64,000 bases of DNA. Origin: Pyropia yezoensis. Its lineage: Eukaryota > Rhodophyta > Bangiophyceae > Bangiales > Bangiaceae. Below, in pieces: positions 1 through 64,000 of this stretch (positions within the stretch are counted from its first letter, which is position 1; each line of letters opens with the position of its first letter). The stretch spans positions 4,642,299-4,706,298 of the forward strand of contig CM020620.1 in assembly GCA_009829735.1 (NCBI GenBank), read 5' to 3'. Made by a program: the position numbers and the translations under genes. The notes beneath the pieces were generated by a model, which was not told the origin of the DNA, made no database searches, and saw only the letters and a program-made list of their open reading frames with translations.

Positions 1-780
1 TTCGAGGCCCTGCTGGCCGTTCACGATGCCGTGAACTGGGCTGGGGTGTTGGCCCTTCCCCCGTACCGGAACCCGCAGGCTGGGGCTTCCCCCTTGACTC
101 GTCACTCGTTGAGTATCCGGCGTACTCAGCCGGGTGAGCCCAATTGCCGGGGGTGGGCGTCCACCGAGGCTGTTGCTGACCTGGGTATTCCCATGGTTAT
201 CCATGACCCTCTTCAGATCCTCGCCCCGTGGTTCGGTAACCCGATACCGGTGGCGGTTGGCCGTCGTCCCCGAGAGTGGGGCTCTGCGGGTGGGGAGCGT
301 GAGGTGTCCCGTCGTCGGGCGGAGCCCCGCCGGGTTTAAGGTGTAGCCCCTTCAGTAGGGTCCTACCGGGCCTCGTATCAGGCGCCACCGGCTCCGGTGC
401 TAGCCGCGTCGGCTCCTGTGGCTCCTCTGGCTGCGCCAGTGTCACCTCCCGCCCCTGTTATGCGTGACGGGGGTCTTCGTCTATGGTATGAGGGCGTTGA
501 CGCCCTCATTGCCCGTGAGATGCGGGAGGGTCTCTCTGTTAGCAGGGGAGATATCCCTCCAGGTGCTGCGCTGGTTGGGTCCGCGCGTTGCTTTGGTGGC
601 GTGCTGGACCGCCTCCAGTCCGCTCTGGCGGACGTGGAGGCTGGCCGCAGCACCCTCGTCCAGCAATGCACCGAGGTAACTCGGGTGATTGACCGTCGTG
701 AGATTGCCGACCGGTGGAGCATGGAGGTGTACGCGCTTACGCGTGAGTGGCCTCCCTCGGGCAGTGGGTCTACCCACTGA
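1..780 (+). pseudogene. Antisense gene of copy L, C-terminal third (remnant)
   Basis: This stretch matches the last third of the intact antisense gene of copy A (about 7743-8523) nearly base for base. The window opens inside it, just upstream of the conserved helix that ends in AVNW. The C-terminal block follows, with GGLRLWYEGVDAL near 470-510 and STLVQQCTEVTRV near 650-690, and it ends in the same GSGSTH tail as copy A. It runs opposite to the pol gene of L and converges on it. The reading frame is broken. Function is unknown. Confidence 0.75.
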
Positions 781-1230
781 GGAGTGCTATTGTTTGTGAG
801 GCAGAGGGACTCGGTGACCCTTATGGTGGCCGGGTAGTAGTGAGTATAAACTCATCCCCCGTTGGGGCGTTTGCATGATACCAATGCCTGCCTTTGGGGA
901 GTACCCCGTCTGACTTAGCCGTGGCCTGCCTCGGTTCTTTCTCGCGCCCCCAACCCATCCTGGTTGGTTAATACTCCTGAAGGTCAACCTTCCTTGGTCC
1001 GTCACTCGGCCCATGGATGAAGGTTTACATTGGTGTAAGCCTCAGGTCACTTTGACATTATCGGAGTTAGTAATCTCCTTCAAGTAAACTTGTAAAAGTC
1101 AGTAGCTTACTTAGTTCGCCTAAGTCCACTCCAACTTAGTGAACCTAAGTCTTGCCGAATCCATGTGACACCCTACTTAGTAGGTATAAGCCTCACCCCC
1201 CAACAGCCGAAGTCGGCGTCGGTTGGGTTG
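781..1230. other. Convergent spacer of copy L with hairpin motifs
   Basis: Non-coding stretch between the antisense gene (+) and the end of pol (-). Three inverted ACTTAG/CTAAGT-type motifs start near 1109, 1134 and 1175, each a short stem with a loop of about four bases. The same spacer in copies A and F carries the same motifs. Position and symmetry suggest 3'-end processing or termination for both converging transcripts; this is inference. Confidence 0.55.
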
Positions 1231-4200
1231 TTACAGTAGGCGTCGCCGCCTCATGTAAGGCATGAGAAGCTGGCGGGGTTTACTCGCCGCCTGTTCCGAG
1301 GTGGATGAGTCGTATCCGACCCACATCACCTTGACGTACCAGGGTCCTGGTAGGTCCGGGTCGGTGTGTCCGACCACGCTCTCTACTTGGTATGGAATCC
1401 CATCCGGTCTCACCGGGTCATCTGACCGGTTGGTTGTAAGAGCTTCATGTAGCAACCCAGCCGGTACCGGCTGAGGCTGTTCCGGCTTCGGAGCAGGTGT
1501 CACATCATTGAGGTTGATGCGTTGTATCTCCGTATCGGAGTGCAGGATTACAGAGTGATCATCTCTGTGTAAGATCTGGTACGGTCCCTTGACCGGTTGC
1601 ATAAGCTTGTTCCCGCGGAACTTCTGGTGTCTGATATAGACCCAGTCACCTGTTACCAGGGTTGCGTTGCGTACCCGTAGCCGGGCGTCAAAGTTCTTCT
1701 TGTATCGAAGTTGTGTACGGTCAAGGGCACCCTTGAGCTTGGGTATCATCCACGATAGCTTGGCCAACCAAGCTAAGTGGATCCGTTCGGCCGGTCGGCC
1801 CTTCGGTATGTCATACCGAGTGCATCTGCCTGGTGGCAGCGTCAGGTTACCGACGCTCATCGGCATTAACCATTTCAGTGGGGCAATGCTGGTACTGCGG
1901 TGGGGCCTGGCATTGTATGCCAGGGTCAAGACGGACAGAAGCCTGTCCCACGTCTTCGTGTGTTCCGCCACATAGCATTGGAGCATCTTGACGATGGTGC
2001 GGTTGAACCGCTCCACCTGCCCGTTGGATTGCGGGTGGTAGTCGGATGCCCGACGGGGTTCGATACCGAGCATGCCCAGGACCTTAGTGCAGAATGCTGA
2101 CGTAAGATTTGCTCAGTTATCGGAGAGGAGTTGCTCCATTACTCCGTCAACACTGATCCAGTGGTCAACCACTGCGTTCATGATGGTGTAGGCCGTATCG
2201 TTCGGGATTGCTTCTGCCCGTGACAGCTTAGTAAAGCGGTCCGACATGACCAGGATGTACCTGTCCCCTTCTTCCGTTACCGGAAGTGGCCCGAGTATGT
2301 CGATAGCGACTTGCTCGTTGGGCCCATCCAGGGGGAACAGTTTCATAGCGGATGCCCGCCTATGAAGACTCATGCGATTCCGTGCACACGGGTGGCATCC
2401 CCGCACGTGGTCGATGACATCGACGGCCATTGCTGGCCAGTAGAAGAACCTTCGCATTGCTGCGAACATGCGCGAACCCCCCGGGTGTCCGGCCGTGGGG
2501 TTTTCGTGTTCTCGTTCCATGACGGCTTGCCGTAAGGACACGGGAACCACGACCTGATGCCGTCCATCGGCGGGTGCCCGCCGGTATATGAGTCCGTCTT
2601 CGTTCTCGGAGAAGACGCCGGCCGTGCCGGCCAGGAGGTTGGCACGATGGCGTTTACAGTCATCGTCATTGGCCTGTGCCTCGCGGAAGTCCGCGAGGGT
2701 CAATGGGCACGCAAGGTGTGCCATGGTATGGTCGACCATACCCTGGGTGGCATTACCCACCATGCAGACCGGTACAACCGGGATGTCCTCGTTCACCTGT
2801 CGGGTATCCCCGCTCGGTGTGTCGAGTCGCGACAGCGCGTCTCCCAGATGATGGGTAGAGCCGGCCTTATATATGGTCCGGTAGTCAGGCTCGGCCATCT
2901 TCAGCCTCCACCGGGCTAGCCGACCGTGGCTGTCGGAATCCTTGTCACCAAGGTTGAGAAGCCATCGTAAAGGTTCGTGGTCGGACCTCACGATGAACCT
3001 GGAACCTTCCAGGTATGGCCGGAGCAGTTGCACTGCCCATATGACTCCGAGGCACTCGCGCTCGGAGGCACTATAGTTACGCTCAGCCGGGTTGAGTGTC
3101 CGGCTGAAGTATCCTACCGGATGTAGGTCCGGGATAGCATTATCGGTACCGATGATTGTGTCTCCCTGTAACAGGGTGCATCCCACTTGGGTATCGCAGG
3201 CATCGACGTCGATGATGAAGGTCCCGTGTCTATGCGGCAACGCAAGCACGGGTGGGGCTAGCAGAGCTTGCTTGAGCAGCTCGAATGCCTCTCCCTCGCT
3301 GGGCGAGGGAGGTTTGAGTACCTTTGGCAAGGCGCTGCTCGTCAGAACCGTTAACGGTTTGGCTATACGGGCGAAGTCCTTGACGAACCGTCGGTATACG
3401 TTGCACATCCCCAGGAAGCTTTTCAGCTGTGTCTGGGTGGTTGGGTATCGCGCATCCCGGAGTGCCCGGGTATTAGCTTCGAGCACTACCAGTTTACCTG
3501 GTGTGATCTGGTGACCCAGATACTCGACTGTCTGCTGGAAGAAGGCGCACTTCTTGAGGCGCAGGGTTACCCTGGCGTTCCGCAAGAGGGTGAGTACCTC
3601 ATCGACATGTTGCACATGGTCATCCATGTTACGCGAGAAGACGATGACGTCGTCCAAGTACACCAGGCAGTTACGCCACTTGACTCCCGACAGTATAATG
3701 TCGATGGCCCGCTGGAATGTGGCGGGGGCGTTGGACAATCCGAAGGGCATCCTTAGGAACTCGTACACGCCACTGTGACAGACGAACGCCGCCTTGGGGA
3801 TATCCTCCTCCGCAACGGGGATCTGCCAGTACCCGGCATTGCAGTCGATAGTGGTAAACACTGTGGCTTCCCCCAGGGAATCGATGCACTCGTCCATCCT
3901 TGGTAAAGGGCATGAGTCTTTCTTGGTAACCAAGTTGAGGCGTCGATAATCGATGCAGAACCGAGGGGTTTGATCCTTCTTCGGTACGATAACGACTGGG
4001 GCGCCCCACTCCGACATCGAAGGTCGGATCACCTTAGCTTGGCTCATCCTCTTCACTTCTCCATCAACGATCTCTCGTTGCATCGGTCCCGCGCGATGCG
4101 GTTGCGACCGCGCTGGTCGAGCACCTGGTACCAGGTCTATAGGGTGTTGGGTTGCCCCAATGGTACCCAGCGCCCCGCCGGTCCACATGACGTCATGCTT

Positions 4201-5155
4201 TCTTAGCATCCGTCGTACCCCTTCAGCTACCGAAGGGGGAAGGTGGTCGAGGTCACCCTCAGCCAGTGCCTTCAAGGCTTCTTGGTCCTTTGGCGGAATG
4301 TCCGCCGGAGCTGTCGATGGGCTAGGCTTCCCGTTATCGGGTTGCTGCCGCTCGGTGGTCTCGGCGACCGCCAGCACCTCAAGTGGTTCCACTTGACCTT
4401 CCTTGTCAGGGGCAAGGATGTCTCCTTCGTAGAGCTCGGCAATCCCGAGGATAGTTCCTTTCGGAAGGGTGACTGCCTTACGGCGATAATTCGCCATTAC
4501 GAGCAGTGATGACCCCCCCGCCGGGAGGTCTACGATGCCGTTGGCCATGGTCAGCCCATGGCGCTTGTAGGTTCGTAGGTTGGACTGGACTCTGCAGATG
4601 CCTGCGGGGTCACAGTTAACCGGGAGGACGGTCTCCGATAACGGCTCAAAGCGAGTCCGCTTGGCCAGCCGGAGTATCTTCGGCTCTACGTTTGCGCATA
4701 CCTCAGCCACGTTAACGTGGCTCCCTTGTAGCGTCAGGTCCCTGACGATAGCTGTCTGTCCTCTCTTCGTCCCGTCGGCCTCTTTCAGCTCGACGGTCCT
4801 CCGGCCCGGCCGGATTGCATCAACGTGAACGTTGATGAAGGTGCACCCCAGTATGCAGGGCACAGATAGAGTCTCACACACGAGGAAGTCAACTTCCGTA
4901 GTGAGCTCCCCGATGGTGATCTGCAGCGACATCGCTGCGGTCGTACGACTGAGACGACCATTCGCGTCCTTGATCGTGGGTCCCCGAGCAACTCTGACTC
5001 GCGGGAGCCACTTGTCCGGGAGGGTATCCTTCCGGATCAGGTTAGGTCCAGCCCCTGTATCCAGTACAGGGTAATACGATCGGGTCGACTGGGGGTCAAC
5101 CCCCAGTGTGGCTGATACCTTGAAGTTCTCCAAGGTGAACAGTACGTGGCCTACA
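1231..5155 (-). pseudogene. pol: Family-1 pol, copy L (main part)
   Basis: Polyprotein of a chromodomain Ty3/gypsy element, read right to left. The protease has the DTGAGPNLIRK active-site context near 5060. Reverse transcriptase follows with FCIDYRRLN near 3960 and the catalytic LVYLDDVIVFS near 3650. RNase H has IDVDAC and IVRSDHEPLRWLL between about 3220 and 2970. The integrase zinc finger (GCHPCARNRM) is near 2390, its DDE core lies further left, and a C-terminal chromodomain (YVKVMWVGYDS) near 1330 precedes the MRRRRLL tail. The N-terminal end continues beyond inserted copy A at 17596. Broken in a few places. Confidence 0.88.
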
Positions 5156-5517
5156 TGTAGCACAATAGGAATCCGTCGCACGTCCACTCTCAGGGAACAC
5201 TCACCAAGGGGGATCGGCACCGACGTCACCGGGAGGCCAAGGTTGCTGTCCTTGGAGCGTAAGCCACGGGACCAAGATGGGAGCCCAAATGGGAGGGGTT
5301 TGTTGTTCTACCTTGGCCGGCGGTGGATTCGCCACCGGCCCCCTCGTTATAAACCCTCGGAGACACTACTAACTACCCTCCACCCCAAGATGCAAGTCCC
5401 TCTGGTCATACGTAACTTATAGATACCGTGACCAGTACGGACTCCCAAATTGAAAGTTAAGGGTTAGAAGCAGCATCCTAATATTAGGGTCACAATACGG
5501 ACAACCATATTGCTACA
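5156..5517 (-). repeat. 3' LTR of copy A
   Basis: A 362-bp direct repeat of 17234-17595. It begins TGTAGCA and ends TGCTACA, so the ends are short inverted repeats with the canonical TG...CA. A TATAAA lies on the plus strand at 5348-5353, pointing towards the antisense gene; a TATAAG lies on the minus strand near 5420. Either could be a promoter. Confidence 0.93.
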
Positions 5518-6075
5518 TATCCCCCCCTTAGATTCGGCCCGTCCTCGGGTCGAGTTGCATTCGGGTTACCGAATGTAAGTGGGTCGCGTGACCGTTTACC
5601 AGTCGGGTGGGGCTTTGCGCCCCGTCGCGACAGACACCCCTTTTCGAGGTTGTCTGAGGGGGGTGCCCCCCTTTGTGTGGTACCCACACACGATTCGTTT
5701 TCCGGACCGTTAAATTCCCGATGCGGGTTGCTGTTCACGACCCCCCTCTGAGGGGTGGTGCAAGCGGATCCGCCACCAGGTGCCTGGTGGTAGGGGGGCC
5801 CCTCTCGTGTGGACGATTGAGTGGGGTCGGTTGGGGGTGACCCCCCTTGCTTACCCCGGGTGTGGGGGTGGCCCCGTCCCGCCCAGGTGCCTGGGTGGAG
5901 CGCGGTCGTAGCCCCGTGGGGCGCGGGTCGACCCGCGTGCCTGCGGCGCTTCTCGTGGCCGTTTGTGGTCATAAGCGCGGGTGCCCGCGCTTCCCTGGCT
6001 CGTCCCGGTTAACCCACCGTACCGGGTCGTAGCCGTCGACGGCTTGTGGGCGCGGGGGACTCCGCACCCGTTATC
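5518..6075. other. Leader of antisense gene / polypurine tract of copy A
   Basis: Non-coding region between the 3' LTR and the antisense start codon. Next to the LTR the minus strand reads AAGGGGGGATA, a fitting polypurine tract for plus-strand priming in gypsy elements. The rest is GC-rich, with G- and C-runs and no convincing gene. It would form a 5' leader of about 550 bases for a transcript starting in the LTR. Confidence 0.6.
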
Positions 6076-8523
6076 ATGTCCTATCCCCAGGTGCTTGAAG
6101 AGGAGGAAGACCTCCTGATCGGGGAGGAGATGGAGGACGACGCGCCTGTCGGTCCCGACGCCGCGCGTGACGGGGTGAGCTCGTCTGACGACGACGGGCC
6201 TGCGGTGTCCGTCCGTCTGTCGGCCGGAGGACTGTCGTCCGTGTGCAGCGGCACGACGGTGCCGTCGGCCGGCGGTCAACCCGGCGGTCAACCGCGCGTG
6301 GCGGCTTCTACCCCCTCTCTGCCGGCTGCCCGGATGGAGCCTGGTGCCGGTGCCGGCTCACCGCAGCTACCTCAAGATGGTCCGCCCTGCGGCGGAGGTG
6401 GCGACCCGCAGCCGACTCCGGCTGGTCAAGGTGGTCCGGGTGTCCGGGCGGTGACTCCTCGAGGCGGTCCCGACGTTGACGCGGGTGGTGGTGGCGGTGC
6501 GACACCCGGTGCGGCGGGTCAAGACGGTGCGGGTGCCCGCACGGCCGGGGCTCCGGCTCCGGAGGCTGTCCAAGTGCCTTCCCCTTCCGAGGCGGGGGCT
6601 ACGCCGACGGGTGGTGCCGGCGCCGGTACCATACCTGCGGTGCCGCGGGTGTCGAGCGGTCAAGACGCTCCTTCTCCCATGGCGGTTGACACCGGGAGTT
6701 ACTCCGGGCGGGCGCCCGCCCTTCTTCTTCCTCCTCGGCCTCGTCCATCTCCGACGTCGGCCCCTCTGCCGGTGGTGCGTCCCCCGGCGCCCCCGATTCT
6801 TCCTGGTCCTGCCCGGGTTGCCCCGTTGGGTGGCGGCGTCGCCGTGGCGGCGGGTCAACCCGCCATGTCGGTGTCCGACTTGGTGGCTCGGGTTAGAGGC
6901 CTCACGGTGCAAGAGTCGATGGAGTCCGATGGGCGCATGCGGGTGGACTTCCACCTGGTGCATCCCCGTGGAGAGTCCTCTCGGCGCGTCAAGGTGGACC
7001 CGAGCTGGGAGCGGGAGTTGGTGCGGCTGGTCAACCAGCCGAACGCGGTCCGGGTGGAACACCATTGGATCCTGAGTCAGCCGGACGACCGGCATGCGCA
7101 GCTCTGGCGCACCCGGGTGGGACGGGGTGAGGTCTACCTCGACCCCAACTTCGGGGTCTGCGACCTGATTGCCCCCGCGTTGCCGCGGGAGATTGACTAC
7201 CCGGCTAGTGCTCGGGGGATTGCGGCGGCGGCGGAGCCGGTTGCGTTTGGGGAGACGGTGAGCAGTACCGGTCGGTATCCCGACTTTGACTACTACCCGG
7301 GGGTACCCCCGTATCTGTCGTTGACGGCTCCCTACCCGCCCATGGCGGGGTTGAAGTCGGCGTCGAGTTGGCGACGTAACCATGGTGTCATGGCGGATGC
7401 GTTCCGCACGGATATAACGTGTGCGTTGCAGACCGGTAACGGTCGTGCGCCGGTGTACACTGCCGTGCGCCCGCCGCTATGGCAGGAGGGGTGGGAACCC
7501 GCCCCTGCTTTCCGGTTTGACACCGGCTCCTGTCTTCGCTACTTCGGGAGTGTGTTGGCCTCGCGACCGGTCCACCCGTTGCAGGGTACCTTCACCCTTG
7601 AGGTTACCCTCGGGCAGGCTTCATCCTTCTTGCTGTCCGTCCGCCGGCAGGGTCGTCTGTTTCATCTTCCGACGGGTGTCCGTCGGCACATCGCGCAGTT
7701 GGGCGTGGATCTGATAGCCGCCAAGACCGGGTTGGCCCGGGAGTTCGAAGCCCTGCTGGCTGTTCACGATGCCGTGAACTGGGCTGGGGTGTTGGCCCTT
7801 CCCCCGTACCGGAACCCGCAGGCTGGGGCTTCCCCCTTGCCTCGTCACTCGTTGCGTGTCCGGCGTACTCAGCCGGGTGAGCCCAGTTGCCATGGGTGGG
7901 CATCCACCGAGGCTGTTGCTGACCTGGGTATTCCCATGGTTATCCATGACCCTCTTCAGGTCCTTGCTCCGTGGTTCGGTAACCCGATGCCGGCGGCGGT
8001 TGGCCGTCGTCCCCGAGAGTGGGGCTCTGTGGGTGGGGAGCGTGAGGTGTCCCGTCGTCGGGCGGAGTACCGCCGTGGTTACGGTGGAGCCTCTTCGGTA
8101 GGGTCCTACCGGGCCTCGTATCAGGTGCCACCGGCTCCGGTGGTAGCCGTGTCGGCTCCTGTGGCTCCTCTGGCTGCGTCAGTGTCACCTCCCGCCCCTG
8201 TCCTACATGACGGGGGTCTCCGTCTCTGGTATGAGGGCGTTGACGCCCTTGTTACCCGCGCAATGCGTGGGGGTCTCTCTGTTAGCTGGGGGGATACCCC
8301 CCCAGGTGCTGCGCTGGTTGGGTCAGCGCGTTGCTTCGGTGGCGTGCTGGACCGCCTCCAGAAAGCTCTGGAGGACGTGGAGGCTGGCCGCAGCACCCTC
8401 GTCCAGCTATGCACCGAGGTAACTCGGGTGGTCGACCGTCGTGACATTGCCGACCGGTGGAGCACGGAGGTATACGCGCTTACGCGTGAGTGGCCTCCCT
8501 CGGGCAGTGGGTCTACCCACTGA
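6076..8523 (+). CDS. Antisense gene of family-1 element A (unknown function, 815 aa)
   Basis: A long open frame opposite in direction to gag-pol, between pol and the 3' LTR. I chose the ATG at 6076 because the frame upstream lacks an ATG and the start (MSYPQV) aligns with MADPQV of copy F. The N-terminus is acidic (EEEEDLLIGEEMEDD), followed by about 200 residues rich in Gly, Pro and Ala that look disordered. A folded region begins near residue 290. It contains DYYPGVPPYLSL near 405, RLFHLPTGVRRHIAQLGVDL near 527 and a helix ending AVNW near 570. A C-terminal block from about 714 has LRLWYEGVDAL and STLVQLCTEVTRVV. No signal peptide, membrane segment or known enzyme motif is visible. Similar blocks occur in the antisense genes of B and of C/E. 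I do not recognise its function. Confidence 0.85.
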   Translation: MSYPQVLEEEEDLLIGEEMEDDAPVGPDAARDGVSSSDDDGPAVSVRLSAGGLSSVCSGTTVPSAGGQPGGQPRVAASTPSLPAARMEPGAGAGSPQLPQDGPPCGGGGDPQPTPAGQGGPGVRAVTPRGGPDVDAGGGGGATPGAAGQDGAGARTAGAPAPEAVQVPSPSEAGATPTGGAGAGTIPAVPRVSSGQDAPSPMAVDTGSYSGRAPALLLPPRPRPSPTSAPLPVVRPPAPPILPGPARVAPLGGGVAVAAGQPAMSVSDLVARVRGLTVQESMESDGRMRVDFHLVHPRGESSRRVKVDPSWERELVRLVNQPNAVRVEHHWILSQPDDRHAQLWRTRVGRGEVYLDPNFGVCDLIAPALPREIDYPASARGIAAAAEPVAFGETVSSTGRYPDFDYYPGVPPYLSLTAPYPPMAGLKSASSWRRNHGVMADAFRTDITCALQTGNGRAPVYTAVRPPLWQEGWEPAPAFRFDTGSCLRYFGSVLASRPVHPLQGTFTLEVTLGQASSFLLSVRRQGRLFHLPTGVRRHIAQLGVDLIAAKTGLAREFEALLAVHDAVNWAGVLALPPYRNPQAGASPLPRHSLRVRRTQPGEPSCHGWASTEAVADLGIPMVIHDPLQVLAPWFGNPMPAAVGRRPREWGSVGGEREVSRRRAEYRRGYGGASSVGSYRASYQVPPAPVVAVSAPVAPLAASVSPPAPVLHDGGLRLWYEGVDALVTRAMRGGLSVSWGDTPPGAALVGSARCFGGVLDRLQKALEDVEAGRSTLVQLCTEVTRVVDRRDIADRWSTEVYALTREWPPSGSGSTH

Positions 8524-9002
8524 GGAGTGCTATTGTTTGTGCGGGAGAGGGCCCCGGCAACCCTTATGGTAGCCGGGTAGTAGTGAGTATAAACTCATCC
8601 CCCTTTGGGGGCATTGCTTGCCTCTGTTTGCTGCCCTGGGGAGCACCCCTTCTGGCTCAGTGGTGCCTTGCCTCCCGTCCAACTTCTTCCGGTTGGTTCA
8701 TGCTTGGGGAGGTCATCCTCCCTCACTTGGTGTCTTGGCTTGGGGAGGTCATCCTCCCGTGTAAGCCCCCTAGTTACTTCGATATTATCGGAGTTAGCCT
8801 TTACATTTAAGTTAACTTATTAAGGTTCAGGTTTTACTTAGTTACCTAAGCTTAGCTCTACTTAGTTACCTAAGCTTGGTTCGACTTAGAAGCCTAAGTC
8901 TGATTTGACTTAGAAACCTAAGTCTGCCGTAACCATGTCACACCCTACTTAGTAGGTATAAGCCTCACCCCCCAACAGCCGAAGTCGGTATCGGTTGGGT
9001 TG
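8524..9002. promoter_or_regulatory. Convergent spacer of copy A with 24-bp hairpin array (8836-8962)
   Basis: Non-coding stretch between the antisense stop and the pol stop. Four units start at 8836, 8860, 8884 and 8908, exactly 24 bp apart, each reading ACTTAG, four to five loop bases, then CTAAG. A fifth, weaker unit starts at 8947. Equivalent but shorter arrays stand at the same place in copies L and F. The symmetry would serve both converging transcripts. A role in termination, polyadenylation or RNA folding is inferred, not shown. Confidence 0.65.
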
Positions 9003-12000
9003 TTACAGTAGGCGTCGTCGCCTCATGTAAGGCATGAGGAGTTGGCGGGGTATGTTTGCCGCCTGTTCCCAGGTGGGTGAGTTGTATCCGACCCACATAA
9101 CCTTGACGTACCAGGGTCCTGGTAGGTCCGGGTCGGTGTGTCCGACCACGCTCTCTACTTGGTATGGAATCCCATCCGGTCCCACCGGGTCATCTGATCG
9201 GTGGGTTGTAAGGGCTTCATGTAGCAACCCAGCCGGTACCGGCTGAGGCTGTTCCGGCTTCGGAGCAGGTGTGACATCATTCATGCTGATGCGTTGAATC
9301 TCCGTATCGGAGTGTAAGATAACAGAGTGGTCATCTCTGTGGAGGATCTGGTACGGTCCCTTGACCGGTTGCATAAGCTTGTTCCCGCGGAACTTCTGGT
9401 GTCTGATATAGACCCAGTCACCTGTTACCAGGGTTGCGTTGCGCACCCGTTGTCGGGCGTCGAAGTTCTTCTTATATCGAAGTTGTGTTCTGTCAAGGGC
9501 ACCCTTGAGCTTAGGAATCATCCACGATAGCTTGGCCAACCAAGCTAGGTGGATGCGTTCGGCGGGTCGGCCCTTCGGTGTATCATACCGAGTGCACCTG
9601 CCGGGTGGCAGCGTCAGGTTACCGACGCCTAGTGGCATGACCCACTCCAGCGGAGCAATGTTTGTGCTCCGATGTGGCCTGGCATTGTATGCCAGGGTGA
9701 GTACGGACAGAAGCCTGTCCCAAGTGTTCGTGTGCTCGGCCACGTAGCACTGTAGCATCTTTACGATGGTGCGGTTGAACCGCTCCACCTGCCCGTTGGA
9801 CTGCGGGTGGTAGTCGGATGCTCGACGTGGTTCGATACCGAACATGCCCAGGACCTTAGTGCAGAATGCCGACGTAAGGTTTGCTCCGTTATCGGAGAGG
9901 AGTTGCTTCATGACTCCGTATGCACTGATCCAGTGGTCAACCACTGCGTTCATGATCGTATATGCCGTATCATTCGGGATGGCTGCCGCTCTTGACAGCT
10001 TAGTGATCGGTCAGACATGACCAGGATGTACCTGTTCCTTCTTCCGTTATCGGAAGTGGCCCGAGTATGTCGATAGCGACTTGTTCGTTGGGCCCATCAG
10101 GTGGGAATAGCTTCATGGCAGACGCCTGCCTATGTAGACTCATGCGGTTACGTGCACAGGGGTGGCATCCCCTTACGTGGTCGACCACGTCGACGGCCAT
10201 TGCTGGCCAGTAGAAGAACCTTCGCATTGCTGCGAACATACGTGAACCCCCGGGTGTCCGGCTGTAGGGTTCTCATGTTCTCGTTCCATGACGGCTTGCC
10301 GTAAGGACACGGGAACCACGACTTGATGTCGTCCATCGGCGGGTGCCCGCCGGTATATGAGTCCGTCTTCGTTCTCGGAGAAGATGCCGGCCGTACCGGC
10401 CAGGAGGTTAGCACGATGACGTCTACAGTCATCGTCGTTGGCCTGTGCCTCGCGGAAGTCCGCGAGGGTCAATGGGCACGCAAGGTGTGCCATGGTATGG
10501 TCAACCATACCCTGGGTAGCATTACCCACCATGCACACCGGTACCACCGGGATGTCCTCGTCCACCGGGCGGGTATCCCCGCTCGGGTGTCGAGTCGAGA
10601 CAACGCGTCTCCGAGGTGGTGGGTTGACCCAGCCTTATACACCGTGCGGTAGTCGTGCTCGGCCATCTTCAGCCTCCATCGGGCTAGCCTCCCATGGCTA
10701 TCGGAATCCTTGTCACCAAGGTTGAGGAGCCATCGTAGGGGTTCGTGGTCGGACCTCACGATGAACCTGGAGCCCTCCAGGTATGGACGGAGCAGTTGCA
10801 CTGCCCATATAACTCCGAGGCATTCACGCTCGGTGGCACTATAGTTCCGCTCAGCCGGGTTGAGTGTCCGGCTTGAAGTACCCTACCNNNNNNNNNNNNN
10901 NNNNNNNNNNNNNNNNNNNNNNNNNNNNNNNNNNNNNNNNNNNNNNNNNNNNNNNNNNNNNNNNNNNNNNNNNNNNNNNNNNNNNNNNNNNNNNNNNNNN
11001 NNNNNNNNNNNNNNNNNNNNNNNNNNNNNNNNNNNNNNNNNNNNNNNNNNNNNNNNNNNNNNNNNNNNNNNNNNNNNNNNNNNNNNNNNNNNNNNNNNNN
11101 NNNNNNNNNNNNNNNNNNNNNNNNNNNNNNNNNNNNNNNNNNNNNNNNNNNNNNNNNNNNNNNNNNNNNNNNNNNNNNNNNNNNNNNNNNNNNNNNNNNN
11201 NNNNNNNNNNNNNNNNNNNNNNNNNNNNNNNNNNNNNNNNNNNNNNNNNNNNNNNNNNNNNNNNNNNNNNNNNNNNNNNNNNNNNNNNNNNNNNNNNNNN
11301 NNNNNNNNNNNNNNNNNNNNNNNNNNNNNNNNNNNNNNNNNNNNNNNNNNNNNNNNNNNNNNNNNNNNNNNNNNNNNNNNNNNNNNNCCACGTAGCACTG
11401 TAGCATCTTTACGATGGTGCGGTTGAACCGCTCCACCTGCCCGTTGGACTGCGGGTGGTAGTCGGATGCCGACGTGGTTCGATACCGAACATGCCCAGGA
11501 CCTTAGTGCAGAATGCCGACGTAAGGTTTGCTCCGTTATCGGAGAGGAGTTGCTTCATGACTCCGTATGCACTGATCCAGTGGTCAACCACTGCGTTCAT
11601 GATCGTGTATGCCGTATCATTCGGGATGGCTGCCGCTCTTGACAGCTTAGTGAATCGGTCAGACATGACCAGGATGTACCTGTTCCCTTCTTCCGTTATC
11701 GGAAGTGGCCCGAGTATGTCGATAGCGACTTGTTCGTTGGGCCCATCAGGTGGGAATAGCTTCATGGCAGACGCCTGCCTATGTAGACTCATGCGGTTAC
11801 GTGCACAGGGGTGGCATCCCCTTACGTGGTCGACCACGTCGACGGCCATTGCTGGCCAGTAGAAGAACCTTCGCATTGCTGCGAACATACGTGAACCCCC
11901 CGGGTGTCCGGCTGTAGGGTTCTCATGTTCTCGTTCCATGACGGCTTGCCGTAAGGACACGGGAACCACGACTTGATGTCGTCCATCGGCGGGTGCCCGC

Positions 12001-14816
12001 CGGTATATGAGTCCGTCTTCGTTCTCGGAGAAGATGCCGGCCGTACCGGCCAGGAGGTTAGCACGATGACGTCTACAGTCATCGTCGTTGGCCTGTGCCT
12101 CGCGGAAGTCCGCGAGGGTCAATGGGCACGCAAGGTGTGCCATGGTATGGTCAACCATACCCTGGGTAGCATTACCCACCATGCACACCGGTACCACCGG
12201 GATGTCCTCGTCCACCGGGCGGGTATCCCCGCTCGGGGTGTCGAGTCGAGACAACGCGTCTCCGAGGTGGTGGGTTGACCCAGCCTTATACACCGTGCGG
12301 TAGTCGTGCTCGGCCATCTTCAGCCTCCATCGGGCTAGCCTCCCATGGCTATCGGAATCCTTGTCACCAAGGTTGAGGAGCCATCGTAGGGGTTCGTGGT
12401 CGGACCTCACGATGAACCTGGAGCCCTCCAGGTATGGACGGAGCAGTTGCACTGCCCATATAACTCCGAGGCATTCACGCTCGGTGGCACTATAGTTCCG
12501 CTCAGCCGGGTTGAGTGTCCGGCTGAAGTACCCTACCGGACGTAGGTCCGGGATAACGTTGTCGGTACCTATCAACGTCTCTCCCTGTAACAGGGTGCAT
12601 CCCACTTGTGTATCACACGCATCGACATCGATGACGAAGGTACCCCGTCTATGCGGTAACGCAAGGACGGGTGGGGCTAGTAGGGCTCGCTTCAGCGACT
12701 CGAATGCCTCCTCTTCGCTAGGCGAAGGGGGTTGGAGTACCTTGGGTAAGGTACTGCTCGTAAGAACCGTTAACGGTTTAGCTATCCGAGCGAAGTCCTT
12801 GACGAACCGTCGGTATACATTGCACATTCCCAGGAAGCTCTTGAGCTGCGTCTGGGTGTTAGGGAACCGGGCATCCCGGAGTGCCCGGGTATTGGCTTCG
12901 AGTACCCCTAGTTTACCAGGGGTTATCTGGTGGCCCAGATACTCGACCGTCCGTTGGAAGAAGGCGCACTTCTTCAGACGCAGGGTTACCCCGGCGTTCC
13001 TCAAGAGGGTGAGTACCTCGTCCACATGTTGCACATGGTCATCCATGCTACGCGAGAAGACGATGACGTCATCGAGGTACACTAGGCAGTTACGCCACTT
13101 CACCCCCGACAGTATGATGTCGATAGCCCGCTGGAAAGTAGCGGGGGCGTTGGACAATCCGAAGGGCATCCTTAGGAACTCGTACACTCCACTGTGACAG
13201 ACGAATGCCGTCTTGGGGATATCCTCGTCCGCCACCGGGATCTGCCAGTATCCGGCATTGCAGTCGATGGTGGTAAACACCGTAGCCTCCCCCAGGGAGT
13301 CGATGCATTCATCCATCCTTGGTAAAGGGTATGAGTCCTTCTTGGTAACCAAGTTGAGGCGTCGATAATCGATGCAAAACCGAGGGGTTTGATCCTTCTT
13401 CGGCACAATAACGACTGGGGCACCCCATTCCGACATCGAAGGTCGGATCACCTTAGCTTCACTCATCCTCTTCACTTCTCCATCAACGATCTCTCGTTGC
13501 ATAGGTCCCGCTCGGTGCGGTTGTGAGCGGGCGGGTCGTGCGCCTGGTACCAGGTCTATACGATGTTGGGTTGCCCCAATGGTCCCCAAGGCCCCGCCTG
13601 TCCACATAACGTCATGCTTTCTTAGCATCCGTCGTACCCCTTCGGCTACCGAAGGGGGAAGGTGGTCGAGGTCAGCCTCGGCCAGTGCCTTCAAGGCCTC
13701 TTGGTCCTTTGGCGGCAGGTCCGCCGGAGCCGCCGATGGGTTAGGCTTCCCGTCATCGGGTTGCTGTCGCTCGGTGGTCTCGGCGACCGCCAGTACTTCA
13801 AGTGGTTCCACTTGACCTTCCTTATCAGGGGTAAGGATATCTCCTTCGTAGAGTTCGGCAATCCCGAGGATAGTTCCCTTCGGGAGGGTGACTGCCTTAC
13901 GGCGATAGTTCGCCATCACTAAGAGGGACGACCCTTCTGATGGGAGGTCTATGAGACCGTTGGCCATGGTCAACCCATGGCGCTTGTACGTCCGCAAGTT
14001 GGACTTGACTCTGCAGATGCCTGGGAGGTCACAGTTAACCGGGAGGACTGTCTCTGACAACGGCTCAAAGCGAGTTCGCTTGGCCAACCGAAGTGTCTTC
14101 GGCTCGACGCTTGCGTACACCTCAGCCACGTTAACGTGGCTTCCTTGTAGCGTCAGGTCCCTGACGATAGCCGTATGTCCTCGCTTCGTCCCGTCGGCTT
14201 CTTGAAGCTCGACGGTCCTCCGGCCTGGCCGGATTGCATCAACGTGAACGTTGATGAAGGTGCACCCCAGTATGCAGGGCACCGATAGCGTTTCACATAC
14301 CAGGAAGTCAACTTCCGTGGTGAGATCCCCGATGGTAACCTGCAGCGACATCGCTGCGGTCGTACGAATGAGTCGACCATTCGCGTCCTTGATGGTGGGT
14401 CCCCGAGTCACTCTGACTCGTGGAAGCCACTTGTCCGGGAGGGTATCCTTCCGGATAAGGTTGGGTCCAGCCCCTGTGTCCAGTACAGGGTAGTACGATC
14501 GTGTCGACTGGGGGTCAACCCCCAGTGTGGCTGATACCTTGAAGTTCTCCAAGGTAAACAACACATGTCCTACACCGATATCCGGTGTAGCTCGGGCATC
14601 CTGAACAGGGCCCTTGTCTGGTTCAACGTGACGGGGCTTCCCGTCCTCTCCTCCCAACCTTGGAGGTTGGTCATCAATCCCCTGACGCCGTGTCGTCGGG
14701 GCCGGAAGGTGTACCCGGGGGTTGATGCGGCGTCGGCTCAACCGCGCTCTCCGTGGGGCTTTCCCCGCGGTACTCCGGGGTGGCTTGCTTGGGTAACCCC
14801 AGCGCCCCCCGGTCAT
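9003..14816 (-). CDS. pol: Family-1 pol, copy A (contains assembly gap)
   Basis: Gypsy polyprotein. Reading right to left: protease with YYPVLDTGAGPNLIRK near 14470; reverse transcriptase with RFCIDYRRLN near 13370 and LVYLDDVIVFS near 13080; RNase H with ERECLGVIWAVQLL and RSDHEPLRWLL at 12350-12660; integrase zinc finger near 11800-11950 and its catalytic core (AIDILGPLP, LLSDNGAN) further left. The C-terminal part at 9003-9953 holds the end of the integrase (HPQSNGQVERFNRT) and a chromodomain (YVKVMWVGYNSPTWE). The stretch 9740-12537 contains a 500-N gap flanked by repeated sequence, so the reading across it is an assembly matter. Pol lies immediately after gag in another frame, as often in this family. 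Confidence 0.88.
9740..10887. repeat. Segment repeated at 11388-12537 (left of gap)
   Basis: About 1.15 kb from the integrase to the RNase H part of copy A's pol. It is nearly identical to 11388-12537 on the other side of the N run. The two copies differ only by a few small changes, far fewer than two family-1 copies normally differ. Best read as two unmerged contig ends rather than a real duplication. Confidence 0.8.
10888..11387. other. Assembly gap (500 N)
   Basis: A run of exactly 500 N, which looks like a placeholder of standard size. Both flanks carry the same 1.15-kb pol sequence in the same orientation, so the true gap may be zero or negative. Any apparent open frame reading through it is meaningless. 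Confidence 0.98.
11388..12537. repeat. Segment repeated at 9740-10887 (right of gap)
   Basis: Second copy of the 1.15-kb pol segment described at 9740-10887. It is continuous with the rest of copy A's pol to its right. Confidence 0.8.
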
Positions 14817-14824
14817 CCTTCCTC

Positions 14825-17008
14825 TTACTCGTTTCCCGCCCTTGGTAGGGTGCTGTCCGCCGGGACATCCGGGAGAGGAGGTGCCCCCTCGACGGCCAGT
14901 ACTCCACCTGGAGCTGGCTGCCTACCCGGTGCGGGTCCGGGTGCAAGGGCGGGATACCCCCCGGTGGATGCCTTGCGTTGCGCCGCTGCCCGTCGAGACT
15001 CCTCGGGGATGAGTGGGCAGGAAGACACCCAGTCCTGGGGATCCCCACACAACATACACCCGGACGTGCCGGTCCCCCCTTGAGTTCGCATCGGGGTAGC
15101 CCCGTAGCTACGGTTGCCTCCCTCGGGCGCCCGAGTGCCTGCTCCCTGGTAGGCCTTGGGTCCTTGGGTCAACCGGAACATGGACTCCCCCAACCGGTTG
15201 GGTCGGCCCGCAATCTGCGGAGGGGCCTCCGTGCGCACCGCCCATGTTGGCAAGGGTTGGTGAGGGTTCCCCGTCACCGGGGAGTACCCCGTAGTCCGCA
15301 CATACGGGACGCGCCGTCCCGTTCCTTCGTTGACCTGGAACTGGGTTCCAGCCGGGGCGATGTACGCTACCGTACCATGTTCATCAATCACCGGCGTCGC
15401 CGTTAGCAACAGGTGGCCCTGTTGGTCGACTAGAGGGTCATCCTCACCAATAGGGGTATGTTCGGTCGCCACCAGTACTGGTGCGGCTTTACGTTCCACC
15501 TTCTCTTGCCTCGGTACCATGGTAAGACTGGGCTTGCCTCCCTCACCCTTGGGCTTCGGGGCCAAGGCACACTCCGGGTGTAGAACCCGGTAGGCGTCCC
15601 CTAGGGACTTGCACATATGCATCAGTCGACTGAAGTTCGTCCGTGCCGTGTTGGCGCCCCGTGCGGATATCCGCACGTAGTTGGGTACTCCTGCGAACAG
15701 GATGGCCCGTAGCTCCCCTTCTCCGAGGAGCTTCCCCAGCTCGTAGTCGAGCTCTTGGATCCGGCGTCCAAACATCTCCTCATCCTCCCAGGACTGGGCG
15801 GTGGCAGTGCGAAGGGCCCGATAGTGGTCCTCGCACTTGTCCTCACTGAGGTAGCTGCTCAGCAGCTCCTTCAATATCCCACGGTAATCCATGGGGGTGG
15901 CCGCGACCCTCATTCCCGGCATCGGGGATGCCTGGCGAAGAATGCCTCGCACCCGTTCATCAACAAAGAACGGGAGGATCTCCAGGGCCAGCCCCTCGTT
16001 AACGAGCGCCTTGTCTGCGGCTGCCTTGAAGCTAGTCAAGAAGCCGATGACTGCCAACGGGCGTCCGTTCGGCCCCCCGAACATAGGGACTCCCTTCATA
16101 AGGGTCTGCATAGGGCGGATCGCCCGATGCGACGTAGTACGCATCGATTCCGATACGGTGGTAGAGCGGTCCTCCAAACGATAACGTTCCGGAGTAAGAA
16201 CCGACCGGAAGACCTCGTTGACGATCTCCGTGTCAGCGTCCTGGATATCCAGTCGCTTAGCCAGTTGATGAGCGAACTCATCGGACTCCATCCGCTTCAG
16301 TAGGCTCGCAGTTACCTGCGCGGTCATAGCTTCCACCACTGAAGATGGTACTTCAGGCGTCGGCACCTCGGGAACCCGAGTTGCCTGGCCTCCTTCGTCG
16401 TGGGGGTACTGCGAGAGGGTACCCCCTCCCCCAATAACCGACTCTCCCCCGGCGTACGTATCCGCCGGGTCGTGTCCGCGGAGTCCGCTTCGGGTGCTCC
16501 GAGCGTATCGCTCCGTGTGACTCCGTTCCAACTCTGCCGACGAGTCGGACCCATACCCCCTTGTGTCCGGGGGTTGTCCAGGAGTAGCAGCCCCGGGATT
16601 GACCCTGGTGGACTCCGAAAGTAGTCCGGCCGGTTCGAACCGTACCGGTGTGGGAGGAACACGACGGGGTCCCGTCGTGTGCCGTGTTGACATCAACACT
16701 GCCATTGCGTCCTCCGTCCGATCTTGACGGGCGTCGAGCCCGGAAAACCGGGCCTCGATGCGGGCCAATGATGCCATCAGGGAATCCCCTGGTGAAGGAG
16801 GCGGCGGAGTGAGGTCGGTCGACGACAGTTGAGGCGGGCCCCCGCCTCCTGCCGTCCGAGCCGTGCCAAACGTCGATCCGGCACCGGAAAGCATTGGCGT
16901 CTCAATGTTATCGATCGGGTTCCCGATCCCGGTTCCCGTAGTCACCTCCGGAGTCGGCCTCGACGCCGATCCGTCATCTTGAACGTTCCCCGTCTCTTGG
17001 GTAGACAT
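14825..17008 (-). CDS. gag: Family-1 gag, copy A (727 aa)
   Basis: Structural polyprotein that would form the particle core. I place the start at the ATG at 17008 (MSTQETGNVQDDGS), because the frame upstream of it lacks a better ATG. The first 230 or so residues are low-complexity, rich in Ser, Thr, Gly and Pro. A helical capsid-like region follows, with MTAQVTASLLKRMESDEFAH and KSLGDAYRVLHPECAL. Near the C-terminus a Cys-rich motif (CMLCGDPQDWVSSC) matches the position of a nucleic-acid-binding zinc knuckle. The stop lies nine bases before the start of pol's open frame. Copies L and F carry related but broken gag. Confidence 0.87.
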   Translation of the reverse strand: MSTQETGNVQDDGSASRPTPEVTTGTGIGNPIDNIETPMLSGAGSTFGTARTAGGGGPPQLSSTDLTPPPPSPGDSLMASLARIEARFSGLDARQDRTEDAMAVLMSTRHTTGPRRVPPTPVRFEPAGLLSESTRVNPGAATPGQPPDTRGYGSDSSAELERSHTERYARSTRSGLRGHDPADTYAGGESVIGGGGTLSQYPHDEGGQATRVPEVPTPEVPSSVVEAMTAQVTASLLKRMESDEFAHQLAKRLDIQDADTEIVNEVFRSVLTPERYRLEDRSTTVSESMRTTSHRAIRPMQTLMKGVPMFGGPNGRPLAVIGFLTSFKAAADKALVNEGLALEILPFFVDERVRGILRQASPMPGMRVAATPMDYRGILKELLSSYLSEDKCEDHYRALRTATAQSWEDEEMFGRRIQELDYELGKLLGEGELRAILFAGVPNYVRISARGANTARTNFSRLMHMCKSLGDAYRVLHPECALAPKPKGEGGKPSLTMVPRQEKVERKAAPVLVATEHTPIGEDDPLVDQQGHLLLTATPVIDEHGTVAYIAPAGTQFQVNEGTGRRVPYVRTTGYSPVTGNPHQPLPTWAVRTEAPPQIAGRPNRLGESMFRLTQGPKAYQGAGTRAPEGGNRSYGATPMRTQGGTGTSGCMLCGDPQDWVSSCPLIPEESRRAAAQRKASTGGYPALAPGPAPGRQPAPGGVLAVEGAPPLPDVPADSTLPRAGNE

Positions 17009-17233
17009 AGTCACAATCAGTCAACCGACGCAACGATCACCACGAATACGAGAGCGAGGGGGTAGATTGGGGAGAGTAACAGTAGGTCACAGTCACAGGT
17101 AAAGGCTCAACACAATCGATCAGGTCGCAACACCACGAGTACAAGAAAAGGACCGGATCCCTATCCGTGTGCCAGGGCCGAAGACGGCGTCACCACAAGG
17201 GTGACGGAAACCCGTCCCCTGCTGCTCCACCAA
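17009..17233 (-). promoter_or_regulatory. Leader and primer-binding site of copy A
   Basis: Untranslated leader between the 5' LTR and gag. Next to the LTR, on the minus strand, it reads TTGGTGGAGCAGCAGG (17218-17233), which begins with the TGG expected to pair with a tRNA CCA end. The same core stands next to the 5' LTRs of B, C and D. Confidence 0.8.
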
Positions 17234-17595
17234 TGTAGCACAATAGGAATCCGTCGCACGTCCACTCTCAGGGAACACTCACCAAGGGGGATCGGCACCG
17301 ACGTCACCGGGAGGCCAAGGTTGCTGTCCTTGGAGCGCAAGCCACGGGACCAAGATGGGAGCCCAAATGGGAGGGGTTTGTTGTTCTACCTTGGCCGGCG
17401 GTGGATTCGCCACCGGCCCCCTCGTTATAAACCCTCGGAGACACTACTAACTACCCTCCACCCCAAGATGCAAGTCCCTCTGGTCATACGTAACTTATAG
17501 ATACCGTGACCAGCTCGGACTCTCAAATTGAAGTTAAGGATTAGAAGTAGCCCCCCTAAGATTAGGGTCACAATACGGACAACCATATTGCTACA
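17234..17595 (-). repeat. 5' LTR of copy A
   Basis: A 362-bp direct repeat of 5156-5517 with the same TGTAGCA/TGCTACA ends. Most differences from the other LTR cluster in the last 80 bases. Confidence 0.93.
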
Positions 17596-18439
17596 TGCTA
17601 CACCGATATCCGGTATGACTCGGGCATCCTGAACAGGGCCCTTGTCTGGTTCCATGTGACGGGGCTTCCCGTCCTCTCCTCCCAACCTTTGTGGTTGGTC
17701 ATCCATCCCCTGACGCCGTTTCGTCGGGGCCGGAAGGTGTACCCGGGGGTTGATGCGGCGTCGCCTCAACCGCGCTCTCCGTGGGGCTTTCCCCGCGGCA
17801 GTCCGGGGTGGCTTGCTAGGGTCACCCCAGCGACCCCGTGTCGTCCTTCCTCTTACTCGTTTCCCGTGCTCGGCCGAGTACTATTTTCCGGGGTATCCGG
17901 GAGAGGAGGTGCCTCCTCGACTGCCAGTACTCCTCCTGGAGCTTGCTGCCTGCCCGGTGCCTGGCCTCTGGCGGGATACCCCCCAACGGATGCCTTGCGT
18001 TGCGCCGCTGCCCGTCGAGACTCCTCCGGGATGAGCGGGCATGAGGACACCCAGTGTTGGGGGTATCCGCACAACAGACACCCGGACGTGCCGGCCGTCC
18101 CGGGCGTCCGCGTCGGGTTGGCTCCATAGTTCCGGCTGCCTGCCTCGGGCGCCCGAGTGCCTGCCCCTTGGTAGGCCTTGGGGGCCGGGGTCAACCGGAA
18201 CATGGAGTCCCCCAGCCGGTTGGTTCTACCAGCGATGTGCGGAGGTGCCTCCGTACGCACTGCCCATGTCGGCAGGGGTTGGTGGGGGTTCCCCGTAACC
18301 GGGGCATACCACGTAGTCCGCACATACGGGAAGCGCCGACCCGCTCCCTCGTTGACCTGGAACTGGGTCCCGGCCGGGGCGATGTACGCTACCGTACCAT
18401 GCTCATCAATTACCGTCGTCGCTGGTAGCAACAGGTGGC
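17596..18439 (-). pseudogene. Copy L: N-terminal end of pol and C-terminal part of gag
   Basis: Resumes copy L after inserted copy A; the sequence matches copy A from about 14571 rightwards. The first 250 bases correspond to the start of pol. From about 17853 the minus strand carries the end of gag, with a zinc knuckle (CLLCGYPQHWVSSC) and the TPAPKAYQGAGTRAPE region. It is cut at 18439 by element B and resumes at 28095. Confidence 0.8.
18435..18439. repeat. Target-site duplication of element B (left)
   Basis: GTGGC, repeated at 28095-28099 immediately after the right LTR. The uninterrupted gag in copy A reads across this point, which confirms the insertion. Confidence 0.85.
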
Positions 18440-19014
18440 CGTGGTATAAAACTCGATCCTCTCAGACACGTGTCAATATCCCCCGGGGGAAAGGGACAGG
18501 TAACACAGAAAGGGGAACTACGAGAATGGTATGCCTGTTGCCTCACGTGCCTGCTCGCAGAGCAAACAGATACGCACGGTAGTGCACACGGGGAAGAGGA
18601 AAGCAAACGCGCAGTTGTCTTTTTCCTGAGGGCGCGGGCCAAGGGCGCCTCGCTGTCCCTCTTAGCGTGCATCTGGGTGAGCCTCGGCACGTTGGCCAGG
18701 TAGCCCCCCCCCCAATACCCCCGAGTGGCCCCGACCCGAGTCTAACCTCGTCAGGTCGGGGGCCACTATCACTACTAATTCTATTCCCACTCACTAATCT
18801 CACACTCCAATTCTCTCAAATCAAGTCCCTCACAAGTATGCAAGAACCCATCAGAAATCCCTCTCTCACGTGTGGATAGCGTAGTCCACCGCATCCCAGT
18901 GCCGGGCACGGGCCACGGCCGCCAACCAACACCACACGGCGGGCGTGTTCTGGCACCTGGTGCCTGCTGGTTGCAGTCCCGGGTCGGCGCCAAGTCGGGG
19001 CCAGGGATGCTACA
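18440..19014 (-). repeat. 3' LTR of element B
   Basis: A 575-bp direct repeat of 27520-28094, ending TGCTACA. On the plus strand a TATAAAA lies at 18444-18450, the strand of the antisense gene that starts at 19198. A C-run of about nine bases lies near 18705-18713. The minus strand next to the LTR (GGGAGGGAGCTA, just right of 19014) is a likely polypurine tract. Confidence 0.93.
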
Positions 19015-19197
19015 TAGCTCCCTCCCTAGTCCGGCCTCGGGCCGAACCAGGTGCCACCGTGCACAGCCTCGAGCACGCCCACACCGGTGCCGAGGTCGAG
19101 CGTCTTCACTCCGGTCACGATCACCTGCTCCGATTCTGTTCCCCCCCCCCTTCTCCTTCACCTTGGCCCTCTCGTTTCCCCCCGGATTCTGGACGTC

Positions 19198-20622
19198 ATG
19201 TCCAGTTCCCAGATCCAAGCTGGGCCCGTTGTTCCGGCAACGAGTGTTGCGGAGGATAACTCGGGTAGTCGCGCCCCTCTCCTGCCTCCGGTTCCTCGGG
19301 TGTCGGTGCCGGCGCCGGTCGCTACGGCGGGGGCGGATCAGGTTCCCCCGGCTTCTGCGTTGCACCCGGTCGAGACCCCCCCGGTGGGTCTCCCGGAGAT
19401 GCTTCTTGGGCAGGATCCTCTGGAGGGCCGGCGCTACTCCACGGTGGTTGGCAACGCCAGTGCGGCCCAGTGCCAGCAGGATTGTCTGGCCATCTGGCGC
19501 AAGAAGCTCCAGCGCGGGGTCTTGACCGAGATGGACAAGACTCGTCTTCATGCGGCGGACCAGATGCGCCTGGCACAAGACCGCTCCCAGAGCTTCTCGG
19601 GTTCCTCTTGGGTTGCTCGCCTGGAGGATCTCCCCTTGGCGCTGGTACTGGATCTACCTTTGACCGAGCGTCGTGTGTCGGCGTCCGTTCTCCGGTGGCC
19701 AGAGGAGGAAGGGTACGTCCACCGGGCGCTCAAGGTCTGGGACGAGGCGCTCAAGGGGTCGGGGAGCTTGAACTGCGATCCCCGTCCGAGCATGGTCGCT
19801 CTGGAGCCGCCCTTCTTGACCCGGAAGTACTCCAAGTTGTCGCCTGCGCGGGAACAAGGCGAGCGGCGCGGGCGTCAGCGTGACTTCATCGTGAGCTGCA
19901 ACCATCAAGAGTTCTGGAATCTGGACAAGGCCAACCGGGTGACGTACTACCCCAAGGTCATCCCGCAGCAGCAGGAAATCGAGATCCCGGTCGCGTTCGC
20001 TCCGTCCAGCATCCCCTTCACCTGGTACTTCCTGGACGCCTTGACCCAGGCGTCGATCAAGGGCTTCTTCCACTCGATCCCGTACATGATGTACACCTCC
20101 GAGATGACGGTCTTGGCGGCCAACCACTGGCTCCACGAGGTCTTGGTGTCCAACCGGTTTTGGTTCCTCCCCGACCTCCTGATGGTCTGGATCGTCGATA
20201 AGTTGACCGTCGACTTCCTGTGCAGCCAGGACGAGGAGTACAAGGAGCTCTTCCAGGCGATGATTGACTTCCGGCGTCGGCTGCCGGTGCATGACCGGAG
20301 CTTCTTGAACGCCATCGCCGAGCAGAACAGCCCGGGTCGGGACGGTTCAGGTGGGGTGCAGGTGGTCTACCAGTCTTCTCCGGCCAAGGTGCAGCTGTCG
20401 ATGCCGCTTCCGGCGTGGCCGCAGCTAGGCAGCTTTCCTGCTCCGGTCGCCCTCGATCTCCTGCCAACTGGGCCGCCGGTACAAGAGTCGGGTGGGGCCG
20501 CGGCGGTTGGTCGGGCGTCTGCGGCGGCTCCGCTTCCTCCTGTTGCCGCTGTCGCCCCGGTGGCTTCGCCTGAACCGTCGCCGGCGCGTTTGCGCCCTGT
20601 TCCGGCTGTGCCGGTGCTTTAA
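19198..20622 (+). CDS. Antisense gene 1 of element B (unknown function, 474 aa)
   Basis: Open frame opposite to B's gag-pol, just inside the 3' LTR. The first ATG in frame is at 19198 (MSSSQIQAGPVV). The N-terminus is low-complexity and rich in Pro and Val. The folded part contains RVTYYPKVIPQQQEIEIPVA near residue 250, NHWLHEVLVSNRFWFLPDLL near 310-325 and a helix KELFQAMIDFRRRL near 360. Order and spacing of YYP, (L/H)EV, FLP and the following long helix match the antisense proteins of family 1 and family 3. The tail is rich in Pro and Ala. No known domain recognised; no signal peptide or membrane helix. Confidence 0.8.
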   Translation: MSSSQIQAGPVVPATSVAEDNSGSRAPLLPPVPRVSVPAPVATAGADQVPPASALHPVETPPVGLPEMLLGQDPLEGRRYSTVVGNASAAQCQQDCLAIWRKKLQRGVLTEMDKTRLHAADQMRLAQDRSQSFSGSSWVARLEDLPLALVLDLPLTERRVSASVLRWPEEEGYVHRALKVWDEALKGSGSLNCDPRPSMVALEPPFLTRKYSKLSPAREQGERRGRQRDFIVSCNHQEFWNLDKANRVTYYPKVIPQQQEIEIPVAFAPSSIPFTWYFLDALTQASIKGFFHSIPYMMYTSEMTVLAANHWLHEVLVSNRFWFLPDLLMVWIVDKLTVDFLCSQDEEYKELFQAMIDFRRRLPVHDRSFLNAIAEQNSPGRDGSGGVQVVYQSSPAKVQLSMPLPAWPQLGSFPAPVALDLLPTGPPVQESGGAAAVGRASAAAPLPPVAAVAPVASPEPSPARLRPVPAVPVL

Positions 20623-20640
20623 GCTCGTCCGGCACCGCGC

Positions 20641-21315
20641 TTGTCTGCAGCGAGTTTTGGCGTGGCCGTCTGGTCGCCGACTACTCCGGCCGTTCTGCCT
20701 CGGGCGCCTTCTTCAAATGTCGGCGGCCCTGTGCCTCCTCTCGAGTTGGGGACTCCGGTGTCTGGGGCTATTGTGGACTGTCCGGTAGTGGCATCCTCGG
20801 GGCGGTTCGAGATCCCGGCGCCGACTCTGCGCCTTACCCGCTTCCGGGTGCCTGACTGGTACCTGAACCAAGGTGGCCCGACGTGCGACCAGTACGACGT
20901 TGGCATGATTGAAGACCAGCTGGGTCGTCTTCCGGTGCAAGTCGAAGGCGTCGGGTCTTCCCTGGTCCTGGGAACTTACGCCAGTGTCTTGAACAATGTG
21001 GTCGGCCGAGGGTTTGCATGCGCGGACAGCGGCCAGATGTCGGACAGCCCGGTGGTTGGCGAACTCCTGGCGACTTTGACGCGGCATGGCTTGGCTCAGC
21101 AGTGGTCAGAGACCTTCACTGGCTTCCAGGGGCGCCAGCAGGCATATGTGGAGGAGCGGGAGCGCCCGGCAACTACCGGTACTACCCCGCTGGCGTCATA
21201 CATGGAAGCGCCTCGCCCACCGCACTACGTCATCCCGCCTTCCTCCGGGTCCCGTCGTGCCGCAGAGGCAGCGCTGGAGGACGCTCCCGCGGCGCAGCGT
21301 CCGCGCCGGGAGTAG
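20641..21315 (+). CDS. Antisense open frame 2 of element B
   Basis: Follows antisense gene 1 by 18 bases in another frame. There is no ATG at its beginning; the first clear Met is internal (MIEDQLGRLPVQ), so the start is uncertain. It holds RFRVPDWYLNQGGPTCDQYD, GVGSSLVLGTYASVLNNV and LLATLTRHGLAQQWSETFTG. These resemble, in order, the C-terminal block of the family-1 antisense protein (LRLWYEGVDAL, GAALVGSARCFGGVLDRL, CTEVTRVVDRRDIADRWSTE). The last residues are basic (RPRRE). Function unknown. Confidence 0.6.
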   Translation: MSAASFGVAVWSPTTPAVLPRAPSSNVGGPVPPLELGTPVSGAIVDCPVVASSGRFEIPAPTLRLTRFRVPDWYLNQGGPTCDQYDVGMIEDQLGRLPVQVEGVGSSLVLGTYASVLNNVVGRGFACADSGQMSDSPVVGELLATLTRHGLAQQWSETFTGFQGRQQAYVEERERPATTGTTPLASYMEAPRPPHYVIPPSSGSRRAAEAALEDAPAAQRPRRE

Positions 21316-21460
21316 TACTTGGAGGCTAGGAGGGTGAGAGTCTTGGGAGAAGCGAGGAGGGAAGAGGTGGAGAGAAGGGTTGCTCGAGCGGGTGCTTGGT
21401 CTTCTTGATAGTCCCATGCTTGGATTGCGTGTTTTCCTTGATACTTCCGTTCCCTTCTTC

Positions 21461-24400
21461 TCAATCCTCTTGTTCCGCGTCCGTTGCGGGTGAGCTCGGC
21501 TCGTCCCGTGGGTCCTGATCAGCCCCTTTCTCCTGGTCCTCCTCCGAGTCCGATTCCAGGATCTTGCTGGCTCTGGCCACCGGAGTGCCCTCAATCCCGT
21601 TCCGTCGCGTGTAGGCGCAGACGTCCGCGATGGGTAACCGGTTTGAGGGTTCCCAGGCATCATCTGCCGGGTTAAAACCGAACCAGCGCACTCGCAGGTA
21701 CAAGCGCCCGTCCCTCCAGGCGTGGTCGACAAACTTGACGTAGACATAGTCTCGGCCTTCTTCTCGGGATAGCCAGGGTACTGCGGCCTGCTTGCGCCGG
21801 GTCAAGTCCCGTTTGCTCGGCGGTGGAGCTCGGGTGACATGGTCGCTGCTCACCCGGTACGGGGAGCCATCCACGTCTAGAAGAAAGGTCCAGCCATCCG
21901 TATTCAGGATCTCATAAGGTCCATCCGTATTAGAGCCCAGCTTCCCCGGGGGTCTTGCTATGGTTGTCCAAAAAAAACCCAGTCGCCACCACCCAGTTCC
22001 TTGTTCTTTTCCCGGACTCCCTTGTCATAGTCCCGCTTGTATCGTTCCTGGGTCTTTGAGATTGACTCCTTGACTCGGGGGAGCAGGAGCTTCAGTTGTT
22101 CCAGGAACTCATCCTTGGCCTTGGGACCTGACGTCAGTGCAGGCTGGAGACCGTCTGGTATTCTTTCCAGGGAGAATTTGGTCAGCCGCCTTGGGGTGAC
22201 AAAGTCGAGTGGAGCGACTCCCGTTGTCCGGTGAACTCAGGAGTTGTAGGCGAGAGTGAGGACAGCCAGGAGCTCGTCCCAGTCTTCTTGGTGCTCCTCC
22301 ACGTAGTGCCGTAGCATGTCCACTAGGGTCCGGTTGAACCGTTCCACCTGGCCGTTCGTTTGCGGGTGGTACGTCGTGGTGAACAAGTTCTTGATGCCCA
22401 TCAGGTCACAGACTCCTTGGAAGAACAGGGATGCAAACTGGGGACCATTGTCTGTTAAGACGGAGTCTGGAGGACCGTAGGCAGCTATCCAGTACTCGCA
22501 GAAGGCTGACGTGACATCCAGGGCCGTAATGGTCCTCAGCGGGATCGCTCGAGTGAACTTGGAGAACCGGTCACAAATGATGAGCAGGTATATGTTGCCA
22601 CTGGATGTTTCACGTAGGGGCCCCAGGATGTCCATGCTTAAGCTTGCAAAGGGCTTCGCCGCAGGGAATAGGCGTAGCTTGGAAGTCTTCTTCCTCTGGG
22701 ACAACCGGTTCCTTGCACAAGAAACGCAAGCCTCCAGGTGCTTATGGACGTCGCTGGCCATCGTTTCCCAGTAGTAATATCGTCGCATTGAAGCATACAT
22801 CCGATTGATACCAGGATGTCCGGCTTGGGGAGACGAGTGCTCCAGGCGTAGGATGCCAGCTCGTAGACTTCGGGGTACGTAGACTTGAGTTGCCCCATCG
22901 AAGGGTGACACCCGTACCAGGAGTCCATCTGTAGACTCGGAGAAGCGACTGTTCCGGTTCAGGTCCACTTGGTGGCGAAGCTCCAAGCATTGAGGATCCG
23001 TCAGTTGTGCCTCCAGCATCCGGTGAATGGTTACCGGTTGATGAGCTTCAGGTGTCTCGTACAGGGGAGCATGCCAGCCACGTCCGACATTCGGGAGGAT
23101 GAAACAAGGTATTTCCTCCAGGATAGGACCAGTGTCGGCTGCAGGAGTCTCCAGCCGGGACATAGTGTCGGCGCAGTGGTGCTCCCTCCCTGCTCTGGTG
23201 CGCACCTTGTACTTGAATTCCGAAAGGCGTAAGCGCCACTGGGCGACCCTTCCTTGGCTACTGTCCATGCACAGGAGCCACCTTAGGTTGGCGTGGTCCG
23301 TCCGGATGAGGTACTCTTGTCCTTCAAGATATGGGCGGAACAGGAAACAAGCCCGGACGACCGCCAAGCACTCGCGTTCCCTCGTGGAATAATTCTTCTC
23401 GGCTGGAGTCAGGACACGGCTGTAGTAGCCTATTGAGAGGAAGTGCTCATGAGGTTGCTGCTGGAGTAGAGAACACCCCACCTGAACGCCACAGGCATCA
23501 GTCTCGAGGACAAACTGGCCCTTCCGCTTGGGTAACGCCAGTACTGGAGTTGTAGTCAGGCGCTTCTTGAGCTCTTCGAAGGCCGCGGTCTGCTTCTCGT
23601 CGAATACCGGGAGTGGTGCGTGGAGCTTCTTGCTAGTGAGCTTGGTCAATGGCCGGGCAATCAGGGCATAGTCCCTTACGAACCGGCGGTAGATGTTGCA
23701 CATACCCAGGCAGCTCTTGAGTTCCGTCTCAGTCTTAGGTTGCCGTGCATGCCGGAGGGCCTTGATGTTCTTCTCATTAAGTCGGAGCTCCCCCGGACTC
23801 AGCACGTGTCCCAGGTACTCCACCACAGTCTAAAATAGGTGGCACTTCTCGGCCTTCAGGGTAACTCCAGCCTTGGACAGGAGAGCCAGGACCTCTCGAA
23901 GGTGCTCCAGGTGTTCCGCCGGGGTCTTGGAGAAAACGATAATATCGTCCAGGTAGACCAAACATGTTCTCCACCTGAGCCCCGACAGGATGATGTCGAT
24001 GGCTCTCTGGAAGGTTGCCGGAGCATTGGTGAGACCAATAGGAAGACGCTTGCACCGAAAAAGTCCCAGGTGGCACGTGAAGGTAGTCTTGTCCTTGTCC
24101 TCGTCAGCCAGAGGGATTTGCCAGTAGCCGGCATTACAATCCAGCGTCGAGAAGAGGGTGGCATCACCAAGAAAGTCGATGCAATCATCCATCCGGGGTA
24201 TCGGGTATACATCCTTGACGGTCATCTCGTTCAGGCGCCTGTAGTCAACGCAGAAACGGAAGTGACCGCCAGGTTTCGGGACGACTACCACCGGGAAGGC
24301 CCACTCGCCATCGGACAGCTCGATAACATCCATCTTGAGCATCTTGTTAATCTGCTTCTCAATCTCATCCCGGCGATGAGTTCCAGCCCGGTATGGTTGC

Positions 24401-25700
24401 AGGTGTACTGGCTTGGCATCCAGCTTGAGCTGAATCCGGTGTAGAGTGGCGTCCATCTTGCCCAGCTCTCCAGACAACAGGTGCCGATTTTCCTGGAGAA
24501 GCTTCTCCAGGGCCTCCTTCAAGTCGGGAGGGACATTTTCCTGGTTGACCTTCGGCATCCCGGGTGGTGCTTGATCAGGCTTTGGGGTGACGCTGCTATC
24601 CTGTTCCTGACTTGGAGGTACGTCTAAGGCCGTTAAGTTGGATGCCAGTTCTTGCTGCAGGTTCAAGAGGTCTTCCTTGGTCATAGCACGGGCGGACCCC
24701 CGGTAAGGCTCTGCTGTACCAACTCGAGTGCCCTTGGCGAGGGTTATCGGCTTCCGGCTCACGTTGACGATCAGCACCGAGAACGGGGTGTGTCTCTCCA
24801 CCTTCTTGTGATGTCCGTGGGCCAAGTATATCCGGTGTTCGCCAGAAATTCCTTGCGTCCGTAGATCAGGCATTGACCTGCAGTCCGGGTCGTGACTTGA
24901 ACCTTGGTCTCCGAGCGAGGAGGTAGGAGCACCGGTTTGAAGAGAGTCAAGGTAGAGGGTGGGATGCGTTCCTTCTTCTTCTTGACTACACGAACCTTGG
25001 CGTTCAGATGCTCCAACACCGGTGACACAAACCAATGGTTGAACTGCACCTATCCTTCTCCGGGCAGGATGCTCTTCACATGCTGCTTTTGGAAGTCCCA
25101 GCCTAGGATAAGGGGGACTGACAGGGTCTTGACTACTAGAAAGGGAAAAAGCATTGGTTCATTGTTGACATAGATGGCGACGGGAAGACGGCCAAGCGGT
25201 CGTAGGGTTTCACCAGAAGCGTCGACAATGTGGGTTCTGGTAGGCGCTCTTCAGGCATTTCGGCGCCAGCCCGGAGGTGACAGGTTCTCAGTGATGACGC
25301 TTGGTCCGGCTCCCGTTTCAACCACCGGCGTAACAGCTTGGGGGAGGCTATCCCCCACACGCATGCGAGCATTAATCTTGAAGTTTTCCTTACGCAGGAC
25401 AAGCAAGGTCCCCTTGAACAAACAGGCCGTCCAGGCGGCTTCCAGTTGAGCATGTAACTGCCGTCCTTTCTCCCGGCACGCAAGGGGAGAACGGGTAGGA
25501 GTACCCTGCCTTCGGAGATTCGGGAAGACACTTGGGGAGAGCGCCTGCCCTACTCGTTTCCCGGGTCCGAGGAGTCCTTACAGGCTTCGGTCTCCAGGTC
25601 AAAGTCCGTAGGACCTTCCCTTGCCAAAGCCTCCGTGATGCTCTGCAAGGTTGCCACCCGGATTGCGTGAACCTGTGCCTTGTCCATCTTGGAGGGTGCT
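21461..25700 (-). pseudogene. pol: Family-2 pol, element B
   Basis: Reading right to left: an aspartic protease region near 25100-25450; reverse transcriptase with FRFCVDYRRLN near 24250 and TCLVYLDDIIVFS near 23950; RNase H with ETDACGVQVGCSLL, ERECLAVVRACFLF and IRTDHANLRWLL at 23230-23530; integrase with zinc finger (CVSCARNRL) and catalytic core (LSMDILGPL, SVLTDNGPQFASL, HPQTNGQVERFNRT) at 22240-22900. A chromodomain (YVKFVDHAWRDGRLYLRVRW) lies near 21600-21760. Broken in several places. Confidence 0.88.
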
Positions 25701-25711
25701 CGCCGGTCAGC

Positions 25712-27310
25712 TCAGTTGACCGCCTTTGCAAACACCAGTCCTTGACGCTTGAGTTTCTCCTGGAGGTCCTTGGGAATGGTCGGGCACTGGTAGGACATGT
25801 GATCCTCCTTCTGGCACAGCCAACAAGACCGGAACCGCTGGTTCTTGACCTGCTTGGGGGAGACCAGGGAAGGTTGCTCCTTAGACACGAAGCCGCTCCA
25901 CTTGTCCCCTGACCCCACGGGTGAGGCCTCGCCAACTGCGAGTACCGGTACAGGGCTATCACCTCCCTTATACTTGTCGGGTCCGGGACGAACTCGCGAC
26001 AACGGCTTGGGAGTTGATACCATGGGAGCTTGGAGAGCGTTGGCTTGCCGGTACTTGCCCTGGGTGTAGGTCATCAACTGCTTGAAGGTATGTTCTTGAT
26101 GTTCCTAGTTGTAGTTCTCCGCATCCACTTGAAGATATTCAGGAAGCCTTTCCGAGAAGATCATCTTGAGCCTGTCCTCAGGGTAAACGTTGCCACAAGC
26201 CTCGCTCATCTCCCGGACACGACGGGCGAAGGCCTCTGGAATCTCTTGTCGCTCCATGGTTGCCCGGTTCAACCTGCCGACTGCCTTGCGCTGGGAGTCC
26301 GCGTCAGCGTAGTTGGACAGGAGCAATTTGACCGCCTCTGGATAGCTCCCAACGGTACGCCCGACAATGCGTCCGGCAGAGTCTGGTAGAACCTGTGCAA
26401 GCCGTTGTTCCGCTTCTCCGGTCATGAAGCTAACCAGGAGGTAGAGAGCCTTGCCCTCGGACACATCGTTGTCCTTGCATGCCTTGACGAACCGGCGCAG
26501 GAAGGCAAAGATAAGCGCCGGTCTCTTCCCGGAAAACTTAGGATGTCCCCCGAAGCTCGGCTGCATTCGCCGGTTCAGGGATGCCATCTTCTTGGCCATC
26601 TTCCGGGTGTAACCTTGGTCTTGGTTCTCCAGCCGGTAGTTACCCCAATACGTGACCTTGTTCAGGGTGGCATCTCCCACTTGGTGGGCAGGGAAGTCAA
26701 ACTCGACTAGCCTGCGCCGGGTGGGACCAGGAGATGTGTCCCACTCATACCCCTCCTCAGAGCTGGGGGAACTGGTCTCGCTGGTGCGAGAGCGACGACG
26801 ATGACGCCGACGCCTCCGGCTGCTCCGGTTACCGGTCTTGGAGCTCCCCGCCCCATAGGACGCAAGGGGAGGAAAAGCTTGGCCGGTCCCGGGAGTCGAG
26901 GTCTCAGGAAGAGCCGTAGAACCAGTCACAGCGGTGCCTCTGGCACTGCCAGTGCCCACAGGAAGAGGAGTATACACCCGACTGCCATGTGTGGGTCCAG
27001 GAGTAAACACTCCAGGGGCTATCCCTGGAGGTCGAGGAGTAGAACCGACAGGAGGGAGACGTCTGCTGCGAGCGGACTCAAACTCCGTTGACCCCAGGGT
27101 GGCTCCCACAGGAGGAACAGCCGGAGGAACGGGAGCAGGAGGTACTTGGCCGCCTGTAGACTCCAGTCCGCTACCGGATGTCACACCCAGGTCTGCTTCA
27201 CCCGTAGAGAGAACGCATGGTTGGGCACCGTCCCCCGCGGTGACCAGGAATGCGTCAAGGGACGCGGGGTCTTTCCCTTCGGGCACCGTCGTGCCAGGGA
27301 GGGTAGCCAT
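25712..27310 (-). pseudogene. gag: Family-2 gag, element B
   Basis: Gag of a gypsy element; the ATG is at 27310 (MATLPGTTVPEGKD). A Pro/Gly/Thr-rich N-terminus leads to an Arg/Ser stretch (SSRRRRRHRRRSRTSE) and then to a capsid-like helical domain (KFSGKRPALIFAFLRRFVKA, LLVSFMTGEAEQRLAQVLPD). At about 25810-25850 a CX2CX4HX4C zinc knuckle (CWLCQKEDHMSYQC) is intact. The region is open over most of its length, with about one break. Confidence 0.85.
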
Positions 27311-27500
27311 GTTGGTCGCTTAACAGCCACATTCCAGTTGCCTGCGTGTCCAAAGATCGTCAAACCACAAGAGAGGGGTTGGAGAGCCAGAAATGGGATT
27401 CCCGTGAGCGGGTACAAATAATTCCCAAACCACGAAAAAAGACAGAACAGGAACAACCCAACCGCTGCTCCCAAATGTCTCTTCTCAAGCACTCCTATCC

Positions 27501-27519
27501 CCTGCTGCTCCACCAAATA
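27501..27519 (-). promoter_or_regulatory. Primer-binding site of element B
   Basis: Three bases inside the 5' LTR the minus strand reads TTGGTGGAGCAGCAGG (27501-27516), identical to copies A and C. Gag begins about 190 bases further left. Confidence 0.8.
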
Positions 27520-28094
27520 TGTGGTATAAAACTCGATCCTCTCAGACACGTGTCAATATCCCCCGGGGGAAAGGGACAGGTAACACAGAAAGGGGAACTA
27601 CGAGAATGGTATGCCTGTTGCCTCACGTGCCTGCTCGCTGAGCAAACAGATACGCACGGTAGTGCACACGGGGAAGAGGAAAGCAAACGCGCAGCTGTCT
27701 TTTTCCTGAGGGCGCGGGCCAAGGGCGCCTCGCTGTCCCTCTTAGCGTGCATCTGGGTGAGCCTCGGCACGTTGGCCAGGTAGCCCCCCCCCCAATACCC
27801 CCGAGTGGCCCCGACCCGAGTCTAACCTCGTCAGGTCGGGGGCCACTATCACTACTAATTCTATTCCCACTCACTAATCTCACACTCCAATTCTCTCAAA
27901 TCAAGTCCCTCACAAGTATGCAAGAACCCATCAGAAATCCCTCTCTCACGTGTGGATAGCGTAGTCCACCGCATCCCAGTGCCGGGCACGGGCCACGGCC
28001 GCCAACCAACACCACACGGCGGGCGTGTTCTGGCACCTGGTGCCTGCTGGTTGCAGTCCCGGGTCGGCGCCAAGTCGGGGCCAGGGATGCAACA
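27520..28094 (-). repeat. 5' LTR of element B
   Basis: A 575-bp direct repeat of 18440-19014, with TGTGGTATAAA at the left end and a CA at the right. It is followed at once by the duplicated GTGGC (28095-28099). Confidence 0.93.
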
Positions 28095-29440
28095 GTGGCC
28101 CTGTTGGTCGACTAGAGGTTCATCCTCACCCGCAGCGGTATGTTTGGTCGTCACCAGTACTTCCCCAGCTTGTAGTCGAGCTCTTGGATCCGGCGTCCGA
28201 ACATCTCCTCATCCTCTCAGGACTGGGCGGTGGCGGTGCGAAGGGCCCGATAGTGATCTTCGCACTTGTCCTCGCTGAGGTAGCTGCTAAGCAGCTCCTT
28301 CAGTATACCACGGTAATCCATGAGGGTGGCTGCGACCCTCCTTCCCGGCATCGGGGATGCCTGGCGGAGGATGCCTCGGACCCGTTCATCAGCAAAGAAC
28401 AGGAGGATCTCCAGTGCCAGCCCCTCGTTGACGAGTGCCTTGTCCGCGGCTGCCTTGAAGCTAGTCAAGAAGCCAATGACTGCCAACGGGCGTCCGTTAG
28501 GGCCCCCGAACAAAGGGACTCCCTTCATAAGGGTCTGCATAGGGCGGATCGCTCGGTGCGAGGTAGTACGCATCGATTCCGATACGGTAGAGGATCGGTC
28601 CTCCAAACGATAACGTTCAGGAGTCAGTACCGACCTAAAGACTTCGTTGACAATCTCAGTATCCGCGTCCTGGATATCCAGTCGCTTGGCCAGTTGATGA
28701 GTAAACTCATCGGACTCCATCCGCTTCAGTAAGCTCGCAGTAACCTGCGCTGTCATTGCTTTTACCAATAACGCTGGGACCTCCGGTGTCGGCGCCTCGG
28801 GTACCCGAGTTGCCTGGCTTCCGTCGTCGAGGGGGTAATGGGAGACGGTACCGTCTCCCCCCATCGCCGACTCTGTTCCGGCGTAAGTGTCCGCCGGACC
28901 ATGTTCGCGGAGCCCTCTCTGGGTGCTCCGAGCGTAGCGCTGGGTATGGCTACGTTCCAACTCAGCCGACGAGTCGGATCCAGAACACGCCGTGTCCGGG
29001 GGTTCTCCAGGGGTAGCAACACCGGGGTTGACCCTGGTGTGTTCCGAAAGTAGTCCGGCCGGTTCGAACCGTACCGGTGTGGGAGGGAAACGACGGGGTA
29101 CCGTCGTATGGCGTGCTGACATCAGCACAGCCATTGCGTCCTCCGTACGCTCTTGATGGGCGTCGAGCCCTGTGAACCGGCCTCGATGCGAGCCAATGAT
29201 GCCATCAGGGAGTCGGTCCCCTGGTGAAGGTGGCGGCGGCGTGAGGTCGGCAAAGGGCAGTTGCGGCGGTCCGCCGCCCCCGGCCGTCCGTGCCGTACCA
29301 AACGTCGATCCGGCACCTGAGAGCATCGGCGTCTCAATGTTGTCGACCGGGTTACCGATCCCGGTTCCCGGGTTCAGCTCCGAGGTCGGCGTCGACGCCG
29401 ACCCGTCACCTTGAACGTTTCCCGTCTCTTGGGCAGACAT
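28095..29440 (-). pseudogene. gag: Copy L gag, N-terminal part
   Basis: Resumes copy L's gag after element B. The start corresponds to the ATG at 29440 (MSAQETGNVQGDGSAST), matching copy A's gag. The capsid-like part (MTAQVTASLLKRMESDEFTH, LFGGPNGRPLAVIGFLTSFK) is well conserved between the copies. The gene is split by B and has few other breaks. Confidence 0.82.
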
Positions 29441-29565
29441 AGTCACAATCAGTCAACCTACGTAACAGTCACAACGAATAAGAGAGCGAGGGGGTAGTTG
29501 GGGGAGAGTAAGTAGCCCCCCTAATACTAGGGTCACAATGCGGACAACCATATTGCTGCAGCCGG
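29441..29565 (-). repeat. Copy L leader remnant and tail of its 5' LTR
   Basis: 29441-29513 matches the leader next to gag in copy A. From about 29514 the sequence matches only the last 50 bases of the family-1 LTR (ending CATATTGCTGCA). The body of the LTR and the primer-binding site are not present. The LTR tail ends precisely where the DIRS-like relic begins. Confidence 0.75.
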
Positions 29566-29569
29566 CCAG

Positions 29570-30490
29570 CCTCATCAACTGAGGGAGCAGCTTGTCGCTC
29601 AGGCCGATGGCGTGAGCCTCGGACGCTGCGCCGGCGCGCACCGAGTGTCCCGACCACATTTGCCGAGGGAAGCGCGAATCGCCGTCCGCGCGAGCAGCTC
29701 CCGCATCGAGCGGGTGACGATGCGCGTGGGAAGCGGCCTGACGGTGCCGGCCGGGGTGAACAGCCGCTCGTCGTGCGGCCGCCCGGCCGCCATGTGTACC
29801 CGCCAGTGGCTGCGAATGAGCCGCAGCGGCGATCGCCCGCCCAGCCGCTCGCGGCCACCGGCACAGTGTACGCGAGCCGGTCAGCGTCTTTGAGGACCGC
29901 CGACTTGAAGTCGGGGACTTCGACCTCGAGCCCCGCGCGCGTCGGGAAGATGTCCAGCCTGCGCATGTGCGAGGCCGCGCCAGGGCCGTTGTCCAACCAA
30001 AACGCCAACGCCGTGGCGGCAACCATCTTGCGGAGGTCGGGCCCCGCCGAGGGCCACAGGTCCAGGAACGCCTCCAGCGCGGAGGCGGGCAGAGGTCCTC
30101 AGCGTCCGGGCCGCGCGCCCGTCGCCGCGGTGTAAGCGCAGCGGTAGCCCCGCTTGGCCTGCTTTACCAGGCCGTCCTTGGCGGGGCTAGGGTAGCTTGC
30201 CAGCGCATGGATCGCGGCGATGGGCGCCAGACGGTTTTCCAGGGACCGGGCCGCCACGGTTCCCGACGTTTTGACGTAGCTAAGGTACCGGACGACCGCC
30301 TGGGCGGCAGCCGGCAGCGCCGGCATCCGAGCCGCCGCGCAAAAGGCGAGAAACTGCTCCCACCCATGGATGTACTTGGCGGCGCTGCTAGTCTCGTGCG
30401 CCGCTGCCAGAAGCCCAGCGCCCTCGAGAGCGCCAACGCCGGTGTCCAGCCGGGAGCCAGTCACGCGGTCACAAAACTGTTGCCACCGCA
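29570..30490 (-). pseudogene. Tyrosine recombinase region of the DIRS-like relic
   Basis: The N-terminal part (30099-30491) reads like a phage-integrase core-binding domain: KYIHGWEQFLAFCAAARMPA, AQAVVRYLSYVKTSGTVA and RSLENRLAPIAAIHALA. The left part holds DIFPTRAGLEVEVPDFKS and the general layout of a catalytic domain, but I cannot place every catalytic residue. In DIRS elements this enzyme replaces the DDE integrase. Several breaks. Confidence 0.6.
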
Positions 30491-30493
30491 CTA

Positions 30494-31002
30494 GGCGGGG
30501 TACGGAATTGCGCGTCCGCCGCGGAAGCGGAACGTCGCACTTCGCACTGGGCAGGCGGCGCCGGGAGGTCCTGTGCGCCGTAGGTGAAGCCCCCCTCCGC
30601 CCGCGGCAACACCTCGTAGGCGTCGCACGCCTCCACCGCCCGGTGCCACCACCCTTGGGCGCGCCAGACCGTCGCGATCACGGTACCGGTAGCCCGCCGA
30701 CGGATGATCTCCGCAATGACCGGCCCTAGCAGCTGGAAGGGTGGGTTGCACCAGCAGTTGTCGTTATCCCAGGGGTGGGCGAACGCGTTCACCCCCGCCG
30801 TGCCCGGCTCAGCCGTCGGCGAAAAGTAGCGACCGCACTTGTGGGTCGCGTTGGTTGCGAGCAAGTCCAGGGTGTGAGGTCCGTACTTGACCTCCAGGCG
30901 CCTGAGCGCCGCATCGGACAACGACCCGTCCGTGCTGTCTGTCGACCGGTGCAGCCGGTCGGCCTCGTGGTTCACCGCTGAGGGCAGGTGACTCGCCCGC
31001 AC
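30494..31002 (-). pseudogene. NPPF-type domain of the DIRS-like relic (methyltransferase-like position)
   Basis: Contains YGPHTLDLLATNATHKCGRY, then HPWDNDNCWCNPPFQLLGPV and IIRRRATGTVIATVWRAQGW. The NPPF core, preceded by a D-F/L-A context and followed by a hydrophobic strand with W-x-x-Q-x-W, is typical of the domain between RNase H and recombinase in DIRS-group elements. That domain is related in outline to Dam-type adenine methyltransferases. Whether it was catalytic is unknown. Confidence 0.55.
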
Positions 31003-32340
31003 CTACACCCCTTGCTGAGCGCAAAACTGCTCCAGCGATCGCAGCTCCGCCATCATCGCCTCTGACTTGAACGTCCCGTTGTTGATCACGTGGACGCTCA
31101 CCATGAAGTCCATCATAATTCGGACCATCGTCGCACCTTCTCGCAGGCGGCCGACGAAGGAGAGCAGACCCATGCGCACAGTGGCCAACTCCAACACGTT
31201 GATGCGGAGATGGCGGCGCGCGGGGGCGTGCAGCCCCCTCGCCGGAACCGTCTTGTTACAGATCGCGCCCCACCGGGTCAGGCTTGCCTCCGTGTGCATC
31301 AAGGCGTCGTCGGGGGCTGGCCACAATGCCCAGCCTGGCAGTGCCTCCCGCGTGAGGCGAGACCCCCAGCGCAAGTCAGCCAGAGCCTGGTGGCCTCGGC
31401 GCAGGTCCCGTTGCCCCGGCCAACGAAGATCCTGAGCTCGCAGTAGCGGCCGCATGGCCGCGAAGAGGGACTGCGTGCGGTAGCGCGCCTGCGACACGGA
31501 CAGCGTGGTGGAGACGGCGTGCCCGCAAAACGAGCGCAGGGTCCTCAGCCGCACCGAACGCCGGTGTCCCGCCGCGTAGCGCAACAGCGCCGCCGCCACC
31601 AACACGATTTTCTCCACGCGCTTGGGCTGGAGCCGGAGGACTCCCCGGCCGGTGTTTACCACGTGTCCGAGGAGGAGTATCTCGGTGGTCCCCTCCCGCT
31701 CCCCCTTCCGCTCGAGGGCGTTCAGGCCGTGGAAGGCGAGCAGCTCCCGCGCTTGTTGCCACCGCTTGGCTGCATCCGCCCGCGTCGCCTGTCGCCCCGG
31801 GATGGGGACGGGGCGGACGGCCCCGAAAGTAGTCTACGTAGGCCGTCAACGCAAAGCCCAACTACCGAGGGCTCGCCACTACTTGGCGGCACACCTTAGT
31901 CCACGTGTACGGGGCCAGGGCCGCCTTGAACGGCATGGTAACTGGCACGAATAGCCGCCTGCAGATGGTAAAGCCCAGGAACGTCTGGTCCTGCGGGCGA
32001 AAGCAGAGGTGCTGGAAAGTGTCCGAACTGTCCCACGAGATGAGGTTGTCGTCGGGGGTGAGACTCGGCGCCAGCTCCCATTACGTTTCGTACTTGAAGC
32101 GCCACTTCTCCATAAGGGCGTTCACGTGGCGGTAATCGATCACTAGGCGGGGCCTTCCCGCGCTGTGCATGACGGGCCCCCCCATCACGCAGTGGGCCGT
32201 CGCCGCGTCCTCGGCACTCAGCTCCCGCAAGTACCCTGCGGGGAGCCACCGCTCCAGCTCCCCTTTGGCCCACTCCTCGTCCGCGGGGAAGGTCGGTAGC
32301 CCATGCTCCGGTAGCGGGGAAGCACTTGGGTCCACGAGAT
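31003..32340 (-). pseudogene. Reverse transcriptase / RNase H region of the DIRS-like relic
   Basis: RT motif RPRLVIDYRHVNALMEKWRF near 32120-32170, and a degenerate polymerase core context (GFALTAYV) near 31840. The RNase H-like end at 31003-31300 has MHTEASLTRWGAICN, INVLELATVRMGLLSF and a final helix. It is highly Arg/Ala-rich in line with the high GC. Several breaks. Confidence 0.6.
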
Positions 32341-32363
32341 CTGCACCCCCCGCAGGATCGTCT

Positions 32364-32683
32364 TTAGGGCTCTAAGGGAGGCTCCCAGAGCCCACCACCG
32401 CTTGAACACCGCCGGGCTGCCACGTACAGACGAACCGGCAAGCGGTCTGGCGGGGACGGCAATCGCCGACAAGGGCTGGGGTCTCCCCTGGTCGGCTGGG
32501 CTCCTCGCTCCGTGGCACACAGGAATGAAGCCACGTCCCCTGGGGCCGACCCAAAAGGCACCCGGCTAGGATTTCGCCCCGCCGCCGCCGCCACTGGCGC
32601 CACCTCCGCCTCCTTCACCGCCGCCTCTCGCGGCTTTGGCAGCGCCTGCCGCCTTCCGCTGGGCCTTGGTGAGGCGCTTGGGC

Positions 32684-32715
<32 letters not shown>

Positions 32716-33440
32716 GCCCCCGCCGCCCCCGCCGCCCCCGCCGCCGCCGGGCTTGGACGTGCCCCGGCGGTGCTTGTTGGCGCGCTCGTCCGCGGCTGTC
32801 TTGATATTGATCTTGACCTCGTCGCGGACAGCCGGGGACAGCCAGCGCCGGCCCTTGTGGCCGTGGGGGATTTTTCAAGGCACGGCCTCGGTGGCCTGTG
32901 TAAGGCTGCGCCGACCGGGTCGCGCTCCTTGTACTCAAAGTAGTCGTTTTGCGCCGTTGCGAGGTGGAACAGCTGTCGGCTCGCGACGGCCACGCCGGTG
33001 AGGCGGTCGGCCAGCCCCGGAGCGGAAAACGTGTCCCGCTCACAGTAGAGCGAGAGGGCGGTGTGGGACAGCTCTTGGGTCCACGCGGCAACTTGGTACG
33101 TGAAGGCCGCCTCGTGGAACTCTGCGGACCCGTCCTAGAACCTGGCGAGGAAGCGCGCGTCGGACGGCTCGAACGGTACGGGGATACCGTCTCGGCGGCG
33201 GACCACCGCGGGGATAACGTACGCTTGGATGATGGCGTGAGCTGCAGGGAGATTGGGGTCATCAAATCCGTCGGGGTGGTAGACGATGGTGCCGCGCCGA
33301 GCGCGGCGCTCCCCGGCCGACATGTCCATCGCGCCGCCGGATTCACAGCCGGACAGCGTCCCGTCGCTGCCGCTGCTACCGCCCCCGTCGTCCTCAGAGC
33401 GCTCGCGGGTCTCGACGTATTCCCCCTCCCAACCGCCCCT
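32364..33440 (-). pseudogene. Gag-like low-complexity region of the DIRS-like relic
   Basis: Upstream of the RT, rich in Ala, Gly, Arg and Ser. It includes ARFLARF, HAIIQAYVIPAVVRRRDGIP and DMSAGERRARRGTIVYHPDG near 33140-33310. A run of CCG/CCC trinucleotides lies at about 32689-32749. The position fits the first gene of a DIRS element, but the sequence is too decayed to recognise a fold. Confidence 0.4.
33436..33440. repeat. Target-site duplication of element C (left)
   Basis: GCCCC, repeated at 51684-51688 immediately after C's 3' LTR. It shows that C entered the DIRS-like relic. Confidence 0.85.
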
Positions 33441-33908
33441 GTGGCAGTATTGACCCCCAGGTAGGGGGGCAGCACGTGCCATGCAAGGGGCGGCAGGCCA
33501 CTAGCCTGATTCGTTCCTCCCCCTGCATTTGGGTCCATATTCCCTAAGTTTGGGACAGTTAGCTTAGTAGTAAATCCAACTTGGATTTGAGGGATTTCTG
33601 CTCTTATCGTCTTGAATTTTCGTGTGGCCCGGTGGGCAGGTGCTGGGGTGGGAGATTCTGAGTGGCGAGATTCTGAGGGGACCCTGGGAGGATAAGGGGA
33701 GGGACAGCGGGGCTTGGCCCTGCGTCCCCGTCCCGACCAAGAGACTGTTGGACCACACACCATCCTCTTGTTTGTCAGTGGGGGGATTGCCCCACAACAG
33801 GGACAGAGTGTGTGCGACTTGCACTTCTTCCGGTTCCCCCGACACGGGAAGCAGCCCTTGTATACCGCCCCAACTTAGGTGCCGCGTGTGTAAGAGGTTT
33901 TTGCCACA
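33441..33908 (+). repeat. 5' LTR of element C
   Basis: 468 bp, from TGTGGCAG to TTGCCACA. Direct repeat of 51214-51683 and, in reverse, of the LTR at 59399-59959. Confidence 0.93.
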
Positions 33909-34027
33909 TTTGGTGGAGCAGCAGGGGACAGAGGTAAACTCTACCCCCGGGTGCACCCGGGTGTAGGGGGCCCTCTGTCTCAGAGGAACGGTGGACTTGG
34001 ACCGTGTCATTAGAATCGTTAGCCAAC
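33909..34027 (+). promoter_or_regulatory. Primer-binding site and leader of element C
   Basis: TTGGTGGAGCAGCAGG at 33910-33925, one base after the LTR, is the same primer site as in A and B. The rest is a leader of about 100 bases before the gag ATG. Confidence 0.8.
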
Positions 34028-35973
34028 ATGGCTAGCTCGGACACCCCGTCGTCCCGGGAGTACACGGTTGACGCACTTACTTCAGTGCCTTTGAATACTG
34101 GTGAGACACAGGTGGGCTTACTTGGGGTCGCAGAGGGACTAGAGGTCCCTCAAGCCAGCAGGACTGGAAGTGCGGGCGGGCAACAGGCCACCCCGACTCA
34201 GTCGGGAGTTCACTCGGGTGACACTTCTGATGTGGGTGGGCCGAAGTCTGGCCACCGTGTGGTACACTCAACGGGAACGTCCCAAGGGGTGAGGACTGTC
34301 CCCGCGGGTTCCACTCGGGTTGGAGCCAACTTTGGCTTGGAGCCGTCGCCAACTAGGCTTTCGGAGGACGGCGGACCTCTGTTGGTCCGCGATGGGCTCG
34401 CGCACATGCCCCCGGTTGAGACCCCTGAGGAACGTGGCTACCCCTCAGGTGAACTCCCGGAGGCGGACCGGGACTCAACTGGAGTCGACAATCCCCTCCT
34501 CGTGGAAACTGTCCGACGGGAGGCGACCAATGTGATGCGACAGACTTTGCCGGACCTGGTGGTCACGATGACGAATACTATTCTGAATCAGATTGTGGCG
34601 AGTTTGCCAGATGGCCTTAATGTCCAGACCGGATCGGGGCTTTCGAGCCCGCAGGCGCAGGGGGAATCCCCCCTCACGCCTATCTCGGGTCGCCCCAAAC
34701 AGGGGGCGACACCTGTGACTCCCAACGAGGGAGCTACACCATACTCGGTGGGGCGTACGCTCTTCACGGGGGAGTTTCCCCCGGAAACGCCGGCGGCTAC
34801 ACCAAGCTCGCCGCGCCAGTCTACAGCCACTGAGGGTGAACTTACCCCAGTGCCACAGCGGCTGTTCCCTCAACGTGATGTGCCGCCCAAGATCCAGGTA
34901 GCCATCCCGGTCTACCAGAGGATCTTTGATTGTGAGACCTACGCCCTCCACAACAAGTCGGTGGCGTATGGTCCTGACCAGGCCCGAGCCATGGGCCGTG
35001 CCAAGAAGAATGCCCTTCACTCTTTTAGGCATAAAGCGGAGTGGGATGGAACTCCCCCCCTCCGTGTCTTTGAGTTTCTACGTCGTTTCACAAAAGCCTG
35101 TGACGACAATGCCATAAGTGAAGGCATGGCTTTTTACATGCTACAGGAGTTTACGAAGGGCGACCTGCGGACAGAACTTATGTCCGTCATGCCCAGCTCC
35201 TCAAGTGGAGGCGCTGGGGAGTTGACGTCCTATTTGGAGCTCGTCAACTGGTTGTTGAGGGCCATGGTTGATGAAGCGGCGTTGGCTTCTCAAGTCGAGG
35301 AGTTTACGCAAGCCCATCAGGAAGAGGCGGAGGACGAGTTGTCCTTTGCGGAGCGAGTCCGTAAGCTCAACAATCTTTGTGGGTTTCTTCATCCACAAGC
35401 TGTGGTGAAGAGTCGGTTTGTGAAGGGGCTCCATTGGTCAGTCCGGATGGAGACCCGGAACATAACACTGCCCGGGCGACCCTGGCCGAGTTGGCTAGGT
35501 TCGCCTACCGCAGAGGCGGAGCCTACCGCAAGTTGCGGGAGGAACAACGCCAGGAGCGTCAGGCCGAGTTGGCCAAGGAGCGCGAGGAGGCGCGCCAGGC
35601 CAGAGAGTTGAGAGAGGCACGCCGAATCCGCAAGGAGAGGGTGGTAGCTGCCGTGGGAACTTGCCAGGGTATCTCTTCGTCTTCTCCAGTCGGGAAGACC
35701 CCTCCAGGAACTGACAATCGGTGTTGGAACTGCAACTCCGATGAATACTGGGCATATGATTGCCCAAAGTTGAGTAAACGCATCCAACAACTTGTTAGGA
35801 ATGCGAGTAAGAAGTCGGTTACGAACGAAGTACGTTCACGCCGCGAGGGTGGGTCTCGACCGGTGGTGGCCGTCGCCACACCCTCGACGAAGGGGGCGGA
35901 CACGTCGTCCTCGGACTCGTCGTCTTCCCCTTCGTCCTCAGATTCGGACGCCAAGTCGGCGGGAAACGAATGA
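34028..35973 (+). pseudogene. gag: Family-3 gag, element C
   Basis: Starts at the ATG at 34028 (MASSDTPSSREYTVDALTSV). The first 250 residues are low-complexity. A capsid-like helical domain spans about 35010-35400 (TPPLRVFEFLRRFTKACDDN, FYMLQEFTKGDLRTELMSVM). An Arg/Glu-rich helix (REEQRQERQAELAKEREEAR) precedes a Cys motif in the zinc-knuckle position (CWNCNSDEYWAYDC) near 35725, and the end is a Ser/Asp-rich tail (SSSDSSSSPSSSDSDAKS). The stop overlaps the pol start in an ATGA (35970-35973). About one break. Confidence 0.83.
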
Positions 35974-38457
35974 CCGTTGGAGCTGGTCGTCCGAAGCTCA
36001 CAACGGCAGCCTCGGCCAAGTGGGCCAAGAGGACGAATCAACCGTGCCGGATACTGCGGCGACCTAAGGGAGTCCGCCCACCTCGGGTAGGACTCCCCAA
36101 AAGCGTAAACCCACGTCGGGTCATCGCGGTGCTGACGGGTGAGAACTTCCAGGTGGCTGGACGGGTGCAACTTGCCCCCGGCCGCGCCTGTTGTGCCCGT
36201 ATCGTACTTGATACCGGGTCAGGAGCCTCCTTGATACGCAAGTCGCTATTACCAAAGGAGATGAAGCTCCAACGCTGGAAGTCTAAAGCTGACCATCTGA
36301 TCGATATCAATGGTGGGGTACTTGCCATCGTTGGTGCCGTAACCCTACCAACTAGGTTGGGGACCCATGAGGTCGACGTGACCTATGGAGTAGTTGAGAA
36401 TATATCGGTACCCCTGCTTCTGGGTACCCCTTATGTTGTAACTCAAGTGCCTTTGATTTGTGGCCCTGAGTACTGGGTCAAGTTGATGAATGGGGAGACT
36501 ATCCCCATCCTTGGTAAGGGAAAGTCTGTGGCTCCTGTGACAGTCTCACAGTCGAAGCCTGTTTGCTCTGCGAGGGAAGGGTTTACTGCTACCCTGCGTT
36601 TAGCCCGTAAAGTCACGTTGCCCCCCAACTCGGTGGCGCACGTTGACGTTGTAACTGATTATACGGGGAACGGGTTGGTGCACCCTCACCCCCGTCTTGC
36701 TCGCAAGCACCAAGTGCATGTCGCCCTTGGCACGATGGACTCCAAAGCCGGAGTCCCGTGGAGGATCCAGGTGATGAACCTGAGCTCGTCGCCCAAGTAC
36801 TTCAAGTCGGGAGCCAAGTTCGGCTATATCGACCAACATGAAGGACCAGTAGTAACGGTCACCCTCAACGCGGGCGTGAGTAGCAACCCGAAGCCCGGAA
36901 AGGAGAAGCATCAAGCCAAGTCGGCCGCCTCTCCTCGGCCCCATGTGAACATGGAGGGTGTCCCACCCAGGTTGAGGGTTCAAGTTGAACGCCTCTTGGA
37001 CCAATATCACAAGTTGTGGGATGGCCAATTGGGACTCATGAGAGCCACCCAACACCGGATCGAGTTGAAGCCCGGTGTACCCCCTATACGCCAACAACCG
37101 TATAGGGGAGGGCCCCGTTCAAGGGCCCTCGTTAAGGAGCAAGTCGCTCGCATGGAGGCCCTCGATGTGATCGAGGCCAGCAACGCCGAGTTGGCGAGTC
37201 CGGTGGTTATCGTTCCCAAAGTTGATGGGACCCCCCGGTTCTGTATCGACTACCGTAAGCTAAACGAGAGCACGGTGAAGGACAGTTATCCCCTACCTAG
37301 GATGGACGACTGTCTGGACTCTCTGGGGGAGGCGAACGTGTTCTCTACCCTGGACTGTAACGCGGGGTACTGGCAAATTCCCATTGCCCCGGAAGGCAGG
37401 CATAAAACTACCTTTACCTGTCACTGTGGTACCTACCAGTGCAAGCGTCTACCGCTTGGACTGTGCAACGCGCCGGCAACTTTCCAGCGCGCTATGGACA
37501 TGATTCTGGCCGGAGTACGGTGGCAGATCTGTCTCGTGTACCTAGACGATATCATTGTGTTCTTCCGATGTACGGAGGAACACATTGGCCATCTTGGTCA
37601 GGTATTCAAGCTACTTGCGGACGCCGGTGTGTCACTGAAGGCGGGTAAGTGCCACCTCTTCACTCAAGAGGTGGAATACTTGGGACATGTTGTCCGTCCG
37701 GGGCGTCTCAGTGTCAACGAGAAAAACTTGAGGGCCATCCGTAAGGCTCAGTACCCCCGGACCCAGACCCAGATGAGGAGCTTCCTCGGGATGTGTAACG
37801 TGTACCGACGTTTCACCAAGGGCTTCGCCAAGGTGGCGAAGCCGTTGAATGAGTTAGTGAGCTCAACGCTACCGAAGAACCTGCCTCCCCCAATTCGGGT
37901 GGAGCAGGAATCCTTTGAGACTCTTCGGGACCTTCTGCTGAAGCCCCCTATCCTGGCTATTCCCAGGTTGGGAGGCCACTACATCCTGGATGTGGACGCT
38001 AGCTATGACCAACTTGGTTGTGTGTTGCTTTAGCAGCAGCCGGACAAGGAGTACTTGCCGGTGGGATACTTAAGCAAGGGGCTGAACTCGGCCGAGAAGA
38101 ACTACGGAGTCACCGAGTTGGAAGGAATCGCAATGGTGTGGGCGGTGACGTCACTTCGTCACTACCTAGAGGGTGAGAAGTTCCTCATCCGCTGTGACCA
38201 CCGCGCGTTGCAGTTCATCTTCAAGACGGACTGTACGAACACTCGTCTCAACCGGTGGAGGGTGCGACTGGCACCCTTCAACTTTGAAATTGAGTACCGA
38301 CTTGGCAGGCAACATGCCCTTGCCGACGGCCTCTCTCGGGTACCTACCGAGGGGCTGGACACTAACGCAGTCGATGAGGACATCCCCATCGTGGGGGTAG
38401 TCACGCGCTCGGGTCAGGCGTTGAACCCCGAGGCGCCAGGGAACAAGAAGTACTTGC
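35970..38457 (+). pseudogene. pol: Family-3 pol of C, first part (protease, RT, RNase H)
   Basis: Begins with an ATG whose last two bases are the first two of gag's stop, a layout that suggests coupled restart of translation. Protease: RIVLDTGSGASLIRK near 36200. RT: RFCIDYRKLNESTVKDSYPL near 37230 and CLVYLDDIIVF near 37530. RNase H: LDVDASYDQLGCVLL near 37990, LEGIAMVWAVTSLRHYL near 38120 and DHRALQFIF near 38200, ending with RQHALADGLSRVP. It is interrupted at 38457 by element D and resumes at 46742. Confidence 0.9.
38453..38457. repeat. Target-site duplication of element D (left)
   Basis: CTTGC, repeated at 46742-46746. The uninterrupted site can be read in copy E near 63840-63856, where the same pol sequence runs through without D. 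Confidence 0.9.
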
Positions 38458-38865
38458 TGTGGAATATGTGTTACCCAATAAAAGGATATGGGACCGACCG
38501 GCGCCCGGAAGGCAAAGAGGGAGCTATTACCGTAAGGGCAAAGAAGACAGACCTTCAGCTCCAGGACGTTCGATGGGGAGCAAGCCGGCCAAACGGCAGC
38601 GGCGAGCCCCCACGTCGCCTATACCGGGCGAAACAATTATGCCGGTCGAGCGACCGAGCGAAGGCCGGACGGCCGATCGCTACAAGCATAGCAAACAATA
38701 TAAAAGATCCCTCCAAAGCAAGGACAGATAAAAAATGCAAAACAGAAGTAGTCTCCCAAAGGGCGAGCCACAAGCGGACCCAGACCAACAAGGCTGGGAC
38801 CAACAGTCAAGGGGGCTACTTGCCCGTAAATACCGGAAATCGGTACGGTGGGCGGATATGCTACA
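38458..38865 (-). repeat. 3' LTR of element D
   Basis: 408 bp, TGTGGAATATG to GATATGCTACA. A TATAAAAG lies on the plus strand at 38699-38706, opposite to D's own gag-pol direction. The minus strand next to the LTR reads AACGGGGGTA, a possible polypurine tract. Confidence 0.93.
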
Positions 38866-39867
38866 TACCCCCGTTGCCAGCATCGAGCCGTTCCGGCGAG
38901 GTCCGGCTGGGTGCAACGTAAGGGCCGCGCGTGCCCGGTTGGGCGGGGTCGTGGCGCGGCCGCCTGCAATCTTGCGGGGGGTCGCGCCAGCACCGGTCAG
39001 TGTGGCTGTTGAAGCGTCGGTCCGCCGAGCGCGCGGTGTGGTACCCTCTCGGGTGCGCGGCGGGGCCGTGTGGCCGGGGCGGTTACGCGGGCTTGCGTGG
39101 GCCGACCCGTGGCTGGCCTACGCCAGCCGGTACTCGTGCCGCGGCCGGCCGGCCTCTGGCGCGTGGCGTCCAGATGGGGGTCGGCGTTGTTGCCGTTGAC
39201 CGTAGTGGTCGTCGCGTCGGGTCTCCCCTTACCTCCGCGCGTCGGCCGACGCGGGGGGGTCTGTGGGGTGGGCAGCCGCGTGGCTTGGTGGTCGTTGGTG
39301 CCGGTCGGCGGGGCGTCGACTAGTTGTCGTTACCTCGGCCGGGTCGACTTCCCGCGCGTCGATCGACGCGCGGGCCGGGCAGGGTAGAGGGATTGCCGGC
39401 TGGCACTTGTGCTCCACCTTAGCCACCTGGCGTCTCGGGCCGTTCGGCATCACGCTTGAGTTGAGTCGCCCAGAGGCCTGTTGGCCTTCCCGCGCGTCGG
39501 TCGAAGCGCGGGTTACCGGGCGTGTCATCCTCGGCCCGTCGGCCCGTTGCACGCGTTCGCCGGTTGGCACACTCCGCCTGTTGGCGGCCAAGGCGGCAAG
39601 GGCGGCCGAGGCGAGAAGGGCAGCCAAGGCGACAGGGGCGGCCAAGGCGACAAGGGAGGCCAAGGCGACAAGGGCGGCCAAGGTGGCGCGGGTGGCCAAG
39701 GCGGCAAGGGCAGCCAAGGCGACAAGGGCGGCCAAGGCGGCAAGGGCGGCCAATGCGACAAGGGCGGCCAAGGCGGCGCGGGTGGCCAAGGCGGCGCGGG
39801 TGGCCAAGACGGCCAGGGCGCGGTGCGGTGCCCATAAGGCTTTAGCCGGTCTTAAGGTGGTGCCATT
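38866..39867. other. GC-rich spacer of element D with palindromes
   Basis: Very GC-rich and without a convincing gene, although several frames stay open because of composition. Three related palindromes stand at about 39238-39253, 39351-39374 and 39489-39512. The middle one is a perfect 24-bp palindrome with half-site CCCGCGCGTCGA. A minisatellite follows at 39590-39827. The place corresponds to the antisense-gene region of the other families. Confidence 0.6.
39590..39827 (+). repeat. 18-bp minisatellite coding for collagen-like Gly-X-Y
   Basis: About 13 imperfect units of 18 bp (typical unit GGCGGCCAAGGCGACAAG). One plus frame reads as Gly-X-Y triplets (GQGDKGGQGDKGGQGGAG), a second as Ala/Lys/Arg repeats and the third as Arg/Pro/Gln repeats. 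No frame is clearly attached to a gene with its own start and function. Confidence 0.8.
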
Positions 39868-40185
39868 ATGGCCGACGAGGTGGCTCCCGCCGTGCCGGCG
39901 GCTACCCCGGAGGTGGACTGCTCGGAGGCCGAGCGGCCGGTGCGCGGGTTTTACCGTAGCCCGCAGGCGACCTACATGGTCGATGGTGTCGGCTTCGTGG
40001 CGGATGCGCCGTTGTTGGAGGCGGCGCGTTCCAACCGCTTGTTGGCGCTGCAGCGCATCCGTGACGCGGGGTGGGCAGCGTTGCCTAAGTTCCGGGACGT
40101 GTCCGTTGAGTTGACTTGCAGGTCTGTGACCACTTGGTCGAGGGTGTGTACCAGGGGTACTCTCAGGCATGTGCCTTTTGAGTGA
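39868..40185 (+). CDS. Small antisense open frame in element D (105 aa)
   Basis: Starts at an ATG (MADEVAPAVPAATPEVDCSE) and contains FYRSPQATYMVDGVGFVADA and LLEAARSNRLLALQRIRDAG, which look like real protein. It runs against pol and overlaps the extreme 3' end of pol's open frame (from 39972), so at least one of the two is open there by chance. It sits where other families have their antisense gene and may be a stub of one, but I see no clear match to their conserved blocks. Confidence 0.45.
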   Translation: MADEVAPAVPAATPEVDCSEAERPVRGFYRSPQATYMVDGVGFVADAPLLEAARSNRLLALQRIRDAGWAALPKFRDVSVELTCRSVTTWSRVCTRGTLRHVPFE

Positions 40186-43100
40186 GATTGCTCAGTGGTG
40201 GTGACGCCTGTACCTGCGCGGTATACCAAGGGACCGTACCGCAGGGTGAGCTCCGGTAGCTCCCTGTGTTGGCCCCATATGGGGAAGGTAAAGTTACGAC
40301 TTGCCGATGGCAATGTTGCCTTCATGTAGTAGACAGGGATGCTCTCCGTAATGGAGCGGTCTGCGTTGTCCCATTGGACAATAGCCTGTATCACCCCCCA
40401 TGGGTCGACGTAGACCGCCATGATGGTGGCGTCCCATGACTTATTAGTCACAGTCTTGATGTCCGCAACACTTGTTGCGAGAGTTACTCGAGCCGATGTC
40501 TTTGTGGTTTTTCGCCACGTGTATCCCGGTATTTCTACCTTTTTGGAACGCAGGTGTCTTATCACCAAGTTACGTGGCAGGTTTTCCACTGGTTCCCAGG
40601 TGTCATCCTTAGGGGTATAATCATACCATCGGATTTTGAATTCGTAAGAATCCCCGCACCGTGGATGGGACATGAGCTTGTCGATGACGTATTCGTCGTG
40701 GATGATTGGCTCCGGCCGCGGTTTGTCAAACCCATCGAGAAGTGGATGTGGAGTGGACTCGTCACAGTCGTCCGGGCGCGGTGCCGCTGTGGCGTGGTCG
40801 CTGTTGATGCCCTTCTCGATGGCATTGACGTCGATGACGAACGTAGACTCGTCAGCGTCGACGACGATGAATGGCCCTACGGCCTTGCTCTGCAGCTTGT
40901 TGGCTCGTTGGTGGTTTGTCGTATAGACATAGTCGCCGATCTTAATCTTGCGATTGCGTTCCCCAATCTGGGCGTCGAAATTACGCTTGTAACGTTGCTG
41001 AGCTTTGGCGTGGGCCTTGACGACGGCCGGGATCTGCAACCGCAGTCGGGCCATGAACTCGCGCTTCCTCGCGAGCGGCGAGCCGTCTTTTAGGGTTCCT
41101 CGTTGGGCTACCGACGTGCCGGGTGGCAGGTTACGGACCGATAGGTTCGGGATGCGTCGTGGAATGACAAGTTCGAAGGGTGCTAGTCCAGTGGACCGGT
41201 GTGGTTGGCTGTTGTGAGCCATCCTGAGGACGGGCAGCAGCTCGTCCCGGCGCTTGAGGTCCTCGGTCACGAAGTGACGTAGTTGCGTCGCAATGGTACG
41301 ATTGTACCGCTCGATTTGACCGCTGGTCTGAGGATGGTACGCGGTGGTGCGTACCGTCGCCACTGCGAGCACCTTCATCACGGCAATGAAGAAGTTCGAC
41401 ATGAACTGAGGTCCTTGGTCGGACGAGATCTTGTCCGGTGGGCCATAGCAGGCTATCCAATGTTTAATAACAGCGGAGGAGACGGAGATGGCCGTGATGG
41501 TCTTGAGTGCTATGCACTTAGTTAGCTTTGCAAAGCGGTCGGTAATGACCAAGATGAACCGGTTGCCGCTTTTGCTTGCCGGCAAGGGACCGAGGATGTC
41601 AATTGACAATTCCGTCAGCGGTTCCGACGCAGGGAACAAGGTCAGCGGCGTCGTGTGCTTACGCAACGCCAGGCGGTTCTGGGCGCAAGTGGTGTAGTTG
41701 GTAATGGTGTTGTGGATATCCGATATCAAGGATGGCCAGTAGAACTTTGTTCTCATTGTGAAGTACATCTTGTTCATGCCCGGGTGGGCGGCCGTGGTGG
41801 CCATGTGTTGGAGCTTCACGATGACATCTTGTTGCGACTTGGGGATGACCAGTTGGTCTCCATACGCAGTCTTGCGACGTAGCGCGTTGTTGTCATCGAG
41901 GTAGAATGACTTGTGGCCTCCGTTTGCGACACTGTCGATGATCGACAGGCAGAAATCATCCGATTGTTGTTTGTCAATGACTTCGTAGAAGTCAAAAGGT
42001 TCGGGATCCGCTGCGCCCGTGTACCTGTCCGTTTGGACGCCGTGTGCTGTCTGGGCCACCGCTAGACATGGAATGTCATCGTTGATCGTGTCGCTCATCG
42101 CGTTGTTGTCCGCGCGAGAGAGGAAGTCTGGGAGGTGGTGACTGGCACCTGGCTTGTACTTTAGTTCGAAGTCGAACTCAGCGAGGCGCATACGCCATCT
42201 CATCAAGCGACCGGTAGAGTCAGCGGTGCTGTATATCCAGCTCAAGCTTTGGTGGTCCGATCGGATGATGAAGTGTTGTCCTTCGAGAAAGTGCCTCAAC
42301 TTGAGGACGGCCCACACTATGCCAAGGCATTCTCTCTCCGTTGTGGAGTAGTTGAGCTCTGCCGTGTTGAGGGCGCGGCTCCAGTAGCCTAGTGGCTGTG
42401 CCTTGCCATCATCGTCTGCTTGGAGCAACGTGCAGCCGAGTTGGTAAGCACTTGCGTCGACGTCGAGCGTCAACTCGCGACCTGCCTTAGGTAAGGCTAA
42501 GATTGGTGGGTGCACCAAGGCGTCGCGCAAGTCTTCAAAGGCTGCCGTCTCCTCTGTGGAGGGTGGTGGCAGGCCTGGTGGGACGTCCTTCTTTGTCAAC
42601 GCGTTGAGCGGTCTTGCCCCCTTGGTAAAGTCCATTACGAATCGTCGATAGACGTTGCACATGCCGAGAAAACTCTTGAGTTGAGTCTTGGTCTTGGGGA
42701 ACGTCGCTTCACGAAGGGCGTCGGTGTTCTTGTTAAGAACGTGGAGCTTACCAGGCGTTATGCTGTGGCCGAGGTACTCCACCTCGTTGGAAAACCACTT
42801 GCACTTCTCAAGATTGAGAGTCACGCCAGCCTCCCGTAGTCGGGTAAGGACCTTGTCCACATCATGGATGTGTTGTTTGGCGTTTGCCGAGAATATGATA
42901 ACGTCGTCTAAATAGACGAGGCAGACCTGCCACTTGAGTCCGGAAAGGATAATATCCAGGGCACGTTGGAACGTCGCCGGGGCATTGGTCAAGCCAAATG
43001 GCATAGTTGTCCAGTCGAAAATGCCATAGTGCGTGGTGAACGCCGTTTTTTCTTGGTCCTCTTGCCGCAATGGAACTTGCCAGTACCCAGCGGTACAGTC

Positions 43101-44334
43101 GAGAGATGTGAAGACCTTGGCGTCTCCAAGGGAGTCGAGGCAGTCCTTCATGCGCGGGAGGGGGTACGCGTCCTTCTTGGTGATGCTGTTGAGCCTTCGA
43201 TAATCGACGCAGAATCGGGCCCTCCCATTTTTCTTGGGAACGATGACGACCGGACTGGCCCAGTCACTATTACTTGGTTTAATAACCTTGAGCTTCAACA
43301 TCTTGTTGATTTGATCGACAATGATCGCACGTTTGAACGCGCCGGTCCGGTAGGGTTGGGCCCTTATAGGGGCAACCCCAGGTGGAGTGACGATGGCGAG
43401 CTCTGTAGCGTGGATGACCCCGAGGTTCCGGTCCCACATCTTGCCATGCTTGGCCAACATCGACTTGATTTGCGCATGCAAATGTTGGGGTGCCCCGTCG
43501 AGGTTGATGTCATCAAGAGACGGTTTGGGTTGCTCGGTCTCCGGGTCGGATGACCCCTTATCCTCCGTCGGGGCGGCGAGGACTTGCCCAAGGTGGGGCT
43601 CGGCAAACGCGAGGACGCACCTCTTTCGCAGTGGCCGTGTCCGGCCCGAAGTTGCACACCTTAACCAGGAATGGTTCGTCAGGCTTGACGGTGGCCAGTC
43701 CGCGGGCGACTGCCATGGTCTTGTGTCGGCACAGTCGTGCGTTTGGATGGAGAGTAACCAGTCCCGGAGTGTCACAAGTGACCATGATCCATTCCTCGGT
43801 CTTGCCCTTGAGGCGTGCTTGCTTACAAGCACGGACCTTAGTCGACCCCCCGGTCCATTGAAGTTCCATAACATTGTTGTACTGGATGCCCAAGATGGGA
43901 GAGTGAGCCGTCGAACGGTCGTTCGAGGATTGCCAAACGATACGTTTGAGTCGGGGCCAGATTGACTCCACGTGCTTGTCCGTAAACTCGGTCCCGAGTA
44001 TGCACTTGACCGACAGGTTGGGGGTAACGAAAAAACGTTCAGAGGCCTGAACCCCCCCGGTATCGATGAACAAGTGGATGGCTTGTAGAGCCTCGATAGT
44101 TTGTCCGTTGGCATCAACAATGTGCGGTGCACTGGTTAACGTGTCGGCTTAATCGCGCCAACGTGGGGGTAGGACGTCCGGCCGGATAAGGTTGACGCCA
44201 GCTCCGGTGTCAAGGATGGGTCTCATACTGCGCGTATTCGCGAGCTCCGTGCCTATACAGGCAGCGATCTCATACTTTCGGTGAGCCTTGCTCAGTATCT
44301 TGGTGACCTTAGGTCTAGTTTGTCGGGCAGGCAA
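39972..44334 (-). CDS. pol: Family-4 pol, element D
   Basis: Long polyprotein region. Reading right to left: protease with RPILDTGAGVNLIRPD near 44200; RT with RFCVDYRRLNSITKKDAYPL near 43200 and CLVYLDDVIIFS near 42910; RNase H with TLDVDASAYQLGCTLLQ near 42460, ERECLGIVWAVLKLRHFL near 42300 and IRSDHQSLSWIY near 42250. The integrase has a zinc finger (HPGMNKMYF, CAQNRL) near 41690-41790 and its core (LSIDILGPLP, ISSDQGPQFMS, HPQTSGQIERYNRT) near 41300-41610. A chromodomain (FKIRWYDYTPKDDTWEPVEN) is near 40590-40650. The last 60 or so residues overlap an antisense frame and may not be functional. No ATG marks the start, so pol is probably made as a gag-pol product. Confidence 0.9.
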
Positions 44335-44369
44335 GGATGCGTCGGGGAGACTGCCCGTCGGTCCTCGAC

Positions 44370-46235
44370 TTACTCGTTTTTTGAGTCGGCCTTGCCGTCG
44401 CCGGTGTCGACGCGTCCGACGTCATCGTCCTCCGAGTCCGGCAGGACTTCGTTCTCGACGATCGCGTTGATCTGATTGCGGACCGAGTCGTCGATGAGTG
44501 CCATCACTCGTGCCTGACGTCGTTCACGACGGGGCTTAGGGCATTGAGAGGCAAAGTGCCCGCGCTCGTTACAGTTGTAACAGATGTCGTTAGCTCGCGG
44601 GTTTGGCGTGTCCGTGCGGACAGCCTTAACGGGGTCGAATGGTCGATCGACCGTGCGCGCTTGGGGCCCCGGGGTAGAGTTAACTTGACTAACCTTGATC
44701 ATGGCAGGCCGGCTGGCCTTGATGGACTGCCGCAGGCGAATGGCGCCCTCGCAAAATCCTTGCGCAGCTGCCACTGTGTCCGCCATAGGGCGATCGGGGA
44801 ATTGACTGTCCAGGACGCGGACGTTTGGCTTGATGAGGTCTGAAAGACCGTTGATGAAGACGTCCTTTACGTCTTGAGCGGAGAACAGGCCGCAGAGGCG
44901 ATCGCACGCCGCGTCCACGCGGGAGGCAAACACGCGCGGGAGCTCCGCGTCCACTTTAGTCATCGTAATGATGCCGTGATAGGCTGTTGCCAGGCCGGCG
45001 TGAGTTGCGTACTTCTTGAGAAGCCAGTTGACTCCTTCACCATAGGTGGTGAGCTCGTAGTGCTTGCCACTAACAATCGTGTTGGCCGCGCTGGCGAATG
45101 CGCGCTTGGCGGCTCCCGCCAGCCGGAAGGCGATCAAGGGGAACGCCCGGCCGTGGGTCAGCCCTGCCGCGTCGCAAGCTTTGCGAAAGGTGGTGAGGAA
45201 GGTAAAGACACCGAGGGGGTCGCCACCGTTAAAGGTCTCTTGACCTTGGAACGCGCCGTCAGGGCGCTTGTTCATCTTGCTCGCGTCCTTCACCATGGAT
45301 GGTGCGTACTTGGTGCTCCTTCGGAGCAGGAAGTAGGTCCGGTAATCCAGGAGTGACTTGAAGCGGCTGTTGCCGGGTCGAATGACCAACTTTCGGTCAC
45401 CCAACTCCGTGAGTCCAGCGGGGGGCGCCGGTCGGCGCCGGTGACGACGCGCACGTCGACGGTGTGCGTCCGAGCTGTTCGTAGCGGACTCTCTGCTCGA
45501 TGAGCTTGGGCTTGACGGCGGGGAAGGGTCCCAACGACCGTCACCAGTTTCGTCCGAAGACGAGGAAGACGAGGACGACGAGTTGTCGGATGACATCCCG
45601 TCCTCAGCGGATGATGCGCCTCATTCCGGCGCGTTCGAACTCTTAGTCGAGGCCTTGACCTTCAGGTCCTCGACTTGGCGCTCCAACACGCGGATCCGAC
45701 GGTTCTTCATCTGAAGATTGCCAATAGGCAGGCTGGCGTGGGACGCCCCTGGAGCAGGTCCCCGGGCCATCTTGCCCACCGACTGTCGGATCGACGTCGT
45801 CCGTTGAGGAAACGCCTCATTTGAGGTTGGCTTTCTCAGCTCCTCAAGAGTGGTCACCAGCTTGGTGTTGGACTTCTCCAACTCCTTGTTGGCGGCCTCT
45901 TGGGCCTCAAGACGGGCATGAAGTGCCTCCACCACCGCCTTCAAGCTCTCCAACTTGGAGGTGGTGACATCCTCCGAGTCAGGGTTTGGGGGGGTAGCAT
46001 CGGGTGCCGGATGGCGGCTTGTTCCGCTCCCTCCGCCTGATGGCGTGAAACCCGAAGGCAGGGCGATCCCCTTACCCTTCGAGCGCCAAGCGCCATGAGG
46101 GGCTCCCGAAGCAGTATCGCAACCCGGCGTACTCGCGTCGGCGCGCTTTGCAATGCCGACCAAGAGGTCCTTGTGGCGCGACGCCCTCCGTCGTCCAGCC
46201 TTCACCGATCGGTGATGTCGCCCGGCAACACCCAA
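44370..46235 (-). CDS. gag: Family-4 gag region, element D
   Basis: Two successive open stretches. The right one (45621-46235) has a coiled-coil-like segment (LESLKAVVEALHARLEAQEA) and lacks an ATG at its beginning. The left one begins with an ATG at 45596 and a Ser/Asp run (MSSDNSSSSSSSSSDETG). It holds a capsid-like helical domain (DPLGVFTFLTTFRKACDAAG) near 45170-45230 and a classical CCHC zinc knuckle (CYNCNERGHFASQC) near 44550-44590. An Arg-rich stretch follows, then an acidic tail (LPDSEDDDVGRVDTGDG). Whether the two stretches are one gag or a small leading gene plus gag is open. Confidence 0.8.
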
Positions 46236-46318
46236 TCAAGCGATCGTCAACACAACTGCCACAAGGCACCAAGGAACACGTACGAGTGTACGGCAGCGCC
46301 GCGCACGAGCAGTATCCT

Positions 46319-46333
46319 CCGCTGCTCCACCAA
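46319..46333 (-). promoter_or_regulatory. Primer-binding site of element D
   Basis: Next to the 5' LTR the minus strand reads TTGGTGGAGCAGCGG. The first 13 bases equal the primer site of A, B and C. Confidence 0.78.
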
Positions 46334-46741
46334 TGTGGAATATGTGTTACCCAATAAAAGGATATGGGACCGACCGGCGCCCGGAAGGCAAAGAGGGAGC
46401 TATTACCGTAAGGGCAAAGAAGACAGACCTTCAGCTCCAGGACGTTCGATGGGGAGCAAGCCGGCCAAACGGCAGCGGCGAGCCCCCACGTCGCCTATAC
46501 CGGGCGAAACAATTATGCCGGTCGAGCGACCGAGCGAAGGCCGGACGGCCGATCGCCACAAGCATAGCAAACAATATAAAAGATCCCTCCAAAGCAAGGA
46601 CAGATAAAAAATGCAAAACAGAAGTAGTCCCCCAAAGGGCGAGCCACAAGCGGACCCAGACCAACAAGGCTGGGACCAACAGTCAAGGGGGCTACTTGCA
46701 CGTAAATACCGGAAATCGGTACGGTGGGCGGATATGCTACA
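46334..46741 (-). repeat. 5' LTR of element D
   Basis: 408-bp direct repeat of 38458-38865, followed immediately by the duplicated CTTGC at 46742-46746 and the resumed pol of C. Confidence 0.93.
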
Positions 46742-48242
46742 CTTGCCTCTGTCCCTGGACGAGGTGGTGAAGGCCCAGGCCGAGGATCCTTTCTGCAAGT
46801 CGCAGAGGGATACACTGGATACAGTGGCGGAGACGCGGTTCTTTCTGGGAGACGATGGCCTCCTCATGAGGAGGGGGATATTCCAGGGGACCGAACAACT
46901 TGTCGTCCCCGCATCCCTCAAGGACAGTATCCTTCAGAGGGAGCATAACGCTCCCACAGGTGGACACCTGGGGTCTACTAAACTGCACCGGACCCAGAGG
47001 ACCAGGAACTACTGGCCGTCCATGGTGGTGGACATCTACAGTTGGGTGGCTGCCTGCACAAGTTGTGCACAGAACCGTCTGATGGATCGGCGGCCTACTA
47101 CGGCTATGCTATTGTTCCCGGCCAAGGAGCCCTTCGCCGCGTTGGCGATGGACATCCTTGGGCCACTGCCAGTGACCGAGGAGGGCAACGAGTACCTCCT
47201 GGTCATCTGTGACCGCTTCACCAAGCTTACGCGAGCGATCCCACTGGCAGAGATCACGGCCATGTCGGTCGTCTCAGCCTTCCTAGATTACTGGGTTGTC
47301 GCGTATGGCATTCCGGATAGTACACTATCGGACAATGGACCGCAATTTGCGGGTGTACTGTTTCAGGGAGTGCTGGATATGTTGGGGGTGCGGGCAAACT
47401 ATGCCACCCCCTACCACCCACAAACTAATGGGCAGGTGGAGCGCTTCAACAAAACTATTGTTAGGCAGCTGCGCCACTATGTGAGTGAGCACATGAAAAC
47501 GTGGGACCAATACATTTCTATTCTTACCACTGCCTACAATTCGCAGGTTCACTCATCTACCGGGGAAGTACCCCTCGCTTTTGTGACCCCCCGTCGCGTG
47601 CGGTCTATCGACGTGCGGCGGCCGCTCCCAACTAGGGAGGATGGCGGCAGTACGCCTACTCCTACTGAGAGTAAGGCGGAGTTCGCTGCTAGGCTTGAAA
47701 ACCTCATCCCTAAAGTCAGGGCTGAGATGGACAAAGCACAAAAGCGCTACAAGCGTACCTTTGACAAAAAGGTGCGCAATGCTAAGCATGTCCCCGAGCA
47801 GGGTGACTGGGTGCTGGTACACTCACACACCCCAACTGAGGGTAAGTTGGTATTTCAGACGAAGGGGCCGTACCAGGTCCTTCGTACTGATGGGCGGCGC
47901 TTCACCATCGAAAGTGACGATGGGGTCCGCACAGTGAACGGACAGGACGTGGTCAAAGGTGCACCACGACCTGCAGGCGACCCAGCTTGGGCGCGTGCGT
48001 TGGAAGCGTGGCGCCTCCCCTCACAGCCTGCGGCCAATCAGGGCCCGCAGGAGTACGTGTTCGATAAGTTCATCGACCACGGATGGGATGAGGACACTAA
48101 CCGCCTCATGTTGAGGGTGCGTTGGTTCGGCTACAAAGCCAAGAATGATACGTGGGAATATGTGGAGGACCTTCCCGCTGAGAAGGTCTGGGCATACTGT
48201 GCCCGGAATGAGATAGACCCTAACAGCCCCTCCTCAACGTGA
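46742..48242 (+). pseudogene. pol: Family-3 pol of C, second part (integrase, chromodomain)
   Basis: Resumes C's pol after D. The integrase zinc finger (HNAPTGGHLGSTKLH, CTSCAQNRL) is near 46950-47080. The catalytic core has LAMDILGPLPVTEEGNEYLL near 47145, STLSDNGPQFAGVLF near 47320 and HPQTNGQVERFNKT near 47420. A GPY-like region (LVFQTKGPYQVL) is near 47850. A chromodomain (DRGWDE-type start, LMLRVRWFGYKAKNDTWEYV) spans about 48050-48180. It is open from the insertion point to the stop at 48240-48242. Confidence 0.9.
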
Positions 48243-48353
48243 GATAAGGCCGAGCAACAGTGCCAAGAGAGTGCTTCAAGTCGAAGAGGTACGCAGAGTG
48301 GCTTTTACCTACAGCCCTAACCCTCACACTCTCACAACAAAGGCAGCTGCCAA

Positions 48354-49307
48354 CTAGGCATGCATGCTAGACTCTTCAACCCCACGGCCCTCGCCCTCAC
48401 ATAGAGGCGAGCGGCGAGACCCACGCCGGTAACGCTCCCCACCAGTCGGCGGGGCCGACGGCTCTAAGTCGGAACCGTCGCGCTTCTCACGGTCGCGCAA
48501 GTGGCGACTGTAGCATCCCTGGCCCCGACTTGGCGCCGACCCGGGACTGCAAACAGAAGGCACTAGGTGCCAGAACACGCCCGCCGTGTGGTGTTGGTTG
48601 GCGGCCGTGGCCCGTGCCCGGCACTGGGATGCGGTGGACTACGCTATCCACACGTGAGAGAGGGATTTCTGATGGCTTCTTGCATACTTGTGAGGGACTT
48701 GATTTGAGAGAATTGGAGTGTGAGATTAGTGAGTGGGAATAGAATTAGTAGTGATAGTGGCCCCCGACCTGACGAGGTTAGACTCGGGTCGGGGCCACTC
48801 GGGGGTATGGGGGGGGGGCTACCTGGCCAACGTGCCGAGGCTCACCCAGATGCACGTTCACAGGGACAGCGAGGCGCCCTTGGCCCGCGCCCTCAGGAAA
48901 AAGACAACTGCGCGTTTGCTTTCCTCTTCCCTGTGTGCACTACCGTGCGTATCTGTTTGCTCAGCGAGCAGGCACGTGAGGCAACAGGCATACCATTCTC
49001 GTAGTTCCCCCTTCTGTGTTACCTGTTCCTTTCCCCCGAGGGATACTAACACGTGTCTGAGAGGATCGAGTTTTATACCACAGCGACGACCGCGGCTGCC
49101 CTTCTGCTGAGTCTTGCGCGCAAGTTGGCGACGCAGACGCCGGACCGACTCCGACTCTGACGGAGTCGAGGACTCCGAGACGGAGTAAGACAACTCGTCT
49201 TTCGACACGGAGGCAGAGCGCCGTGAGCGTAGGCGACGACGGCGAGGAGGCGAGTATGCCCCACTCGCACGACGTTTACCACGCCCAAGTGGGGCTGGCT
49301 GGGGCAT
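48354..49307 (-). pseudogene. Small Arg/Ser-rich antisense gene of C (split by solo LTR)
   Basis: Counterpart of the intact 124-residue frame at 61867-62241 in copy E. The N-terminal part (from the ATG at 49307, MPQPAPLGRGKRRASGAYSP) lies right of the solo LTR and the C-terminal part (48354-48508) left of it. The sequence is rich in RR and RS pairs with an acidic Ser patch (KDELSYSVSESSTPSESES). It follows the large antisense gene directly. Confidence 0.7.
48509..49082 (+). repeat. Family-2 solo LTR
   Basis: A 574-bp LTR of the element B family in reverse orientation relative to B's LTRs: TGTAGCATCCC at the left, TTTTATACCACA at the right. GCGAC is duplicated at 48504-48508 and 49083-49087, so this is a genuine insertion reduced to one LTR by LTR-LTR recombination. 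The empty site can be read in copy E near 62080-62100. Confidence 0.92.
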
Positions 49308-49327
49308 AATAGCCCCAATGCGAGCCT

Positions 49328-50876
49328 ACTCGGCCGTCATAAACTCCGCCACCGACTCGCAACTCGCGGTCGCCACTGCAGTACGAACGCGCTCCTCTAG
49401 TTGAGGAGTCTCGGAACTTTGGAGGGTTGCGGTCGACGCGGCCAACCAGGAAATGGTGCGCACCAACGTGGTGATCATCATCTCTGAGGTTAGAGGCGTG
49501 GGCGGTCACACCAACTTGGGGTATACCGTCAGGAGGGTGGCCCCCAAGTTGGGGGACACCGGAGTGGACGACTCAACGGCCACGCTAATCGGGATGTCCC
49601 CGTGCGGCTGGTAGGGGACAGGAGGAAGCGGAGGGGCACGCCGAGGTGGCGGGACCCGGGTGTGACTGCGACCCCGACTTGGGGCCCCCGCAGTGGGTTG
49701 AGTCATATGGTCATCATGTGAGGGCACGGCCATAACTATGGCCTTGTCCGGGGGTGGTGCAGTGTGGCGATTTACCCCCGGGGCATATGGGTAGTCCCCG
49801 ATGTCCAACCCCTCTCGTAGGACCACACGGCCGTCGTGAAGTTCACGAGCGACCCATACGAACTGGCGAAGTGCGCCATCGTCCTTGGGCCCACGAGTGG
49901 GGCGGCGCAACTTGTGCTCGATGCTCTCCCACTCGATAAACTTGTGGAGGCGGAGCATCTCCTCAAGTAGAGTGAGTTGTCCTGATGAGCACCCCTCAGC
50001 AACTAGCTGAGGGGTGAGCTGTTCCAAACCTTGGATAAGCCGGAGGGGGAGATGCCAGAGCATCCCCCGCCGCTGAACACAAGACACCCAGGTCGACATG
50101 ACCTCGAGGAGCCACTGGGTGGCCAACATGGCCCACACCAGGTGATCAGGGCCAGCCGTCAACATGACGGAGCCGAAGTGGTCAAGCAACCGTGGCAGCA
50201 ACGCAGGGAACCCGTAGGGAACCTCAACTTGAGGCCACCACTCGGGCTTCTTCGGATAGTACTGCTCCTTGGTGGCAGCAGACTGTTGAGGAAACTCAAG
50301 TTGAGCCGAGGTCACCAAGTAGGGACCTTGCCGGACGTCTTTCTCCATCCGTACATCAAAGTGATGAGTGTGCGGATCGGCCTCGTGGAGGTACGGGGGG
50401 CGAGTTGCCACCGCGTCCCAAGTAAAGGTCGGCAAGTCGCCGGGACCCGGGATAGTTCCCCCGCGGTCCACCATGGCCTTGGTCCGCTGTACGTCTTCGA
50501 CCTCCTCGTCGTCCAGGAGGGCAAACTGGTCCGTCCTGAAGCCGGCCGGAAACCCGACCCTACGGGGATACTTCTCCCGTACGCGGTCCCATACCCGACC
50601 CATCGCTGCGCCAAGTCGGCCACAGCGAAGAACAGTCAACCCCTCCTCATATAGAGGCCAAGCGGGGTAAAACCACCGCCCCAAGGCCTCACGCGGGACA
50701 ACTTGTCCCGCCTCCGGGGGAGACCCCGCCGTCAACCCAAAGCCGGGTGACGCGGTAGTCCCATCCCCCGGAGCGATCGCGGAGCCCCCGCCGGAAGTCC
50801 CGGCGGGCGCTGTACCGTAGGAGGTGTCCTCCATACGTTCGTCGAGAGAGTCCGTCTCCACCCCCGGGGTCGCCAT
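49328..50876 (-). pseudogene. Large antisense gene of element C
   Basis: Starts at the ATG at 50876 (MATPGVETDSLDERMEDTSY), the same start as in copy E. It contains an acidic N-terminus, a Gly/Ser/Pro stretch, EQYYPKKPEWWPQVEVPYGF, WLLEVMSTWVSCVQRRGMLW, HLPLRLIQGLEQLTPQLVAE and LHKFIEW, then RELHDGRVVLREGLDIGDYP. Order and spacing match the antisense proteins of families 1 and 2. It is nearly identical to the copy in E. About one break. Confidence 0.78.
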
Positions 50877-51213
50877 AGCTCTCCCCAAGTTGGGGGGAGA
50901 CGCCCTGGCTACAGCGGCACGAGACCCGCCTCGAGTTGAGGGGGACTCGGATCGTGGGTAGACGGGTGGCCTCCCCAGCGTGGGGCAGCCCAGCGGAAGG
51001 TGAAGGGGAGGTGGTGGGATGGTGAAGTGAGAACCGGGGAGAGCAAGCTGCCGAGTGAGCAAGCTTGAGGAGAGGGGCGGTCAACGTGACCGCCTCCACA
51101 TCCGCGTTACGTACTCCAGGGGGGACAGCAAGTCGCGCCCCCAACGCCGAGACGTGTGTTTACGCACCCCCTCACAGGGCCGACCGGGTCGGTCGGAACT
51201 GAGGAGAGGGGAG
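50877..51213. other. Leader of antisense gene and polypurine tract of C
   Basis: Non-coding stretch between the antisense start and the 3' LTR. GAGGAGAGGGGAG at 51201-51213, directly before the LTR, is a good polypurine tract. The same region in copy E is 59960-60297. Confidence 0.7.
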
Positions 51214-51683
51214 TGTGGCAGTATTGACCCCCAGGTACAGGGGCAACACGTGCCATGCAAGGGGCGGCAGGCCACTAGCCTGATCCTTTCCTCCCCCTGC
51301 ATTTGGGTCCATATTCCCTAAGTTTGGGATAGTTAGCTTAGTAGTAAATCCAACTTGGATTTGAGGGTTTTCTGCATTTATCGTCTTGAATTTTCGTGTG
51401 GCCCGGTGGGCAGGTGCTCGGGTGGGAGATTCTGAGTGGCGAGATTCTGAGGGGACCCTCGGGGGGATAAGGGGAGGGACAGCGGGGCTTGGCCCTGCGT
51501 CCCCGTCCCGACCAAGAAACTGTTGGACCACGCACCATCTTCTTGTTTGTCAGTGGGGGGCTTGCCCCACAACAGGGACAGAGTGTGTGCGACTTGCACT
51601 TCTTCCGGTTCCCCCGACACGGAAGGCAGCCCTTGTACACCGCCCCAACTTGGGTGCCGCGTGTGTAAGAGTTTTTTGCCACA
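51214..51683 (+). repeat. 3' LTR of element C
   Basis: 470-bp direct repeat of 33441-33908 with about 5% difference; GCCCC follows as the target duplication (51684-51688). Confidence 0.93.
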
Positions 51684-51688
51684 GCCCC

Positions 51689-52211
51689 CATCGTGCTCGC
51701 GCCCACCGCCGCGCTCGCTTTGAGCGCAGCCGCTGCCGCCTCCCGCCTTCGGCGCTTTGCCTGTCATCTGAGACCTCGCGGGAGCCCGCGTTGCCGGCGG
51801 GCGCGCGTCATAGAGCTTGGGCAGCAGCCGGCGCAACCGACCGCTGCGCCGGAAGGGTGGTGTCGTTGGCATTGCGCGCCCGCGCGCGCTCCAGGAAGAG
51901 CAGCTCCACGAGGCGCACCTCGATCTGCCCATGGAACGCCACCAGCTCGGTCCGGGTCACCGCCGACGCCAAACCCCCCTACGCTGCCACATCAACGGGG
52001 GGGCCCTCCCGCATGCCCACGCTGAGCCGGCGCGCAGGCCGCGTCGAACCAAGGCGCCGCTAGGCAGCCTGAAAGGCCCTCTTGCCGATAACGCGGCAAG
52101 AAGGAGGACGTTGCCGCCCCCCGGACAGCACCGGAGGGGTCGGCCTGGCCGCCTAAAGCCGCGCGCGGTGCCCCCCCCCCAAGCTTCCCCCCCCCCCCGG
52201 CCCATCGGCAG
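51689..52211 (-). mobile_element. DIRS-like relic, right-hand piece
   Basis: Continues the DIRS-like element beyond inserted copy C, as the GCCCC duplication shows. Very GC-rich; on the minus strand it reads Arg/Ala/Gly-rich sequence (KLYDARPPATRAPARSQM) without a recognisable domain, presumably the upstream part of the first gene or leader. It ends where an LTR of copy F begins. Confidence 0.6.
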
Positions 52212-52505
52212 CAGTAACACAATGCGGAAGCGTTGCAAGTCCACTCTCAGGGAACACTCACCCGGAAGGATCAGCACCAACGTCACCGGGAGGACAAGGT
52301 TGCCGTCCTTGGAGAGTAAGCCACGCGACCATGATGGGAGCCCAAATGGGAGCGGTTTTTTGTTTTACCATGGCCGGCGGTGGATTCGCCGCCGGCCCCC
52401 TCGTTCTAAACCCTCGGAAACACCACTAACTACCCTCCACCACAAGATGCAAGTCCCTCTGGTCATACATAGCTCGCAGACACCGTGACCAATACGCACT
52501 CCAAC
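52212..52505 (-). repeat. 3' LTR remnant of copy F
   Basis: About 290 bases matching the first four fifths of the family-1 LTR, including the CACTCTCAGGGAACACTCAC stretch and the GGCGGTGGATTCGCCGCCGG region. The tail of the LTR is not recognisable. Confidence 0.75.
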
Positions 52506-52940
52506 CTGGTGTCCCCCATTGTGTGGCGCGTGAGCGACCCATTTTCCGGACCGTTGAACTTCCCGAAGCGGGGATTGCGTCACGACCCCACGGGGGGTGT
52601 GATGCAACGGATCCACCACCAGGCGTCTGTTCGTAGGAGCGGCCATCTTGTGTGGGCCAGAGAAGGGAGGAATGCCCGCGTTGCGCGGGGGCGGTTGCGG
52701 GGGGCACCCCCCTGATTCACCCCGTGAGAGCGTGGGTCGTGGGCCCAGGTGCCTGGGTGGAGCGCTCTTGTAGCTCTGTGGTGCCTAGGTCCTCCCGTGC
52801 CGTGTAGCCCGTCCCTAGAAGACGGTGCTCATGAATGCGGGCGTCCGCGTTTCCCCGGCTCGCCCAGGTTGTCATACCCTACCGGGGCGTAGCCAGCTGC
52901 GGCTCGACTGCACGGCGAACCCCTGCTGCCCCAGTTCAGC
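52506..52940. other. Leader of the antisense gene, copy F
   Basis: Matches the leader of copy A (about 5640-6075) at reduced similarity. No gene seen. Confidence 0.55.
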
Positions 52941-55900
52941 ATGGCCGATCCCCAGGTAACTCGGGATATTAACGACTTCCTAGTTCAGAAAGAGATGGAG
53001 GACGACGCTGCAGACGCGTCTGCGCCCGCGCCCGTCCAGCGTTACGCGGCGAGCTCGTCGGACGACGGCGAGGAGGACGTTATCGTCCACGTGCCGGCGG
53101 CTAGCCCGTCGGGAGGGCCGTCCTCCTTGTGCAGCGGCACGACGGCTCCGTCGTTGGGCGGTCTTCCACGTGTAGCGGGGCCGCTTCCTTTTCCTCCGGC
53201 TGTGCAGAAGGAGCTGGGTGCCGCCGCCGGCGCGGCACTCCCTTCAAATGGTGCTGCCGGGGGTGGTGGTATTTTGCATGTTGTCGGTGGCGGCCCCCCG
53301 CCGAGTACTGCGGGTCAAGATGGTGCGAATGCCCGCCCGGCCAGTGCCCCGGCAACGGAGGGGTTGAAGTGCCCAACCGTCCTGTGGCCTCACGGTTCGG
53401 CCCTTCCGTCGCGAAGTGTAAGGATTTCCCACCTCATCCCATGCCTCATCGTTAAGGGATAATATTTGGGACATCACCTTACGGATCCTGTCAAACCAAC
53501 TCCTGGCAACATGGATCAATTCCTTGTATTGTCGGGCATGACGCGGTGTACCTTACAGACTCATGATGAGTCAGCCGCTGTCTCACGGTGCCTGCTGGCC
53601 GCACGACAGAGGACATCGACAACGCATCATGGCCAGTCGAAAGGCGCCACCGTCAGCACCCATGACGAGCCAGATCTGCCACAGCTGGCGAGTCCGTTAG
53701 AATGTCCTCGCTGCAGCATTGCAGCGCTGTGACTGGCTAGCCGGCTGGCAGATTCGATCGACTCGATCGAACCGTGCTTACACGCCTCTCGGACCTTCGG
53801 ACCGCCTGGCGTCTGGAGCCGGCTGGGACGGCGCACTGGGCGCTGCACGCTAGACCCCTTCGTTTGGGGCAAGCTGGGGCTGCACTCCTTTAGGGCGCAC
53901 GCCCGCCCATGCTTTGTTGTGAGAGCCATGCTTTGTTCTTGGGCCGTTTTGTGCCTACCGGCGGCGCGACGAGGAAACGAATACTTTGGGGCACCTCGGG
54001 TGCCCCGACGCGATTATATAGTGCGTGAGTGCCGGCTCCACCGGGGGAGACCGGAGGGGCAACCACAGACACAGACCAAAGACGACCTTAACCCTTTGAA
54101 CCCCCCTCGATCACCACAGACGTCGCGCCGTCTTCTTCCCCAGACCCACCACCGTCACGATCTCCATCCTCTTCCCCGCACCCTGTCGCCCACTGGCTAA
54201 TACGGGTCGCTGACACCATCACGAGTACGTTGAGGGCTGCCCAAGTGTGGGTGGTTCCTCGCACGGAGGTGACACCGGCAGTTGGGGAGCGACGCGCGGT
54301 GCCGCTGGCGTCGGTTGGTTAAGAAGTGTCTCTTCGCATTGCCGTGGACACCATGAGCTACTACGGACGGGTGCCCGCCCGTCTTCTCCCTCCTCGGCCC
54401 CGTGCGCCTGTGCCAATATAAGTGCCGGTCGGGCTTCCGCCGGCGCCGGCGAATCTTCCCGGGCCAGCTCGGGTTGCCCCGTTGGGTGGCGGCGGAACCG
54501 TTGCGGTGGGGTCCCCTCCTATGTCTGTCTCCGACTTTGTGGCCCGGGCTTCGGGCTTAACCGTCAAGGAGTCCATGGACTCCGCCGGCCGGATGCGGGT
54601 GGACTTCCACCCGCCGAGCTACCGTGAAGGTTCCTCCCGTCTCTTCAAGCTGGACCCGTGTTAGGAACGGGAGTTGGCTCGGCTGGTCGGGCAGCCTGAC
54701 GCGGGACCTGTGGAGCATCATTGGGTGCTGAGTCAGCCGGACGACTGGCATGCCCAACTCTGGCGTGCCCGGGTCGGGCGGGGGGAGGTTGTCCTCAACA
54801 CTTCGTTTGGGATGTGCTACTTGATCGCTCCTGCGCTGCCGAGGGACATCGAGTACCCTTCCGGTGCTCGGGGGGTGGCGGCTGCCACGACCTTCGTGGT
54901 GTTTTGGCAGACCGTGCCCGGTACGAACCGGTGTCCCAGCCTTGAATACTTCCCGGGGATATCCCCCTATCTGTCGTTGACGGCATCCTTCCCGCCCATG
55001 TCTGGGTTGAAGTCGGCGTCGAGTTGGCGGCGCAACCAAGGCATCATGGCGGATGCGTTTCTCACCGATATAACGTGCTCGTTGCAAACAGGTAACAGTC
55101 GTGCGCTTGTGTATACTCTGGTGCTCCGGCTTAAGTGGCAGGAGGGGTGGGAGCCCTCCCCGGATTTCAGGTTTGACACTGGACCATGCCTCAGATATGT
55201 CGGTAGCGTGCTGGCCGCTCGGCCGGTGCATCCGCTACAGGGTGCCTTCACCCTGGAGGTCACCCTTGGTCTGGTCTCTTCCTCCCTGCTGTCTGCTCGT
55301 CGGCAGGGTCGGCTGCTTCATCTTCCGACGGGTGCCCTTCAGCACATCGTGGAGCTTGGCGTTGACGCCATTGCTGCCAAGACGGGGCTGGCCCGTGAGT
55401 TCGAGGCCCTTCTGGCCGTTCACGATGCCGTGAATTGGGCGGAGGTGTTGAGCTTGCCCCCGTTTCGGGATCCGCGGGATGGGGCTCTCCCCCTGCCGCG
55501 TCACTCCCTACACATTCGCCGGGCTCCCCCGGGTGAGGATAGCTACCGTAGGTGGGCATCCACCGAGGCTGTCCCTGACATGGGTATTCCGATGGTCATC
55601 CATGATCCTCTTCCGGTGATGGCCCCGTCGTTCGGTAATCTGACCCCGATGGGAACAGGTGGTATTCCTCGTGAGTGGGACTCAACGTCGGGGACGTGAG
55701 GCGTCCCGCTGACGCGGGGCGTCCCGCCTGGTCTCCGGTAGGACCGCTTCTATGGGGCTTATCCCTTCTCCACGGTCGTACCGTGCCCCGTATTCGGAGC
55801 CATCGGCTCCGGTTGTGGCTGTGGCGGCTCCTGCGGTAACGATGTCGGCCCGTCCGGCTGCGCATGTGGCTTCATATGCCTCCACCATGCCCGTCGGAGA

Positions 55901-56226
55901 TCCCCGTCTGTAGTACCAGGGCGTTGACGCCCTTTTTTTCCCGCGAGCTGCGCGAGAGGCGCACGGCTAGCTCGGGGGATATCCCCCCCGGTGCCGCGCT
56001 GGTTGGCACCCTGCGTTGCTTTGGCGGGGTGCTGGATCGCATCCAGCTACCTCTGGAGTCAGTGGAGGCCGGTCGTAGCACTCTAGTGGAGCTCTGCACT
56101 GAAGTTACTCAGGCGGTTGACCGTCTTGAGATTGCCGACCAGTGGAGTGCGGAGGTGTACGCGACGACGCGTGAGTGGCCCCCTTCTGATGGTGGGGATA
56201 TCCCATACAGAGAGTTGTCGTTATGA
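52941..56226 (+). pseudogene. Antisense gene of copy F
   Basis: Begins MADPQVTRDINDFLVQKEME, aligning with the 6076 start in copy A and keeping the EMEDD acidic motif. The middle part (54420-55700) is well conserved with A: MSVSDFVARASGLTVKESMD, LSQPDDWHAQLWRARVGRGE, GRLLHLPTGALQHIVELGVD and a helix ending AVNW. The C-terminal block (GAALVGTLRCFGGVLDRIQL, STLVELCTEVTQAVDRLEIA) is at 55970-56150. About 850 unrelated bases lie within it (53365-54240). Several breaks. Persistence of the folded blocks, while the low-complexity linker has drifted, suggests past selection on the protein. Confidence 0.75.
53365..54240. other. Unexplained segment inside copy F's antisense gene
   Basis: About 850 bases with no counterpart in copy A, where the antisense gene runs straight through. 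Base composition is more even than around it. It holds small palindromes (around 53755-53770) and a TATATA near 54013, but no open frame with recognisable content. The ends show only a weak inverted resemblance (GGGGTTGAAG against CTTTGAACCCC). It may be a small non-autonomous insertion of unknown class. Confidence 0.4.
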
Positions 56227-56660
56227 GAGCGAGGGACCCGGTGACCCGTATGGTAGCCGGATAGTAGTGAGCATGAACTCATCCCCTGAGTGGGCATTGC
56301 ATGACTCTGTTTGTTTCTTTCGGGGAGTACCCCTTCTGGCTTGGTCGTGTCATGACGCGTGCTCTCCCACCCCCCCAACCCATCCTGGTTAGGTAGCACT
56401 CGTGGAGGTCATTCTCCCTTGCTCGGGCACTTGACTCCACATGTGTAGGTATGTCATGGTGTGTAAGCCCGAGGTTACTTCGATACTATCAGAGTTATCC
56501 TCTCCCTTTAAGTCAAGACTTGTTGAGGTTAAGTGTCCACTTAGTTTGCCTAAACCTGCATGGACTTCGTATACCTAAGTCTTGCTTCACCCATGTCACG
56601 CCCTACTTAGTAGGTCTAAGCCCCACCCCCCAACGGCCGAAGTCGGTGTCGGTTGGATTG
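56227..56660. other. Convergent spacer of copy F with hairpin motifs
   Basis: Counterpart of 8524-9002 in copy A. ACTTAG/CTAAG-type inverted motifs start near 56539, 56563 and 56605, more decayed than in A. Otherwise no gene. Confidence 0.55.
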
Positions 56661-57559
56661 GTACAGTAACCGGCGTCGCCTCATGTATGGCATGAGCAAT
56701 TGGCGGGGTATTACATCCGCCCGCTCCCAGGTGGGTGAGTCGTAGCCGACCCACATTACCTTGACGTACCAGGGTTCTGGTAGGTCCGGGTCGGTATGTC
56801 CGAAGATGCTCTCCACCTGGTATGGGACTCCATCCGGGCCCACCGACCCGTCGGGTCGGTGTGTGGTAAGAGCTTCATGTAGCAACCCAGCCGGTACCGG
56901 CTGAGGCTCTTCCAGCCTCGGTGCCGGTATGAAATCATTCATACTGATGCGTTGTATCTCCTTATCAGAGTGGACGATGAGAGAGTGATCATCTCTGCGT
57001 AGTGTCTTGTGCGGTCGCTTGACCGGTTGCATGACGTTGTTCCCTCGGAACTTCTGGTGTCGGGTATGGACCCAGTCACCTGGTACCAGGGTCGCGTTGC
57101 GTACCCGTAGCGGGGCGTCGGCGTTCTCCTTGCATCGAAGCCGGGTTCTGTCAAGGGCACCCTGGAGATTGGGGATCATCCACGATCGCTTGGCCACCAA
57201 GCTAGGTGGATGCGCTCGGCCGGACGGCCTTTCGGCGTGTCGTATCGAGTTCGCCTGTCCGGTGGCAGGGTGACGTTCTTCACGCCCAGAGGCATGACCC
57301 ACTCCAGTGGGGCGATGTTCGTGCTCCGGTGTGGCCTAGCGTTGTACGCCAGTGTAAGTGCGGACAGAAGCCTGTCCCACGTGCTCGTGTGCTCGTCCAC
57401 GTAGCACTGTAGCATAATGACGACGGTACGGTTGAATCGTTCAACTTGCCCGTTGGTCTGTACGTGGTAGTCGGATGCTCGACGTGCTTCAATACCAAAC
57501 CTACCTAAGACATTTGTGCAGAAAGCCGAGGACAAGTTCGCTCCGTTATCCGAAAAAAG
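56661..57559 (-). pseudogene. pol: Copy F pol, integrase end and chromodomain
   Basis: Matches copy A's pol from the integrase core (LFSDNGANLSSAFCTNVLG near 57500) through VERFNRT and NARPHRSTNIAPLEWVMP to the chromodomain (WYVKVMWVGYDSPTWE near 56770). Right of 57559 an intruding LTR begins. A few breaks. Confidence 0.8.
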
Positions 57560-58132
57560 TGTGGTAAAGAATTCGATCCTCTCAGACACGTGTCAGTATC
57601 CCTTCAGGAAAAGGGACAGGTAACACGAAGAGGGGAACTACGAGAATGGTATGCCTGTTGCTCCACGTGCCTGTCGGCAGCGCCGACAGGTGCGCACGGT
57701 AGTGCACACGGGGAAGAGGAAAGCAAACACGCAATTCCCTTGTTCCCTGAGGGCGCGCGCCAAGGGCGCCTCGCTGTCCCTGTGAACGTGCATCTGGGAG
57801 AGCCTCGGCACGTTGGCCAGGTAGCCCCCCACCCTACCCCCGAGTGGCTCCGACCCAAGTCCATCCTCGTAAGGTCGGGGGCCACTATCACTACTAATTC
57901 CATCCCCCATACTAATCTCACACTCAATTTCTCTCAAATCAAGTCCCTCATAAATATGCAAAAACGCATCAGAAGTTCCTCTCTCCCGTGTGGGTAGCGT
58001 AGTCCACAACATAACAGTGCCGGGCACGGGCCACGGCGGCCAACCATACCCACACGGCGGGCGTGGCCTGGCACCTGGTGCCCTCTGGTTGCCATCCCGG
58101 GTCGGCGCCAAGTCGGGGCCAGGGATGCTACA
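57560..58132 (-). repeat. Family-2 LTR with mismatched flanks
   Basis: A 573-bp family-2 LTR in the same orientation as B's (TGTGGTAAAG to GATGCTACA), more diverged from B than the solo LTR at 48509. Its left flank is integrase and its right flank is gag of copy F, two places several kilobases apart in an intact family-1 element. No flanking duplication is seen. Confidence 0.85.
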
Positions 58133-59398
58133 GACTCGCCCAACCGGTTGAATCTGCCCGCAATCTGCGGAGGTAAATCCGTACGTACCGCCCACGTTGG
58201 CATGGGTTGGAGGGGGTTCCCCGTGATCGGGGAGTACACTGTGGTCCGTACATACGGGACACGACGTCTCGTTTCATCGCTGACCCGGACTGGGTCCCAG
58301 CAGGGGCGATGTACGCCACCGTGCCTTACTCATCGATCACCGGCGTAGCTGGTAGCAACAGGTGGCCCTGTTGGTCGAATAGGGGTTCCTCCTCACCCGT
58401 GGGGGCGTACTCAGTCGCCACCAGTACTGATGCGGCTTGACGTTTCACCTTCTATTGCCTTGGTACCGTGGTAAGACTAAGTTTGCTCCCCTCGCCCTTG
58501 GGCTTCAAGGCTAAGGCACACTCCGGGTGAAGCAACCGGTAGGCATCCCCCAGTGACTTGCCCGTGTGCATGAGTCCACTAAAGTTCGTCCGTGCCGGAT
58601 TGGCTCCCCGTGCGGATATCCGCACATAGTTGGGTACTCCTGCGAACAGGACGGCCCGTAGCTCCCCTTCGCCTAGGAGTTTCCCCAGCTCGTAGTCGAG
58701 CTCTTGGATCCGGTGTCCGAACATCTCTTCATCCTCCCAGCACTGGGCAGTGGCGGTTTGGAGGGCCCGGACGTTGTCTTCGCACTTGTGCTCACCGAGG
58801 TAGCTGCACAGCAGCTCCTTCAGAATACCACAGTAATCCATGGGGGTAGCTGCGACCTTCATTCCCGGCATTGGGGATGCCTGGCGGAGGATGCCTCCCA
58901 CCCGTTCAATAACAAAAAATACGGGAGGATCTCCAGGGCTAACCCCTCGTTAGCGAGTGCCTTGTCTGCGGCTGGTCAAGAAGCCGATGACTGCCAACGG
59001 ACGTCCATTCGGGCCTCCGAACATCGGGATCCCCTTCATCAGGGTCTGCATGGGGCGGTTCGCCCGGTGCAAGTTGTTACGCATCGGTTTCGATGCGATA
59101 GTAGAACGGTCCTCCAAACGGTACCGTTCCGGAGTCAGTACCGACCGGAAGAATTCGTTGACGATCTCCGTGTCAGGGTCCTTGGTATCCAGTCGCATGG
59201 CCAGTTGGTGAGTGAACTCATCGAATTCCACCCGCTTCAGTAAGCTCCCACTAACCTGCGCAGTTATGGCCGGTACGGGTAAAGCTGGTTCTTCCGGCGT
59301 AGGCGACTCGGGTTCCCGTCTTCCATGGCTTCCTCCGTCGCGGGCGTACTAGGGCAGAGTACCACCCCCTCAAATGGCCGACTCTGCTCCGGCGTAAG
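58133..59398 (-). pseudogene. gag: Copy F gag (partial)
   Basis: Matches copy A's gag over about 15185-16440: leading from the TQ-rich C-terminal linker through KSLGDAYRLLHPECALALKP and LLGEGELRAVLFAGVPNYVR to MFGGPNGRPLAVIGFLTS and EFDEFTHQLAMRLDTKD. It is cut by element E at 59398. Several breaks. Confidence 0.8.
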
Positions 59399-59959
59399 TG
59401 TGGCAAAAACCACTTGCACACACGACACCCAAGTTGGGGCGGTGTACAAGGGCTGCCTCCCGTGTCGGGGGAACCGGAAGAAGTGCAAGTTGTGGCAAAA
59501 ACCACATGCACACACGACACCCAAGTTGGGGCGGTGTGCAAGGGCTGCCTCCCGTGTCGGAGGAACCGGAAGAAGTGCAAGTCGCACACACTCTGTCCCT
59601 GTTGTGGGGCAAACCTCCCACGGACAAACAAGAGGATGGTGTGTGGTCCAACAGTTTCTTGGTCGGGACGGGGACGTAGGGCCAAGCCCCGCTGTCCCTC
59701 CCCTTATCCCCCCAGGGTCCCCTCAGAATCTCGCCACTCAGAATCTCCCACCCGAGCACCTGCCCACCGGGCCACACGAAAATTCAAGACGATAAATGCA
59801 GAAAACCCTCAAATCCACGTTGGATTTACTACTAAGCTAACTATCCCAAACTTAGGGAATATGGACCCAAATGCAGGGGGAGGAACGAATCAGGCTAGTG
59901 GCCTGCCGCCCCTTGCATGGCACGTATTGCCCCCCTACCTGGGGGTCAATACTGCCACA
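59399..59959 (-). repeat. 3' LTR of copy E with internal 92-bp duplication
   Basis: Reverse of C's LTR, from TGTGGCAAAAAC to ACTGCCACA. The first 92 bases (59399-59490) are repeated directly as 59491-59582, making this LTR about 92 bases longer than C's. Confidence 0.9.
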
Positions 59960-60297
59960 CTCCCCTCTCCTCAGTTCCGACCGACCCGGTCGGCCCTGTG
60001 AGGGGGTGCGTAAACACACGTCTCGGCGTTGGGGGCGCGACTTGCTGTCCCCCCTGGAGTACGTAACGCGGATGTGGAGGCGGTCACGTTGACCGCCCCT
60101 CTCCTCAAGCTTGCCCACTCGGCAGCTTGCTCTCCCCAGTTCACACTTCACCATCACCACCACCTCCCCTTCACCTTCCACTGGGCCGCCCCACGCTGGG
60201 GAGGCCACCCGTCTACCCACGATCCGAGTCCCCCTCAACTCGAGGCGGGTCTCGTGCCGCTGTAGCCAGGGCGTCTCCCCCCAACTTGGGGAGAGCT
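59960..60297. other. Leader of antisense gene and polypurine tract of E
   Basis: Counterpart of 50877-51213. The C/T-rich strand next to the LTR (CTCCCCTCTCCTC) is the complement of the polypurine tract. No ATG in frame with the gene before 60298. Confidence 0.7.
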
Positions 60298-61848
60298 ATG
60301 GCGACCCCGGGAGTGGAGACGGACTCTCTAGATGAGCGTATGGAGGACACCACCTACGGTGCAGCACCCGCCGGGACTTCCGGCGGGGGCTCCGCGATCG
60401 CTCCGGGGGATGGGACTCCCGCGTCACCCGGCTTTGGGTTGACGGCGGGGTCTCCCCCGGAGGCGGGACAAGTTGTCCCGCGTGAGGCCTTGGGGCCGTG
60501 GTTTTACCCCGCTTGGCCTCTCTATGAGGAGGGGTTGACTGTTCTTCGCTGTGGCCGACTTGGCGCAGCGATGGGTCGGGTATGGGACCGCCTACGGGAG
60601 AAGTATCCCCGTAGGGTCGGGTTCCCTGCCGGCTTCAGGACGGACCAGTTTGCCTTCCTGGGTGACGAGGAGGTCGAAGACGTACAGCGGACCAAGGCCA
60701 TGGTGGACCGCGGGGGAACTATCCCGGGTCCCGGCGACTTGCCGACCTTTACTTGGGACGCGGTGGCAACTCGCCCCCCGTACCTCCACGAGGCCGTTCC
60801 GCACACTCATCACTTTGATGTACGGATGGAGAAAGACTTCCGGCGAGGTCCCTACTTGGTGACCTCGGCTCAACTTGAGTTTCCTCAACAGTCTGCTGCC
60901 ACCAAGGAGCAGTACTATCCGAAGAAGCCCGAGTGGTGGCCTCAAGTTGAGGTTCCCTACGGGTTCCCGTTGTTGCTGCCACGGTTGCTTGACCACTTCG
61001 GCTCCGTCATGTTGACGGCTGGCCCTGATCACCTGGTGTGGGCCATGTTGGCCACCCAGTAGCTCCTCGAGGTCATGTCGACCTGGGTGTCTTGTGTTCA
61101 GCGGCGGGGGATGCTCTGGCATCTCCCCCTCCGGCTTATCCAAGGTTTGGAACAGCTCACCCCTCAGCTAGTTGCTGAGGGGTGCTCATCAGGACAACTC
61201 ACTCTACTTGAGGAGATGCTCCGCCTCCACAAGTTTATCGAGTGGGAGAGCATCGAGCACAAGTTGCGCCGCCCCACTCGTGGGCCCAAGGACGATGGCG
61301 CACTTCGCCAGTTCGTATGGGTCGCTCGTGAACTTCACGACGGCCGTGTGGTCCTACGAGAGGGGTTGGACATCGGGGACTACCCATATGCCCCGGGGGT
61401 AAATCGCCACACTGCACCACCCCCGGACAAGGCCATAGTTATGGCCGTGCCCTCACATGATGACCATATGACTCAACCCACTGCGGGGGCCCCAAGTCGG
61501 GGTCGCAGTCACACACGGGTCCCGCCACCTCGGCGTGCCCCTCCGCTTCCTCCTGTCCCCTACCTGCCGCACGGGGACATCCCGATCAGCGTGGCCGTTG
61601 AGTCGTCCACTCCGGTGTCCCCCAACTTGGGGGCCACCCTCCTGACGGTATACCCCAAGTTGGTGTTACCGCCCACGCCTCTAACCTCAGAGATGATGAT
61701 CACCACGTTGGTGCGCACCATTTCCTGGTTGGCCGCGTCGACCGCAACCCTCCAAAGTTCCGAGACTCCTCAACTAGAGGAGCGCGTTCGTACTGCAGTG
61801 GCGACCGCGAGTTGCGAGTCGGTGGCGGAGTTTATGACGGCCGAGTAG
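60298..61848 (+). pseudogene. Large antisense gene of copy E
   Basis: Starts at the first in-frame ATG (MATPGVETDSLDERMEDTTY). Landmarks: acidic LDERMEDT; Gly/Ala/Ser-rich 20-60; PAWPLYEEGLTVLRCGRLGA; EQYYPKKPEWWPQVEVPYGF near residue 205; RRGMLWHLPLRLIQGLEQL near 270; LHKFIEWESIEHKLRRP near 310; a Pro/Arg-rich linker; then a C-terminal block with NLGATLLTVYPKLV and LEERVRTAVATASCESVAEF. It is longer at its C-terminus than the copy in C. About one break. No known fold recognised; no signal peptide. Confidence 0.8.
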
Positions 61849-61866
61849 GCTCGCATTGGGGCTATT

Positions 61867-62241
61867 ATGCCCCAGCCAGCCCCACTTGGGCGTGGCAAAC
61901 GTCGCGCGAGCCGGGCATACTCGCCTCCTCGCCGTCGTCGCCGACGCTCGCGGCGCTCTCCCTCCGTGTCGGAAGACGAGTTGTCTTACTCCGTTTCGGA
62001 GTCCTCTACCCCGTCGGAGACGGAGTCTGTCCAGCGTCTGCGTCGCAAACTTGCGCGCAAGACCAGGCAGAAGAGTAGCCACGGTCGGCGCCACTTGCGC
62101 GACCGTGAAGGGCGCGAGTGTTCCGACTTGGAGCCGCCGCCCCTTCCAACGAGTGGAGACCGTTATCGGCGTGGGTCTCGCCGCTCGCCTCCACGTGAGG
62201 GCGAGGGCCGTGGAGTGGGAGAGTCTAGCATGCGTGCCTAG
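61867..62241 (+). CDS. Small Arg/Ser-rich antisense gene of copy E (124 aa)
   Basis: ATG at 61867, 18 bases after the large antisense gene, in another frame. The N-terminus is extremely basic (GRGKRRASRAYSPPRRRRRR, then SRRSPSVSEDELSYS). A serine/acidic stretch (SVSESSTPSETES) and a second basic helix (RLRRKLARKTRQKSSHGRR) follow, and the end is RS- and RE-rich. Such composition suits a nuclear or RNA-binding protein; that is inference from composition alone. Copy C has the same gene, split by a solo LTR. Families 1 and 2 show no equivalent. Confidence 0.72.
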   Translation: MPQPAPLGRGKRRASRAYSPPRRRRRRSRRSPSVSEDELSYSVSESSTPSETESVQRLRRKLARKTRQKSSHGRRHLRDREGRECSDLEPPPLPTSGDRYRRGSRRSPPREGEGRGVGESSMRA

Positions 62242-62352
62242 TTGGCAGCTGCCTTTGTTGTGAGAGTGTGAGGGTTAGGGCTGTAGGTAAAAGCCAATCT
62301 GCGTACCACTTCGACTTGAAGCACTCTCTTGGCACTGTTGTTCGGCCTTCCC

Positions 62353-64000
62353 TCACGTTGAGGGAGGGCTGTTAGGGTCTATCTCATTCCGGGCACAGTA
62401 CGCCCGGACCTTCTCAGCGGGAAGGTCCTCCTCATACTCCCACGTATCATTCTTGGCTTTGTAGCCAAACCAACGCACCCTCAACATGAGGCGGTCAGTG
62501 TCTTCATCCCATCCGTGGTCGATGAACTTATCGAACACGTACTCCTGCGGGCCCTGTTTGGCCGCAGGCAGTGAGGGGAGGCGCCACGCTTCCAAAGCAC
62601 GCGCGCAAGGTGGGTCGCCTGCAGGTGGTGGTGCAACTTTGACCACGTCCTGTCCGTTCACTGTGCGGACCCCATCGTCACTTTCGATGGTGAAGCGCCG
62701 CCCATCAGTACGAAGGACCTGGTACGGCCCCTTCGTCTGGAACACCAACTTACTCTCAGTTGGGGTGTGTGAGTGTACCAGCACCCAGTCACCCTGCTCG
62801 GGGACATGCTTAGCATTGCGCACCTTTTTGTCAAAGGTACGCTTGTAGCGCTTTTGTGCTTTGTCCATTTCAGCCCTGACTTTAGGGATGAGGTTTTCAA
62901 GCCTAGCAGCGAACTCCGCCTTACTCTCAGTAGGAGTAGGCGTACTGCCGCCATCCTCCCTAGTTGGGAGCGGCCGCCGCACGGCGATAGACCGCACGCG
63001 ACGGGGGGTCACAAAAGCGAGGGGTACTTCCCCGGTAGATGAGTGAACCTGCGAATTGTAGGCAGTGGTAAGAATAGAAATGTATTGGTCCCACGTTTTC
63101 ATGTGCTCACTCACATAGTGGCGCAGCTGCCTAACAATAGTTTTGTTGAAGCGCTCCACCTGCCCATTAGTTTGTGGGTGGTAGGGGGTGGCATAGTTTG
63201 CCCGCACCCCCAACATATCCAGCACTCCCTGAAACAGTACAGACGCAAATTGCGGTCCATTGTCCGATAGTGTACTATCCGGAATGCCATACGCGGCAAC
63301 CCAGTGATCTAGGAAGGCTGAGACGACCGACATGGCCGTGATCTCTGCCAGTGGAATCGCTCGCGTAAGTTTCTTGAAGCGGTCACAGATGACCAGGAGG
63401 TACTGGTTGCCCTCCTCGGTCACTGGCAGTGGCCCAAGGATGTCCATCGCCAACGCGGCGAAGGGCTCCTTGGCCGGGAACAATAGCATAGCCGTAGTAG
63501 GCCGCCGCTCCATCAGACGGTTCTGTGCACAACTTGTGCAGGCAGCCACCCAACTGTAGATGTCCACCACCATGGACGGCCAGTAGTACCTGGTTCTCAG
63601 GGTCCGGTACAGATTACTAGACCCCAGGTGTCCACTTGTGGGAGCGTTATGCTCCCTCTCAAGGATACTGTCCTTGAGGGATGCGGGGACGACAAGTTGT
63701 TCGGTCCCCTGGAATACCCCCCTCCTCATGAGGAGGCCATCGTCTCCCAGAAAGAGCCGCGTCTCCGCCACTGTATCCAGTGTATCCCTCTGCGACTTGC
63801 AGAAGGGATCCTCGGCCTGGGCCTTCACCACCTCGTCCAGGGACAGGGGCAAGTACTTCTTGTTCCCCGGCGCCTCGGGGTTCAACGCCTGACCCGAGCG
63901 CGTGACTACCCCCACGATGGGGATGTCCTCATCGACTGCGTTAGTGTCCAGCCCCTCGGTAGGTACCCGAGAGAGGCCGTCGGCAAGGGCATGTTGCCTG
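62353..64000 (-). CDS. pol: Family-3 pol, copy E (partial)
   Basis: Reading right to left from the window edge: end of RNase H (HALADGLSRVPTEG, near 63940-64000), integrase zinc finger (HNAPTSGHLGSSNLY, CTSCAQNRLM) near 63530-63650, catalytic core (LAMDILGPLPVTEEGNQYLL, STLSDNGPQFASVLF, HPQTNGQVERFNKT) near 63170-63470, GPY-like region near 62730 and chromodomain (LMLRVRWFGYKAKNDTWEYE) near 62430-62500. Open throughout the visible part. It reads uninterrupted across the site where D is inserted in copy C. Confidence 0.9.
   Translation of the reverse strand, partial: RQHALADGLSRVPTEGLDTNAVDEDIPIVGVVTRSGQALNPEAPGNKKYLPLSLDEVVKAQAEDPFCKSQRDTLDTVAETRLFLGDDGLLMRRGVFQGTEQLVVPASLKDSILEREHNAPTSGHLGSSNLYRTLRTRYYWPSMVVDIYSWVAACTSCAQNRLMERRPTTAMLLFPAKEPFAALAMDILGPLPVTEEGNQYLLVICDRFKKLTRAIPLAEITAMSVVSAFLDHWVAAYGIPDSTLSDNGPQFASVLFQGVLDMLGVRANYATPYHPQTNGQVERFNKTIVRQLRHYVSEHMKTWDQYISILTTAYNSQVHSSTGEVPLAFVTPRRVRSIAVRRPLPTREDGGSTPTPTESKAEFAARLENLIPKVRAEMDKAQKRYKRTFDKKVRNAKHVPEQGDWVLVHSHTPTESKLVFQTKGPYQVLRTDGRRFTIESDDGVRTVNGQDVVKVAPPPAGDPPCARALEAWRLPSLPAAKQGPQEYVFDKFIDHGWDEDTDRLMLRVRWFGYKAKNDTWEYEEDLPAEKVRAYCARNEIDPNSPPST

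What the first reader, a model, noticed from the sequence alone, without database searches (positions are those of the whole stretch)
6076..61848. A conserved antisense gene shared by three different gypsy families
Seen: in families 1 (A, L, F), 2 (B) and 3 (C, E) a long gene lies between pol and the 3' LTR on the opposite strand. Although pol and gag differ strongly between families, these antisense proteins appear to share landmarks in the same order. First comes YYP followed by a Pro-rich turn (A near residue 405, B near 250, E near 205). Then comes a (T/L/H)(L/E)EV anchor. Next is an aromatic-HLP or FLP motif (RLFHLP, RFWFLP, MLWHLP), and last a long helix ending in a W or R-rich end (HDAVNW, IDFRRRL, HKFIEW). 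Known: extra antisense genes occur in some plant Tat-lineage gypsy elements such as Grande. Inference: one ancestral antisense gene, kept through family divergence, with an unknown role in the element's life cycle.
Basis: partly seen in the sequence, partly recalled or inferred. Interest (0 to 1): 0.88.

Follow-up and report, generated by a model that had tools for sequence, protein, structure and literature searches.

The report
Conserved antisense gene in seaweed retrotransposons
Three different families of jumping genes in a nori-type red seaweed carry, written backwards near one end, versions of the same protein gene that natural selection has kept working, although what the protein does is not known.

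Summary
The observation largely holds. Three Ty3/gypsy families in the window carry a long ORF on the opposite strand between pol and the 3' LTR: family 1 (copies A, L, F), family 2 (B), family 3 (C, E). A-C and C-B homology is significant by BLAST, profile search and shuffled controls; A-B is not significant directly and is joined only through C. The genes evolve as proteins: dN/dS is 0.26 between A and F (neutral simulations: median 0.82), 0.06-0.24 among family-2 copies and 0.08-0.28 among family-3 copies. The own genome is held and matches Pyropia yezoensis in scaffold sizes. Of the best-scoring copies, 52 of 55 (family 1), 110 of 115 (family 2, core only) and 74 of 76 (family 3) have no internal stop. 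A fourth family (D) lacks the gene.

Genes of this type are known in plants (Grande, Retand) and HTLV-1 (HBZ). This protein family matched nothing credible in Pfam (including the Retand domain), NCBIfam or PDB sequences, and I found no report of it in red algae. Function is inferred: probably a soluble accessory or regulatory protein, possibly nuclear. Structure prediction failed (pLDDT 33, 46).

The parts
6076..8523 (+). Antisense gene A, family 1, intact, 815 aa from ATG 6076: acidic and Pro-rich N-terminus, conserved core (about residues 280-590 counted from 6046), Pro-rich linker, C-terminal domain
5155..5518 (-). 3' LTR of element A (the element itself runs on the minus strand)
   Evidence: 97% identical to 17233-17596
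17233..17596 (-). 5' LTR of element A, with a primer-binding site TGGTGGAGC... next to it
9003..14816 (-). pol of element A (RT, RNase H, integrase), in three ORFs; crossed by an N gap at 10888-11387 whose flanks repeat the same 1.15 kb
14825..17014 (-). gag of element A, homologous to the gag of the other families
1..774 (+). Antisense gene L, C-terminal fragment of an older family-1 copy, one stop
54422..56223 (+). Antisense gene F, broken into pieces, in a divergent family-1 copy; longest open piece 54674-55699
19198..21315 (+). Antisense gene B, family 2; one in-frame stop at 20620-20622, open frame resumes in the same frame
18441..19014 (-). 3' LTR of element B (5' LTR 27521-28094, 99.5% identical)
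22237..27310 (-). pol (22237-25035, two ORFs) and gag (26105-27310) of element B
49506..50876 (-). Antisense gene C, family 3, interrupted near 49506; element C runs on the plus strand with LTRs at 33440-33908 and 51214-51683
60298..61848 (+). Antisense gene E, second family-3 copy; stops at 61060-61062 and 61846-61848, similarity to P0006 resumes beyond; element on the minus strand
38458..46741 (-). Element D, a fourth gypsy family with chromodomain, nested in element C; 408-bp LTRs; no antisense gene in its 1.1-kb pol-3'LTR region

Best explanation
The ORFs are one accessory protein gene, carried antisense between pol and the 3' LTR by three related Ty3/gypsy families of a bangialean red alga (most likely Pyropia yezoensis). 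It was probably present in their common ancestor and has been kept by selection on the protein. Shown: location and strand, homology A-C and C-B, purifying selection in all three families, many uninterrupted copies, absence from family D. Inferred: the gene has its own transcript, read from the 3' LTR side towards the end of pol, from a promoter in the 3' LTR or in the short leader. Its product is a soluble protein with a mostly helical core between Pro-rich flexible tails, and it acts as an element-encoded accessory or regulatory factor, probably in the nucleus, tuning expression, nuclear import or integration in the manner proposed for Grande GENE23 and Retand or known for HTLV HBZ. I put that functional step at about 0.45 on its own.
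For: Homology. Position next to the 3' LTR in all three families. Selection: A-F core dN/dS 0.259 over 344 codons, lowest of 300 neutral simulations 0.56; the 3' (integrase) end of pol of the same pair is 0.28 and gag 0.34. B against four genome copies 0.13-0.24; the six pairs among those four 0.06-0.17; three pairs of family-3 copies 0.08-0.28; window C against those three 0.10-0.27. Variants shared by two or more of 29 family-1 copies give 0.28 per site. Third positions of the antisense frame carry the largest share of differences: 123 of 249 in A-F, 29-57 of 50-82 in B against four copies. No internal stop: 52 of 55, 110 of 115 (core), 74 of 76, and with F as query 111 of 118. Relatives in P. 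vietnamensis, 61% identical to A over 345 residues for P0003. No 19-residue stretch above 1.54 on the Kyte-Doolittle scale in A, P0003, P0006 or P0007. Basic Arg/Ser-rich tail in three fetched family-3 copies, an NLS-like feature by eye only. Antisense precedents, including a nuclear protein from its own promoter in Grande: PMC7264820.
Against: No expression, localisation or functional data. No usable structure (pLDDT 33.2 and 46.0); 'mostly helical' rests on those weak models. A-B is not significant directly. The C-terminal domains are not demonstrably shared between families. In this window only A is intact. Pairs of decayed copies give values inside or near the neutral range: A-L 0.59 (2.5% limit 0.53), C-E first part 0.43 (limit 0.39). 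Genome copies were picked by protein score, which favours low dN. No promoter or splice pair shared by the families was found. The pol-tree support for one ancestor is moderate (71%).
Confidence: 0.68

Rival explanations
1. The gene is shared because it spread between families by recombination (for example template switching between co-packaged RNAs), not because their common ancestor had it.
For: The 3' antisense part of copy L is much closer to A than its pol is (dS 0.11 against 0.31-0.41), so this end can be exchanged within family 1. Pol trees do not exclude placements of D that would need loss or transfer, and the integrase part alone pairs A with C at 62%.
Against: Between families the antisense cores are about as diverged as gag (26-28% against 26-31% in forced pairwise alignments), so any transfer would have to be about as old as the families. 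The joint pol tree groups A, B and C without D (71%).
Confidence: 0.2
2. The protein is a structural partner (particle component or second capsid-like protein) rather than a regulator.
For: Disordered Pro-rich N-terminus plus a probably helical core resembles Gag layout; between-family divergence like gag.
Against: No similarity between any of four gag cores and three antisense cores (12 comparisons, z from -1.6 to -0.1). No zinc-knuckle or other credible Pfam match. A sense-strand gag is present in each of the four families.
Confidence: 0.12
3. The antisense RNA matters (dsRNA or interference with the sense transcript) and the protein is incidental.
For: Antisense non-coding transcripts with such roles are discussed in PMC7264820.
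Against: Selection acts on amino acids in all three families and homology is seen at protein level between families.
Confidence: 0.03
4. The long ORFs are by-products of G+C-rich sequence.
For: G+C is 63-68% in the genes, and mirror ORFs exist, for example 6367-7383 on the minus strand.
Against: Cross-family homology above 1188 decoys. Only 2 of 300 neutral simulations of A-F kept an open frame. dN/dS 0.06-0.28 in intact copies.
Confidence: 0.01

Closest known systems
Antisense additional ORFs (aORF-3R) of plant gypsy elements: Grande GENE23, RIRE2, Retand ORF4, PvRetro13 (PMC7264820, PMC11963269)
   Same: Same place (between pol and 3' LTR), same orientation, conserved about as well as other element proteins; the pol-3'LTR region of A and B is about 3.5 and 3.2 kb, inside the 2.9-6.6 kb reported for Retand
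   Different: No Pfam match to the Retand TRP28 domain (PF04195) or to SMC; host is a red alga, not a flowering plant
HBZ of HTLV-1 (from recall and from passages in PMC7264820 and PMC11963269)
   Same: Antisense accessory gene at the 3' end of an LTR element
   Different: No bZIP or other credible Pfam match; antisense promoter and splicing not shown
Boty antisense ORF of the fungus Botrytis (named in PMC7264820; sequence not compared)
   Same: Antisense ORF between pol and 3' LTR outside plants
   Different: Relationship not tested
Env-like sense ORFs of plant elements (PMC7264820)
   Same: Third gene between pol and 3' LTR
   Different: Opposite strand; no membrane-spanning stretch in the four proteins tested

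Membership tests
aORF-3R (antisense extra ORF between pol and 3' LTR) | Lies between pol and the 3' LTR, opposite strand | tested here: met
   A, B, C, E, F placed; L has no 3' LTR in the window
aORF-3R (antisense extra ORF between pol and 3' LTR) | Present in most copies of the family | tested here: inconclusive
   52 of 55, 74 of 76, 110 of 115 scored copies without stops, but only best-scoring copies are scored; copies lacking the gene were not counted
aORF-3R (antisense extra ORF between pol and 3' LTR) | Conserved like other element proteins | tested here: met
   (A-F: antisense 0.26, pol end 0.28, gag 0.34)
aORF-3R (antisense extra ORF between pol and 3' LTR) | Transcribed from its own promoter (shown for Grande) | not testable with these tools
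   no RNA data; a few promoter words searched in three leaders and LTRs gave nothing shared
Retand antisense protein | TRP28 domain PF04195 | tested here: not met
   no PF04195 match in the 12 members of A4 up to E 10, within HMMER's filters (profile-profile comparison with TRP28 could not be made)
HBZ | bZIP domain | tested here: not met
   no Pfam bZIP match
Env-like protein | Transmembrane segment | tested here: not met
   maximum Kyte-Doolittle mean over 19 residues 1.23-1.54 in four proteins
Ty3/gypsy (Metaviridae) | gag, then protease-RT-RNase H-integrase, between LTRs | tested here: met
   (D matches Ty3 Gag-Pol at E 1.1e-113)

The most novel reading that the evidence does not exclude
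Bangialean gypsy elements are true ambisense elements. Their antisense gene is a third core gene, of a protein family unrelated to the plant TRP28 or viral HBZ proteins, gained once before at least three families split and required for their spread, so that antisense third genes arose independently in red algae, flowering plants, fungi and retroviruses.
Probability: 0.4. Interest if true: 0.75.

Novelty: new variant of a known kind. Interest (0 to 1): 0.62.

Why it matters
What antisense third genes of LTR elements do is unknown in plants (PMC7264820). Here a conserved family in a cultivated seaweed with a published genome has many near-identical recent copies, a related family without the gene as a natural comparison, and measurable selection on the protein. 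That makes the question of what such genes are for more directly testable, and it suggests that the arrangement may have arisen more than once.

Tried and rejected
Structure: AlphaFold2 on the A core (381 aa, 12 sequences) gave pLDDT 33.2 and pTM 0.26; on a 196-aa piece of C (11 sequences), pLDDT 46.0 and pTM 0.37. Both look mainly helical, but the confidence is too low, so I ran no fold search.

Known domains: no credible match in Pfam (the only row among the 12 members was DUF6214 in one member, E 0.014), NCBIfam (A, P0003, P0006, P0007) or PDB sequences (profile of family 1 and P0006, best E 0.4 and 0.75; family 2 was not searched there).

Relatives elsewhere: three protein searches gave 5, 1 and 1 hits, each scoring only the 8000 candidates with most shared words. 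Viral contigs with three queries and genome contigs with two gave none.

Antisense splice acceptor at the polypurine tract: a pyrimidine tract ending in YAG lies just inside the 3' LTR in A, B, C and E but not D. The GTAAG donor-like site in A's 3' LTR is absent from the other 29 of 30 family-1 copies, though F has a similar one. Weak donor-like strings recur within family 2 (one in 3 of 4 LTRs, two in 4 of 4) and family 3 (one in 3 of 3), but none is shared by the families. I treat this as unsupported, not excluded.

Shared C-terminal domain: A-B z 2.2, P0001-B 2.9, P0003-B -0.2, P0004-B 0.3, three comparisons with C from -0.9 to -0.2; not significant. Antisense protein as a gag relative: no support. 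Hairpin beside the PPT: one of four stretches had z below -3; not pursued.

One search, row 'C vs E part2', and one search used a wrong frame and wrong strands. They are replaced.
Full report
SETTING. The window is a nest of LTR retrotransposons. Its own genome is held (107,475,971 bases, 11 contigs; window = C3:4642299-4706298). The three contigs seen are 43.59, 34.33 and 29.39 Mb. These match the scaffolds of 43.6, 34.3 and 29.4 Mb reported for Pyropia yezoensis (PMC7423979, passages seen), so the host is most likely that nori species; this is an inference. Named protein relatives are from Pyropia vietnamensis, order Bangiales.

ELEMENTS. Self-comparison and LTR ends give four gypsy families. 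Family 1: element A (LTRs 5155-5518 and 17233-17596, 97%), inserted in an older copy L, and a decayed copy F (52214 to about 59401). Family 2: element B (LTRs 18441-19014 and 27521-28094, 99.5%). Family 3: element C (LTRs 33440-33908 and 51214-51683, plus strand) and a second copy E. Family 4: element D (38458-46741, 408-bp LTRs), nested in C. Beside the 5' LTR of A, B, C and D a primer-binding site beginning TGGTGGA is visible (read by eye). Sense-strand gag proteins of the four families are homologous: the six pairs give z 11.5-41.2, 0 of 500 shuffles as good.

THE ANTISENSE GENE. In families 1-3 a long ORF lies between the end of pol and the 3' LTR on the other strand. A is intact: 815 residues from the ATG at 6076. 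The window copies of B, C and E have stops or frame breaks. Uninterrupted relatives exist: P0006 (576 aa) equals a copy in this genome, and P0007 (583 aa) spans B's break.

HOMOLOGY. Two-sequence BLASTP gives 48.1 bits, E 8e-10, for A against P0006 and 43.9 bits, E 1e-8, for P0006 against P0007. A against P0007 gives nothing significant. With a database of 594 real sequences and 1188 reversed or shuffled decoys, the profile of family 1 finds family 3 (E 1.6e-5) but not family 2. The profile of family 3 finds family 2 (2.8e-6) and family 1 (7.6e-5). The profile of family 2 finds family 3 (0.0015) but not family 1. A family 1+3 profile finds family 2 (3.7e-4), and a family 2+3 profile finds family 1 (5e-4). 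The best decoy over all six profiles is at E 0.63, the best unrelated real ORF at 0.58. Profile-profile comparison gives 80.6% (A-C), 29.9% (C-B) and 0.9% (A-B). Pairwise z for the cores: A-C 16.3, P0003-C 12.4, F-C 9.7, C-B 12.6, A-B 3.0 (6 of 500 shuffles as good), P0003-B 0.7, F-B 0.9. So homology of all three rests on C as the link. In the alignment the shared features are a PPYL/PPFL segment, YYP in B and C only, a GSV/DA-L segment, the L(F/W)(H/F)LP motif, and the helix ending in VHD/LHK.

SELECTION. A against F, 344 codons: dN/dS 0.259, differences at codon positions 71/55/123. Of 300 neutral simulations (median 0.82) the lowest value was 0.56, and 2 kept an open frame. The integrase end of pol of the same two copies gives 0.28 and gag 0.34 (five columns with stops left out). 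A against L in the C-terminal part: 0.59, dS 0.11, inside the neutral range (2.5% limit 0.53). C against E: first part 0.43 (21 changes; limit 0.39), second part only 3 changes. For comparison the pol pieces give 0.10 and 0.12 for A-L and 0.59 for C-E. Genome copies: B against four copies 0.13-0.24; six pairs among those four 0.06-0.17; three pairs of family-3 copies 0.08-0.28; window C against those three 0.10-0.27. In 29 of 30 fetched family-1 copies (L022 dropped because its match begins at residue 2), variants seen in two or more copies are 17 replacement to 23 silent (0.28 per site). Singletons are 98 to 84 (0.44), with 2 stops. These copies were chosen by protein score, which biases towards low dN. 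For family 2 the bias is small, since all 114 listed copies other than the window's own lie at 92-94% identity.

COPIES. Scored copies without internal stops: family 1, 52 of 55; family 3, 74 of 76, of which 46 have the same score, a sign of a recent burst; family 2 core (352 aa), 110 of 115. Only the best candidates are scored, so these are neither totals nor unbiased fractions. Using F as query gave no close relative: the other 117 of 118 rows lie at 71-73% identity, and 111 of the 118 have no stop.

FAMILY WITHOUT THE GENE. D has about 1.1 kb between pol and its 3' LTR. The joint profile of the three families finds nothing there. Seven further genome copies align to D from the LTR edge or within 8 bases of it to position 1243 of the 1335-base query without a gene-sized insertion (40 of 142 candidates scored). 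The joint pol tree is D outside A+(B,C), 71% and 75% support; the RT/RNase H part alone gives 62% and 67%, and the integrase part alone puts A with C (62%) and D outside (68%). The two other placements of D tested are not rejected (AU 0.16, 0.23). With single RT pieces, B and C group at 89% and the position of D is unresolved at 53%.

NATURE OF THE PROTEIN. No credible domain was found in Pfam, NCBIfam or PDB sequences (what was searched is listed under Tried and rejected). There is no membrane segment in four proteins tested. Composition is Pro-rich (10.9-12.1%), with an acidic start in A (-13 in the first 60 residues). The tail of three family-3 copies is Arg/Ser-rich and would suit a nuclear signal (by eye). 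Structure models are not usable. Between families the antisense core is 26-28% identical and the gag core 26-31%, in forced pairwise alignments.

LITERATURE. Read: PMC7264820, parts 1 and 2 of 3, and PMC11963269, passages and the discussion. They describe antisense extra ORFs between pol and the 3' LTR in flowering plants and a fungus, a nuclear protein from its own promoter in Grande, and a TRP28 domain in Retand with a proposed regulatory role. Searches that listed no report of such a gene in red algae: (open-licence PMC papers only; listings read, not the papers, apart from the passages named above).

JUDGEMENT. A conserved antisense protein gene shared by three gypsy families is well supported. 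Descent from one ancestor is likely but not proven. A regulatory, possibly nuclear, accessory role is the best guess by analogy.

Noticed in passing
window 10888-11387: A run of 500 N with 1.15 kb repeated on both sides at 99.4% (9740-10887 and 11388-12537), which looks like an assembly artefact splitting one pol.
   Followed up: partly
window 1-5155 against 7744-14574: Copy L is a mosaic relative to A: antisense part dS 0.11, integrase end 0.31, RT part 0.41, and the stretch between the convergent genes only 74% identical, suggesting recombination between subfamilies.
   Followed up: partly
window 5519-5530, 19015-19029, 51199-51213, 59960-59975: The complement of the polypurine tract ends in YAG in A, B, C and E, like a splice acceptor for the antisense strand, and not in D; no donor shared by the families was found.
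   Followed up: partly
window 48503-49082 and 57560-58133: Two apparent solo LTRs of family 2 inserted in elements C and F.
   Followed up: no
window 29511-33440: ORFs at 31003-31662, 32364-32993 and 32615-33763 (minus) have no Pfam match and were not assigned to an element.
   Followed up: no
window 39583-39820: Short tandem repeat (72-base spacing) between pol and the 3' LTR of element D.
   Followed up: no
G000, family-3 copies: 46 of 76 scored family-3 copies have the same score, pointing to a very recent amplification.
   Followed up: no
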